DNA of 64,000 bases. It comes from Punctularia strigosozonata HHB-11173 SS5 (taxonomy: Eukaryota > Basidiomycota > Agaricomycetes > Corticiales > Punctulariaceae). Within the stretch, counting starts at the first letter, position 1. Every line of letters starts with the position of its first letter. Shown here one piece after another: positions 1-64,000 of the stretch. The stretch spans positions 366,613 to 430,612 of the forward strand of contig NW_006767443.1 in assembly GCF_000264995.1 (NCBI RefSeq), given 5' to 3'. A model generated the notes under the pieces. That model made no database searches and was not told where the DNA came from. It saw nothing but the letters and a program-made list of their open reading frames with translations. The translations under genes and the position numbers were made by a program.

Positions 1-15
1 TTGGCTATGCCTCAC

Positions 16-330
16 CGTCTGGACATATCGCGGAGCAGCCACGCTTGACGCACGACGAGCACGGCACGCTGCGATCGCACCGAAGCTTCAGCCTGCGGTC
101 AACATCGTAACACGACGTCATCAGCACAGATCCACGCGCCAAGCACCAAACGGATGGGAGCGAAATGCGGGGGAGGATGGGTGCGGGGAGGGCGGGGGAC
201 ACTCAGGCACTACTACGCACCGGCGGCATTCAGCACAGGAGAGTCGATTGGCGCCGCGCCGGCGCTTCTTGGCGGCACCCTCGCCGCTGCCGGACGCGGG
301 GTTGTTGTCGCGCTTCGGAGGGGCGGACAT
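16..330 (-). CDS. Zn(II)2Cys6 transcription factor, N-terminal part (runs off left edge)
   Basis: This is the 5' end of a fungal binuclear zinc-cluster regulator, a nuclear DNA-binding protein. Two exons are visible, complement(16..92, 221..330), and a GTGAGG donor at 15 leads off the window. The start at 330 is followed by a basic, Gly/Ser-rich leader and then the cluster. Exon 1 ends in CAECRR and exon 2 continues LKLRCDRSVPCSSC, so the Cys pattern is C-x2-C-x6-C-x5-C-x2-C and then RGC. The intron splits an Arg codon, which restores the motif exactly and supports both splice sites. The following text (CPDG) is usual just after this zinc cluster in basidiomycete factors. The target genes cannot be told because the regulatory domain lies outside. 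A pyrimidine-rich strand lies just upstream of the start. Confidence 0.85.
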
Positions 331-3300
331 GAGTTAGTTTAGTCTGTATCGCGCGCGCGAAGGAGGATGATGCCCGAATGGAGCAATCGACGGAGGGGGA
401 GGAGGGGGACGAAGGGATAGGTCACGGGATGAAGGGGGTAGGGGAAGGACCAAACGGGCCGGGGGAGGTAGGTGGGGAGGGGAGGGGAGAGGGAAGGTGC
501 GACACTCACGGACGGGTCGTCGGACGCGGTATATATCATCGCGGGATATAAACGCTGGGCTGATTTGGGTGTGGTGTGGCTAGAGGCCGGCGGGTGGATG
601 GGGGAAGGGGCGAAGGATCGGGTGGAGGGCGAGAGGGCGGAGGGGGGGGGCGTCGGCGTACTCGTAGATGAGCGACGGAAGCTTGAGCTAAAGATGAAGC
701 CGAGCCGGGATCAGGTGCCGGATGGGGCGAACGCGAAACGGCAAGGCGCCTGCCCTTGGAAGAGATCCTTGGAACCCGTTGGAGTGGGGCCGGACGGGAG
801 AGAATCCCAAGTGGGTGGGAGGGAGGGGGGGTGCGGTGCGGTGTCCGTGGCGCAACGATTCGTGATTTGCGATTACGGGCTTTCGCCTGTAGTTGCCGTT
901 TTCGGGACGGTAAACCACTTCTGGCGTGTCGGTTGTGAATCAGCCCCAGCTGCGTGACGCGGCCGAGGTGTCGGGTTCAGCTCCTCCTGTCGACGATGCG
1001 CACGTCTGCCCTTCCTTATGAGCGCCGCCGAGGGGGCATGAATCTCGATTGCGCAAGCAAAACCAAGCTGTGCACCTCCCCCTCTCTTCGTCCTTGATGC
1101 TGCGATAATACCGACCGTTGCAGTGTAAACCAAGCAAGATGAGATTGATAGCCCAGATCCCCAGCGCTCCCTGGCTCTTGCCTACCATTCTGTGTTCTCC
1201 CGATCGAACTGCACTACCCCTACCTACCTAACCCACACACGGTCCCAGCGCACCGTGCACGAACGCGCGGGTCTCTTGAACTTCGCCTCTTCCCGCCGGC
1301 GTTCAAAACGGACGCCCGCCCAACTCCCGATCTCCGCCTATCGCGGAGATACACGTCCGAAAAAGGCAACATGGAGATCGCGATCAGTCTGCCTCGATGG
1401 CTGTGCTGCTCAGGGCCGAGAGGTCGGCTCGTTTGTCGGCCCAGCTGAGCGCTTTCATTCACCGAGACTCAAGAGTGGACTCGTCACCGGCCCGCACATC
1501 CCTTGCAGATCCCCGCCCTCTAAACACGCCAATGCAATGCATTCCTCCCCGTCCGCCCGATATGCACGCTATCTCTCTCTCTGTCATCAGGGATGACTAC
1601 GACGATCAACACCAGAACAGACCGTGTTGTAGCTCGTTGTCGCCCCCCCCACATCTCGAGCCCCGTCTCACGGTTGCTGATCAATCCCCTGTCCGCGCCC
1701 GCTAGCGTCCTCATGACGACACCTCCCATAACTGAATACACTTACCCTTACTGCGATCTACCGACTCAGCCCTCATGGATCCCTGCGGCACGCGCGGTGA
1801 CTGTCACGGGAGCGTCGACCCAAAAGCCGGCGGCTGCCAATGCACGACCATCCATGTATCCAGAATCTGGACAACTCGCGACCGCCAGCCCACCGCCCAC
1901 CCGCCTACCGCGCAGCGCTCCCCGAACCTTACCGCGCTCTCCGTTAACGTTCTTTAATAATGATAAAAACGAAAAACCTTCACCGCGCTTCGACAACATA
2001 ATCTATCCAAAAAAAGACCCCGAGATAGCGACCGATACCGATATTTCGCAATGGCAATCCCAGAGATATGTAGCTCTGCGCGCCCTATATAATGCGATCA
2101 AGCGCTAATAAAAAAATACTGCCCGGGCGCTCGAGCTGGCGGTTGACGATAGGTTATCTCAGTCCCTCTCCTCGTCGTTCGTGTCTTTTCCACCGGCATC
2201 TCAACAAAACAAAATTACTTATACCGCTCCGTCGTCTTGCTGCTGCCTCCGCATCATCGCTCGTGTTGTCTCCAACTGCCTTCTCCTTACTCCAGCTCTC
2301 TTATTGAAGTTCTAGCGTCAAATCTGACCAAGGGCGCCCCACGCGCGCACGTGGCCAAAGCCTGGCTGGCACGCGCAGCGGCACTTCGCGATCTTGTCAT
2401 CGTCACCGCGTACGCGTTGGTCGATCAACAGCGGAACACAACCTTCCCCCCCCCCGCTCGTTCAAGAACGCGGAGCGGGGTATGCGGGTTTAAACGGAAA
2501 AAAGCGGGGGGAGAGACACGGTAAAGGAAATTTCTAGCGTGTAAGTCCCCCGGATCCGCGCGTTCTCCCTGCCCCGATGTTTGTTTTTTTACAATACCCC
2601 CCCACAGCAGGACGAAAAAAACGCGGTGTAGAGGGCGTGTCATCGCCAATGGGCCTAGGCTGACGAGCCCTGGCATATGCATTGCGTCGAATGTTATGCA
2701 CGACGAAATATCGTCACGGTTGATACACCGCCCCCGTCCGACTTTGGAACGCGGCGGGCGTCGTTGCTGTCGTTGATCCCGAGCTGCCTGAGGCGTCATC
2801 GGCTGCGCTCTACTCCTCACCGCTTTTTGACAACGCGCGCCGCGCTATACCATAGCCGGCCGGACGCATTGCAAACAGTCACGAGAATTCCGCTGGATAC
2901 TATGCAAGGAAAGGTTATTTTTGTCAGTCCTGTAAGGCAGTCCTGCCGAGCTATCAGAGCGCCCGTGCGTCCACTCACCACATACTCACGCTACCCTTAG
3001 TCTGTGAAACCCGGACGTCGGGCAGTGTCCTGCGCCTGCTTACAGCTGCTTCGACTTCGCTGAAACACCAACACTCCCTGTTGGCCGATGACCCACGCGA
3101 AACACCTTGTTTCTGCCTCACTATTCATCCTCGGGCTCGTGCAAATCTGCACCGAATTCCTTTTTTGGACCAACTAGGAGAGACTGTTTGCCACTTCCCC
3201 AACCACTGCGCCCAGTCGATGCTTCGTTCGCCACTCAATCAGATGATCATCGATCGGAACACGACGCGGACATACAAGCTGTCCTTTACACGTTCATATA

Positions 3301-3961
3301 TTTCATTGTCTCTCCAGTGCGGTTGCTGGAGAGTGGCCATGAAAAAGTATGGGTACCCCGCAACTCTTCACCGTGTTCGTCTCGTCGTGATCTTGCTCGC
3401 TGGGCAGGTCTTCTCCCCCTGGAGCCCTCGAGGGTTCGAACAGCAAGTCCGCTAGTCATATATCCCACACCCACGGCGTGACGCAGGGTTCCGGCCGCTC
3501 GGTCGTATCCTCCATCTTGGTACGGTGCGTGTGGCGGTGCTTTCGCCCAGAAATCCCTACCGCCGCGCATGGCTTCGATTGGAGCTCAGCGGCGCCGAAG
3601 CTCACGAGCATGCAGTCGAGCAGCGCGTGCAAACGCAGTCGAGACGAGCGGTCGAGCCCCCGGTGCAGTGCGATGTCCCGATCTGGATTTTGTGTGTGGA
3701 CGATATCACCAGTGACCATCCATGCTTACGTCTAGATCTTAAAAAGTTCGTCAGGGTATCTTGATTCTTAAATAAAGCATCGAGGAGATAAGGGAGGAAC
3801 TGAGAAACCTGTGGATCCGGTGTATCGCTACGTGCCCTGCGCACACGAATATTCAACCATCGTGAGCATCTTTTGAATACAACAATTCTCGGTGATACAA
3901 TTAGTCTTCGTCGCGAAGGAGAGATTTGAATATCGAACGCAGCGCGATCGATCCAAGGTCC
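331..3961. other. Gene-free 3.6 kb interval
   Basis: No gene model could be supported here. Open frames of up to about 170 codons exist on both strands but lack family resemblance, and their compositions follow local base bias. Bases 385-500 are strongly purine-rich on the plus strand with many runs of three or more G, so the minus strand near the zinc-cluster gene start is pyrimidine-rich, as is common close to basidiomycete transcription starts. AT-richer patches lie near 1950-2110. The right end should hold the 3' untranslated region of TSR4. Confidence 0.5.
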
Positions 3962-6030
3962 TCAATCGTCCCACTGCACGAGCACGACTTCCTCCCTCCA
4001 GGCCTCCTTCTCGTCTTTCCCGCCCTGGCCGACGCAGCAGTCACGCTCGCACGAGAACACCATGCACGTCCCCCACTCCATCCCGATCCCCGTCTTCAGC
4101 GCCGCCTCGACCTCCTTCCGCCTCGCCTCCCCGTCCGCTGCTGCGGGCGGGCGCTCGGGCCCGGCCATCTTCGGGCGGAGGACGTTGATGAGGTTCGGCA
4201 TCAGCTGGCACTCGAACACGCGTGCGCCACCGCACGCCGGGCAGGGAGGTACGCTCGCGGGCGAGTACGTCCGCCGCGCTGCGGCGGGGGTGTTGTTGAA
4301 TGCGGCACGGGTGACGGAGACGGCCGTGCCCGGCGTCGGGTTCACGGAAGGGTCGGGGAAAAGCTTGCGGAACACGTCGTCGGCCGCGTACGGCAGCGGC
4401 GTGCCCTTGAGGTCATATCTGTATACAATCGGCAGCAAGGAAGGGGGGGGGAAAACCTCCGTCAGCGATTCGAGTCGACTGCTTGAGCAGCAGTGCAGAT
4501 CGCGAGCCCCCGCGATGTTACACACCCACCTCACGCATTGCTCACCCGCGTACCCCGCCCGCTTGGTGAATCGCTCGAACACGTGGTCGAGCTCCATCGA
4601 GTTCTCGTACCCCTCCAGCCCCCACTCCCCGCCGCCTCCTTTTCCCTTCCCGCTCTCCGCGTCCGGGTCGTCGACGCTCACTCCGGCGGGGAGCTTCGCC
4701 TTCGGCGGCGGCGGGAGGTACTCGGCAGTGGTGGAGAGATATTGCGCGGGATAGGCCGGCGCGGCGGCCCACGGGGAGGTGTCGAGCGTCGCGCCCGCCA
4801 TAGCCGTCACGAGCTCGGATTCGCCGGACTCGGACTCGTCTTCGGGCTCGGGCTCGGAGGAAGACTCTTCTTCTTCGGAGTCTGAGCCCCTTTCGTCTAC
4901 TTCATCGGGCGCTTGAGTGGAAGACGGGGGAGGCGCGGACGAGCCGAAGAGCTGGTCGCCCAGTCCACCGAAGCCTGCGCCGAAGGGGGTGGCGCCTCCG
5001 GGGCCCTTCATCTATCAGAAGCCTCGCATAAGTAAAATGTCCATTCATCCGGACAATATATATCAACAGGGACAATACGTCGGGAAAGAGAAATCAGCGA
5101 AAAGGCAAACACAGATAGCGACGTGATGTGGCGGGACACCCATTTCATCCAAAGCCGAAGAAGCCGCACGGCAGAGAAACAATAGATCGGACGACCGAGT
5201 CTAATCGTCGTTGCAGAATCCGAGGCGACCCACTGACGCACTGCGCCGATGGTTCGCACGAAGGGGGTGGTATTTAATCTGACTCACGGAGAACGGGTTC
5301 GCTTTCGCAGAGGCTTTGGCCTGCGCCTTCTTCGCTTCGGCAGCGGCGCGCTCTTCCTCCTTCCTGCGCTCGCGCTCGCGCCTGCGCGCCAGCTTCTTCT
5401 CGAGCTTCGCCGCGTAGGGTGCATTGAAACGAAGGCCACGCCAGGCTCGCACGCTGATTCCGGGGCGGAGAGGCGGAACGAGGACGGGGGCCGGTCGTGA
5501 TTTTCGGATACGGGCGTGCCGAAGTGGAGGTGAAACAAAAACGGGAAGGACGCATGGTCAGGACCAACGGAGCGGCGTCCCGGTCGGGTGTATCACACAC
5601 CGAGAGGCGATTGCGTTTGCTCACCTGCCCTCCTTGCGCTGGCAGCCTGGGTTGGCGCATCCCCAAACGTAGATCGCGCGGTCCATCGGGCTATCCTCGA
5701 ACGGGCACCACATCTGGACGAGCAGTTGCATCGGCTGCTTGCAGTTCGCACATTCGCTCGAAGAGATCGGTGGTTCACGCGCGAGCAGGAAGGCCTTTGA
5801 ATCGCAAACGCGGTTTCCGGAAAAGCATGCGTGAATTCCACGGATGGCGAGCGATGGTACAGGTGGGTACTACATACGGGAGTGCCGCCTATGCGGGACA
5901 CCGCGACATCCAAGATGTCCGAGGAGGACGCGAGAGGTCCATCTGGGACGCCTAGCAGGACGTCCGTCTCGACGTCGGTCGATATCTCCTCGTCCGAATC
6001 TGACCAGTCATCCTCGACATTCGGTGCCAT
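3962..6030 (-). CDS. TSR4: TSR4 / PDCD2-family 40S ribosome assembly protein
   Basis: Model: complement(3962..4418, 4530..5011, 5288..5453, 5625..5794, 5878..6030), 475 aa. The family acts as a dedicated chaperone of ribosomal protein uS5 (Rps2) and is needed for 20S pre-rRNA processing. The N-terminus holds VETDVLLGVPDG, then a zinc-binding region CANCKQPMQLLVQ followed by GCANPGCQRKEGSVRAWRG, the PDCD2 signature. A basic coiled stretch (KLEKKLARRRERERR) and an acidic Ser/Glu-rich linker follow. The C-terminal PDCD2_C domain contains YDLKGTPLPY and CPACGGARVFECQLMP and ends in VVLVQWDD. All splice phases agree. The intron 4419-4529 is 111 nt, is divisible by three and has no stop, so retention would add 37 residues. 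The gene is divergent from ANY1. Confidence 0.93.
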
Positions 6031-6550
6031 GAATGTTACAACCTAGAAGATGATGACGTGTCGTTAGCACACCGGCTTGATATACGGACATCAGAAAGCG
6101 AAGATTGCGTTTCAGGAATGCATGAATGGTAATTAAAGATGTTATCGTCAAAACCAGGGGAAGAGGAAACCTCAACCACACGCGGCTCAGACTCGTCATC
6201 TGAGGATCATCATGAAGACACGAGGCTAAGATTCGTGTCGCACCTTATGTTACAGATAAGCGAGTGAGCCCGGTGAACTGAGGGAAACCGCAAGAGAGAG
6301 AGAGGAACAAGGGAGAGATGTCGAAGTCGATGGCACAACGACACGAGGAGGAAAAATCTGCGGGCACCATTTCATTGCCGGAGAACGTGACTTGGCGCCT
6401 TCATTCACTGATGGCGCCGGCGCGCTCGTGTCGCCGCAGGTGCATGACGCTCGAGGTTACTCTGTCTACGTCTTTGAATCTCGTTTGGCTACCTACATAG
6501 GCTTGGGGTCTTGGAACTGTGCACTTCAATCTTAGTCCTTCTCTCTCACC
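6031..6550. promoter_or_regulatory. Divergent promoter region between TSR4 and ANY1
   Basis: These 520 bases separate two start codons that point away from each other, so the promoters of TSR4 (minus) and ANY1 (plus) must lie here. A GAGA-rich tract occurs at 6293-6320. I saw no clear TATA element and no supported gene. Confidence 0.5.
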
Positions 6551-7809
6551 ATGGTTGCTTCCTGGATATCTACGCTGGCCTCGGTAGGGTACTGCATCAA
6601 CCCCTCGGCATCTCGTCTGAATACTCAAGCGCGAGCATTGATTTCGCCAGTATGGCGGTTGCGCCTCCTCTGGTCTACGTAGACCAAGGCGTGTCCATGG
6701 TTAGGAAGAAGTGTGTTTGCGTTGCCAGTTCGCTCTTCCGCGCAGTGTTCTGATACTGTCCTAGGGACTCGACAGGCTTCTCTCGCGACGTGTGCGCTAT
6801 TCTGTACGTCGGAGCAAAGTTTGCAACACGTATCACCGAGGCTGAGCCGTATCTTCACAGGCTCATAGCGAACATAACACGCTGTTTCTTCTGGCTCGGC
6901 AACCGGTTCGAGTTGGCTCTCCTCGTGCAATCCATACTCATGATCCTGGCACAAGTCCGTACTCACCGGAGCGACGCTCCTGCGCTCATGCCGTCACCTT
7001 CTGACACCGTTTGCTGATCTTCCGCGTTCGTCCCACAGCTTGCCTTGTTGTACATCTGCATCCGCTTCCGTCCCGCCATTAGTCCCGAGAACATCGGGAT
7101 GTCGACGCGGCCCTTTGGGTTCTGGCAGTGGCCGACCTATTCTCGCTACGTCGAGTTCCTGGCTGGTTACATGTCAGTCCCCCTTCGATCCGAGCTCGTC
7201 GGACTGGGCTTAATGAACGCCGACTTACCGATCACCGTTCTTCGTTATGTCGTAGCTTGTGCTCGGCCATCCTTTTCCTGATATTCGGCCGCTCGGAGAT
7301 ATTCATATCCATACTCGGTTTCTTCGCTCTTGGCTTGGAGAGTACACTGCCTATACCGCAGTTGATTAGGTTCGTACCGCCATAGTTGCCATTGCGCTCG
7401 TGACTGCGATCGCTGACAGTCGCGAACAGCAATTACAAGCAGCGTTCGCTGTATGGGTTTAGAGTCACTACCCTACTCGGATGGGTAGGCGGAGACGCGT
7501 TCAAGTAAGCCCTTAGACGTTCCAGCATAGCTTCCCGAAGTCTCACTCGCCGGCTTTCTATCATCTTCTATAGGACTGTCTACTTCTTCCTGCAGCACTC
7601 TCCATTGCAGTTCAAGGTGTGCTCCATCTTCCAGCTGTCGATCGATCTAGGTCTGTCAGACCTGCTCCGTTCTGTGGTCTCGTTACTCAATGCATTGCTA
7701 CGTAACAGCTATCGTTGTGCAGGGGTTTGTCTACGGTAGCCCTCCACCGGAAAGCGTCGTGTTGGAGGTGGACGACATCGAGCAGGCGCTTGCTCTTGAC
7801 CAGGATTAG
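6551..7809 (+). CDS. ANY1: PQ-loop membrane protein, ANY1/SLC66A2 family
   Basis: Model: join(6551..6588, 6651..6710, 6765..6803, 6861..6954, 7039..7172, 7256..7369, 7430..7504, 7574..7650, 7709..7809), 243 aa in nine exons, all phases consistent. The family (yeast Any1/Cfs1, human PQLC1) sits in Golgi/endosome membranes and opposes phospholipid flippases such as Neo1; it is thought to act as a scramblase. Family marks are the first PQ-loop half (VDQGVSMVRKK, TGFSRDVCAILLIANI), then FFWLGNRFELALLVQS, FWQWPTYSRYVEFLAG, and the second half LPIPQLISNYKQRSLYGFR, GWVGGDAFKTVYFFLQ and PLQFKVCSIFQLSIDLA. The order of these blocks matches the human protein. Seven hydrophobic segments are expected. 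Several introns interrupt membrane segments. The gene lies just upstream of clathrin on the same strand. Confidence 0.9.
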
Positions 7810-8069
7810 ACTTAGGTGATATCTGCGACTGTACCATGTAGTTTACTCTCTGGTGCCCGTAATGTGTGTCCTACTTGCGTTCGCAAACGCGATTCTGTAC
7901 GTCAGTCGTTACCCGTCGCAAGCGAGCGTCAAAGCGCAGCTTGCCGCGATGGCGCGGAGGCGCAGTGTTGGCTTCCCTTTTCGGACACGAAAGTCCATCA
8001 CCTTCCTCCGCCCACCTCTGTCCTCCCCCAGCCGCAGTTTCATCTGCTTGGCTGCCACCCTTTACGACC

Positions 8070-11000
8070 ATGGACGCCTCAAAACCGATAGCGTTTTGTG
8101 AACATGTACAGCTCTCCAGCCTTGGCGTCCAGCCGGCCTCGATATCCTTCCAGGTCAGTAGCCAACGCGTCATTGCCAACCTGTACCGCTGCGGGCGCGC
8201 ATTCTCGACGGCTGACGATGACCTGTCTTGCAGACGTTGACGCTCGAGTCCGACCACTTCATCTGTGTGCGGGAGCAGTTGAATGGGCAGAACCAGGTCG
8301 TGATCATCGACCTGGCCGACGCGAACAATGTGCTACGTCGGCCCATCACGGCGGACTCTGCCATTATGCACCCTCATCAAAAGATCCTGGCGTTGAAGGG
8401 TACGTGCTCTAGCACTCGCTCTCAGAGACGCAGGGCGAACTGAAACATCAACTACGCGCAGCTGGCCGGACGCTCCAGGTTTTCAACATCGAGACGAAGC
8501 AAAAGGTCAAGTCGCACGTCAACAACGAGGACATCGTCTTCTGGAAGTGGATATCTGACTCGGCCATCGGCATGGTCACCGACTCGTCCGTCTACCATTG
8601 GTCCATCTCCGACGCCACCTCCCCGCCCCAGAAGATCTTCGACCGTCACCCGACCCTTGCCGGCGCGCAGATCATCAACTACCGCACCACCGACGACGAG
8701 AAGTGGCTCGTTCTGGTCGGCATCTCGGGAAACACCACGAATCCGAGCGCGTTCAAGGTGAAGGGCGCGATGCAGCTGTACAGCAGGGAGAGGGGCGTCA
8801 GCCAGCCGATCGAGGGTCATGCCGCTGCATTCGCGGAGGTGAAGCTGGACGGGCACACGAAGCCCACGAAGCTCTTCACGTTCTCGGTTCGGACCGCACA
8901 AGGCGCGAAGGTTAGCTTTCCTATCGTGATCCACCGTTTATTCCGTCTGATCTCGCTTTCAGCTACATATCGTGGAGATCGACCACCAGGCCCCCGACCC
9001 ACCTTTCGCCAAGAAGGCCGTGGATGTCTACTTCCCTCCGGAGGCGACCAACGACTTCCCGGTCGCAATGCAGGTCTCGAAGAAACACGGCATCGTCTAC
9101 CTTGTCACCAAGTTCGGCTTCATCCATCTCTATGACCTAGAGTCCGGCGCCTGCATTTATATGAACCGTATCTCCGGCGAGACGATCTTCGTCACGGCTG
9201 AGCACGAGGCGACGAACGGTATCATTGGCGTGAACAGGAAGGGCCAGGTGTTGAGCGTCAATGTCGACGAGAACACCATCATCCCGTACATCCTGACCAC
9301 TTTGAACAACACGGAGCTCGCGTTCAAGCTGGCGAGCCGAGCCAACCTGCCTGGTGCGGATGACTTGTACATTAAGCAATACCAGCAGCTCTTCGCGAGT
9401 GGCCAGTTTGGGGAGGCGGCCAAGGTCGCCGCGAACTCACCTCGGGTATGTGAACGTTGTTAATTTATGTATGGACGTCACTGACGCAATCTTTCGTCCA
9501 GGGTATCCTGCGCACGGCGCAGGTGATCGAGTCCTTCAAGTCTGCACCTACTCCGCCAGGCGGCCTCTCTCCGATCCTGCAGTACTTTGGCATTCTGCTA
9601 GAGAAGGGCGAACTTAACCACCTTGAGTCGCTCGAACTCGCGCGCCCCGTGCTTCAGCAAGGCAGGAAGCAGCTTCTCGAGAAGTGGCTGAAGGAGAACA
9701 AGCTCACTTGCAGCGAGGAACTTGGTGACATCGTCCGCCTCCACGACATGACCCTCGCTCTGAGCGTCTACCTCCGCGCGAACGTTCCCAACAAGGTCAT
9801 CGCCTGCTTCGCCGAGACAGGGCAGACGGACAAGATCGTCCTCTACTCCAAGAAGGTCGGATACCAGCCGGACTACGTCAGCCTGTTGCAGCACATCATG
9901 CGCACGAACCCGGACAAGGGAGCGGAATTTGCGATGCAGCTCGTGAACGACGACTCGGGCCCGTTGGTAGACGTCGAGCGCGTCGTGGACATCTTCATGG
10001 CGCAGAACATGATCCAGCCCGCGACTTCATTCCTCCTGGACGCGCTGAAGGACAACAAGCCGGAGCAGGGTCACCTCCAGACCCGACTCCTCGAGATGAA
10101 CCTCCTGCACGCTCCTCAGGTCGCGGACGCTATCCTCGGCAACGAGATGTTCACGCACTACGACCGCCCCCGCATCGCCAACCTTTGCGAGCGCGCTGGC
10201 CTTCTGCAACGGGCGTTGGAGCACTATGAGGACATCGCCGACATCAAGCGCGCGGTCGTCCACACGAATGCCCTTCAGCCCGAGTGGCTCGTGGATTACT
10301 TCAGCCGCCTCACGACAGAGCAGTCGATGGCCTGTATGCAGGAGATGCTGCGGGTCAACATCCGCCAGAATCTCCAGATCGTCATACAGATCGCGACAAA
10401 GTACTCGGATATCCTTGGCCCTGTCAAACTCATCGAGATGTTCGAAAGCTTCAAGAGCTTCGAGGGTCTCTACTACTACCTCGGCTCTATCGTCAACCTC
10501 AGCCAAGACCCCGAGGTTCACTTCAAGTACATCCAGGCCGCTTGCCGTACGGGCCAGATCCGCGAGGTCGAGCGCATCTGCCGCGAGAGCAACTACTACA
10601 ACCCGGAGAAGGTCAAGAACTTCCTCAAGGAGGTCAAGCTCTCCGACCAGCTGCCGCTCATCATCGTCTGCGACCGCTTCGACTTTGTCCACGACTTGGT
10701 TCTTTACCTCTACCAGAACGGGCTCACCAGCTTTATCGAGGTATACGTTCAGCGCGTCAACTCTGCTAGGACTCCCCAGGTTATCGGTGGCCTTTTGGAC
10801 GTGGATTGCGACGAAACGACGATCAAGAGTCTCCTGGCGTCGGTGACCGGCAATTTCCCCATCGACGAACTTGTTCAAGAGGTCGAGACCCGGAACCGTC
10901 TGAAATTGATCCTCCCGTGGCTTGAAGCCCGTGTCCAGGCTGGCAGCCAGGACCCTGCTGTCTACAACGCGCTCGCGAAGATTTACATCGACAGCAACAA

Positions 11001-13606
11001 CAACCCCGAGTCCTTCCTGAAGGAGAACAATCTCTACGAGCCCCTCGTCGTCGGCAAGTTCTGCGAGGCTCGCGACCCTTACCTCGCGTACATCGCGTAC
11101 GCCAAGGGCTTCTGCGACGATGAGCTCATCGCGATCACCAACGAGAACTCTATGTTCAAGCAGCAGGCTCGCTACCTAGTGAAGCGTCGTCAACCCGAGC
11201 TTTGGGCGCAGGTCCTCACACCCGACAACATCCATCGCCGCGCCCTCATCGATCAAATCGTCGCAACTGCGATACCTGAGTGCACCGACCCCGACGATGT
11301 CTCCGTCACTGTCAAGGCGTTCCTGTCGGCTGACCTCCCGCTTGAGCTCATCGAGCTTTTGGAGAAGATTATCATCGAGCCCTCACCCTTCAGCGACAAC
11401 AAGAACCTCCAGAACTTGCTCCTCCTTACCGCCATCCGCGCGGACAAGGGCAAGGTCGTTGGTTACATCCAAAAGTTGCAGAACTACGATGTCGCCGAGA
11501 TCGCCAAGATCGCGACCGACCACGGCCTGTACGAAGAAGCTCTGACGATCTACAAGAAGTACGAGCAACATGTCATGGCGATGAACGTACTTGTCGAACA
11601 CATCGTCTCCATCGACCGCGCGTTGGATTACGCTACGAAGGTCAACCAGCCTGAGGTGTGGAGCCGGCTTGCGAAGGCGCAGTTGGATGGTCTTCGGGTG
11701 AAGGACGCGATCGACTCCTACATCAAGGCGCAGGACCCCTCGAACTTCCTTGAGGTCATCGAGATCGCTAGCCACGCCGGCAAGTACGACGACCTCGTTC
11801 GCTTCCTGCAGATGGCCCGCAAGACGCTCCGCGAGCCCAAGATCGATACAGAGCTCGCGTACGCGTACGCCAAGACTGATCGCCTGCACGACATGGAGGA
11901 CTTCTTGAGCATGACCAACGTCGCGGACATTCTCGAGGTCGGCGAGAAGTGCTTCGAGGACGAGCTATATCAGGCCGCCAAGCTGCTGTTCACCAGCATC
12001 TCGAACTGGGCCCGGCTCGCGACGACGCTCATCTACCTCGGCGAGAACCAGGCTGCCGTCGAGAGCGCGCGCAAGGCCGGCAACACCCAGGTATGGAAGC
12101 AAGTGCACGCGGCGTGCATGGAGAAGGCCGAGTTCCGTCTCGCGCAAATTTGCGGTCTCAACATAGTCGTTCACGCCGAGGAGCTCCCCGCCCTGGTCAC
12201 GTCTTACGAGCGCAAAGGCCACTTCGATGAGGTGCTCGCCCTCTTGGAGGCAGCCCTCAGCCTGGAGCGCGCGCACATGGGCATCTTCACCGAGCTCGCG
12301 ATCCTGTACAGCAAGTACAGGCCGGAGAAGCTGATGGAGCACCTCAAGTTGTTCGTCTCGCGCATCAACATCCCGAAGGTCATCAAGGCCGCCGAGCGCG
12401 CGCACCTCTGGCCCGAGCTCGTCTTCTTGTACATCAAATACGACGAGTTTGACAACGCTGCGCTGGCGATGATCGAGCGCTCGGCCGACGCCTGGGAGCA
12501 CAATCAATTCAAGGACGTCATCGTCCGCGTCGCGAATGTCGAGATCTACTACAAGGCTGTTTCGTTTTACCTTCAGGAGCAGCCGACGCTCTTGACCGAC
12601 CTCCTCTCCGTGCTCATTCCAAGGATAGACCACGCTCGCGTCGTCCGCACCTTCCGACAAATCGACCACATTCCGCTCATCCGCCCTTATCTCATCGCCG
12701 TACAACACGTAAGTGACACTTGTGTTTTGTTCAAAAAAATCAGCTCACCGCGTGTCTCAGCTCAATATCGAGGCCGTCAACGATGCCTACAACGACTTGC
12801 TCATCGAAGAGGAGGACTACAAGACACTACGCGACTCCATCGATAGCTTTGACAACTTCGATAACATCGGTCTTGCCCGGCGGCTAGAGAAGCACGAGCT
12901 TCTGGAGTTCCGACGACTGGCCGCCCACTTGTACAAGGTCTGTGCTCTGTGACCCTCATCCCGCCTCGCCGCAGGCTGACGAACTTGCCCATAGAAAAAC
13001 TCGAAGTGGGACGAGTCGATCGCGCTGTCAAAGCAGGACAAGCTGTACAAGGACGCGATGGTTACCGCTGCCACGTCCGCCTCGCAAGAGGTCGCGGAGG
13101 ACCTGCTGTCCTACTTCGTCGACATAGGCAACAAGGAGTGCTTCGCGGCGACGCTCTTCATTTGCTTCGATCTCCTGCGCTCAGACCTCGTCGAGGAGCT
13201 CTCATGGCAGCACGCACTCAACGACTTCTACATGCCGTACAAGATACAGGTGCAGCGTGCGCTTGTGGACAAGGTTGCGGCATTGGAGAAGCAGGTGAAG
13301 GAGCTCGCGACGAAGGAGACGAAGAAGGAGCAGCAGGAGGCGGATGCGCCGATAATCAACCCGGGCGGGTTCGGCAACAGGTTGTTGTTGACGCAGGGCG
13401 GGTAAGGGTGCTCTCGATTGGGAACGTGCTGCATTCGTCGCTGACATCACCTCGTTCCAGGTTCACAGGGCAGGCGCCTCCACCTATGCCTCTAGCGAAC
13501 GGCGCCCCGAATGGCATGATGCCGGTAAGTCTCACCTAGTTCGGCCTCAAGTAGACTCTTGCTGACTGCTGCGGCCCAGATGATGACTGGGATGCCTGGT
13601 TTCTGA
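8070..13606 (+). CDS. CHC1: Clathrin heavy chain
   Basis: Model: join(8070..8153, 8234..8399, 8462..8910, 8963..9445, 9502..12708, 12761..12937, 12995..13401, 13461..13524, 13580..13606), 1687 aa, close to the usual 1650-1680. It forms the triskelion leg of clathrin coats for endocytosis and Golgi/endosome traffic. The N-terminal propeller starts with [17 protein letters not shown] and carries the repeats [14 protein letters not shown] and [16 protein letters not shown]. The leg of seven clathrin repeats fills the 3.2 kb fifth exon (for example [18 protein letters not shown]). The hub and trimer region carries [19 protein letters not shown]. The C-terminus is Gly/Pro/Met-rich. Introns cluster at both ends and leave one 1069-codon exon. 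No damage was seen. Confidence 0.98.
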
Positions 13607-14406
13607 GGGCTGATCGACGGAGGATGGAGCTTTCGTTTATCTGTACATGATGGACTGTTAATATCGACCGTATGCACTGTGGCTAGCTGCTAATGGATTT
13701 CCTTGTTTATCTCTCTCAAGATCCTCGTCCACGCCAGATTGACCACCACGAATCGTGTTCAAACCGACGGCAGTCTTCGGCGACGCCTGTTGGTATTCGT
13801 CAGCCGGTGATATATAAGTTCCAGTTAGCCATGTTTGAGACGAATTGCCACCGTTATCGGTGTCAGCAACTACATAGATTGGTTTCACCGATTGCTGGAC
13901 CGCGTAGCTTTGGCTTCGCATCGACAAAGATTTTGCCTTGTGTCACTATGCTCGTTGGACGAACTTGCTACGCATGAATGGAATGACGCCGTGATGACTA
14001 TCGCTGGTAAGGTTTGCTGGTTGGTCGGCATGTTGTCCCATCCATGCCTCATGTCTACCGACGTGCATGTCTAGAACACCCTGATCGCCCTTACTCTGCA
14101 TCTTTGTTGATGTTGACGTCGTTGAACGCCCTAGATTTAGATGATCGGGCGAATGACGAGTAGAGAAACCGCAAGTAACCTTTTAGCGGGCTTCAACCTG
14201 TGCAACCCTTTGGTCGGAAGCGCTCCGGAGCGGGCGGGCGGGCGGAAGGCGCGGCCTCAGCCACCCCCCGACTTTCTCAAGGTCTTCCACACCCGCCGCT
14301 GCTGCACGTTGCTCTGCTCTGAGATTCTCTCTGCACGCCCCTCGACGAAGCAGCACTCGATAACAGTCCTCTACCCCCTTGGCTGTTGGCGACAGCTCGG
14401 TCAACC
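13607..14406. other. Intergenic interval between CHC1 and RHO3
   Basis: No supported gene. The left part should hold the clathrin 3' untranslated region. The right part, with a GC-rich patch at 14220-14275, is the expected RHO3 promoter and leader. Confidence 0.4.
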
Positions 14407-15468
14407 ATGCCTTTGTGTGGCGCCCCATCTGGAAGTTCAGGCCTTGGCCGTAGACCTGTGCGCGTCATACCTGCACGGTTCGCCGACTCGATTCGAGAGC
14501 TCACACGCGTGTTTTGTGGCTCAGATACAGCGCAAGGTGGTCGTGTGCGGCGACGGTGCCTGCGGTGAGCGTTCTCCTATGACTTTTGTTAGCGGGATGG
14601 TGCGTACTAAATGGCGCGTTTGCTGACAGGGAAGACCTCACTCCTCAACGTCTTCACACGCGGATTCTTCACGCAGATCTAGTGAGCCCCCTGCTGCTTG
14701 TGTCGGGCGCTGCGATTTACTTAGCCAAACAGTGAACCTACGGTGTTCGAGAACTACGTGCACGACCTTTATGTGGATGATCAGCTGGTTGAACTTAGCT
14801 TATGGGATACGGCCGGTACGTCCTTGTCATCCCCCGTCATACACATAGATACGATATATTGACATGCCACGCGCCTGCTCATCCAGGTCAGGAAGAATTC
14901 GACCGGCTACGATCGCTCAGTTATGCGGAAACGCACGTCGTCATGATATGCTTCTCGGTAGACAACCCGGTGTCATTAGATAACGTAGAGGCCAAGGTGA
15001 GCTAAATCATCGCCCTTCACGATCCGCAGACAGCTGACGTTTCACGCAGTGGATAGACGAGATCCTAGAATATTGTCCGGGCGTGAAGCTGGTCCTTGTG
15101 GGTGTGTGCAGACAATCTGATGATTTACGGGTGAACTCCCGAGACTAACGCGTCGGTCAGCGTTGAAATGCGATTTACGAGAGGATCGCGGCGTTGCAGA
15201 ACGTCTGGCGCGTTATGGGACGCACACGGTCCAGTACGAGGAGGGCTTGGCTGTGGCGAGGCGAATACGAGCGTCGCGATACCTAGGTGAGCAACCAGAC
15301 ACCCTCTTATTGCTTCCTCCTTCCTCTTCAACAACGCTCATCATATTGCTCTCAGAATGCTCCTCCAAGCACAACCGTGGCGTTAACGAGGTTTTCTACG
15401 AAGCGGCACGCGTATCGTTAGCCACTCGGCCCAAAAGCACGTCAGGCGGCGGCTGCATCATCATGTAG
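14407..15468 (+). CDS. RHO3: Rho3-type small GTPase
   Basis: Model: join(14407..14457, 14525..14564, 14630..14681, 14733..14815, 14887..14996, 15050..15101, 15161..15286, 15356..15468), 208 aa. Rho3 controls polarised growth, exocytosis and actin at hyphal tips. The P-loop GDGACGKT lies at residues 26-33, the effector region is YEPTVFENY, switch II is [16 protein letters not shown] (from residue 73), and the base-recognition loop is ALKCDL. The protein ends in CIIM, a CaaX prenylation box, so membrane anchoring is expected. The extended N-terminus before [11 protein letters not shown] is typical of Rho3 rather than Rho1 or Cdc42. The short first exon (17 codons) is fixed by phase and by this leader. 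The LIM-RhoGAP gene 14 kb downstream is a possible regulator by family, not shown here. Confidence 0.93.
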
Positions 15469-15768
15469 TCGCCCTCCACACCAGGCTCCTCAATCTCGTC
15501 TATACCCTTATATGGCGCGACTCACACTGGACGGCACCTTTCCGTCTCTCTCGTCAACAATAAACGCTCGGACTACACTACTCGTCATTTTACGGACTAT
15601 CTATCATTTTCTTCCTTCTCGTGCCTTGTTTTTCCTTGGTTATGGTTCATGCCGTTTACTCCCGTACCATCTGCCGCCTCCAATCTGCATGCCGCTGTCT
15701 CGTAGTTTTCCTTGCGCATCCCATACTCGCATCACTCTCATGTATTATCCTGTATCTTATTGGGTACT

Positions 15769-16064
15769 ATGGCTATGGAAATGGGGCGTCTCGGACTCCA
15801 TCTGCTGCGCCGGAGAGTGCTGGTACAAGAGGACTCAACGAACGTTCCGGGAGGATATCACGACCTCGTTGCGGATGTGTTCATCCGCGCATATTGCGAG
15901 CGCTTGCCGGGCGCCGTCTACGAGCTCGAGGACTCGGGGGTGCTCCAGACGATCCATCTCCTCGATCTGAGCGAACCTCGACGTGAGTCAGTGGCAGGCA
16001 TATGTGCTTGTGGGCACTCCGTTCTTCATTCCCTTGCGCAGACTGCTGGCCAAATGCGAGATAG
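15769..16064 (+). CDS. Hypothetical small protein, weak two-exon model
   Basis: I do not recognise this. A frame from 15769 reads through 15982, where a GTGAGT donor is followed by an acceptor at 16041 and a short second exon ending at 16064, 78 aa in all. The text around YHDLVADVFIRAYCERLPG and VYELEDSGVLQTIHLLDL has a protein-like composition, which is the only reason for listing it. It lies between the convergent ends of RHO3 and the serine dehydratase, so it could equally be untranslated sequence or a relic. The upstream end may be wrong. Confidence 0.25.
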
Positions 16065-16244
16065 CACTTGCATGCAAAGTGGGACAGCAGAGCCCCAACT
16101 CTACAAAACGCAAAACATCACGGTAGGGAAAGCAGCAGTCATCCAGCGGTCCATGTTATCTATATTCTATGTCTATCAGGTCAATACGGTCTATAGCCGG
16201 TCACATCCTATCTGAGACGATAATTGATACTTAGTATCTATGCA

Positions 16245-19200
16245 TTAGCACGCAGGTACGGTCAACGGTATTTTGACGGTTGTCTGGTATCAAGGTCAGC
16301 AAGTTCCCCGCAGGCTGGTAACACGGGTATATACTTACTGCAAGCCCCTGATCATCCCAAAACAATCAGTATATCACAGGTTCGATCAAGAGGTACCAGT
16401 ACATACTGAGAGGGAGGTTTCTTTATATTTCACCGACATGTCGGCTGCAGTCAATCGCATAGCCGCGATCGCCTCGTCCAAGGTGACGCTATACACGCCA
16501 TCGCTAGCCATAGCAAGCTGAGCAGCCGTCACCGCCTTCACGGCCCCGAGCGAATTCCGTTCCTGCACCACTTTGGTCAGAATATGCAGCGTTGGACAGC
16601 GAAGACCGATGTTAGTTGGCACACGCACGATGCACGGCACTTGGACCAGGCCATCAATGGGATCGCACGTTAAACCGAGGTTGTGTTCGATCCCGATCTC
16701 GGCAGCTTGCAGAACCGTCTCGGGTGATGCTATAAGACAGCTAGCTCGTCGGCGTGCATAAGGAACGATGAACAGAAACGCACGTACCTCCCATGCACGC
16801 AGCAAAGCCCGCACTGGCCATGGAACAAGCGACTGCATTTAATCGTGAGTGATACGTGCCACGGCGAGCATTTGAATCGGGCGCGAACCTCCGACTTCTG
16901 CTTGGCATCCGCCTTCGGCTGCTGATATGGTGCTCCCCCGCTTGAATAGCATTCCGACAGCCTGCGATGATGTTAGATATCCCATAGCTGCACTGTGTAA
17001 GTAGCCCATGACGTACCGCAGCGGTTAGCAGGAACGTTTGTATTGCCTGTATCCACCACCATCAGTCATAGACAGGCATAGGCCGCGTAAAAAATGGGCA
17101 ACGCATACCTTCTCGGGATCATCGGTGACGAACTCCACGATGTACTTGAGTACGGCCGGGATCACGCCCGCAGCGCCGTTGGTGGGGGACGTGACGATCC
17201 TCCCGCCGGAAGCGTTGACCTCATTCACCGCGATTGCGTAGCATGACAGGAAGTCCATCGCAGGAATGACCGTTTTGCGCTGTCATCACATCATTCTCAG
17301 CATCGCAGTCCTCAGGAAAGACGGAAAGAGGAGGTACTCACAGGGGGCATCGGCAACATGGCGTGGTCAAGGGCGCCGACGACCCTCGTTGACCTCGCGG
17401 GACTGAGGTGTCCTCGACCCGTGGCGTGTTTCGGCGCTTCGCCCGCTTTAGTTTGCGTACCGCCGGAAGACAGCCGGCTTTGGTGCAGTGGGAGCGGCAG
17501 GTCCGGAGTTTTCCCTTCGAGCAGGCCGACGGGAGCCGAGCTGGCCTCAATGCGCGGGGCCGAGGACACAGGCGCAACGAGTCCTGGATAGAATCTAAAC
17601 CCGCTTCATTGATTAGCCAATTGCCGAGGGATGATGAGGATGTGGTCGCACCCTCTCATCAGTCGCCTGTACAGCATTGGTGCTCTCCTACGGAGCCCAA
17701 GACGGCCGGGAAGGGTGGCGGAAGACGTGGAAACGCCAGTGCGGATACACTCGTCCATCACGGACCAGATGCGCATCAACTGCGTTGCCGCTCTTGAGAG
17801 GAGGAGCAAGAGTAATGTAGTGGAAATTCGACGGACCTTCTCGTGAATCTGGTCGTGAGGCGTCCCGAAGTACAACTCGTTGTCGTATACGATCTGCGCG
17901 ATCGTCATCTGGATATCCATGTCAGAACCGGGGTCGCTAAGCTGCATGCATCTCGGAACTCAAAGATGAAAGTGTTCGTACGTTGTGCTCCCTGGTGAGT
18001 GCAAGCAACCCATCTCCCGTCGCGAAGGGGTAGGGCGGTTTGTCTGCTGGCGGAAACTCGGCCTTAACCACCCCTGGGGCGGACTGGTGCTCCGGATCCG
18101 GCGAGTTGACAGTCGTATGTTGATGAAGCCGGGCACCGTGCACGGAAGACTTGTCAACACCCTTGTAAAACAGGTTCTCGTCCACTGATTAAGATGAGCA
18201 ACGGAATGACCGCGAAAGGCGAGGAGAATACCTTTAGTCTTCTCGTTGACGACGAATCCGCCCCCAACGCTTGTCAAGCAGGCGAATGAAGTGATACCCA
18301 AACATCAACAATTCTGCGCTCACCTGAAATACTCTATCGGAAAGCCAGTTAGTTGTGGCGGGGAGCAGCGAGCATACAACATCGTGTCGTACCATTCGTC
18401 GCGAGCAAATCGCCGTTCTCGTCGAAGACGGAAAACCGCATCTACCGGCCCGTATCGTCAGATGGATAGCCCGAGCCTAGCATGTTGACATACTCCATTG
18501 GGGTGCGTCTTCAATACCTGCAAAGGGAAAGTAGCATTTAGCTCCATCAGCCTATAACCTGAGTAGACGTACCTGATCCCATCGCCATATCATATCCCTG
18601 TCCATATCGTAGTGGATGGAATATTTTCCTCCTAGCACGAGCCTCTTGTCGTTCATTATGGACATGTAGCGGGAGGGGATGGTGCCGGTGTCGATGGTTT
18701 CGGGATCCGAGCCTTCGAGACCCAGAAGGACAGCTTGCGGGGTGTGATGGCTATGACCACGGAGTCAACATACTGGCCGTTTGCTTGAACAGGGTCGAAA
18801 AGCGACCAATCACCCTTTTCCTGTGGCCGCGAGAGAGCCGTATCTGGTCGACCGTATCACGTTCAAATATTCAATCATGGACGGCCACGTTTTCGTAAAG
18901 GGGCTCACAAAGTAATCTTGACAGACCGGACCTAACGACCAGTCAAGACGCGATTCTCGGCCTCCTAGACAAGTGAAGAAGCGCATACCTTGTCGAGTAA
19001 ACCAAGTTGCTCCAGATCCTGGATGAAGATCTTCCCCGCCCGCATAGGACCAACGGTATGTGAACTACTTGGCCCCACTTCACGACGTCCGTATTAACTC
19101 CCCTGTTTCGTGGCCTTGCGAGATGACGAGCCGATGTTAACTCACCACCTATACTGAACAGGTCAAATGTGGATATGACGGCATGCTCGGGGAGAACGCG

Positions 19201-19389
19201 TTCGGGCTCGTCCAGCGGGCGCTCGTCATCGGGCAACAGCGCCCCCGACTCATCGTGAGCCTCGTCCTTTCGCAAGATTCTTGACGCTCTGTACGTCCTT
19301 ATATCGCGTGGAGATCGGTGAGTTGTGGCGGGTCGCACGGATGGCGAGCGTAGAGTTCGCGTGAGTCGACCAAGTCGGGCGGCGAGCAT
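16245..19389 (-). CDS. L-serine dehydratase, iron-sulfur type
   Basis: Model with 21 exons: complement(16245..16283, 16339..16347, 16407..16562, 16629..16729, 16788..16832, 16889..16961, 17017..17046, 17109..17279, 17342..17594, 17652..17779, 17837..17908, 17982..18184, 18232..18269, 18324..18333, 18393..18441, 18494..18517, 18573..18750, 18814..18843, 18909..18931, 18989..19077, 19146..19389), 654 aa. It deaminates L-serine to pyruvate and ammonia with a 4Fe-4S cluster. The beta domain has [17 protein letters not shown]. The alpha domain has [32 protein letters not shown] and [14 protein letters not shown], which supply the cluster cysteines. The end reads [12 protein letters not shown]. An Arg/Ser-rich N-terminus ([14 protein letters not shown]) could target mitochondria. 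Two exons have only 9 and 10 nt. An insertion rich in Pro/Ser at 17342-17594 links the two domains. Confidence 0.93.
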
Positions 19390-19876
19390 CGTAAACGCCG
19401 TCTAGCACGGCGAGGATGGTATTTTGTCGAGCAACAATAACTGACGGAACTCGGTATGGGATGCGTTGAGCAGGCACGGAGAGTTGGCTCCGGAGTTTCA
19501 GTCGACCAATCGGACAAACTTCGTTATGTATGTATTTGAGCCAGGGGGAACGCGTCGCGGACTCGCGCTCAACCAAGAAGCAGTGTTGGGCGAACTGCCT
19601 TTGATACCACACACAACGACAGCATCCGCGATCTCTACACACGCTTACTTGCATACTTATGCATGCCTTCGCGGAAAATATTGAATGTGTCCCGCGACGG
19701 AATGAGAAGGTGCGGAAGTGCGCATAATTCGCATCCGCGCTTCCGCACCTACCTCGAGCACATAAAAGCTAAGTATCCTGGTCACACTGATCTCCAGCAT
19801 TCTAGTTCTAGCCATCACCGCCGCTGCCAAAGATCTACCCCTATTTACACCTCTACCTATCTACAAGCTATCTAGA
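19390..19876. promoter_or_regulatory. Divergent promoter, serine dehydratase and orphan gene A
   Basis: The two start codons face away from each other across 487 bases. From about 19650 rightwards the sequence is shared, with gaps, with the other arm of the inverted duplication. A palindrome with 10-bp arms lies at 19709-19749, and a TATA-like ACATAAAAG sits about 110 bases before the start of the orphan gene. Confidence 0.5.
19709..19749. repeat. Palindrome in orphan gene A promoter
   Basis: Perfect 10-base arms GGTGCGGAAG (19709-19718) and CTTCCGCACC (19740-19749) enclose 21 bases that contain a further TGCG/CGCA pair. It lies about 130 bases before the orphan gene start. Confidence 0.8.
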
Positions 19877-20627
19877 ATGCTCGCAGGACTCGCGATCTTC
19901 ACCAGCCCTTGCATGGAGTACCTTGAGTTCACCAAAAACTACACCGCGCTCGGAGATGTCTACCGCGTCTACGAGAAGGAAGTGGCCGACGCCATCTCCG
20001 AAGAAGCCCGCGCCTTGGATCGGATCCTCGGTCTGATGAGCGGCACCATTGAGGGCGACGCCGACGACCTCGAACGTGCGGAATGGCGATTCAGCAACCT
20101 GCGCTCTCTGCACATGCTGGAGGGCGTCAGCGTCGTCATGCTGCGCAGGAAGAGGGAGGCGGCGGCGGTTGCAGATACTCACACCGTTGACTGCAAGGTA
20201 GACCGCTCTGCTTCTCCGACGTCCACCTCTTCCACAGCGCGGGCTCCCAGGGTCGACTTCAAGCTCAGGTTGCCCGCGCTTCCGAAGCTTCCTTCGTCTT
20301 CAAGGAGGCTGCGGAGGATGACGCGTCTGCTGCGGGGTTCTAGTACGTCCGCTGAGGTTTCGTTTTGCTAATGTCCGTACTAACCAACGTTGCTAGACCG
20401 AGTTCAAGTTCAAGTGCTTGAGAAGGAAGCCGAGGTGCTTGCTAAGCTCCAGGCCCTCATCGATCACGGAGTTTCCTTCCACCCCGAGCAGGTTGCGGAT
20501 CGGTACGCGGCAAGATACGGGGTACGTCCGCTCGCATCCTTGCCCTTCGTCGTCGACTCACCGTAATCGTCAGGATGAGTACTACATGTTCGTCATCAAA
20601 GCCCTGGCGAGGAGAGGCTGCGTCTAA
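19877..20627 (+). CDS. Duplicated orphan protein, copy A
   Basis: I do not recognise a family. Model: join(19877..20342, 20397..20521, 20574..20627), 214 aa. The N-terminal third looks alpha-helical with many charged residues (YTALGDVYRVYEKEVADA, ARALDRILGLM). The middle is a basic Ser/Arg-rich stretch (SSRRLRRMTRLLRG), and the C-terminus (EQVADRYAARYGDEYYMF) again looks helical. There is no signal peptide or membrane segment. Support for coding: copy B at 48575-49319 keeps all three exons and the same splice sites, exon 1 has identical length (466 nt), and the only length change is 6 nt in exon 2. The start is the first ATG, in the same place in both copies. A TATA-like element lies upstream. 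Confidence 0.7.
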
Positions 20628-22162
20628 GACGCCCTCGCGGGGCCTCGGGTGCGCGGCGGCGGCGCCCGATGGCTCCTGGGACTAGGGCGCGAGTCTCACA
20701 GGCACCGTGCCCCTCCACGCGCTCGAAGGGGTCGACGTCGTCGGCGTCGGCCCTGGAGGAGGTGGCACCATCCCCTATCTTCCGCACGCCGCCGACACAG
20801 AAGCACAGAAGACGAAACCGATGCGGAGTGTGTCCGAGTCTTCGAACCGGTTGGGCCCTGGGTCGTTGCGGCGGACGTGGACAGGAGGGAGAGAACACCG
20901 GCGACGCTCTTTGAGCGCCGTCGGCCCGTTCTTTCTCGATTCTTCCCGTTTGGTGAGGTTCGCGTCGATGTGTGGATGAAAATGCCCATGCGATGTGTTT
21001 CCTCATGCGACTTGGGTGTCCTTCGCGGGTTTGGAGAGGAGGGACGCAGTTGCTGGAGGACTTCCGGTAAGCTAGCTTCTCCCTCCCGTCTTTCTTCGAG
21101 CCTTGCTCACCTGAGTTAATCCTTAGGTCGAGAGCGGGACGCCGCGATCGCCTGGGATTCCTCCAGCAACCCAACAATTTGCCTCGGCGACGTCGGTGCG
21201 CCGGCTTGCAGGCCGGGATGTTCGGTACGTTTCTCGCTCCTACGTGTCGCCTTCGGCCTCTTGCTTACTCGGTCTTCTCCATCGCAGGCCGAGTTCGGGA
21301 CGCCGGGCTCGATCGACGTCCACGCGTCTGCCTCGAAAAAAGGGGGTTGGATGGAGTTGGAATGGGGAGAGTGGCTTAGATAGCTTCTTAGACGGTCGTA
21401 GATAAATAGATAGTCGTGGCACGGACACTGGATTTTTCGCGCTTAGCGTTCTGACGTTTGTTCCCTTTTTAGCCTTTACAGCTGCCTCTGGTCCTACTGG
21501 CCCTCCTGGTCCCCTGGTCCCTTGGTCGCTGGTTTGGTCCCTCCGGAGTTCAAGGACAAGCTTCTCCCAGAATAGGATCGCCAGTGCCTGTCGCTGGCGA
21601 TCCGGCAGCCGGCCTCTTCGTGGCCTGGGGGACTAGTACCCTTCGGGGGAAGCCAACGGCTGTTTCGGACTCTCGCATCTCACAGGAGCTCTCGAGACCG
21701 GTGCGCAGGTGAGCCCCGGTATTCTCTCTCTTCCTTCCTTCGACGCCTGACGACCAGTCACACGCATAGGTACCTCATTCAATAATTCCGATCGCCCTCC
21801 GGGGCGAGCGTATATGCTGTTGGTGAGCGCTCTACAGACTCGCTCGCAACCCGCGCACGTCGGCGGCACTGCACTTCGCGTACGTGTAGACACCGATCGC
21901 TACCTTCAGCAGGGCTCATGTATGTACTATCACTCGCATTCTTTGCTATCATACATACGACATGCATTACGGCTCCCTATGCGATACTGTGCTGCACAGC
22001 GCAAGATTTGGCAGTCGTTCAGTCAGAGAAAGTTATTGCGCGTGATTGTTACCCCGATGGAAGGGACTACGCGTTCGTTCGTTGTAGGCTCGCTCCCGGA
22101 TCCCACCAACAGGCGATGGAGTCCGACGATTTTCAAAGCTTCTCGTGTCGACCCGGACATGC
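20628..22162. other. 3' block of arm A, coding status unclear
   Basis: About 0.75 kb after the orphan gene is GC-rich and almost identical in the other arm. Intron-like segments with good sites lie at 21065-21126 and 21226-21288. The text after them, LGDVGAPACRPGCS then AEFGTPGS and ending WMELEWGEWLR, is open in both arms, and the differences I counted in the first part fall mostly at third codon positions. I could not join it to a start: upstream, every frame contains a stop in one arm or the other. It may be the tail of a second small gene or an alternative 3' end. Bases 21480-21545 hold a TGGTCC-rich degenerate repeat. Confidence 0.4.
21575..21603. repeat. Hairpin in arm A (10-bp stem, 9-nt loop)
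   Basis: GGATCGCCAG (21575-21584) and CTGGCGATCC (21594-21603) are perfectly complementary with a 9-base loop. The matching hairpin in arm B has T:A in place of C:G at stem pair five, so both sides changed together. Confidence 0.9.
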
Positions 22163-23190
22163 TCAAAGCGAAGGGGTGCTTTCACGACTGCGAGGGATTG
22201 ATGGGGATCGGACAGGAGGCGTATCACGGTGGACAGCATGAAATACGCTGCTCGGGATGACACTGCTCGCACTTCGATGCGTGTCGGAAGATGGTCGTAA
22301 TCGGCGGCGGACTTGGGACGGAGTTCTAGCCTCAGGTGCAGGCGGGCGCGAGACGGCTGCCTCTAGCCAGGCGGGTTTTCCTTCCTCGATGGGTGGCAGG
22401 TAATTGCTTGGTGAAAAGTGATCATTACGTGGCGGCGCATGTGCGAGAGCTTGAGACGTAGAGGAGAGGTCGCGAGAGACGTTATACGGCGCAACGGTCG
22501 TTGAGTCTTCGGTCGGCAGGTGTAAGGTAGCTCTATGCGCAGGAGCTAATACTCTCCGACGTGCCTATACCGGCGAAGGCTTAATCGTTTGCATCATCGA
22601 GTTGCGGGTTGTAGGGCTTACGTTGATCATCCAATTGTTGACTTGCGACATGCTCAGACCGGTTGCAGCGCAGAGCACATTCTTCTCTTCCTCGGTGGGG
22701 TACGGATGGTCCGAGTGTCGATGAAACCACTCTTTCAAGTAGTCGGTGACCGGTTTGGGAAGTTTTCCGCGTTGACGCGGGGCGCGTTCGACCAAGGCGC
22801 TGGCTTGCAGAAGGCTTTCGTGGGCTGCGTTCATTGCTGTGAACCCAGTTAAGAAGCCTTTAAGGTTGCCAGCATCTCCGGTGCTTATGTCCATGCGACT
22901 GAGATATGCGGATGGCGACGATAGCCTGAACACAGACGGGATTTGGCTGTTTGAAGGTCAATTCTCTGCAACGCTGGCTGTATCACAAGCTACTCGCCTG
23001 TTATTTTCCGTATTAGGCGCGGATGCCGGTCGACGCGTGAAATCGAGAAGTTGCAATCGCGCCACTGGGTAAGCACAGGTCAGATCGTTTGACACGAGCA
23101 TTAGAGAAAAACGAAGGTGACCGTACTTCGATCAGCGTCGAGATTGATGACGGGCTTGATGTCGTATAGAGCAACTTTGAGCTTCGCCAT
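22163..23190 (-). CDS. TALE homeobox (KN type) transcription factor
   Basis: Model: complement(22163..22564, 22622..22925, 22998..23064, 23127..23190), 278 aa. A homeodomain at about residues 99-149 reads LPKPVTDYLKEWFHRHSDHP, then YPTEEEK, then SMSQVNNWMIN joined across an intron to ARRR. The extra residues before YP and the helix-3 motif WMINARRR mark the TALE class of nuclear DNA-binding proteins, related to fungal Cup9/Tos8 and to mating-type HD1. The C-terminal exon is Ser/Pro/Arg-rich and likely disordered. The two upstream exons (starting MAKLKVALYD) are less certain; the join at 22997 uses a GC donor (AG|GCGAGT). No HD2 partner or MIP gene is nearby, so I do not call this a mating-type gene. 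The last about 200 bases are copied in arm B. Confidence 0.75.
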
Positions 23191-23312
23191 GGACCTTTCA
23201 CCGGACGTCTGGTACACGAGATTAGTCCGTCATGCTATTTTCCGTGAAAAGCAGGTAGAACCTACCATCATAATATAAGATGGATCTAAGTCGTGTACGA
23301 TAGCCATCTCCG

Positions 23313-24532
23313 CTAAGCTGCAGTTCTGTAAGGAGTTGAGAGTCCGCTTCGACGTTGCATACTACCACTTGCCTCGAATATGTAGTCGAATATGACATTC
23401 GTAGGGTCTTGCCACTGTCCAAACTGTTTTAGCTCCTCACCCATATTAACAGCAACGAGAAGGGCACGAACCGAACAAACGTCCCCGACAACATCGTAGG
23501 CGTCGTCTGTTTCGTCCTCTTGGAAGGGGCTATCGGTTACCGGTGTGCTGGAAGGTTCAGACACGTCATCACTATCACTTGCGTAGTCCAGACGATTATA
23601 TCCGGCGCCGGCCTTGAGTACCTTGGGCCATAGTCGAGAGCGATATCGAACGCGATAGCTTCGAACAAAGACGCATTGATTGTAGTCCCTTGTTAGACCG
23701 TCACTTGGAACAACAAGCGCGGATGCGTTGAGAAGTTCCTCCCCCGACGGAGGTGGCTCGAGTCGTTGCGGGCCATGGTTGTAGTGAGCGGAAGAGTCGA
23801 AATGCCAGCTTCCCCAGACATACGCCGACGCAGAGAGCATCACGGGTACGCCAGCCCTGAATTCCACGTTCAGTTGCCTTTCCGTATCTCCCGCATACGC
23901 GAACATCGCAAAGTCCTGCGTGAGGTCGTGTCCCGTTACAAGGCGGATGTCATCTGTGGATACGGCGTGGCCTTGCTCTCGCGCCCAACGAGCCCATGAT
24001 CTGGAGTGCTTTTTCAGGTAGTTGAGGTAGCGCTGTTCCTGGCGCGCATTGGCGATGTATGTCGGGAAGTTAGTGATCAGCGCCGCCCCCTCCTTGCTAC
24101 TCGTCTGGAAGCTGAAAGTGCCTCCAGCACTGGCCGGTGTGCTGTAAATTATCGTTCAGACTACGAAGCTTCAAACAAGGAGGAGCTACGAACATGTCCG
24201 AAGAACCTCCGGCCCCTGCGCCCAGCTGGCGGACGTATGTTGTATGTAAACACGTCCTCGGGTGTCGAGGCTGATCACGCTCGATCCATCCGACTTCGAG
24301 CGGCACGAAGTCTTCGGGTATGTCCACTCCGCGTCGACGGTCTCCCACGGGTTCTGCAGCTCTGAACAGCAGGATGAAGTGACCACGTTGTATGTAGCCG
24401 ACATCGCCGATAGCGACGCGATTGTAATCCTCGGAAGGCGCCGGCTGCCTAACCATTCCTTTCAACGCACTGATCCAAAGTGCCAGCCGACCTAACGAAC
24501 CAGAGGGGAAAGCCGTGCCCTAGTAGCATCAT
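23313..24532 (-). CDS. Basidiomycete hypothetical protein with possible frame break
   Basis: Function unknown. Model: complement(23313..24141, 24194..24448, 24501..24532), 371 aa. The text resembles an expanded agaricomycete family that I know only as hypothetical proteins, with blocks GHGFPLW, RVAIGDVGYI, a mid block GHDLTQDFAMFAYAG, then AGVPVMLSASAYVWGSWHF, and DGLTRDYNQCVFVRSY. No signal peptide or membrane segment is evident. The N-terminus is not settled: the ATG at 24532 directly follows an acceptor-like CAG, and an open stretch upstream (to 24718, with FFKTLFNATGQDELEMAE) may be an earlier exon. At the 3' end another frame at 23222-23410 (VVVCNVEADSQLLTELQL) continues naturally, which suggests a frameshift near 23400. 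It may be decaying. It lies 122 bases upstream of the homeobox gene on the same strand. Confidence 0.55.
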
Positions 24533-24718
24533 CTGCCTAACACCGAGCTTGATAAGCATAGGACGCGACTTCCAATCTATATAGTCTATGACGGACCTTG
24601 CATATATTTGCCATGGCTCCTCAGCCATTTCGAGTTCGTCCTGTCCGGTAGCGTTGAACAGAGTCTTGAAGAAGCTCCCGTGCTCGTTGTCAAGCTGCAC
24701 TTCCCAGTCCATGCACAA

Positions 24719-25288
24719 CTTTCCGATCTTCCTCCATTGCTATACAAACTCACACGGAAACTCGTGCCATGCCCGGCACGGCTTGTAATAGTATGGCTCT
24801 GAAGTTGTGAACTAAAGTTAAAGCAAGAAAAGCCGGACGAAAGATGCTGCTTGGACTTCAGTTTCCGCTTGTAACTAGAGCTCTCCATGGAAAGGCATTG
24901 GGCGAAGAACAAAAAGGTAGTAGCTCCGTCGAGAGAGGGTCGCGCCCGGGGCCCCGGCACTGACTCAACACGTGATCATGAGCGCAGCCAATCAACGCTA
25001 TCGGGAGCGGCGCGGAGAACACTCCCTTGAGCCTGTACTTGATCCACTTCATGGTCGCCGGACACGATGTCGTCTTCGACGCTGAGATGCACCCCTGCGC
25101 TCCGATAAGCACATTCCTCAAGATCGATATGCATTACACTTCGAGGTTGAGTATCACGATGCATTCTTGCGGGGAAGGGGCTCGCAAAGTCTTATGTGGC
25201 GAGGTCTACCAACTTCGAACGACTTTCGACATTCTGCATCGCGCTTTACAACGATAACAAGATCCCCAAATCCCAGCTCAGAGACCCT
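24719..25288. other. Interval with no settled gene
   Basis: No model is supported. A minus-strand open stretch at 24858-25121 (VLIGAQGCISASKTTS, MKWIKYRLKGVFSA) has a protein-like composition and could be an exon of a gene or of a relic, but no start or splice partner could be fixed. Confidence 0.3.
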
Positions 25289-26347
25289 TTACCACGGATT
25301 CTTCGCTCCATCGAAGTTGAGGAATTGACCGCCCGCGGACTCCTGCGTGGCATTGTCTATCACTTTCAGCAGCATCGGTGCGGTCTCATCTACGGTCTTG
25401 AATTCGGACAGGGACGCGCCTAAAGCTGGTTCATGCTCTACGGCAAAGGCAGCTGTGGTATACGATCATCAGCAGCTCAGGCAAGCCGCCGAAAATCACA
25501 ACTTACACATATCCGTAGCAACGTGGCCCGGGCAAATAGGGAACATCACTTCGTACACCCCGTTAGCAGTGGGATCCTTGATACTGATATCAAAGGAACG
25601 TTGGAGACGCACCCAGCCCGTCCTTCTCGTGCTCATAATACAGCTTGCGGATCATGTAGTTCAAGGCCGCCTTCGATATGCCGTACACCGCTGTGCCGAA
25701 TAGCGCGCTTGCGCCTCGCTCGAGGCCACCACCTTGCGACGTCATTGCGACGAACTTAGGCGGAGCGGACCCAGACGAGCGGCTCGATTTTAAGAGCGGC
25801 AAAGCGGCTTTAAACAGTACGAAGGTGCCGATGACGTTCACCTAGACAAATTGCAGTTGAACGCGACGGCCTCATCGACGTTATACGAGCAATACGGACC
25901 TCGAAATGCTCCCTCAGCTCTTCCTCAGAAGCCTTGTACGCAGGTCCATACGCATGGAATATACCTGAAATCCATACTTAGTCCGAACGCACATCGAAAC
26001 TGAATATCCGTGGCACTTACCGGCGTTGGCGATGACGACATCCAATCGACCGGCCTTCTCTTTCACCAAGGATTTCGCTTCCTCGTTGCTCATGACATCG
26101 CCAGACACCAGCTTCACGATGTGCAGCTTTCCAGGGCGCTCAGCGGTTAGAGTTTACAGATTCGTGGCGGCATCCGGGTTTCGCGTTCCAGCGAATATGA
26201 TGGTATTCTCGCGGGCCGACAGTGCTTTCACGAAACCGAAACCTGTGGACCCCCATGCGGCAATCAGCATCGGCCCGTTCACTATTATTGAATGAACTCG
26301 CCGATTCCACGGTTCGCGCCAGATACCAGATATACGACAGGGGCCAT
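25289..26347 (-). pseudogene. Short-chain dehydrogenase copy A, inactivated
   Basis: This is a paralogue of the intact SDR gene at 45280-46336, with recognisable text from MAPVVYLVSGANRGIG to the shared end GAKNPW. Exon 1 (26302-26347) has the same 46-nt length as in the intact copy. Later pieces are VNVIGTFVLFKAALPLL, the YGISKAALNY active site and the final exon ending at 25289. A TAA at 26154-26156 interrupts exon 2 where the intact copy has CAG (Gln), and the first intron begins with GC instead of GT. Outside these two marks most codons are kept, so the loss seems recent. Family role: NAD(P)H-dependent ketone or alcohol reduction, often annotated as norsolorinic-acid-ketoreductase-like in basidiomycetes; the substrate is unknown. 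Confidence 0.8.
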
Positions 26348-28156
26348 GGTATGAGTCTTTGTTCCTCTCTCGCTTTCAACACAGGCTTTGTTGGAATATG
26401 AGAATTCAGTGCGCGTTCAGTGCTCACTACTAATCTGATCGCTGTACACGTATATTTACTCGCGCTCGCATCCGATGTACCTGACGCGCTTGCCCAGCAA
26501 TCTTACCCCTCGCATTGCAGACGGGTCAAGCGCGCTCCGTGCCCGACATGCCGCCCGACATTTAACAGGCTTTATATATACATTCCATGCGCCCGGACCC
26601 TCTACTACTATGTTCTATTGTAACGCGCCCAACGCAAACACGCCCGCCTACGGCCTGCACTGCCACGAACAAGTAGGCCGCACCTCGTTATCGCGCGCCC
26701 CTCCACCTCCACCACACGCCGTATTTCGTTATCGCGCACTCGTCGCCGCCTGGCCTACACCCACCACCCGCTCTCGACCTCGACGACCGCCCATGCGCTC
26801 GCAGCGCGCGTGGCACGCGACACTCAATCCGACGACGGCACATGCGCCTGAGGCCCCTCGCGATACAACGATCCCGGCGCCTTCGGCGCGCGTTTCGGTC
26901 AACACCAAACGCGGCGCGAGCTCGATCATAACGGCCTCGAATGGTCGATCTCCACCACCACCTCCTGCTCGACTTTTCGAGTCTTTTCGACCGGCTCTCC
27001 GCTCCGCCTACCGGTGCTCGAAACACTACGCGCTGCTTGCGCATCGGCGCGCACTTACTCTCGGCATACGCAACACTAGGCACGCGACGGGATTGGACGA
27101 TAGGGACGAGTTGTAGGGTGTAAAAGGACAACTCGTATGTAGTTCTCGAGGAGATACGGCCCCCAAATCGCATATCGTTACCCGCTCTCGTCTCCGTCCG
27201 ACTCCGTCTCTGAGTGCGTATCCGTTCCGCGCACGCTTCTCTGTCGTCTCCGCCTCGCCCACGTCCGCTTTACACACATCTATTTCCCCTATTCCTACCT
27301 ACTCTATCTACCCATTCGGCAGCCGCTGAACCCGCCTCTTGGCCTCGCGCACATATCTTTCATTTTGGATTCGGCCTAGCCCACCCGCCGGTCTGCACTA
27401 CACTATATCGTCAATACCGGGACATGGTTTGGCGGGGACGAAATTGGTTGACATGTGGGTTCAACCCACACCGTGGAAGTCTCACGGGGATTGAGTTTCT
27501 AGTGCGCACTGCGTCAGGGTATATCCAAGTGGTAAACGAACCCGGCAGCGGTCAAAGTTCTCCGTGCGGGAGCCCGCCAAAAAAGGCAGCGCGTAAAAGC
27601 TCCACCCCACTTCGCCCGTGCAGCAATTACGTACGATCTTATACTTCCTCGACGTGGGTTCATGCAACCTATGAGGCGAATGGTTGGACTCGTTAGCGCC
27701 TATATTCCGCGGTATTTCCTGGGCGTGGGTCTACCTAGCGAGATGACTCACCGAGCACTGAACACAAGGAGTCTAGGGAAGGCGATTACTTTGTGCCCCG
27801 CCCATCGACCTATATCGATGCGATAGGAGCTCGCACAAATTATAACCACGCGTTTATCACATGGAACTGCTGGCCATCTCTACACATCCCAGATCACTAA
27901 GATAGACAAATGCTCACGGGGCGATTGAAGAAAACCGATGATGAGTATGTTCCATTGTTGGGGGCTAAGCGAGCGTGCTCACTCGGAAGGCTTGCAGGTG
28001 ACTCAGATGTCATAGCCAGGCCGTCGCGCTGGATGTATCATGACTACTGGACGTACATATCGGCAAATTGTATGCACCGTCACATTCGGGAGGCACCTCA
28101 CATCAGTCCAAGCAAGGTGGGCGGGCATTTTCACTTCCCGCACTATGCATACCAGT
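26348..28156. other. Gene-free 1.8 kb interval
   Basis: No supported gene. Bases 26600-27120 are C-rich on the plus strand and open in several frames on both strands, the longest 213 codons, without any recognisable motif. Bases 27200-27350 are pyrimidine-rich. The rest is of mixed composition. Confidence 0.4.
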
Positions 28157-28857
28157 TTACACGAACCCGGCAGTCTGCAGCGCCCTTCCGAAGAAGGTGT
28201 CCGACGCTAGACTGGGCGCGAACGCGTCCGGCGTCAGTGGTTCGAACACGACGGAGTTCACCAGCGGCTCCGTCCCGTAAATGCCGCCCGAGGCGCCGGT
28301 GGCCGCGATGGCCGCCGCGGCGATGTCGGGCGTCGTGCAGTCGATGTTGACAGTCTTGCCCTGGTGCTGCGACGGCGGGAGGGGCAGCGCGAAACAGAAC
28401 TTGTTGTTGGCGGTGTCGCATGCCGTAATGTTCGAGCCGAGCTAACGAGGCGCCAGTCAGCCGGATTGACACGGTCTGGGATAACGAACGTACGGTGCCG
28501 TCGTCTCCGCAAGTAACGATATCCGCTCCGAGACAGGACACCACGCCTCGGATGCAACCCGTTGTAGCCGTCGCTGTCAGACTGGCCCGGTTTATACTCT
28601 GCGCCGAGTGGCCGATAGCTGTTCGCAAGAGTGAGTGCGCTGTTCCATTTCACATCCACGTGCGTAGGCTTACAGAGGAACGATCCGACAGGTGGGGGGT
28701 TGTCCAATCCTCCGGGAGTGAACGTGGGGCCTGCCGCCGACGCGACCGCTGTGCCAGAGACGGCTGTCTGAGGGGCGACTTGACGAGGCCAGGCGGGAGC
28801 TGCGAGCGCGCTGCCTATGGATGCAGCAACGAATAGGAACTTGGTTGACATGAACAT
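28157..28857 (-). CDS. Small secreted cysteine-containing protein
   Basis: Family not recognised. Model: complement(28157..28441, 28494..28573, 28674..28857), 182 aa. It starts MFMSTKFLFVAASIGSALA, a clear signal peptide with a likely cut before AP. A Pro/Thr/Gly-rich spacer follows (TFTPGGLDNPPPVG). The mature core holds six cysteines: GCIRG, VSCLG, VTCGD, TACDT, KFCFA and DCTTP. A hydrophobic Ala-rich patch AAAAIAATGASGGIYG comes before the end, which reads ALQTAGFV. Splice phases agree (1, 0). A TATA-like TATAAAG lies about 110 bases upstream of the start on the coding strand. Length and cysteine content would fit a small secreted wall or effector-like protein; that is inference only. Confidence 0.7.
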
Positions 28858-29737
28858 GGTTCGATAAGGAAAGTTGAGGGGATACAAAAATGTAGCGCTG
28901 GGCTGGAGATGAAATGTGAATGTGGAGGATCAACCTGCCGGACACGCTCTCCGTTGAACGTTCTTTATAGTCCTCATCCACGCACCTCCGTACCTCATAA
29001 TCACAGGACCTCCACCAAGGGGAACGGCGAGTGCGCAGTTTCGTACGTGCGATGTAGCACGACGTCTGAAGTTGCAGTGCGCAGCAGCAACTCATAACAT
29101 GACTGCTATGGAGAAAAGACGGTTGCTGCGCCCGCAGGGATGGACACGATGTTATTGCGCAGAAGAAGCAGATCTGTAGTGGTGTCAATCGCACAGCCGG
29201 GGCGACTATGATCATAAATAGCTCGGGATATGTGGGCCGGTTCCTGATGAGGGCCAACAACGACGACGCCTCATCACCATCACCACCTCGCGGGAGTGTG
29301 ATAGTATGGTCAACTCCTTGCGATCAGTGAAGATGTTGCGCAAGGGATGGACCAATCAAATGCTCGCTGAAGATGCATATGGGCCCGGTTCAGTTTTGCA
29401 TCTGCGAAAGAAGCTACTGCTGAGTCGAGGGCATGTACAATCGCGCCCAGTCAACTAGCACGGTCGAAGGTCGATGAATGTGCTTCAGTTACAGATGGGA
29501 ATGCGTTTTGTTCCGCGAACTGTCAAGTAGTCCATGCAATAAAATAGAGAGAAAAAGTGACTCGACTACGCAATGGCGTTAACTACGCTGGAATACAAAT
29601 GTGAGGCAAGCTTCAGAGGCACACAGGCAGGAGAGGAAAGAGAGAGAGATTGCGGGATATCAAGGAGCGAGGGGAATGTGCATGATTGAAGGCGGAGAGG
29701 AGGAAAGCAGGGCCACCAAACAAACAGATGGCTGTCG
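28858..29737. other. Intergenic interval
   Basis: No supported gene. The left end holds the promoter of the secreted protein, and the right end the 3' untranslated region of the RhoGAP gene, including a GA-rich stretch at 29630-29705. Confidence 0.4.
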
Positions 29738-32700
29738 TCATGTGCGCTGCCGTAGCTGCACCTGGTGCCCGGGAGGACTGAACGGAGGATGCTCCCCGCT
29801 GTTGCGCGGCGTCCCGACGTATGACGCTGGCCTTGTCGGTGGCTGCATTGCGGGGCTGGTGGGGCCGCCTCGCCGTTGCAGCGCGACCCAGTCCTGCTCG
29901 CCACCCTGGTTTATGGACGCAATGGTTTGAGCAAGCGAGGAGGGTGCTGAGCCCGCCGAAGGGAAAGACATCGGCGAGTGGGTCAGAGGAGGCGGCTGCG
30001 GTGATTGCTGCCGCTTGCTCAACCCGCCGTTCCCTAGTTGATCTGATGAGGGAGATGTGTTGGGGCGCGCAGTGCTAGGCCTGAAGCACAAAAGCTCTTG
30101 AGCGTTCATTCCAAAAATGCAAGGAGAAGTCAACTACCTTTGGGGTCGGCCATCTTGCATCATCGATGCTAGACTTCCACTTGTGTTATTGCTACCGAAC
30201 GGCGACGTTGCGGTCGGAGAGGCGATCGGTGGACCAGGAATAGGAGCTCGACCCTGGGCCTTGACCCTCATGTACGTGCCGCACTTCTTCATGAACTCTT
30301 TGGCGGGGAGATCCAAGCTGTTCGCGAAGTATTCCTGGTCGTGGAGAATCGGGAGGAACTCCTCCGGCACCAGGTAGAATTGATCCTGATTTTCGAGAAG
30401 TGCCGTCACGACCCTGATGCCCCCGAAACTCTCGTCGCGGACGCCATCGCGACCACGAGAATAGAGGATACTGGGGCAGATGACCGTCGCCAGATTCGGT
30501 AAGTCCATCTTGCTCCCCGTTTCATCGTCCGTGTGCGCGAACGACGCGACCCATTTAAGGAAGACAAACAGCACCTCCATCGTGTCTCGGTGAACCTTGG
30601 GCAAAAGGAGGTTGATCATATGAAGCAGACGCATGCGGTCCTCCTCCTTCGGTAGCGCTGGATGACAAAAGGCATCAGGCGGCGCTCATCGCGGCACAAA
30701 ATCGGACTTACATTGAGAAGCGATCAAGAGTCGATGTAGCTTGAATGTCAACAGAGGATCAGGGAGATCACGCAAAAACTTCTTCAAGAGGGCGGCCAGC
30801 TGGACAGGATTGTCGGTCGTGAGGTCGACGGAGTTCGGATCCCGGTCGATCGCCTCGGTCAGGTCTTTGAGCCTCCTGATGTTGCCGTTCTTGCGGAAAA
30901 TACCCTCGATGGACATGTCTAGAAGGCTTTGATCAGCTTCTGAAGGTATTCCCAGGATACGATGCATACCCATTTGCCTCATTGCCGACACGACATCGTC
31001 GATGAAACTTGGGATCCTTAGCGTAGTCCGCGATGCTCCCAGGACGGAGTCCGCGCCTTCCCTTTCGACGAGCAATTCGAGCGGCACGCCGAAGACACCT
31101 GGACGTTCCCGTATAAGCACAGAGGAAGCAATGCTGGGCGCCACTGTCACCAACCTTTCTTCTTGATCTTCTTGTCGTTTCCGCCTTTGAACCACCTGTT
31201 CCAGAACCCGCTCTTCTTCACCTCGATCAGCTCCAAGATCTCGTCCAGATCGAACTCGTTCCGGAGCGGCGATCCGTGCAAGACGAGCACCGCGCAGTGC
31301 TTGACGATCGCGAGCTCGAGCGGCGACAGCTCCGCGATGAACGGCACCTGGCTCTGCCGCGGCAGCGAGCGGTGCTGCTCCCTCGCCTGGGCGGCTTCCA
31401 TAAGCTGCGGGATGTCCGCGAGCGTGATCCCTTCGTCCGGCGCCGGCAGGCCCATCGGCGACTGCTCCTCCGAACCGATCGCGGGCGAATTCGGCATCGA
31501 CTCGTCCACGATCATCACCTCGGTGTTGTGCCGCGCATACGGCGGGCGGATGACCTGCTGCCCTTCGTGGATGGACGCGGGCGGGAGCGGGCCAGGGCCG
31601 TTGGCCTGGCGAGTGGGCGGCGCCGGGTCGAGAGGTGACTGGGACTGCGGGGGTCTCGGAGGGCGCACCGGAGGCAACTGGGCCTGCTGCTGCGACTGCG
31701 GGTAGGTTGCACCCACGGTTCGCGCACTTGACGACGCAGGGATAAGCTCGCGCGAGCGCTCCGAAGTGATGCCGACGTCGGTCGGCTGCACGCTCTTGCC
31801 AGCAGGGCTCTCGACGATCGTGGAGCGCTTCGCGATCCGCGCGGTGGCTGACAACTTCCGGTCGAGGTGGACCGACTTCATACGCATGATGTCGCCCGAG
31901 TTGCGGTACGGATCTTGATCAGGACCCTGTTGGATCGCCCCCTGACCGCCGGGCACTACACCTGGTTCGTCAGCCAAAGATGACCAGAAAGACGACCCGA
32001 CCGATAACCCACCTGGCGAGAGGGGCACGACGCCGCGCTTCTTGAGCAGAATGTAGAGCCTCCGCAGCGCGACGTTGAGCAAAAACGCGTACTGCTCCAG
32101 CCTCGAGACCGGCTGGAACCCGCCCTTGCATCCGGGGTGCGCATGCTCCGTGCAGTAGATGACGGTCGGATACCGCCCGCTCGAGGGGCTGTCCGCCATG
32201 CTCGCCTCGTCGTACACGAACATGCCCACGTTGGCCGGTGGCCTCCGCGCCGTGCTCAGCTTCGGTTTCTCCTCTTTCCCGTCACCCTCCCCGCCGCTCC
32301 GTTCCCTCTCTCTATCCTTCTCCTTCGGACCCTGCACCGCCGCCACCTTCCCACACGTCTGGCATTGCACGCAGTTCGAGTGCCAGCGCTGGTATGTCCC
32401 GAGCCGGACGCAATCCTCTTCGACCGTCTGTCCGCACTTGACGCAAAGGTCGCTCGGCGGGCTCGTCGGCTTGTTCGGCGCATGTCCGTGCGTCTGCGGC
32501 GCAAACGGCGAATCGCCCGCGAGCTCGGGCGCGAGACTTCGGAAGCCGTACGTCACGCCTTGCGTCCCGCCAAAGCCTGGGCCAGATCCGTTCGTGACGA
32601 CCATCTCCGCGCCGTGCGCGCCCTTCAGCACGCGTTTCGCGCCCGGGTTGCCGCCCTGGACCGCGAGCAGGTGGAGCTTGTCGAGGAAGTTGGAGATCGC

Positions 32701-35030
32701 GTCCCGCACGTTCTGCTCGCGCTCGAGCTTGAGGGCGCCGGTGAGCGCGATGCGGATGAGGATCTTGAGGTAGTGGGCGAGGCCGGTGACGAGCGCGAGC
32801 AGCTCCTGCGTCATGCCCATCCGGCGCGCGCCGGTTTCCTGCGTGTGCGAGAGGAGGGTGAAGAGGTCGACGGTCTTGCGGCAGAGCATGCGCGCCTCGC
32901 GCACGTGGGACATGCCTGCAACGTAGCCGGCGAAGACGTCAGTAAACGCGAAGCGTGAGACAAAGTGATCGGAGGTGAAACATACCTTTGAGGTTAAGCC
33001 TGGCGAAGTGATATTCAAGGTCGTCGATGGTCGCGAAGAGCACCTCGACGTGGAGGATGAACTTTTCCGCCATCCGGATCGCCTCCAGATACTGCCCGTT
33101 GCTGACTTGCCTCAGCATGTCTGATATGCACGCCGCGCTCGACTCTTCGAAGGCGGATAAGACCCTAGTCACGTCGAAGCAACAGGCAGCGCCGACGTCA
33201 GCGATCCAAACTCATGTAACCCACAAAAGGGGAAGACCGAGAGGGCGGCGGATCGACTCACGTCCATATCCGGTAAACCTGCTGCTCCATCCTGGCCTGC
33301 TTGTCCTTCAGGCTTGTCGCCGTCTCCCGCTTCTCCTCCTCGGCATAGTCCGGCTCACTCGGCCGGCCGTTCTCCGAGAGCTGGTCCGAAGACTGCGAGA
33401 GCTGGCTCTGGCTCTGCGATGCGTCGCCATCAGACGGCGCAGGCAGTATCATCGACTTCCTCGATACGAGTTTCACGTTCCAAAACTGTAAGTTTCCGCA
33501 TCGTCAGCGACGGTCCTTCCAATCTCTGGAATGGAAAGACGATGAAGAAACAGAACAAGAGTCACCTTGTTGATCATGTAGCACTCCGGGTGCCAACACT
33601 CATCCCGATTATTCCGGTTGATCTCCACAAACTGCTTCAATATCGCGCTGTTGCACCCCGCGCACTTGGTCGCGAACCGGGTCGAGTAGTGGTAGTGGCA
33701 GTACACGTCCCCGTCGTGCTCGTAGTACGAGTCCTGCGGGCCGAAGAGCGTGTCGCAGAGGGAGCACGTGAAGTGTTCGACGTGGAACTTCTTGTCTATA
33801 GATAGCGTGCGCCGCCGCGCGCGACGCGTGAACAAGGACAAAATGTGCGAGGAAGGGGAAAATGGCGTACTGCAAGCGGTGATGTAGGACCCCCGGAGCG
33901 CCATGCCGCATTGCGCACAGATCAGGTTCAGCCGCCGGAAGTAGTCCCGCTCGCACAAGGGATATTGTTTGCCATCCGGCCCGTCTATGGGGAAGAACTT
34001 GGACGCGACGACGGTGCCGCAATCCTACGTGATTCGTGATCAGATTCAGCAACGAGGCAAAGGTTTGCAGATATGAAATAACTCGCCAAGCACTTGAAGC
34101 AGTTGAGATGAAAGACGGTGCCCAAAGCACGCACGAAGGCGCCCTGCATGGGGCGACCGCATGCTGCACAGGCCCTGGAAAGACGGACCGTGAGTACGAT
34201 GGTGTTTAAGCGGCAGGAGGGAGGACAGATGCGAGGGAAAAGGCACCGAGACGCGGTGTGGCGGTGACCAAACGGGTTGGAAAGATCCAAGGATGTGGCA
34301 TAGTTGACTCACGAGGCAGCTACGTTGGCTGGGAGAGCGCCGTTGTTAACGCCTTGGATGGTATGATTGTTGCCCGCCCCTTGATGCGCCGAACGTCAGT
34401 ACGATGTGATGAAACATTGAGTGGTCGGGCCAATATCAATGCGCTCTAAGAGGGAGCGAAGGAAGAGGGCGAGGAGGTGCCAACGTCGAATGGCCAAAAC
34501 AGTACTTGACGGGGAGAAGGGGATAGTATGGTGGGCTATAGAGACATACTGCTGTTGTGATTTAGATCCTCGCTCCTCGCATGCGGTACGCCATCGTAGT
34601 CGCGATGCCTGTTACGCTCGAGATCGTGTGGTCCACCATACGTCGACGACCGTTGCGGCACGTTCAACCGGCCCGGGGTAGCGTCGGCCAAGCGAGGACT
34701 CGGGCTCCCGCTCACAGGTGCGGACGACGGGCCCCCCTGCGACTGCTGTCCTCCTCCCTGCCCCACGCCTAGCTGGTTCGACGACGCTGCCTGGGGCGGC
34801 TGCTGCTGTTGAGGACTCAGCTGTTGCGGTTGCGGTTGCTGCTGCTGTCGCAGTTGCTGCTGACGAGCGTCGTCCGTAGGGTGGTCGTTCGCGTCGTACC
34901 AGAGCCCCGCCGGCTCCTCCCTGACGGCGCTCTGCGATGGCCGCCGTTGCTGCTGCTGCTGTTGGGTGTGATGTTGCTGCGAGGACGAGGCGGACGGGGA
35001 CGGCTCCCGCGAGTGCGCTGCGCTGCTCAT
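29738..35030 (-). CDS. RGA1: LIM-domain Rho GTPase-activating protein (Rga1 type)
   Basis: Model: complement(29738..30080, 30138..30657, 30712..30918, 30970..31098, 31155..32915, 32986..33164, 33262..33485, 33566..33795, 33871..34024, 34087..34174, 34313..34379, 34550..35030), 1460 aa. It speeds GTP hydrolysis on Rho/Cdc42 and acts at sites of polarised growth. Order: a Gln-rich, disordered leader (about 20-110); LIM1 from about 185 (ACAACGRPMQG, CERDYFRRLN); LIM2 (CAQCGMALRG, CSLCDTLFG, KCAGCNSAIL); a helical linker; a third LIM-like zinc region near 630 (LCVKCGQTVEEDC, CQTCGK); and a RhoGAP domain from about 1065 with the arginine finger in GIFRKNG near 1113. The tail is Ser/Pro-rich. The intron 34025-34086 has a GC donor. 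The start is uncertain, because the frame stays open upstream to 35237. Confidence 0.93.
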
Positions 35031-35533
35031 GGTTCTGGAGTATCGTGCTGCTGCTGTCCGCGGCCGCGAGAGGGAGCCAGAGCGGTCGGGCGCGCGAGTG
35101 GTATACAGGCCAGCTGTGCTCGGCCGGGGTGAGGCTGCAGTCGACGGTGGAGATGAAGAGGCTGTGGTCACTTGACTCTGATCACCGCATCCGCATCTCC
35201 CTCGGCCGCGCTGCACCTGCAATTCTGACGCGGACAAGCGTTTATGGGCACACGATCCCTCCGATCAGGATGCTGTACGCTACAGGAATAACGCTAACTC
35301 TGATAGCCCGGAGAGAAAACCTACGTGGAACCCGGCACGGTGACTGTAAGTATGCTCCGGTGGTTTAGTCGCCGCGCCGCACGCAGCTTGGAGCATCAAA
35401 GCTAGCGAGCTATAAGGGCCTCTCATTCTTCCGGCACGATTGTACCAAATCCCATGACATATCGCATAGAATTTTATGGCGTGATGCAGTACAGCAAGAG
35501 ATAGACGACATGGAAACACAAGCAAATCCGAAT

Positions 35534-36448
35534 TTACTTGAGGGGGATGCTGCAAATACGTCAGTATCGGGCGCTTGGGCGACGTGGCAGTGAGGCACAT
35601 ACAAACGCGATGCTGGAAGGTTTCGATATCAGATCACGATAGTTACAGAATAGGGAAATGGATAAACTTACAGTGCGTGGCACCAATACCGGGCTTGCCG
35701 TGGCGCACGGGCTTGTACGAGCACGAGAACTCGGCAAGGTAGTGGCCAGTCATCTCGGGCTTGATCTCAACCGAGTTGAAGACCTACGTGTCTCGTCAGT
35801 AACCATTCGACCAGAGATGACCGCGAATCGCTCGATTTGGCAAAGTAGAAAACGGAGCAACACTCACCTTGCCGTTGTAAATACCGACGACAGAGCCAAT
35901 CATCTCCGGGACGATAATCATGTCACGGAGGTGGGTCTTCACGACGGCGGGCTTCTCGTTCGGGGGCGCCTCCTTCTTCGCCTTGCGGAGCTTCTTGATG
36001 AGGCCCATAGGGCGGCGCTTCAGACCGCGCTGGAACCGTCTCCGCGCACGGGCGTGGACCAACTACAAGCAAGCAATAACTTCAACGACGAGTCTCCTTG
36101 ATGATGAGAAGGTTTCATCGAACCTCCATGAACTGTCGCGGAGATCGTCAGTTCCGAGTCCGGTTCATATGTCGTGCGTACGCACCTCCTCATTGCCAAG
36201 GTCGAGGAGCTTGTCAAGCTCAACACCGCGGTAAGAGAAAGTACGGAAGGTGCGCTTCTTCTTGAGCTCGGCGGCGAGGGCGGGGTCGGTAATGTCCGCG
36301 TCTTGGGCGCTCTACAAGACGAGATAGCCATGGTCAGCCCCTCCCGTCTTCCTTTCACATCCAAGCAGCAAGTACGGTAACATGATGAGACAGCAGCACC
36401 CCAGCAGACCGTACTCTCAGAAATTCAACAGGAAAGAGCGCTCACCAT
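35534..36448 (-). CDS. RPS15: 40S ribosomal protein S15 (uS19)
   Basis: Model: complement(35534..35549, 35603..35612, 35672..35783, 35868..36062, 36186..36311, 36446..36448), 153 aa. It sits in the head of the small ribosomal subunit near the decoding site. Text matches the family throughout: [69 protein letters not shown], and the end GIGATHSSRFIPLK. The gene structure is unusual: the first coding exon is only the ATG, the fifth exon is 10 nt and the last 16 nt. All phases restore the known C-terminus, which could not be reached without the two tiny exons. It is divergent from ribosomal protein P2 with 353 bases between the starts. Confidence 0.95.
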
Positions 36449-36801
36449 TTTGATGTCTGTCGGAGGGGCGGGCGGGGGATGCGGACTCGAGCCAGTGAGA
36501 GAGGAAAGCGTGAGGGACTGTACAGCGCGTTCCCACGCTCAGCCACACCCTCATAACTTCACTTCCTTGCGTCTTTGCACTTTCTTTCCTCACCCTCGAG
36601 TAGAATCCACAGGTCTTCGCGTAGGCGATTAAAGGTGCATCCATCGTATCCTTACGTTTGAAGCCCAGAAAGCTGAAAAGACCTGCTGCAGTGATCCGTG
36701 GCTACCCGCTAAACCTTTTCAGCCCTCGTACATAACATCAAAGTACGAACGAGTACTCCCGTTTCCGTCGTTCAAGATGCTCAACTCTTGTATCGGGATA
36801 G
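36449..36801. promoter_or_regulatory. Shared promoter of RPS15 and RPP2
   Basis: Two ribosomal protein genes start in opposite directions across 353 bases, which would allow joint control. A short inverted pair CGTAC/GTACG lies around 36727-36747. A pyrimidine-rich stretch precedes the P2 start. No TATA box was seen. Confidence 0.55.
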
Positions 36802-37261
36802 ATGCGCCACATCGCCGCCTACCTGCTCCTCCAGATTGGAGGCAACGCCTCGCCGTCCGCTGCGGACGTGAAGAAGGTCCTCGGCGCCGTCGGCATTGAG
36901 GCCGATGATGAGCGCCTGGAGAAGCTCATCTCTGAGCTCGAGGGCAAGGACGTGAACGAGGTCTGTTCCTCCAGTATCCGCGTCGATTATCACGCTCACG
37001 GAATCCGTGTATTCCAGCTCATCGCTGAGGGCTCCGCCAAGCTCTCCTCCGTCCCCTCGGGCGGTGCTGCCGTCGCTTCCGGCGGTGCGCCTGCTGCTGG
37101 TGGCGCGCCTGCCGCTGCTGCCGAGAAGGAGGAGGAGAAGAAGGAAGAGGAGAAGGTTCGTACCTCGAGCTTGCTTATACTGCATTGGGACGCTGATTGT
37201 GCTTCGCTGCGATCCGCAGGAGGAGTCCGACGACGACATGGGCTTCGGTCTCTTCGACTAA
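36802..37261 (+). CDS. RPP2: 60S acidic ribosomal protein P2
   Basis: Model: join(36802..36960, 37018..37155, 37220..37261), 112 aa. P2 pairs with P1 on the ribosomal stalk and recruits translation factors. The N-terminal dimerisation domain reads [15 protein letters not shown], then [14 protein letters not shown] and [15 protein letters not shown]. An Ala/Gly-rich hinge and a Lys/Glu run ([11 protein letters not shown]) follow, and the end is [11 protein letters not shown], the family's factor-binding tail. Length is as usual for P2. The start MRHIAAYL and absence of the P1-type N-terminus favour P2 over P1. Confidence 0.96.
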
Positions 37262-38849
37262 ACGACGATTGGCGACCGATATCATCGTGTACTGCATTAT
37301 TGCCATCTGTAGCAATACAAGATATATCCGTTTGCGTGATCAACGCCTCGCCGTAGCTGTTGTGAGCTGCTACGGACTTCGCGATTGGCGTACTTGATCG
37401 AAGGCCATGTTGGACCGTCACTGGTAAAGACATACTTATTGTTGGCGCTAGCCAATCCTTGCCGTATGAATGATCGACATAATGAGTGCATCACAAAGTC
37501 CATCAGACGGTGAATACATACCTTCACGGACAGCAGTGTGCATCCGCACTGAGGCAGCTCACTTGCTTATGCTCCACTTCGGCAACAAATGAGTAATGAT
37601 ACTGCTAAGTATCCTGTGATATGATGGTTTTCGTCATCAAATTGCTCGGAGTCACTACTGGGCCGACAGCATATTTCATGCATGACGGAGGAATATGTTC
37701 CTCGCGCACATCGTGAAGGTTCGACGTTTGGGCAGTCTTAACCATCGTAGTGTTGTCGCCATGGTACAGAATTGAGGAATCGAATACAGCAAGTCCGTAT
37801 ATGCATACCACGTAATAAAGACAGTGCAGAATACAGTAAGCACAGAGGTCGCGGAATGCACGGCCGGGGATGTTTTGTGTAAACAACCTGCGATAAAGAC
37901 CGAGCTGCGCACCCTCGGAACTGTGCGTCTAGGCAGCCATATACGTAGCACACAAGATCTGGGTTGATGTAGTATGTCAGGATCCGGTTGCATGTATGTA
38001 ACGCTGACGATAAGCGGCGTCGGTGTGATGTACGGAGGGGAAGAAATGCCAGAATTCGGAGAACGTTGCAGTTTTCACCTGATGCCCAGTGCAGCGCGCA
38101 AGCCCGGATATAGGAGATCTCGACCGAAGGACGATACCCATTGCTTGCATCGACGTAATGAGCTCGAGACGGAGAGAGAAGCGGTAACTTTCAGCGAACT
38201 TGAACGGTCGGTAAGAATCTCGGCTTTCTTTGAGAAGCTCTTCTCCGGAGGTAAGTTGTCCAAGTCAGTGGTCGTGGGCTTGGCCATGAAGCCCGATACA
38301 AGATATCTGTTGCCTCACGATCCTCGCAATCGTCGATGTTAGGCTGCGCCCAGCTGCGTCTGCTGGCTCCGCACATGGCCGCATTTCGGAATTCGGTAAG
38401 ATATGATGATGCCCGAGGAAGCTCCAGGTAAAAGGGTTTATTGACATGTTGCCTCTGCATCGGTACAAGCACGTAGAGAAGGAAAGGCGGTGATCCACCG
38501 AACTCTTACGGCGTAGTGAAGGTGAAAAGCCAGAGGAAAGCATTCATAATTGCCGGCAGCCTAAGCCGAAGTATTCGTGGGACTATGCAAACTATATGGG
38601 GATAAGCGGTGAGGTATTACAGCATTCAACTTGCGTAATTTATCATCCCATTCGGTCAGCCCGGGTTTCGTCCCGTTCCTTTCGGACTGCTGCTGCTGCG
38701 TCAACCGAGCCCTAGTACCACTTACCCAATCGAAGTTATCCCTGTATATACCCCATCAACTCCAGCCCACATGGGGATAGATATAAGAAGCGCTAGATCC
38801 TGCCTCAGTCTCATCTATTGATCCTCCGAACATCCACAACCGCGATACT
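37262..38849. other. Gene-free 1.6 kb interval
   Basis: No supported gene. Open frames of up to about 120 codons near 37970-38340 lack recognisable motifs or partners. The right end is the expected promoter of the Zn2Cys6 gene, with ATAGATATAAGAAG about 80 bases before its start. Confidence 0.4.
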
Positions 38850-41827
38850 ATGCAACCCGAGGCTACAACATCCACGGGATTGTCAGACTCTGACTCTTTC
38901 GCGAGGAGGAATACATCCTGTGCAGAATGTCGACGTTCCAAACTAAAATGTGATAGGTCAACACCTAAGCTACATCTCCAGATTATTAGATGTGCTCAAT
39001 TGTGCTGTGATGACAGGCTGGTACCGTGTTCGTCGTGCAAGAAGCGCGGATGCGCGAATCTTTGTCCGCATGGCACTTTGGTCGCGGTCAAAGGAAATCA
39101 GTGCGACCTTCTATCGCATTGCTGCAATCAGCGTTCCGACTGACCGATTCCGACAATTCCGACAGAGCATTAGCTGCACAGTCTAAGAAGCTGGCGGAGC
39201 AAGTGAAGCAAATGTCGCTCAGGATCAGGAACCTGGAGATTGAGCTCGAAGCCGCCCGGGCCCTCCAGGTTTCTCGAGTCTATGAGCGTGTATCACGCAG
39301 TTCGACACCGCTTGAGAACGTTTCGCAGGTGGTGGCGCCGGGCATGCGAAGTACAAGCGCAGCAGGTACTCTGATTTTCGGAAACGATGGGCAAGTGCGC
39401 TACCATGGAGAGACGGCGGGATCGGAGGTGCGAAAGTTCGTCTTTGATTGAGACCTCGCATTCACATTGATGGCTTTAACCTCAGCACTTGGCATCCTGC
39501 CTTGTGGTATGTTAACTGCGAGTGACATGAACTATGCTCATACATTCGTCCAGGAGCAGCATGGTTCCGATCCTCAGAAACCTCGAGGTCATCGAGACCT
39601 CGGGCTGGCATCAAGCATCATTGAACTATCAAGAACATTCCCTTTCGGTATGTTCCGCCAATAATCGTATATATATGAATCTCAAATTGGAATTGTAGGC
39701 GACCGTCGAAGCACGGAAGTTTGTGACAAGGAGGATTTTGCTCAATACATCCCGCCGCAAGAGCAAGCCATACATCTATTCAGCCAGTACGCTGATGAAT
39801 GCGGATGGATGTGAGTAACGACTATTCACCTCGGAAATCTCGACTTTGGTTGACTAGACGGGCGCAGGTTCCGACCCATGGTTTGTAGCGATGCCGAGGC
39901 GCTCATACACGACGTTTATAACGAAATCCCCGGCGGGCCTCTAGGCAATGTTGACCTCCACAGGCTGTCGCTTTTCTTCACCCTGCTCGCCCTCGGGGCC
40001 CGCGCACAGGCGAATACCTCTTCTCCAGACGCCGAGCGGTACTACACTCTAGCGTGCGCGACCTTTGCCCTAGATCGGCAGCTTCTACGGCCATCGCTCC
40101 AAAGTGCTCGAACGTTATTTTTCATGGTCCTATACGAATGGTTCTTCGAAAGTGCGGACGTCGAGCGACCGTGGATGCTCTTGGGGCTCTGCGTTAGTGC
40201 ATGTCAAAATCTGCGCCTTGAGCGCGAACCTGCTTGGTCGTCAAACATGAACGAAGCAGAAGCGGAACCACGCAGAAGGATGCTGTGGGAGCTCCTTACG
40301 CTCGCGACCGTAACCGTGAGCGCCCATCCTACAGCCATTGCTGCCAGTCCTCGACGAAATTTTGTAGTCCATTCACGTCGGTCGGCCCTCCGCTCTGACC
40401 ATCCACAACATCGACGCACATTTCCCGGAGGACCCAAAGACAGTCGAGGATGCGGATGGTCATGCTGACTTTGGTTGTACGTTTCCACACGGTTCGACCA
40501 TATCCATCAGCTCACCACTCGTCCAGTCCACGCATGGAAGTTTCGTTATGCTGGTGAGCGTTCGGTCCTCCGTTCGGCGACGATCGCTATGCTGACACGT
40601 TTCCGTTATCACAGCCTCTTGTCTTTCTCGGGTTACAGATCACGTTTTAGGACCTCCGTCTGCCTACGCGGAACTTCTGGACGTGGATAAGGAAATCAGA
40701 GTACGAGGTTCCTACAGCATTGGCTGCACTGTGCTCACCGGATTTCAGCGTTATCCAGTTCCCGAACAGCTCCAAGTTCCCACCCAGGACCGTGACCCCT
40801 CTTGCTCGTGGTCGATCACTCCGCAATGCGCCCTGCAGCAGTACTGGGTATGCCCCTTGGCTGTAGAAACCGTCGCCAGCATTCTCATCGTCTTAACAGG
40901 TCATGTTCTATAAGGAAAGCAGTATGTCAATCTGCGACATTCGGACATTTCCGATCTAACCCGAAGATGTTTGAAAAGCGTTGCTATACATTCATCGGTC
41001 GTACGCCGGGCGAGCTCTGAAACATTGCCCTCACAACCCACTGTTACACGAATACGCACCTTCGGTGCTGGTGCTTTACCGCTCCGCATCGCGGCTCATT
41101 ACTACGGTTTGCGATCTCCACTCTATACATCCTGGGGCAATTCGTTCTGTTTCCTTATTCTGGTCTGGGATATTCTCTGCTTGTGTGAGTACCGCGGTGC
41201 TCCCAGCGCATGTGCCATATCAGATGCTGACGACTTCGGTTAGATCTCTCTCGGATCACTCGTCGTCGGGAGCCCGTCGTGCGCCTTGGCGGAGAGCGCT
41301 CTAGCTACCTTGGAGAAAGGTTATCTACTATACCAAGAGAGTGGACAGGGCTCAACTCACCCATCTACTCTAGTGAGTATCTTATATATCATATACTGTG
41401 AACCGTGCAGTAATCAGTAACCCGATACTAGGCTGCCCTCCATAAACTATTACCTAGAGCTCGTCGAGCCTTTGACTCGATCAGAGGGGTCGCCGTCGCT
41501 CACGACATCGCTGTGACTCCCGAGACTTCTCTGTACCTCCAAGACAACCTCGGGCTCCCTGCAGACGAGCTCCAAGTCATGGGAGGCTTCGGCGGCGTCC
41601 TGAGATTGCGAGTAGATGAACTGCAAAGCGTCCTGGAGCCGCCCTTCGCGGATGTGTCACTTCAGGATGCTGATATCGCCATCCCAGACGGATCCCAACA
41701 ACTCGGCCCGGGATGGCAGGGCGACCTGCAAATGTCACATCATCAATACATGCCGCCCGTGAACACATGGTTCGACGACATCTTCAGCATACCCGCCCAG
41801 CCTCCCATCATCAACCACTCTTGGTAA
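38850..41827 (+). CDS. Zn(II)2Cys6 transcription factor with fungal regulatory domain
   Basis: Model: join(38850..38956, 39017..39100, 39166..39427, 39486..39506, 39554..39647, 39699..39810, 39868..40309, 40368..40473, 40527..40553, 40615..40700, 40749..40847, 40900..40921, 40979..41184, 41244..41372, 41432..41827), 730 aa in 15 exons. A nuclear regulator. The zinc cluster has Cys at 24, 27, 34, 40, 43 and 48/52 (CAECRRSKLKC, VPCSSCKKRGC), followed by a coiled coil (KKLAEQVKQMSLRIRN). The central Fungal_trans domain runs from DLHRLSLFFTLLALGAR through RRRMLWELL, VGRPSALTIHNIDAHFPED and LLYIHRSYAG to the end NHSW. Every join keeps phase. A 60-nt segment at 39269-39328 could be an in-phase intron. 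A sister of the partial factor at the left edge in its zinc cluster; targets unknown. Confidence 0.88.
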
Positions 41828-42053
41828 TGCTTAATAGGCATCCCTAAGATGACGCTGAGCTATATATTCTCGATGCTTGTGCTCCCTGCTTCCAGGTCTC
41901 GCAACTAGAAATTTGCATACATATCGTACTGGTTTTATAATTCTTGCATGTCGACCCACCAGTCCATGCTGTATCATATCACAGCTTGCTGCTACCGTTG
42001 TGTAGAATACAAAGAGATCCTGATCGCTAGATCAGCGGCTTTTGCATTTACCA

Positions 42054-43514
42054 CTACATGCTTTGCGCGCTCAGTCCATCAATGATCTGCGTGGAGTTCG
42101 CGACAAATCCCAATCCTAAGCCACGACTCAGTGAAGCTGTTGTCACGGACATCAGATCGAGTACGTACCATTCGCATTGAAGATGACCATCTCCGTAGCG
42201 AACTCCGGGGAGCTGGTCGCGGAGGCGTCCTGGACGAAGATGGCGTCGTATCCCTTGTAAGCGGCGTCCTGCATATCGTCGCATGAGCCGTCAGCAGGCG
42301 CAACCTACGCGATCTCCGGCTCACCACGAAAGTTCCCTACATGTCATCGCGTCATCAATCGTGATTCTACAGTGCATGACTGGAGTGTACACACAAACAC
42401 ACACTGATCCGTATTGACGCCTGTGATGAAAACTGTTGAGATGAGGTTGTCCTGGAGGAACATGTTTCCAGGCGTCTGCGCCCCCCAGAAGCAGCTGAGG
42501 CGATCTAGTGGTAGACCATCAGTACATCAACATAATAGTTTAGACATTCGACATACTTTTAGGAAACTGGACGTCGGTTCCGTTTGCAATACCCTCTTGG
42601 GCGAGGTCCCAGAGAGGACCGTATTGCTGAGCCGTAAAGGAGCTCCCGTCAGGCTGCGTCATGATCACGCTTCCCGTTTGAGGACTGACTGACCTGGGCA
42701 TTCCACGACCCTGGCACCAGCTTGCGACCCATATCCACCTCTGTGCCGTTATCGTTGATCATGCCCATCTCATCACCCATGGTCATGTTCGGGTTGCCGC
42801 CGCTCGCGAAGTTGAAGAGGAACGCGGGCGGCATGGTCAGGAGATCATATTCGCTGAGACCCCACTGGCACCTGCATAGCGAACTCCGTCAACCAGACGC
42901 AACCGCAGGATGTGCGATGCAGGTAAACTATCATGACGAACCATATTACCTTGGATCCAGCAGCTCGGAAAGCATGGACAAGGTCGATGTTCGGCTGGAC
43001 CACCGCACGGCCAGCTGAAGAGGTGGACAAGTTGGGGTGCAGGAAGAAGTCTAGACGACGGCGGGCAATAAATCGATAAGAGTTTGTCTCTGCGAGGAAA
43101 GAACGTACTTTGCATGTCTGTAAGTAGTTCATGGCGACGGTGTTTGCTACGTATCTCGAACGGAATAGCAAAATACTATACCTATGATGACCAACGCGCT
43201 CCTCTCTGGGTTGATGAGTATCTGCCTGTTCAATTATCCGTGAGGGATCCGTTCACCAAAACCAGAGCAGCTCACTTGTTCGTGTTGGTCTGAATGGACT
43301 TGGCACCCGTGGAGTTGCCTCGGGTGAGGTCGAAACCATCAGAGCCGTACGTCCAGAAATTGTATAGATTCCCGAGGCTGTCCGATGATATATTGGCCCG
43401 CGGTCGTAGATGATTGAAAGTGCTGGTTCCTTCAGCGCCCGTGAATCCTGGCGTAGATGGCGCAATGGACAGGGCTTTTAAGGCCAGAGATATCACGGTC
43501 AGTAAAGCGATCAT
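42054..43514 (-). pseudogene. Isochorismatase-like hydrolase with a reading-frame break
   Basis: Exons: complement(42054..42115, 42169..42268, 42325..42336, 42395..42504, 42557..42653, 42694..42864, 42938..43050, 43109..43117, 43182..43227, 43276..43514). The family (cysteine hydrolases) has a catalytic Asp in LVIIDMQNFFLHP and a nucleophile Cys in VNTDQCVFGT; both are present. Other marks: WGLSEYDLLTMPPAF, GRKLVPGSWNAQ, WGAQTPGNMFLQDNL and AAYKGYDAI. A hydrophobic N-terminus (MIALLTVISLALKALS) suggests secretion. Two exons have 9 and 12 nt. In exon 43182-43227 the frame from exon 1 (KQILINPER) must shift by two bases to reach SALVII; a GAGAGGAGAG run there looks like a two-base slip. It may be a recent pseudogene, a polymorphism or an assembly error. 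Otherwise complete. Confidence 0.75.
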
Positions 43515-44291
43515 TGTGTGCAAAGAGTGGAGAGTGTGCGATCTCCCGAGTTTGGGTGGACGAGTAAACACCTCTATCGTGACTGGGCACGCCGGTTTTG
43601 TACGGCCAAAGCGACAACTCGGCGCTCCGTAAGCGTACGCAAGCGCTTCCAACACGTTGGATGCATGATAACGCGAGGTGCATGACCAGGCCCCACGTAT
43701 CGCGAAGGGTTTGCGCGTTCGGGAAGTTCTCAAAGTGAATACGGAAGAGACGAGAAGTGGCAAGGGCACGGTAGCGTGAGGGCCGATGACCTCCATAGAG
43801 AGCGACGAATCACAACACGCACTCTTCCGATGTATAAATATCTTTTCGATCGTTCAAACGTTCACTGTCGACGGATGATATCGGCCATCACCAGCGTGTC
43901 GTGTTAGATGGCCCACAGGCAACGCTACCCTGGAACAGTCTGTCAGGTACTTCAACACGTTGCAAGGCTGATGCAAGCATATTCGGTAAAACGCACCAGA
44001 ACATAACAAAGCCCCCGAGAGAAGCGAGATATATCAGCGCCAACTGGCTTAAGCTTGCAGGAGGACATGTGACCCTCAGGTGGTTTGAACCCCGGTGAAC
44101 ACGGGATAGCAGCATCTCTAATCTGAGGCTTCAGACTCAAACATTGTGGAGGCTAGTTCGTTTCGGATTTTGAGTCTTGTTATAAGTGTGTTCAAGCAGA
44201 TCGCAAATGCGCGGACCGGGGGGGGGGGGAGCAAAGAGGCGGTCCAGCGTACCGTCCGTGGTAAATCATCGCTCAACGAAGCGCCTTATAT
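43515..44291. other. Intergenic interval
   Basis: No supported gene. A run of 12 G occurs at 44218-44229. The minus strand to the left holds the hydrolase gene's promoter (GTATAAATATC-like text near 43832-43842 on the plus strand). Confidence 0.4.
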
Positions 44292-44960
44292 TTACCACGG
44301 ATTCTTTGCCCCGTCAACGTTCGTAAACTGCCCTTTCTCGTTTTCCCGTGTGGCTTTGTCTATGATGAGCAGCTGTGCCACAGTATCGTTAACTGTTTTG
44401 TACGGTGTCGCCCCCAACGGAGGTTCTCTCTTCACGCTGTCCTTCCCTACGATGTTAACTCGTCGGCTATCTGGACCATGCAAGCTCAGAAAGTATATAG
44501 CTTACCCATGTCGGTGTCGACCGGACCGGGGCAGGTAGGGAAGATCACTGCGGGTATAAGCACGTTCCTGTGTTAGAGGCTACGGGTACGGAAGATATAG
44601 CTGACCACCTACCCAGCCCATCCTCCGCATGCTCAAAGTGCAATTTGCGAGCCAGGTAGTTCTTAGCGGCCTTCGAGATACCGTACGAGTCCATCGGTAC
44701 AGGTCACGTTGCTCCAGGCTCGAGGCTACCAATTTGCGACGAGATCATTAAGAACTTCGGCGCGGTCGAGGAAGCCTTGAGCAGCGGTAGCGCAGCCTTG
44801 AACAACACGAATGCTCGACAACGTTCACCTGTTTGCACGTACAGGTGAACAATCGCACGTGGATATCAACAGAGCGCGTCGCGTCACTGTCGCGCCGCGC
44901 GCTCCTCATCGCTCGTGATCTATCTCCGCCTCGGAATAGTACTTAAGGACTCCTCTTCCA
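44292..44960 (-). pseudogene. Short-chain dehydrogenase copy C, decayed
   Basis: This is a relic of the same SDR family as at 45280-46336, only about 0.3 kb downstream of that intact copy on the same strand. The 3' exons are clear: VNDTVAQLL and the end GAKNPW (stop at 44292), VIFPTCPG, and YGISKAAKNYLARKLHFEH. Further 5' the text FVLFKAALPLLKAS remains, but the reading frame is broken more than once and the N-terminal nucleotide-binding exons cannot be found. It is older or faster-decayed than copy A. Confidence 0.75.
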
Positions 44961-45279
44961 ACAATCTGACTATGCGTATACGAACCGTCATGTTATGCAT
45001 TGGGGCTGAGTATGTCTCAAGTGAGCAACTGGACGAAAAAAGCTACATCAATCTTCCCCGCTGCAGTTTCCGATCTTCCATCAGTTAGGCTGATCAGACG
45101 GGCTTAGCTCCTACTAGTTTTCGGCATGCGCGCAGGACTAATTCGGGTATCCAAAAGCCTGCCACTATACACGAGCGACAGGAGTTCTATAGTGCTGAAC
45201 TACCTTCTACATCAAGACCCTTGGTATCCCGTTGTACATGGATGAGGATCTGCAGACGCGTGTTCTGTCGATGTTCCCA

Positions 45280-46336
45280 TCACCACGGATTCTTTGCGCC
45301 ATCAAAGTTCAGGAATTGACCGCCCTCGTTCTCCCTCGTGGCGTTGTCTATAACCTTCAGCAGCAAGGCGGCAGTGTCATCCACGGTCTTGAACTGCATC
45401 GAGCGTACGGCTTCGTCGCGCTCTGCGCTAAACTTGGCTGTGGCATGGTGATTTCAGCTGCATCGAGCACGCAGGGAGCATTATCACCTACCCATATCGG
45501 TCTCAACCGCACCAGGACATATGGGGAATATCACTGTGCGCCTTTCGTCAGTAACCTTGTCATGAAACCCATATCACGGGACTCCAATGGACCGCACCTA
45601 GTCCGTCCTTCTCATGCTCAAAGTGCAACTTTCGGATCAAATAGTTCTCGGCTGCCTTTGATACTCCGTACGGCGTGCTCTGGAACGGCAAACTTGCCCC
45701 GAAATCGATACCGCCGGCTTGCGACGACACGGCAACGAATTTTGGGGGCGCGGACCCCGAAGATTTGCTAGCTTGGAGGAGCGGCAATGCGGCTTTGAAC
45801 AACACGAAGGTGCCGACGACATTGACCTGGAAGTACCTGGATGTGAATGTGACGCTTCTCGTGACAAAACATACGAACGTCAAAAGTTTTCCGCAGGTCT
45901 TCTTCTGAAGACTGGTATGCAGGGCCGACCGAAAGGTTCACCCCTAATGACACCATCATCTGGATCAGATGCACATGTCACCAAGTTTGAATGGCCCGTA
46001 CCAGCGTTGGCGATGACGACATCCAGACGGCCGGCCTTTTCTTTCACGAAGGAGATGGCCTCTTCGTTACCCTTGAGATCGCTCGACACCAGTTTGACGA
46101 TGTACAGCTTTCCCGGTCGCTCGGCTGCTAGCTTCTGGAGATCTTTGGCGTCGTCCGGGTTGCGCGCTCCTGCGAACACGACGGTGTTCTCGCGAGCGGA
46201 CAAGGCTTTCACGAGACCGAATCCTGTGTGGACATATGCAAACCGTCATCTGTTGACCGGCCAGGATAACTCGAGGAATAGAACACCCACCGATCCCGCG
46301 GTTTGCGCCAGACACTAGATATACGACGGGGGCCAT
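45280..46336 (-). CDS. Short-chain dehydrogenase/reductase, intact copy B
   Basis: Model: complement(45280..45437, 45492..45533, 45598..45826, 45879..45943, 46002..46223, 46291..46336), 253 aa, a normal SDR length. The cofactor motif GANRGIG lies at residues 10-16 and NAG follows DVVIANAG. The active site is Ser145/146 (VAVSSQAGG), Tyr164 and Lys168 (YGVSKAAEN). The substrate loop PICPGAVETDM and the end GQFLNFDGAKNPW complete the fold. All six exons are open and in phase. In basidiomycetes such genes are often annotated as norsolorinic-acid-ketoreductase-like carbonyl reductases; the true substrate is unknown. It is the only undamaged member of four copies in this window (others at 25289-26347, 44292-44960 and 49990-50535). 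Confidence 0.9.
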
Positions 46337-46849
46337 GTTTCACGTAAGTTACTAGCTCCCGAACGGTCGATATGCACATATATAAACACCTCGTACACCT
46401 CGAGGCTCGCCATCGTATCGACCATCATCGTGACGCCAATGGGTCTGACAAACAATCGGAGATGATTAAGCCCCATCCCACATCGCCAGGCCAAGCTTCC
46501 AAGGCGGTCTCCTACCAATAGTCGAGCGCTTTGCAGTGCTGCCCCTTTCCTAGGTACAAGTGCTGACTCATTGACACCGATAAGGGATACATCGCGTGGA
46601 TTGTCGCCATCGGCGACTTAGCAATAATGACCTTACAAATTCTCTGGTAGACAGGCTTCTCAAAAATAATGCACATCCGATCACGATTGCCTGCGCGCTC
46701 TCCGCAATCCGCTGCCAATGTGCATAGATCTTATCACAGGCGCTCATCGAACGCCTACTTCATCGCGGTATGCGATGTTGTATGACATTGTACGATGCTT
46801 GCTCTTTACTACACTATTGTCGTGTCGCCTTCGTCTGTGGTGAGAAATA
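46337..46849. other. Intergenic interval, SDR promoter side
   Basis: No gene seen. The left end holds the promoter of the intact SDR gene, with TATATAAACACC at 46378-46389 as a TATA-like element on the plus strand (about 45 bases upstream of its start). The right end meets arm B. Confidence 0.4.
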
Positions 46850-46859
46850 TTGGCTTCTG

Positions 46860-47095
46860 TGCGGCCTAACTGGAGGTGGCCGTCTCGCACCCGCTTGGTC
46901 CTGAGGCGGGAACTTCGTCCCAACTCCACCGTCGAGTACGAGCATATGCATCTTCCGGCACGCATCGAAGCGCGAGCCGGAGCAGTGCATTTCATGCTGT
47001 CCACAGTGGCACGCATGCTATCCGATCCCTTCAATCATCGTAGCCCTGAAGATATCCCTCTGAGTATGTCCGAGTCAACACGAGACGTTCCTGAA
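46860..47095 (+). pseudogene. Truncated 3' piece of the TALE homeobox gene
   Basis: Bases on this strand match the last part of exon 4 of the homeobox gene at 22163-23190 (for example ACGCATCGAAG, TTTCATGCTGTCCAC and CCTGAAGATATCCC-like stretches), with small gaps. No homeodomain-coding exon is present, so it is a fragment carried by the duplication. Confidence 0.65.
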
Positions 47096-47607
47096 GATTG
47101 TTTGTCGATCCGCCGCATGTCGCCGGGATCCGGGGACAGGCGCAGAGCAAAGTCACGCGTAGTCACTTCCTAAAGGGTGTCAATCATGCTCTGACAGAGG
47201 AAGCGTATTGTATTTCGGGGGCATGACAGCACAAAACCACGGGTAATGGTGCATACATACAAATTGAATTGCGAGATGCGAGATCATGTCGAATGAGCCC
47301 TGCTGAAGGTAGCGATATCGACACGTACGCGAAGCGCAGTGCGAGCGAGTCCACAGAATACACAGTGGGCTTACCATGATGAACCGGCCCTGAAGCCCAG
47401 TTATGCTCGTTCCCAAGAACGAACAGAACATCGATGTGTACCTATGCGTGTCACTGGACATGAGATCTTGAAGACGGAAAAGAGAAAAATACCGAAGCTC
47501 ACCTGTGCACCGGTTTCGAGGGCTCCCACGAAATGCGAAGGTCGAAAACAGCCGTTGGCTTCCCCCGAAGGGTACTAGTCCCCCAGGCCACGAAGAGGCC
47601 GGCTGCC

Positions 47608-47636
47608 GGATTGCCAGCGACAGGCACTGGCAATCC
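47608..47636. repeat. Hairpin in arm B (10-bp stem, 9-nt loop)
   Basis: GGATTGCCAG (47608-47617) pairs perfectly with CTGGCAATCC (47627-47636); the 9-base loop is identical in sequence to that of arm A read on the same strand. Stem pair five is T:A here and C:G in arm A. Confidence 0.9.
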
Positions 47637-48574
47637 TATCCTGGGAGAATCTTGTCCTTGAACTCCGGAGGGACCAGACCAGCGACCAAGGGACCAGGGG
47701 ACCAGGAGGACCAGAGGCAGCTGTAAAGGCTAAAAAGGGAGCAAACGTCAGAACGCTAAGCGCGAAAAATCCCGTGTCCGTGCCACGACTATCTATTCAT
47801 CTACGACTGTCTAAGAAGCTATCTAAACCACTCTCCCCATTCCAACTCCATCCAACCCCCTTTTTTCGAGGCAGACGCGTGGACGTCCGTCGAGCCCGGC
47901 GTCCCGAACTCGGCCTGCGATGGAGAAGATCGAGTGAGCAAGAGGCCGAAGGCGACACGTAGGAGCGAGAAACGTACCGAACATCCAGGCCTGCAAGCTG
48001 GCGCACCGACGTCGCCGAGGGAGATCAGTGGGTTACTGGAGGAAGCCCAGGCGATCGCAGCGTCCCGCTCTCGACCTAAGGATTAACTCAGGTGAGCAAG
48101 GCTCGACGAAAGACGCAAGGGAGAAGCTAGCTTACCGGACGTCTTTCAGCAACTGCGTCCCTCCTCTCCGAACCCGCGAAGGACACCCAAGTCGCATGAG
48201 GAAACACATCGCATGGGCATTTTCATCCACACAACGACGCGAACCTCACCAAACGGGAAGAATCGAGAAAGAACGGGCCAACGGCGCTCAAAGAGCGTCG
48301 CCGGTGTTCTCTCCCTCCTGTCCACGTCCGCCACAACGACCCAGGGCCCAACCGGTTCGAAGACTCGGACACACTCCGAATCGGCTTCGTCTTCTGTGCT
48401 TTTGTGTCGGCGGCGTGCGGAAGATAGGGGATGGTACCACCTCCTCCAGGGCCGACGCCGACGACGTCGACCCCTTCGAGCGCGTGGAGGGGCACGGTGC
48501 CTGTGGGACTCGCGCCCTAGTCCCAGGAGCCATCGGGCGCCGCCGCCGCGCACCCGAGGCTCCGCGAGGGCGCC

Positions 48575-49319
48575 TTAGACGCAGCCTCGCCTCGCCAGGG
48601 CTTTGAGGACGAACATGTAGTACTCATCCTGAGAACGAGGATTAGTTCGTGAAGAAGGGTGGGGACGGGAGCGGACCTACCCCGTATCTTGCCGCGTACC
48701 GATCCGCAACCTGCTCGGGGTGGAAGGAAACTCCGTGATCGATGAGGGCCTGGAGCTCAGCAAGCACCTCGGCTTCCTTCTCAAGCACTTGGACTTGATC
48801 TAACAACGTTGGTTAGTACGGACATTAGCAAAACCAAACGCGAGTAGACGTACTAGAACCCCGCAGCAGACGCGTCATCCTCCGCAGCCTCCTTGAAGAC
48901 GAAGGAAGCTTCGGAAGCGCGGGCAACCTGAGCTTGAAGTTGACCCTGGGAGCCCGCGCTGGGGAAGAGGTGGACGTCGGGGAAGCAGAGCGGTCGACCT
49001 TGCAGTCAACGGTGTGAGTATCTGCAACCGCCTGCGCCTCCTTCTTCCTGCGCAGCATGACGACACTGACGCCCTCCAGCATGTGCAGAGAGCGCAGGTT
49101 GCTGAATCGCCATTCCGCACGTTCGAGGTCGTCGGCGTCGCCCTCGACAGTGCCGCTCATCAGACCGAGGATCCGATCCAAGGCGCGGGCTTCTTCGGAG
49201 ATGGCGTCGGCCACTTCCTTCTCGTAGACGCGGTAGACATCTCCGAGCGCAGTGTAATTTTTGGCGAACTCGATGTACTCCATGTGAGGGCTGGTGAAGA
49301 TCGCGAGTCCGGCGTGCAT
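48575..49319 (-). CDS. Duplicated orphan protein, copy B
   Basis: Unknown family. Model: complement(48575..48628, 48681..48799, 48854..49319), 212 aa. It is the paralogue of the gene at 19877-20627, with the same three exons and splice sites. It differs by scattered substitutions (for example THTV context kept, MEYIEFAKNYTALG against MEYLEFTKNYTALG) and a 6-nt in-frame shortening at the start of exon 2, so the reading frame has been preserved since duplication. Start and stop are equivalent (MHAGLAIF to ARRGCV). The helical N-terminus, basic middle and helical end are retained. Its promoter carries TATAAAAA at about 49431-49438 (minus strand) and a long palindrome at 49472-49524 that differs from the one in copy A. 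Confidence 0.7.
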
Positions 49320-49471
49320 TCTAGATAGCTTTTAGAGAGGTAGAGGTGTAAATAGGGGTAGGTCTTTGACAGCGGCGGTGATGGCTAGAACTAGAATGCT
49401 GGAGATCAGTGTGACCGGAACACCTGGGTTTTTATACGCGCTCGATGGCAGGGAGTGCGGAAGTACAATAT

Positions 49472-49524
49472 TTGCATCGTACCGTCGCGGGACGCGTTCA
49501 GCATTCCGCGACGATACGATGCAA
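49472..49524. repeat. Long palindrome upstream of orphan gene B
   Basis: TTGCATCGTACCGTCGCGG (49472-49490) and CCGCGACGATACGATGCAA (49506-49524) form a 19-bp stem with one mismatch and a 15-base spacer. It lies about 150-200 bases upstream of the copy B start. Confidence 0.85.
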
Positions 49525-49989
49525 GTGTGGGCATGGAAAGAGAGGAAGAGAGTCATCCGACTGTGTCGCGGAATGACGCGACTCCGGTTGCCTCACTGTC
49601 AGGGCCCTACAGCCATGAAACGCCGGTTTATCGTTTCCCTGCATCGCCTTCCACACAAGTCCTAACGAAATCCTTACACAACAAGTTAAGAGCGCGCGAG
49701 ACCGCGGGTTGAGCGCTGAGCGCTGAACAGGGGACCACTTGGCAATATATACTCCCGGACCCGTTGTTACACGTGTCTCTGGCGAACGCTGCATTGATCA
49801 GGCTGCGACGATTCTGACTCCCCCAAGCTGCGCTGTCTGCACATATAGTCTGACCCAGATACTTGCGACGCTTGCTCATGCTTGCAGTACTGTTTGTCAG
49901 ACGAACTTCTCGTTCAAGCTCTCTGTATGAGTCGAGTGCATATTTAAAGCTAAGGTTGCTTTCGATCTCCTTGATCATTCCCGCTCGTC

Positions 49990-50535
49990 GTATATTTGGT
50001 TTCTGCCGTGAAACGTGGAATCGGTGAGTGCTGTGATGTGGTAGCGATTGATTTAGTCAATAGTTGACGTATCGAAACCGATGACCGGGTCTTGTGAAGG
50101 CGCTGTCCGAGTCCACTCGGGAGAATACCGTCGTGTTCGCTGAAGCGCGGGACCCGGCGGATCTGCAGAGATTAGCAGCCGAACGGCCGGGCAAGCTGCA
50201 TATCCCGAAGCTGGTATCGAGCGATGCCGAAGGCAACGAAGAGGCGGTCTCGTTCATCCGCGAGAAAGGCGGTCGTCTAGACGTTGTCATCTCGAACGCT
50301 GGTGAGTGCCACCGATGTCATATTTCAATGTGTGCTGGAGCAGATCCTGGGATTCCAGGTATAAGCTACGCGTATGGAAGATCTGCGAAAGCATTTCGAG
50401 TTCCGTGACAGACTGTTCGTTCTCGTGACTTTTGCTCGCGCTCGTAGTCATATCACATGCTCCTTTAGGTCAACGTCGTCGGTACCTTCGTCCTGTTTAA
50501 GGCTGTAGTGCCGCTCCTGAAAGCCATCAGTGCTT
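49990..50535 (+). pseudogene. Short-chain dehydrogenase copy D, truncated
   Basis: Fourth SDR copy, in the opposite orientation to the other three. Exon 1 begins only at VYLVS (the start codon and MAPV are missing) and reaches RGIG with a GTGAGT donor. Exon 2 is well kept (VKALSESTRENTVVFAEA, RPGKLHIPKLVSSDAEGN, GGRLDVVISNAG). A short exon ending LRKHFE and a later piece VNVVGTFVLFKAVVPLLK follow. After about 50535 the similarity stops, so the YxxxK active site and C-terminus are absent. A 26-base direct repeat follows at once (50546-50608). Confidence 0.8.
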
Positions 50536-50545
50536 TCGGATACGC

Positions 50546-50608
50546 ATTCGTTCTTATGTTCACTGCACATGTGCTGAACGTACTCGTTCTTATGTTCACT
50601 GCACATGT
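50546..50608 (+). repeat. Direct repeat, two copies
   Basis: The phrase TTCTTATGTTCACTGCACATGTG occurs twice, about 36 bases apart, just where the SDR copy D loses similarity to its paralogues. Confidence 0.85.
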
Positions 50609-50739
50609 GTTCCCAATACTGCCGGAGAAGATGTCATATGACTTCTCCACGTTGTCAACTGGGAATATTGCTGCGCGCCCTCCGTGTACGTATAACTTGA
50701 AGCTTGCCTGGGTGGACATGCATGCTCAAACCTCCTTAC

Positions 50740-51347
50740 CAGCTGCCTAAGCGCTCATGATATGTGATCTCGCCAAGTCCACACCATCAGATTGCACTAC
50801 ATAGTCTTCACAGCCCTATGATGAACCATTATAGCCGCTCCATCAGCGATCGAGGCGAAGGGAGCGTTGAGTGGCGGCTGGGCATAACTCTCCCACCGAG
50901 AAAGTATCCTGGTTGGGGGTTATACATACATTGCATGATCATCAGGTCCTGGCAGGTCAAAAGTATGGCACTTGGCGATAACGTTGGAAACCATCGATCC
51001 TGCCCACCCTTCGCATCTCGAATCCACCCGTTCTTTAACCTGCAGTGTCGACACCTCATTTACATTCCCTCTCTCCCTCACACACGCCCCTGACAGGAAT
51101 GTAGCTTGCGAAGACTGGAGACCCGTTTTTCATCATCTTTTTGTCTCTGCGGCCAGGTATGCGCGATTCATACGTGACATATGCCCGCAAACGAAATCAG
51201 CCCCGATTTTTTTTCTCATAGGTGTTCGCATTCTATTATCATATATCCATTCACTCTCCATTCATTTGCTCATTGTCTATCATCTGGATCACGTTCAAAG
51301 GGACGTGCACGATAGTCAAGACAAACACGTTCTTTCTAGTACTTACG
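50740..51347. promoter_or_regulatory. Upstream region of membrane protein 1
   Basis: No gene seen in these 600 bases. The right part is pyrimidine-rich (51180-51300) and should include the promoter and leader of the next gene. The frame of that gene is open upstream to 51222, so an earlier start is possible. Confidence 0.4.
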
Positions 51348-52262
51348 ATGGGGCTGTCGCACAAGCACAACCGCCCGACCCTTCAAACCGGCATCAACGA
51401 GCGGGTTGTTGATCCCGAACCAACAACTTTTCATATAATAACCATTGTATTCTCAGAGGTTCCTTCTCCTACTTCACTCTCTTCCACTACATCCACTTTC
51501 GTCGACGTCGCTCCGGTGACATCGCCTCCCTCTCCTGCTCTTTTTACATACTCTTCTACTTCATCCACTCCCGTCGGAATTGCTCCGGTGACACCGAGCG
51601 AGGACTTCACCTTCGGTCCAGCGGCATCCGCCACTACCGATGCCGCAGCCTCTGCGCACGATTCGTCTGCTGCAACAGCAACAGCGCCTATGAGCACAAC
51701 GACTCAGAGTTTTGCAGTGCCCAGTGCACCCTTTATGCCCACAATCATACCCTTGGCAACCAGCACTGGCAGCGCGAGCAAGGAGCAGACCATCGGGGAA
51801 GGTCGAATCCTAGGCGGTGTTGCCGGCGGACTCATCATCATGCTCGTGGTGTTCGTCATATTTCTCAAAATGTACTACCAGCGCAGGACGCGGAAACTCT
51901 TCGAGAAACCCCCAGGCTGCACAGAGGACGGGTCTGATACTGTATCTCCATACCCTCTACCCCTTCCGGCGACCAGCGGCCATATCAACAGAACCTCTCG
52001 AAAGTTGAGGGCATTCGCCACGCCAATTAGGTCGCTCACCAGGGGATATTCTGCCATGCAAACGTCGCCCTTCAAGATGCCCTCTGCCGAGAAGATCCGA
52101 GAGACAGATAACCCGGAGCCGTTGGTCGTTTTCAATCCAACTGCCGAGAAGATCCGAGAGACGGAGAACCCGGAGCCGCTCGTGGTGTCAAATCCAGCTG
52201 CTATAACACAACGATCGTCGCTGTCGCAGCCGGACGGCGGCACGCAAAACCCCGCTCAGTAA
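51348..52262 (+). CDS. Single-pass membrane protein 1, Ser/Thr-rich (tandem pair)
   Basis: Intronless, 304 aa from the ATG at 51348; an in-frame ATG at 51222 would add 42 hydrophobic residues. Residues 30-150 are rich in Ser, Thr, Pro and Ala, as in O-glycosylated fungal wall-facing segments. A membrane segment at about 154-178 (GGVAGGLIIMLVVFVIFL) is followed by YYQRRTRK, a basic stop-transfer that places the C-terminus in the cytosol. The tail carries the unit AEKIRETxNPEPLVVxNP twice in tandem. The plan resembles Mid2/Wsc-like surface sensors, but no Cys-rich WSC domain is present. The next gene is a paralogue with the same plan. No clear signal peptide follows the chosen start, which leaves either the upstream start or a signal-anchor. 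Confidence 0.7.
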   Translation: MGLSHKHNRPTLQTGINERVVDPEPTTFHIITIVFSEVPSPTSLSSTTSTFVDVAPVTSPPSPALFTYSSTSSTPVGIAPVTPSEDFTFGPAASATTDAAASAHDSSAATATAPMSTTTQSFAVPSAPFMPTIIPLATSTGSASKEQTIGEGRILGGVAGGLIIMLVVFVIFLKMYYQRRTRKLFEKPPGCTEDGSDTVSPYPLPLPATSGHINRTSRKLRAFATPIRSLTRGYSAMQTSPFKMPSAEKIRETDNPEPLVVFNPTAEKIRETENPEPLVVSNPAAITQRSSLSQPDGGTQNPAQ

Positions 52263-53319
52263 GCTGCCTTGACGGAGACGGAGACGCAGCAGCGGGATCG
52301 CAAATAGCTTGTCGCTGTGCACACGTTAGCAAAGCAGCCGCCGCCATCGTATGGGGGTACTACGAACTAGGGGTTTGCAGCTTTCGTTTCTCGCTCATTG
52401 CAACGGAGGATGTCGTGTCCGATGCTTTCCAGATTATACCCGGATGGCGAAGGTTATGGGACCATTGTTGCCAGTACAAACCCTCTATGCGAAAGACAAT
52501 TATTCGGCACGTCATTGTTGATTATGAGCATAGGATATACAGATGATACAAAGCTTCCGTGTGCAGGGATGTCTTTAATGGTAATTTCTGGGAGTTCGGT
52601 CGTCGTAGGGGTGTAACGCGCCGGTCCTGCTTCCCTGCAGGCACGTTCAAGGTGCATCTTACATTGCACGATATGAGATGAACTTCCAAAAAGCGGCCTG
52701 ACCTCTGCGATGACTGCATTGCTTACTCGACGTGAACCTCTGTCTGAGTTCGTACAGGCCCTGGGAGCGGCAGCGAGGAGGATCGTATTCGGCCGAGGCG
52801 CTCCGCTGCAGCGGAGATGTTCCACGTAGCTTCCACGCGACGTTACAACGATGGACAATCCCTTTCTGGAGATACCCTTCATGCAACGCGGCAATGGCGA
52901 CCAACTGTGGCCAGCATACCAACCGCGATTTCGCCCGGAAACGTGATGTGGTTCAAGTGCATACAACGCTGGGCATCCTTCGGAGGGATACTGCGGGCGA
53001 TGGGCGCATCGTCGTCAAGCTGTGTTGTTCGAAAAGGGCATCAGTATTGCGATGTAGGCTACCTGTTCTGGATGAATTCCGCGTTCTTCCTCATTGCTGC
53101 TGCTTTGCCATCATGGTAGATTCTTTCTTATACGTGGCCTCAGCCCTTCGGCATCTTAGACTGCAGCAAAAGTTGTCATCGGCTCGCTCAAGTTTGCTGT
53201 GATACCGCAAAGCGCTGGTTTGGTATGTGCCACAAACTTCGTGTTTTTCCAACTCTGATCGTTTTATTGTAGTTATTTTCTTTCATAAACAATAGCGGCA
53301 CTGTAGCGGACCGTCCGAC
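52263..53319. other. Interval between the paired membrane protein genes
   Basis: No supported gene. A segment near 52505-52545 (CGTCATTGTTGATTATGAG, then ATATACAGAT) recurs with changes after the second gene at 54370-54410, so the shared unit of the tandem duplication includes 3' flanking sequence. A 170-codon frame on the minus strand has no recognisable motif. Confidence 0.45.
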
Positions 53320-54219
53320 ATGGCACCAGGAATCACCACCATCACCACAGTCCAGTTAATCACGGTGCACCCCTCACCGTCCTCCAATGCAGCGAATGTT
53401 GTTACAGTCTCTACATTTGCCCTCACCACGATATTCATTTCACCCACCTCCGACAGCACCCTCGCTAGCAGTGGGAGCGTCAGCGGGCCGGTGACAAGCC
53501 AACTCGTTACCGCCGAGCCCTTCAGCTCTGCGTCGGGCGTCAGCACTGTGGTGTCTCTGACTCGTGCTAGCTCTGCCCATGACAGTTCAACATCATTTAC
53601 CGCACCCTCCAATGCGCCGCTTGCATTATCAAACAGGAGCACGTCAACGATACGCGCAGGCCCGATCGCTGGCGGCGTCGTCAGCGTATTAATCGTCTTC
53701 CTCGCTGCGTTCGTCGTCCTCTTCAGGAAACGCAGGAAGCAAAGGGCAGAGGGACGCTCTGAACCACTACCACGCCCCGACCAGGCCGAAGAGATTCATC
53801 CCTATCCTTTACTATCTCCGACCACTGCCGTCCGAGGCAACAGAATCTCCCGCAAGTGGGAGACGCTCGCCAGCGGTTCCTCCTCCTTACGAGCGTCTCC
53901 TACTCCCGGCGTCCCTGCAAACCCCGCGAGCCACGCGAAGACGCCCGTCGTTAGCGTACGGCAAACCGAGAACCCCGAACCGCTCGTCGTCCACGACCCC
54001 TCCGCCATCATCGATTTGCACTCGACAGCTGCGCCGTCGATCACCGATAGCGCAGCGCGAGACTCGGACCAGGAGACCATCTTGATCGAGGCGCTCCGGA
54101 GCGCCGTGGAACATCTCAATGCTGTTCAGGCGTGGGCGGAGCGGACCCGACAGCTTCCACCGCCTTACCAGGACACCTCTGGGAGTGCGCAGCCAACGCT
54201 TTCCTTGCGTGGTAGCTGA
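53320..54219 (+). CDS. Single-pass membrane protein 2, paralogue of protein 1
   Basis: Intronless, 299 aa. The N-terminal part, about residues 1-110, is Ser/Thr/Val-rich and likely glycosylated. A membrane segment lies at about 113-136 (AGPIAGGVVSVLIVFLAA) and is followed by RKRRKQR. The cytosolic tail has a single VRQTENPEPLVVHDP, the counterpart of the doubled unit in protein 1, and both have PYPL and a NRxSRK motif after the membrane segment. The extra C-terminal part (ILIEALRSAVEHLNAVQAWA) could form a helix and is absent from protein 1. Glycosylated surface sensor or anchor is an inference from the layout only. Confidence 0.72.
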   Translation: MAPGITTITTVQLITVHPSPSSNAANVVTVSTFALTTIFISPTSDSTLASSGSVSGPVTSQLVTAEPFSSASGVSTVVSLTRASSAHDSSTSFTAPSNAPLALSNRSTSTIRAGPIAGGVVSVLIVFLAAFVVLFRKRRKQRAEGRSEPLPRPDQAEEIHPYPLLSPTTAVRGNRISRKWETLASGSSSLRASPTPGVPANPASHAKTPVVSVRQTENPEPLVVHDPSAIIDLHSTAAPSITDSAARDSDQETILIEALRSAVEHLNAVQAWAERTRQLPPPYQDTSGSAQPTLSLRGS

Positions 54220-54652
54220 GAGACATGCCACCCCATCACTCGCCCAGGACCTACTTCTCTCCCATGGCTATGCGATTTACCTTTCGGTCGTCCTCCACTA
54301 GCGCATAAGGTTGTTATGGACGTTCGAGGAAGATACCCCTTCTATGTATTTTATACCAAAGGCACGATTGTTCCGGACGTCATTGTGGATTAGGAGTACG
54401 ATATACAGATATTTTACAGAACGTCGCTCATTATGCGGTGTCTTTGTTGATTTGTGATGATCAGCCGAATCTCGTGATAGGATTGTATGCGCTTCCTACC
54501 CCGCCCATCCTCGGTAGTTCTTCATAACCGAAGTTCGAGCGGGTTTGCGTGAAGTCGATTGGGTGAGGATGTTTGCATTGTTACGGATGGACGGTAATCG
54601 GGGGCAGAAGCGGAAGCAAGAGGCGGGCAGAGTCAGTGCCGATTGCGCAACA

Positions 54653-55316
54653 TCATTTGCGAGCGCGTCGTACTAGGCCCGCTATGAGGAGGGTACCGAC
54701 GGCGGCTGCACCAGCGGCGAGTGCCATCCCGATGTAGCCCTCTACGGGGAGATGCTATGATCAGCACAAAGATCGACGATATGAAGACAGGAAAGGGCCT
54801 AGCGTACCTTGTTGCACCTTCTTCTCGATGAGCGACTCGAGGCTCTGCGCCTGCATGTTCTGGGGCTCTTTGTCGAGAAGGAGCACGTTAAACTTGCGCG
54901 CCTCCTCGTAGTTGCCCATCTTGTAGTGCCCTAGCGCGAGGTAGTAGAGGCACTCTCTGCGTCGTCCGGGCTCTGCGCGGTATATCTCTGACGAACGGGA
55001 GTTCGTGAGATTCTTCATGCCATATACAAGCTAATGCGGAGGCTCCCGGCTCACCCTGCAGTAATCGGACGCCTTCCACCTGGTGTTCCCGCAGCGGACT
55101 CTTGACGAGACCCCAGGCATAGTTGAACTTGGTCTGCACGGTTACGTGCGACTGCGCCAGTTCGCGTTCGTACTGTAACCTCAGGACCTGGAAGGGGGGC
55201 GCGTGTCAGCTTCCGAGACGTCATCGGGTTCCGGTCGGCAAACTCACGTCCAGTTCATCGTACGATAGCGACACCTCCGCATCTGCAGCGTAGGGTAGTT
55301 CTGTGGCCTTCTTCAT
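54653..55316 (-). CDS. FIS1: Mitochondrial fission 1 protein
   Basis: Model: complement(54653..54741, 54808..54987, 55055..55187, 55248..55316), 156 aa, the normal length. Fis1 is a tail-anchored outer membrane protein that helps recruit the fission machinery to mitochondria and peroxisomes. The N-terminal arm reads [17 protein letters not shown]; the TPR-like repeats have [51 protein letters not shown] and [18 protein letters not shown] hydrophobic anchor ([20 protein letters not shown]) and a basic tip LVRRARK end the protein. Divergent from the U2AF gene with 213 bases between the starts. Confidence 0.95.
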
Positions 55317-55529
55317 TCCGACAAGAATTGGGGAAAGGTTGAATGAGGTTGTGTAGGGAAAGGCTGTTAAGAGGAGGATGCGTGCTGCGTGCGGCAAGAG
55401 CTGCGTGCCCGGCTGTGCCGGGTGATTCGCACGCTCCCTCCTCTTTCTCCAACGTTCGAGCCAGCGCCTCATTACCCAACGACTCGAAAAACAGCACACA
55501 AGGCGCCAAAAAAGGGCTATCTATACGAA

Positions 55530-57708
<2,179 letters not shown>

Positions 57709-59368
57709 TGAATGAACGGGGGAAGTCTGAGGCGGACGGCGGCGGTGGTGGTGGTGGTGGTGCTTGGTGGTGGTTGGCCTTGGCGCTGTCGCCGCAATAT
57801 GTCCTCTTCTCTACTCGATGTGTTGTTTTGTACATGTTTGGTGTGCGCAGATCATTGTCGTGCTTTGCGATGACTTCGATGTTGGCGATATGTTGGGTTA
57901 TGTGGGTATGTCGCGTTGACGTTGTGGGGTGACGCGTGACGTCTATTGTACGGCATCGGTTGCTCGATCGTCGTTACTTAGTCTCTTTCACCTCTTCGAT
58001 CGGCGAGCTTCTAGCATCGTCGCGTATATCATGCGTAACGTTACTTAACCGTCGTAAATTTAAAGCTTGTGTTTGTCGGGCACTGTGACCGCGTTTCAAT
58101 CTGTCCGCAAACGGCAGGAGGATGGACACCATACAGGAATGCATTTGCGACTGCCGCATCCGGACTCACGGTCTAGTCGGCTCTACCCCAAATGCGTGCA
58201 AGGTCCTTCCCGGCTTTGGATGCGAGAGCTCCTTTCCGCTTTCGAGTTCTGGAGCGCGGACAGGCCCTGCGCCTCGTGCCGGTCGGTGGCCGGTGGCGGC
58301 GCGTTCTTTCGCTTCCGCCCTTCCATCTGAAAAACTCGCGGAGGGGAGGGGAAGGGCCTGGGCTTCGCCTGCGCTCCTGTCCGTCCTGGGCCTCTCTCCC
58401 CTCACGCGTCCACGCGCACCCGTCTATCAGCCGTTCCAGCGTTGCCCATCGCTCCCATCTCCGTCCGTTCGCGCCCCTGGGGGTGCCTCCCCTGTCTGAA
58501 CTTCTAGAGACATATGGCTGTGCGAACGCTTTTGTCCCCCGCCAGGGCAAGGGGCGCCCTTCCGCGAACGACGATCGTTATGATGATGCTGTAAAAACGC
58601 TCGTAATCAAACCCGGGATGCTCGGGAAAAGCGCGTCGACATCTCGACCCCGTCTGATCTCGTTTATCTCGTCCCCGGAGTCCCAAAAAAAGCCAGGGGC
58701 GAACGCAGATAAATGCAGCGCGAATGACCACTAAAATGGAAACCTTCCTGCATGACAGGCGCGACGCAACCAACCGGTATGCGTATGTACGCTTGTATGC
58801 GGAGGCGGGGGTGGATCGGATCGGGGCCCACCCACGGCATTCATACTCGACGTCCGGACAAAGTTTAACTCGCTTGGAAGCCAAAGGCCCTTACGCGGCG
58901 CGCGATCGCCACTAGTAGAGACTTAGCCCCCCCCTCCTTCCTGTCCCCTCGACCCATCTCTCCTCCCCCCGCCTTTGCTTCCCGCCGCCACATCAGCCAC
59001 GCCCCTCGCGCGCGCGAGCTTCTTTCCCGATATCTAACTCCTCTCTGTTCTCTCCCTCCGAGCTTTGGCTGTCGCATCTCCGAGGGTCGGACAGCCCGGT
59101 AAAAGGGACGCCGTACGCGTCAGGGACCGGAACGAAGAGCAGCCCCCCCACCCACCCTCCCCCCTGCTACTTTTGGTTCCGCATTTGCTGCCGCACACGC
59201 GCGCGATCATAGTCTTCTGTATCGTGCCCTCTCCTCATCCGGCGCACCCACTACCCGTTCTTTTACTGTACGATCCACGCCAATCTCTGTTCCTCTCTCT
59301 CTCCGCACCTGTTCCAAAACAAAACAAACACGACTACGACACCCACGCCGGTACCCAAACGGAACGTG
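57709..59368. other. Gene-free 1.66 kb interval
   Basis: No supported gene. It holds a GGT repeat at 57741-57762, the U2AF 3' end and, towards 59368, a pyrimidine-rich promoter region of the amidase. Open frames at 58120-58735 on both strands lack motifs. Confidence 0.45.
57741..57762 (+). repeat. GGT microsatellite
   Basis: About seven GGC/GGT units in the U2AF 3' flank, followed by more imperfect GGT. Confidence 0.85.
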
Positions 59369-62344
59369 ATGTGGCCGTTCACGGACTCGGCGAAGCGACG
59401 CGCGGAGCGCGTCACGGCGCGCAAACGGACGGACCGCGCGTCGCTCCTCGCGCGCGCAGCGCCTTACGTTCCCGGGACGCACGAGCCCTTCGTCCGCGCG
59501 ACCGGTGCGTTCTGGGCCCCTTCCCCCCGCGCCTCTGCTCACCCATCCCCCTTCTCTTTTTTTTTTTTTCTTTCTTCCCGGTGTACGGCGGCTTCTTTCT
59601 TATTTGTTATCTGCCCATAGCGCCGGAAATCGTGAGGAACATCGAGTTGGGCAGGTGGACGGCGGCGGCGGTCGTCGACGCGTACGTCGCGCGCGCCGCG
59701 GTCGCGCACGCGCAGACGAATTGCATCACCGAAGGTGAGCGAGTGAGCGAGGCGAGCAAGGTTTATCATGGGAGGCAGAGCGCGCACCCGCACCACGGTA
59801 AAAAAACGACTTCGCCGCGCCGTGCGCACAGATCGCCCGGAACGCTCTGTTCCGCTCCTCAGCGCGTTTGGAACGTCTTTTTTTTCCTTCTCCGCCTTCT
59901 CTTCGCCCCCGTTCCCCCTTTTTTCGAGTCCGGGTCTGGGCTGACTTCTCACTTCCCTTTTCCGGCACACGGCGTTGTCTTCGCAGTGCTGTTCTCCCAG
60001 GCCAAGGAAGAAGCGGCGGCGCTCGACCGGGAGTTTGCCGAGACGAAGCGGCTGCGCGGGCCGCTGCACGGGGTGCCCGTCACCTTCAAAGACCAGTGTA
60101 AGGCCCAAAAAAAATAAAAACCTTCGTTTGCTTTTTCGCGGTTTTGGTGTCGCTGACGAACGACTGGGCGGGTGTATGTTGCAGTCGACATCAGCGGATG
60201 GGATAGTTCGGTCGGATTCACGACGTGGGCCGAACAGCCCGCGACCGCCAACGCCGACGTAAGTCCCCTCTTCCTCCTCCTCCTCCTCCTCCTTTCATTT
60301 CACCTCCACTCAAACCCCGTCCCGCTTCATTCGGTGGTGATCGCGTACGTAACAAAAAAACGCTGACGGGCACGCAAAACGCAACGCACAGATCGTCGCG
60401 CAGGTGCGCGCCGCGGGCGGGATCGCGCTCGCCAAAACGAACGTGCCGCAGACGATGCTCGCGTTCGAGTGCGCCAACCCGCTCTGGGGCACGACGACCC
60501 ACCCGCGCGACCCGGCTTTCACCTGCGGCGGGAGCTCCGGGGGCGAGGCCGCGCTCCTCGCCCAGGACGGCGCCGCGATCGGCTGGGGGACCGACATCGG
60601 CGGCTCGCTGAGGTGACTTATTCTCCCCCTCCCCCCTTCCCCCAACCTCCGTGGATTCGAGTCGAGTCGAGTCGCGTCGCTGGTTTTTCCGGGGGGGTTC
60701 GCTCTGTTTGATTCCAACCCAGCTCGCTCACGTGTTGCTCTCTGCTTCCGCCCCTTTTTTTTCTTTTCTTCAAGGATCCCGGCTGCCTATTGCGGGATAT
60801 ACTCGCTCAAGCCGAGCTCGCGGCGGGTGTCGCTGCGCGGTGCCCGAGGTCCGCCCTTGCTCCGTGTCCCATATGCGTTCGCGTTCGCGCTCATCGCCCG
60901 GTTGCAGATCCCGTCTCCGGCTTCGAAGGCGTGCGCACCGTCGCGGGTCCCATGGCACGGTGCGTAGCCCGACCCTCTTGCCGCTTTCCGGGGCGCCCGG
61001 TCTGATAAATGTCCCCCCCTCGTCGTAGATCGGTCGAGGAAATCGAGCTCGCGTGCCGTGCCGTGTTCGGGTTCGACGACCCCTGCGCGGACGTCGTCCC
61101 GCTCCCGTACCGCGACGTCGTCCTGCCTCCCAAGCTCAAGGTTGGATTCTGGACCGACGGTAACGTGTTACGTTCCGAACGTGAATGGGTTTTTCGCGTT
61201 CTGAAAACGATATCGCGCACAGATGGCTTCGCGAAGGCGTCGCCGGCGTGCAAGCGCGCGGTGTTGGAGGCGGTCGACGCGCTCCGGCGGGACGGGCACG
61301 AGTGCGTCGAGATCGCCGTGCCGGGAGGTCAGCGCCCCAGCTCGCCTCCTACCTCGGTGCTCTCGGATCGCCTGACGTGTCTTCTCCCCTTCCCTGTACC
61401 GTACTTTTTTCGTGATTGATAGGTTCGGAGGCGATGCAGCTCTTCATGGGCCTCACGTCCGCGGACGGATATAGGACGGTCAAGTCGCACCTCGGACCGG
61501 ATAAGATGGTACGCGGTATTCTGACCGCAGATTTGGCGCGGATGGCCTGACTTTCGTCTGTTTTCCAGGAGAGCAGCCTGACGCTCACTCTGATCGGGCC
61601 CACGATATGGGGTAGGTCGCGGCCAGCCTGACGAAAGCAGTGTCGACTGACACTTGACTGACGCGTGTCTCGACCTTTTTCTTTTGCCTGCCTCTCCTAG
61701 GCTGGGCGCGGCAGCTCATCGTCTGGATGCTCCGGTACGTCATCGGCGACGAGCACTACGCGCAGTTCGTGGAGAACGGTCAGACGAAGCGTATGGACGA
61801 GTACTACCGCTGGAATGTGCGACGGGACGCGTACGCGCGCAGGTTCTACGACGAGGTGTGGAATAAGCACGGGCTGGACGGTATCGTTTCGCCCGTGCAG
61901 GCGCTCCCTGTTCTCGCGCACGGGTACGCCCTTCGCTCCTCCCCTCTCGCACGAACAAGTACGACATTGGGTTGATGAAAATCGCGTCACAGGCAATGCA
62001 AGAAGCTGAGCGGGCTCGCGCACGCGACCGTGCTGTACAACATCGTTGACTGCCCCGTCGGCGTCCTCCCCGTCACGCGCGTCGACCCGAAGCGGGACGC
62101 GCTCACGCCCGAGTGGACGAAGGCGCGGCCGGGGGCCACGGGTTCGGCGCTGCTCGAGGGCATGCTCTACCGCGACCGTCGGCCGGCGTACGACGCGGCG
62201 AAGCTGGCGGGCATGCCTGTCGGGGTGCAGCTCGTGGGCAGGCGGTGGGAGGAGGAGAATGTGGTGGAGATGATGAAGGTGCTCGATCGCGCGCTGGGGG
62301 TGAGCAGGGGGTTCGGGCCCGGGTCGGTGAGGCCGCCGGCCTGA
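59369..62344 (+). CDS. Amidase signature enzyme, fatty acid amide hydrolase type
   Basis: Model: join(59369..59504, 59621..59734, 59987..60097, 60185..60258, 60392..60612, 60775..60848, 60908..60959, 61029..61159, 61223..61327, 61423..61508, 61569..61611, 61701..61923, 61993..62344), 573 aa. It hydrolyses amide bonds with a Ser-Ser-Lys triad: Lys118 in VTFKDQFD, the cis-Ser in GGSSGGE (191-196) and the nucleophile Ser217 in GTDIGGSLRIPA. After the signature come YCGIYSLKPSSRR, GVRTVAGPMARSVEE, the hinge KLKVGFWTDDG, and the C-terminal block GMPVGVQLVGRRWEEE. Length and N-terminal helix match fungal acetamidase/FAAH-like enzymes. Several introns have long T or CCT runs. The natural substrate is unknown. 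All phases agree. Confidence 0.93.
60271..60294 (+). repeat. CCT microsatellite in amidase intron 4
   Basis: About eight CCT units within the intron 60259-60391. Confidence 0.85.
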
Positions 62345-62596
62345 GTCTCTCCTCTCTTTCTCGCGGGAACCGGGCGGTTAAGGCGACACCTCTCCTCGGC
62401 CTTGGTTTAAACATGTAACAACGCTCGTTTCGCCTTCTTTATATTGGTCGGTAGTAGTATCCTGTGTAATGGTGTCGGTTAATACGTAGATACCCCCCCC
62501 CCTCGTCCTCCCCCTCCCCCTCAGATCCTTAATCGAATCAAACTAGTGCTTTACCTCTTTTTGGACGCCGCCGGCGTGTGAGATACTGACGACTGA

Positions 62597-63137
62597 TCAA
62601 TACGCCCTTTTGCCTTCTCTCTTGTCCTTCGCCTTCTGATCCATCTGGGACGACATGGAGGACGATAAGCGCCGGGAACGGGACGCGAGATGGGGAGAGC
62701 GAGGCGCACCCAGGTCTTTTTGCAGTCCCTGTACGCCTGGAAGTAGTCCGTGCACGCGTCGCGGTCGTAATCGTTCCGGTTCAAGCACTCCATCGACGCT
62801 TTCGCCGCCGCCTCGCACGGGCTGCTTGGACCCAAAACCCGATCGTGAGGTTCGTTTTCCCATGCGCAAAGAGAAGGTTTTTTAAACAAATAAAACGCTC
62901 ACTCGTAGAACTTGGTGTAGGCCTGCCGACTCTGGAGAACGATGCCGTGTGAGCGCTGAACACCGGACAGGGGTCCCGCGTTCCGCTAAGCTAGCTAGCT
63001 AACTTGCGACGCACCTTGAGCTTGGCGCGGTAGTCTTCGGGGTCGACGAGGTCGTCTGGATCCGGGAGCGGGGCGGGTTTGGGAGGCTCTGGAGGCGCTT
63101 GAGGCTCGGACGACCACCAGCCTGTTAACCAACCCAT
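62597..63137 (-). CDS. COX23: COX23-like twin CX9C protein
   Basis: Model: complement(62597..62644, 62710..62824, 62903..62931, 63015..63137), 104 aa. Proteins of this type are imported into the mitochondrial intermembrane space by Mia40 and help cytochrome oxidase assembly. The four cysteines lie at 54, 64, 75 and 85, two CX9C pairs ([11 protein letters not shown] and [11 protein letters not shown]), and the text [11 protein letters not shown] and YRDCKKTW is characteristic of Cox23/CHCHD7. The N-terminal part is Pro-rich ([15 protein letters not shown]), with [12 protein letters not shown] before the first Cys. The second exon is 29 nt and its joins restore the KFYDSPCEAA context. The start MGWLTGWW is the most likely one; the frame is open further upstream. 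Confidence 0.82.
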
Positions 63138-63480
63138 CGCGAGGAGGCCTGACAATGGGAGGAGTACGGGAAACCGCCGAAAGTGCGACGGGAAAGCCAG
63201 TGCTCCAGTGGTGCGCTGGGGTATGCGCAGCCACCTCCTATTCATCTGGCCTAATTTGGCGTCAGACTATGCCATACGGATACCGCACCAGTCGCCACAG
63301 CGTGGTTCGCGGACTGCAGCAACGCAGGATTTTTTTACGCTGATGACTATACACTAGTATAGGTAGTGCGCCTCCAAAATGGACGTGTCGGCACACGAAA
63401 GCTATGCATTAATGTAGAGGATGGTATAACATGACGACATCTTCGTAGCGTATATATATGAGAAGAGCGGCGGCGGTGGG
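63138..63480. promoter_or_regulatory. Interval upstream of COX23-like gene
   Basis: No gene seen. It contains the promoter of the COX23-like gene and the 3' untranslated region of the carrier gene, with TATATATATG at 63451-63460. Confidence 0.4.
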
Positions 63481-64000
63481 CTATGCGTCCCGAATCAGGA
63501 CCTCTGCCGGAGCATAATCAACGTCGTGCATAGCGAAAGACCATACCGAGAAGAGCACTCACTGAAGAACTCGTACGATAACCAACATAACGCGTTGCTC
63601 GGCATGAACGTCACCACGCGCGGTGACAAGCCCCGCGAAAACCCCCTGAGCCCATCGCGCTGCCATATGATCCGGAACGCGTCGAGCATCCCCCGCGCCT
63701 GCCGAATCTCGGAGTCGTGGCTCGTCCCGCGTGTCTGCAGCAACGTCTTCGCGACGTCGAGCGGCGTCGTGACGCCCGCCGCGACGCCGCCCGCCAGGCC
63801 GCCTGCGATGACGTGCGTGCCCGGCGCGTACTCCCCAGAAGGGTTCATCGCGCGCTTGATCTGCTCGTACACGGTGAACTGCACCGCGGTGAAGGGCACG
63901 GTCATGGTGAGCGTCGTCGGGTAGGAGATGTAGAAGGCGCCGACCCCCTCCGTCGCGTACACCGTCCGGGCGCAGGTCCACATCGACCGGAACTGCGACT
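63481..64000 (-). CDS. Mitochondrial carrier, mitoferrin (MRS3/4) type, C-terminal part
   Basis: Two exons are visible, complement(63481..63503, 63563..>64000); the N-terminal half lies beyond the right edge. Carriers of this type move iron across the inner mitochondrial membrane for heme and Fe-S synthesis. Visible marks are the end of the second repeat (GAFYISYPTTLTMTVPFTAV then QFTVYEQIKRAMNP) and the third repeat with the carrier signature TTPLDVAKTLLQTRG, helix text HVIAGGLAGGVAAGV, and LRGFSRGLSPRVVTFMPSNA. The protein ends YEFFKVLIRDA, with the last seven residues on a 23-nt exon. The PxDxxK motif and the Met/Asn-containing last helix fit mitoferrin better than other carriers, but the first half is needed to be sure. 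Confidence 0.88.

Follow-up and report, generated by a model that had tools for sequence, protein, structure and literature searches.

Two inverted arms in the Punctularia strigosozonata genome as probable members of an eleven-copy orphan gene family with a putative HDV-like ribozyme

A 64,000-nucleotide stretch of the Punctularia strigosozonata genome (contig NW_006767443.1, positions 366,613 to 430,612; hereafter the window) contains two similar sequences in opposite orientation, which raises the question of what was duplicated here and what has preserved it. A first comparison within the window resolved the arms into three inverted blocks of 94, 94, and 87% identity, BLAST returned a single match of 2664 columns at 85.9% (19740-22372 against 49463-46864), and base-by-base alignment placed arm A at 19647-22378 on the forward strand and arm B at 46864-49526 on the reverse strand, with 24.5 kb between the arm ends. 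An earlier note had described an inverted duplication with arms about 24 kb apart, and this was borne out (86% identity), its coordinates being correct to within about 15 bases; the promoter, three-exon orphan gene, GC-rich 3′ block, and hairpin that it had assigned to both arms are indeed common to them. Chance is excluded as the origin of the inverted duplication, and no special part was found for the 24 kb between the arms. Inverted repeats assemble poorly, which would favor an assembly artefact or mis-joined haplotypes, but the arms are 14% apart, their flanks differ, three comparable pairs occur elsewhere, and there are nine further relatives. An artefact, including the faulty join at the arm ends that had been named as a possibility, is thus exceedingly unlikely.

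One arm end lies within a neighboring gene. A homeobox exon is located at 22568-22957 on the reverse strand (Homeobox_KN, Pfam 4.3e-17), and the open frame at 22166-22564 on the same strand, which starts with ARRRVLAP and has no Pfam match of its own, is read as the last exon of this gene. Since this frame continues the homeobox exon and enters the arm, the arm does carry the tail of a homeobox gene, and arm B does stop inside its last exon, near 22375, as had been claimed. Copy C, a relative found elsewhere (C11:449623-451530), aligns to arm A as far as the same base where B ends. Because B and C share this truncation, and a similar SDR gene adjoins both, the evidence supports a segmental duplication in which arm A lies closest to the source.

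The arms belong to a family of 11 copies spread over four contigs of the 33.6 Mb genome, a count of places with the ribozyme element that is a lower bound, i.e., at least 11. Every copy combines an orphan protein gene with a palindrome and a TATA-like box, a noncoding tail that is conserved, and an element of about 101 nt. The arms are therefore probably two of 11 paralogues that encode a small orphan protein and carry an HDV-like ribozyme in their noncoding 3′ part. There are four local sister pairs (A/B, H/G, I/J, and E/F), all inverted, and their high-identity blocks stop 0, 6, 36, and about 118 bases past the ribozyme, respectively. These stops, as well as the presence of copies on four contigs, would suit an autonomous mobile unit that has the palindrome at one end and the ribozyme at the other and spreads by transposition. 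However, the 5′ ends of the pair blocks are widely scattered (about -1850, -1560, -2270, and beyond -3300), the D/F alignment extends over 4.6 kb on both sides, and introns are kept in most copies. Furthermore, no target-site repeats were seen in the alignments of arm ends inspected by eye, and no transposition gene was seen in the unit. Such a unit is highly improbable, and the mobile unit of unknown type considered in the earlier note finds no support, as the 5′ ends differ from pair to pair.

In copy A, the orphan gene consists of coding exon 1 (19877-20342, from the reading frame, with a GT at 20343), exon 2 (20397-20521, with GT-AG limits), and exon 3 (20574-20627, including the stop codon), all on the forward strand. 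Copy B, based on its sequence and the arm alignment, occupies 48575-49319 on the reverse strand, start and stop codons included, and has two introns. The frame is open in both arms, and the stop is found at a homologous place across copies. The protein shows 32-37% identity to copy K and 21 invariant columns among the seven of 11 copies that were aligned. Introns are retained in most copies, for which an origin as retrotransposed copies was accordingly rejected, while copy K precisely lacks intron 2. Scans of four copies of the orphan protein at E 0.1 assigned it to no Pfam family, apart from one sub-threshold match, and a PDB sequence search gave nothing below E 0.24. The AlphaFold model of copy K is poor (mean pLDDT 63.4, pTM 0.44), and Foldseek with this model gave 0 matches at E 0.001.

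Upstream of the gene, the 11-copy alignment places a TATA-like box at 19762-19767 on the forward strand in arm A and at 49430-49436 on the reverse strand in copy B; transcripts of copy A would start near 19785. A palindrome is located 5′ of this box, at 19708-19750 in arm A (14 of 15 bp, and nearer the gene than in the other 10 copies) and at 49472-49524 in arm B (18 of 19 bp). These palindromes show compensatory changes from copy to copy. Palindromes of at least 14 bp occurred in 17 of 1,473 null windows, which came from the same loci and hence include some family palindromes. A Helitron-type 3′ hairpin was considered by eye as an interpretation and not adopted.

Downstream of the coding region lies a 3′ block that appears not to code for protein and in which predicted RNA hairpins are conserved (20630-20770, forward strand, in copy A). 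Its mismatches show no codon periodicity in eight chosen pairs of copies, and its predicted fold keeps 94.9% of pair cells, with seven pairs featuring double changes (2 of 500 shuffles). A protein reading of the block is not favored, as both codon periodicity and a frame open across all copies are lacking. Open frames of about 220 codons run across the block, on the sense strand in copies E and F and on the opposite strand in A, B, and D, and a coding role in some copies may exist. RNAalifold finds little structure in the stretch at 21333-21486.

By its predicted architecture, the element of about 101 nt that follows fits the fungal variant type of HDV-like self-cleaving ribozyme. It occupies 21564-21664 on the forward strand in copy A and 47547-47647 on the reverse strand in copy B, and the RNA would very probably cut itself before 21564 (between 21563 and 21564) and before 47647 (between 47648 and 47647), respectively. 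The predicted fold of copy A comprises P1 (21564-21570/21625-21631), P2 (21604-21610/21658-21664), P3 (21612-21614/21622-21624), L3 (21615-21621), P4 (21639-21641/21646-21648), loop E (21635-21638/21649-21651), and a J1/2 hairpin (21575-21603). The last of these is the hairpin reported in the earlier note, which was correctly seen but is the J1/2 stem of the putative ribozyme, which the note had overlooked. All 11 copies form the nested double pseudoknot P1-P2-P3-P1′-P4-P2′. They also share an L3 of the form U...CG. and a J4/2 cytosine, C21653 in copy A, followed by N-A-A/G, which we take to be the HDV signature, with a C-G pair at the predicted cleavage site; these features recur in four diverged ribozymes elsewhere in the genome, L031 to L034. 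AGTA...GAA with a TTCG-capped hairpin is invariant in the 11 copies, AGUA/GAA presumably being the loop E signature, and all have one extra nucleotide between P2 and P3, a G that could pair with the last base of J4/2. A search pattern for the HDV double pseudoknot, composed after the element was seen and built on general HDV features, matched the 11 copies and one further site among the 344,412 bases scanned, where 0.77 matches are expected by chance (from 693 matches in 308 Mb of Markov sequence).

Rfam gave no ribozyme match, HDV included, for 20600-21800 at up to E 10; the long J1/2 and the fungal features appear to fall outside its models. One snoRNA match at chance level (20883-20939) was returned for this region at E 10, and snoRNA snR75 (6110-6215, reverse strand) was the only Rfam match in the 64-kb window. 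The ribozyme core was found 0 times in viral contigs and 0 times in bacterial and archaeal genome contigs.

The ribozyme also marks a boundary in the history of the arms. Within the core, A and B group together to the exclusion of C, whereas in the downstream flank from +300 to +800 B and C (73-87%) are closer than A and B (59-76%). These conflicting histories indicate that A and B are homogenised by gene conversion, whose edge, as read from the alignment, lies at the last base of the ribozyme. A and B differ at 3 of 101 positions within the ribozyme and at 11 of the 42 that come next (p = 9e-5), but in the bin at +100, directly past the ribozyme, A-B (72%) is not below B-C (66%). Also, A and B differ at 10 of 48 sites in intron 2 and at 10 of 94 in 21127-21220, which a single conversion tract does not explain. 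Gene conversion between palindrome arms is a familiar process, for example in the primate Y palindromes, and exchange of this kind within an inverted pair would keep arms A and B alike.

The four diverged ribozymes point to a possible origin of the element. L031, L032, and L033 keep 14 of 14 P1/P2 pairs and L034 keeps 13 of 14, one P2 pair being broken, with seven, seven, seven, and six pairs, respectively, changed on both sides relative to the family; the covariation evidence comes from these four sequences, in which P1 was sought over 76 positions, and L032 and L033 are identical in P1 and P2. Pair counts within the 11 copies are uninformative because the core hardly varies (227 of 500 shuffles were as high). 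Similarity among L031, L032, and L033 starts with the first base of P1, at the predicted cut, and one base earlier in the L032/L033 match. Downstream of the L031 ribozyme are EN, RT, and RNase H domains, and L032 aligns to the coding region of L031. At least one diverged ribozyme, L031, thus heads a non-LTR retrotransposon, as judged from these domains. An element that starts at the ribozyme and continues into EN and RT genes was found at L031 and at none of the 11 family copies, and 9 kb with the 5′ part of the L031 retrotransposon matches the 11-copy loci at the ribozyme alone, at the DNA level.

Conservation within the family bears on whether the ribozyme still matters. Among six lineage representatives, mismatch is 1.4% in the ribozyme outside J1/2 (6.1% including it). 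The coding exons are far more variable (exon 1, 48%; exon 2, 42%), as are the 42 nt that follow the ribozyme (47%), and the 3′ block (24-29%) and the 100 nt leading up to the ribozyme (17%) fall in between. Outside J1/2, where 65 of 68 columns are invariant in the 11 copies, the ribozyme is the most conserved stretch measured. The earlier suggestion that selection for the orphan gene preserved the duplication thus holds only in part: the seven aligned copies do show a conserved protein, but the noncoding ribozyme is far better conserved than the exons, and the frame is altered in C, F, I, and J, all of which keep the ribozyme. Plain dispersed duplications could instead have carried along, by duplication and conversion, the inert remains of a retrotransposon that long ago inserted into the 3′ UTR of the ancestor, in a genome that does have retrotransposon ribozymes and in which pairs are homogenised. 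Yet the same representatives are 17-51% apart in other blocks, and the J4/2 cytosine, every P1/P2 pair, and, save for one T-to-A change in H, L3 are kept in all 11 copies, unlike neutral DNA of that age, making such inert remains improbable. Somewhat less improbable, though still unlikely, is a role in the 3′ UTR as a folded RNA or a site for protein binding, serving stability or localisation, with self-cleavage incidental or lost. The remaining 3′ block is likewise conserved, apparently noncoding, and partly structured, but the invariant positions of the element coincide with the catalytic fold, and relatives that keep this fold vary the sequence of P1 and P2 freely. The preferred reading is that a retrotransposon ribozyme may have been domesticated as a self-cutting 3′ exon of the orphan gene family; the chance that it derives from a retrotransposon's 5′ end, and that selection for the gene now maintains it, is about even.

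The surroundings of the ribozyme suggest how it could act. In copy A, it lies in a putative internal exon (21483-21708, forward strand), preceded by a 3′ splice-like CAG and followed by GTGAGC, and a putative intron follows directly (21709-21769; GTGAGC...CTGAC...CATAG). Splice-like signals flank the exon in all 11 copies at the sequence level, where eight copies fit a strict 3′ splice pattern that includes CTGAC and TTAG, and five fit a strict pattern for the whole downstream intron; GTRAGY occurs in 1,626 of 20,000 random windows. No 5′ splice site to pair with the 3′ splice signal of the exon was identified. The job of the ribozyme might be to cut the gene's own transcript 3′ of the coding region, a role we favor only tentatively. 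Self-cutting would then give the message a defined 3′ end that lacks a tail or, alternatively, destroy the messages that contain the ribozyme exon, and gene output would be set by splicing versus self-cleavage. An active ribozyme inside an mRNA is expected to lower expression, which counts against this explanation. More tentative still is the full picture, in which a self-destructing or 3′-end-making exon was domesticated and multiplied with its host gene into 11 genes, with splicing racing self-cleavage, inverted arms kept alike by gene conversion (demonstrated for the pair in the window), and palindromes maintained by compensatory change.

Several known systems resemble parts of this arrangement. 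The fungal HDV variants described by Li & Breaker (2017, PMC5640933) feature the same nested double pseudoknot, a C-G at the cleavage site, a P4 that is partly loop E, and one nucleotide inserted between P2 and P3. There the insertion is usually a C and gene associations vary widely, whereas here the candidate insertion is a G, a variable J1/2 hairpin of about 29 nt is present, and the ribozyme is the best-conserved part of an 11-copy paralogous gene family. The helix order was set before comparison with that paper, and the P2 register, extra nucleotide, and loop E label after it; neither "retrotransposon" nor "transpos" occurs in its main text. The HDV-like ribozymes of R2 (PMC3774820) and L1Tc/ingi (PMC4035085) resemble L031 to L033 in having the ribozyme where copies become alike, and R2 is cut at its 5′ junction. 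In contrast, the 11-copy family is conserved 5′ of the ribozyme rather than 3′, and the ribozyme marks a 3′ end. The mammalian CPEB3 ribozyme is also HDV-like and inside a cellular gene, and has been proposed to interfere with splicing (PMC10919898); it is intronic, however, whereas the present one is multicopy, apparently exonic, and 3′ of a stop codon. No report of a comparable gene family was found in the open-access literature that was searched, mostly at the level of titles and abstract openings. Primate Y palindromes likewise have inverted arms that are kept alike while flanks diverge, and differ from the roughly 2 kb homogenised arm, 24 kb spacer, and conversion edge at an RNA element observed here.

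To our knowledge, HDV-like ribozymes are scattered through genomes and their cellular role is largely open. In this family, no part of the multicopy gene is better preserved than the putative ribozyme, which holds a constant position with respect to the promoter, the coding frame, and the splice-like signals. The fungal HDV variant class is now linked, through the predicted L031 element, to a non-LTR retrotransposon. The diverged copies are natural variants, and a possible donor retrotransposon with a 5′ ribozyme is still in the genome, so selection for a cellular role would be directly testable. This makes the family a good place to ask what self-cutting RNAs do for the cell.

The inverted duplication reported in the earlier note is real, with arm A at 19647-22378 (plus strand) and arm B at 46864-49526 (minus strand) aligning by BLAST at 85.9% identity over 2664 columns. 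The observation stands, and its interpretation, as a segmental duplication perhaps kept by selection for an orphan gene or as a mobile unit, is supported in part only. When the window's own genome (33,569,446 bases in 32 contigs, with the window at C11:366613-430612) was searched with arm A, pieces of it were found at at least 11 places. Copies A and B lie inside the window, and the others are C (C11:450 kb), D (C14:363 kb), E and F (C12:565 kb and about C12:574-575 kb), H and G (C11:610 kb and C11:618 kb), I and J (C2:about 952-953 kb and C2:984 kb), and K (C2:1716 kb; L019:4098-4730 in the extracted stretch). In a tree of 20450-21664, support is 100/100 for each of the sister pairs A/B, G/H, and I/J and 92/93 for E/F. 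All four of these local pairs are inverted (three convergent, one divergent), an outcome that by itself has a chance of 1 in 16 with four pairs. Tandem and inverted copies of a neighbor gene surround I and J (C2:953981-964023 and 980125-983328; stretches L015-L018), and the two of its frames scanned gave no Pfam match.

Two further features were recorded in the window and genome. An snR75 snoRNA lies at 6110-6215 on the minus strand (Rfam RF01185, 62.8 bits). Exon matches to STE3-type receptors number 25 in the genome, all within C12:141735-199840, and presumably form the cluster expected of a mushroom-forming basidiomycete, as in the basidiomycete mating-type region. A search for STE2 gave no match in this genome or in any control genome and is uninformative.

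The most conserved stretch among those measured in the family is a short element, at 21564-21664 (plus strand) in copy A, with a mismatch among six lineage representatives of 1.4% outside one hairpin and 6.1% overall. P1 (CTCCCAG/CTGGGGG) is followed by a J1/2 hairpin, and P2 (GGCAGCC/GGCTGTT) by one extra G. P3 (GCC/GGC, loop TCTTCGT) is followed by P1′, and P4 (AGTA, CCC-TTCG-GGG, GAA) by C-CAAC and P2′. This helix order, that of HDV ribozymes, identifies the element by architecture as a putative HDV-type ribozyme, with a predicted cut between 21563 and 21564. From 26 species, Li and Breaker (PMC5640933) report 230 fungal variants that depart from the classical form in three ways: the pair at the cut is C-G, P4 contains a loop E, and one nucleotide is added between P2 and P3. 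In their experiments, constructs of two such variants underwent cleavage. The first two features are also present here; a single nucleotide likewise lies between P2 and P3, but it is G instead of the C that their account gives as usual (PMC5640933) and could pair with the last base of J4/2. The helix order was fixed before this comparison; the P2 register, on which the added nucleotide depends, and the designation of loop E followed it. An HDV descriptor, written post hoc and thus a gauge of rarity rather than an independent prediction, was applied to 344,412 bases and matched all 11 copies plus one additional site, where 0.77 matches were predicted from Markov sequence (693 matches in 308 Mb). 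Standard pairs fill 99.4% of pair cells in the 11 copies, but the pairs barely vary among them, so a pair-shuffle test (227/500 shuffles as high) says little.

More divergent ribozymes were sought by loose pattern searches of the genome, from which seven stretches were taken (L031 and L032-L037). In one search the reversed control pattern matched more often at ≤3 mismatches (103 times) than the real pattern did (49), so only matches with 0-1 mismatch were accepted. Complete putative ribozymes were found in L031 (C4:1728385), L032 (C1:2438677), L033 (C6:1717120), and L034 (C4:504.5-504.6 kb, minus strand; L034:4029-4116), and in none of L035-L037 under a parse demanding GCCTNNNCGNGGC. Despite their other sequences, L031, L032, L033, and L034 keep 14, 14, 14, and 13 of the 14 P1 and P2 pairs, with 7, 7, 7, and 6 of them changed on both sides relative to the family; P1 and P2 are identical in L032 and L033. 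A small share of this pairing could be chance, since the place of P2 was fixed and P1 was found within 76 positions. These diverged copies support the predicted fold.

Similarity among L031, L032, and L033 starts at base 1 of P1, where the cut is predicted (one base earlier between L032 and L033), and BLAST gave no match among them 5′ of this point. L031 continues into endonuclease, reverse transcriptase (4e-36), and RNase H, and L032 (from 4178 onward) aligns to it over 2,432 mostly coding columns. By its sequence, then, a non-LTR retrotransposon (L031:4386-8999 and L038:88-5445; C4:1728385 onward) is headed by the same ribozyme type, a fungal HDV-like variant, as HDV-like ribozymes are reported to head R2 (PMC3774820) and L1Tc/ingi (PMC4035085) elements. 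In L033 the shared part is limited to the initial 110 bases (L033:4120-4229), 99% identical to L032, and no further match to L032 follows in its readable part. As a genome query, the first 175 bases of the retrotransposon returned only L031, L032, L033, and two of the 11 copies. The retrotransposon is a possible source of the family ribozyme, although the DNA match between L031 and the 11 loci is confined to the ribozyme. On the strand that carries the L034 ribozyme, an open frame of 823 residues lies about 400 bases 5′ of it, so that L034 may be another case of a ribozyme following a host gene.

The protein gene is less well kept. Copy A is modeled with 214 residues and coding exons at 19877-20342, 20397-20521, and 20574-20627, and no known family was matched by the copies scanned. 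In the seven of 11 copies whose contiguous frames were aligned, identity to copy K is 32-37%, with 21 invariant columns. Over 153 codons of exon 1, A and B differ by seven synonymous and nine non-synonymous changes. The frame is altered in some copies: most of the exon 1 core is missing from I and J, the start codon is replaced by ACG in F, and C has an exon 1 without single-frame read-through; all four keep the ribozyme. Copy K, which also keeps it, precisely lacks intron 2.

A second conserved block (20630-20770 and homologous places), apparently structured and noncoding, lies 3′ of the stop codon and ahead of the ribozyme. Codon periodicity is absent from it in eight pairs of copies, and its mismatch among six lineage representatives is 24-29% versus 48% in coding exon 1, indicating slower evolution. 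A hairpin fold of 20625-20790 keeps 94.9% of pair cells, with seven pairs changed on both sides (2/500 shuffles). Immediately 5′ of the ribozyme, 21486-21558 and homologous places carry CCTGGTC/CGCTGGTC-like repeats of varying run length.

Every copy has a TATA-like box and an initiator-like stretch. Just 5′ of the box, a palindrome 14-27 bp long (27 bp in copy G), with no more than a single mismatch, occurs in 11/11 copies versus 17 of 1,473 random 200-base windows, at 19708-19750 in A, 49472-49524 in B, and homologous sites in the other nine. Its arms vary from copy to copy but remain complementary. An alignment of 10 copies (eight distinct rows; K in part, with 5/8 pairs), omitting A because its longest palindrome is displaced, has 11/19 pairs changed on both sides, a count reached by none of 500 shuffles. 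Given its position 5′ of the box, the palindrome could act as DNA, could belong to an RNA of its own, or could result from replication errors that correct palindromes.

The likeness of A and B is patchy. From the presumed start of transcription through 21664, divergence is 1.6-5% in most blocks but reaches 10.6% at 21127-21220 and 20.8% within intron 2; the 5′ flank differs by 19%, and the sequence 3′ of 21664 by 21-26%. B and C cease matching A at an identical base within the homeobox exon that overlaps the end of arm A, and similar SDR-type genes lie near all three (window 25285-26348 and 45145-46508; C11:452021-453394), those beside B and C being 86% alike. On this evidence B and C descend from one truncated copy. 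In 100-base bins from +300 to +800 of the ribozyme, identity is 73-87% for B-C, 59-76% for A-B, and 61-84% for A-C, and past +800 B-C reaches 85-99%; the +100 and +200 bins (A-B 72 and 64, B-C 66 and 66) do not clearly differ. However, the core tree joins A with B (100/100) and leaves C outside. Gene conversion between the inverted arms resolves this conflict. Its 3′ edge falls at the last ribozyme base, with A/B differences at 3/101 sites inside versus 11/42 directly after (p = 9e-5). Intron 2 (10/48 sites different, plus 12 gap columns) is an exception that does not fit a single conversion tract. The H/G, I/J, and E/F BLAST matches end 6, 36, and about 118 bases 3′ of the ribozyme.

A 3′ splice-like signal, TAGC...CAG/CTGCC, precedes the ribozyme in 11/11 copies, and a stricter pattern with CTGAC and TTAG in 8/11. 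GTRAGY, in downstream sequence that is otherwise unconserved, follows 33-52 bases 3′ of it in 11/11 copies versus 1,626 of 20,000 random windows, and a whole downstream intron fits a strict pattern in 5/11 versus 292 of 20,000. On these signals we read the ribozyme as probably part of an exon 3′ of the stop codon. Its position, conservation, and flanking signals are apparent from the sequence; its place in an exon, the cleavage, and the effect on the message we infer. The predicted self-cut would detach the tail from the coding part, so that the message would either gain a defined end or be destroyed, and output would depend on whether the transcript is spliced or cleaved. The mammalian CPEB3 ribozyme has been proposed to interfere with splicing (PMC10919898). 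Ultimately, the ribozyme class is known and the setting is new: in a multicopy host gene, the best-conserved part is a putative ribozyme, possibly domesticated from a retrotransposon.
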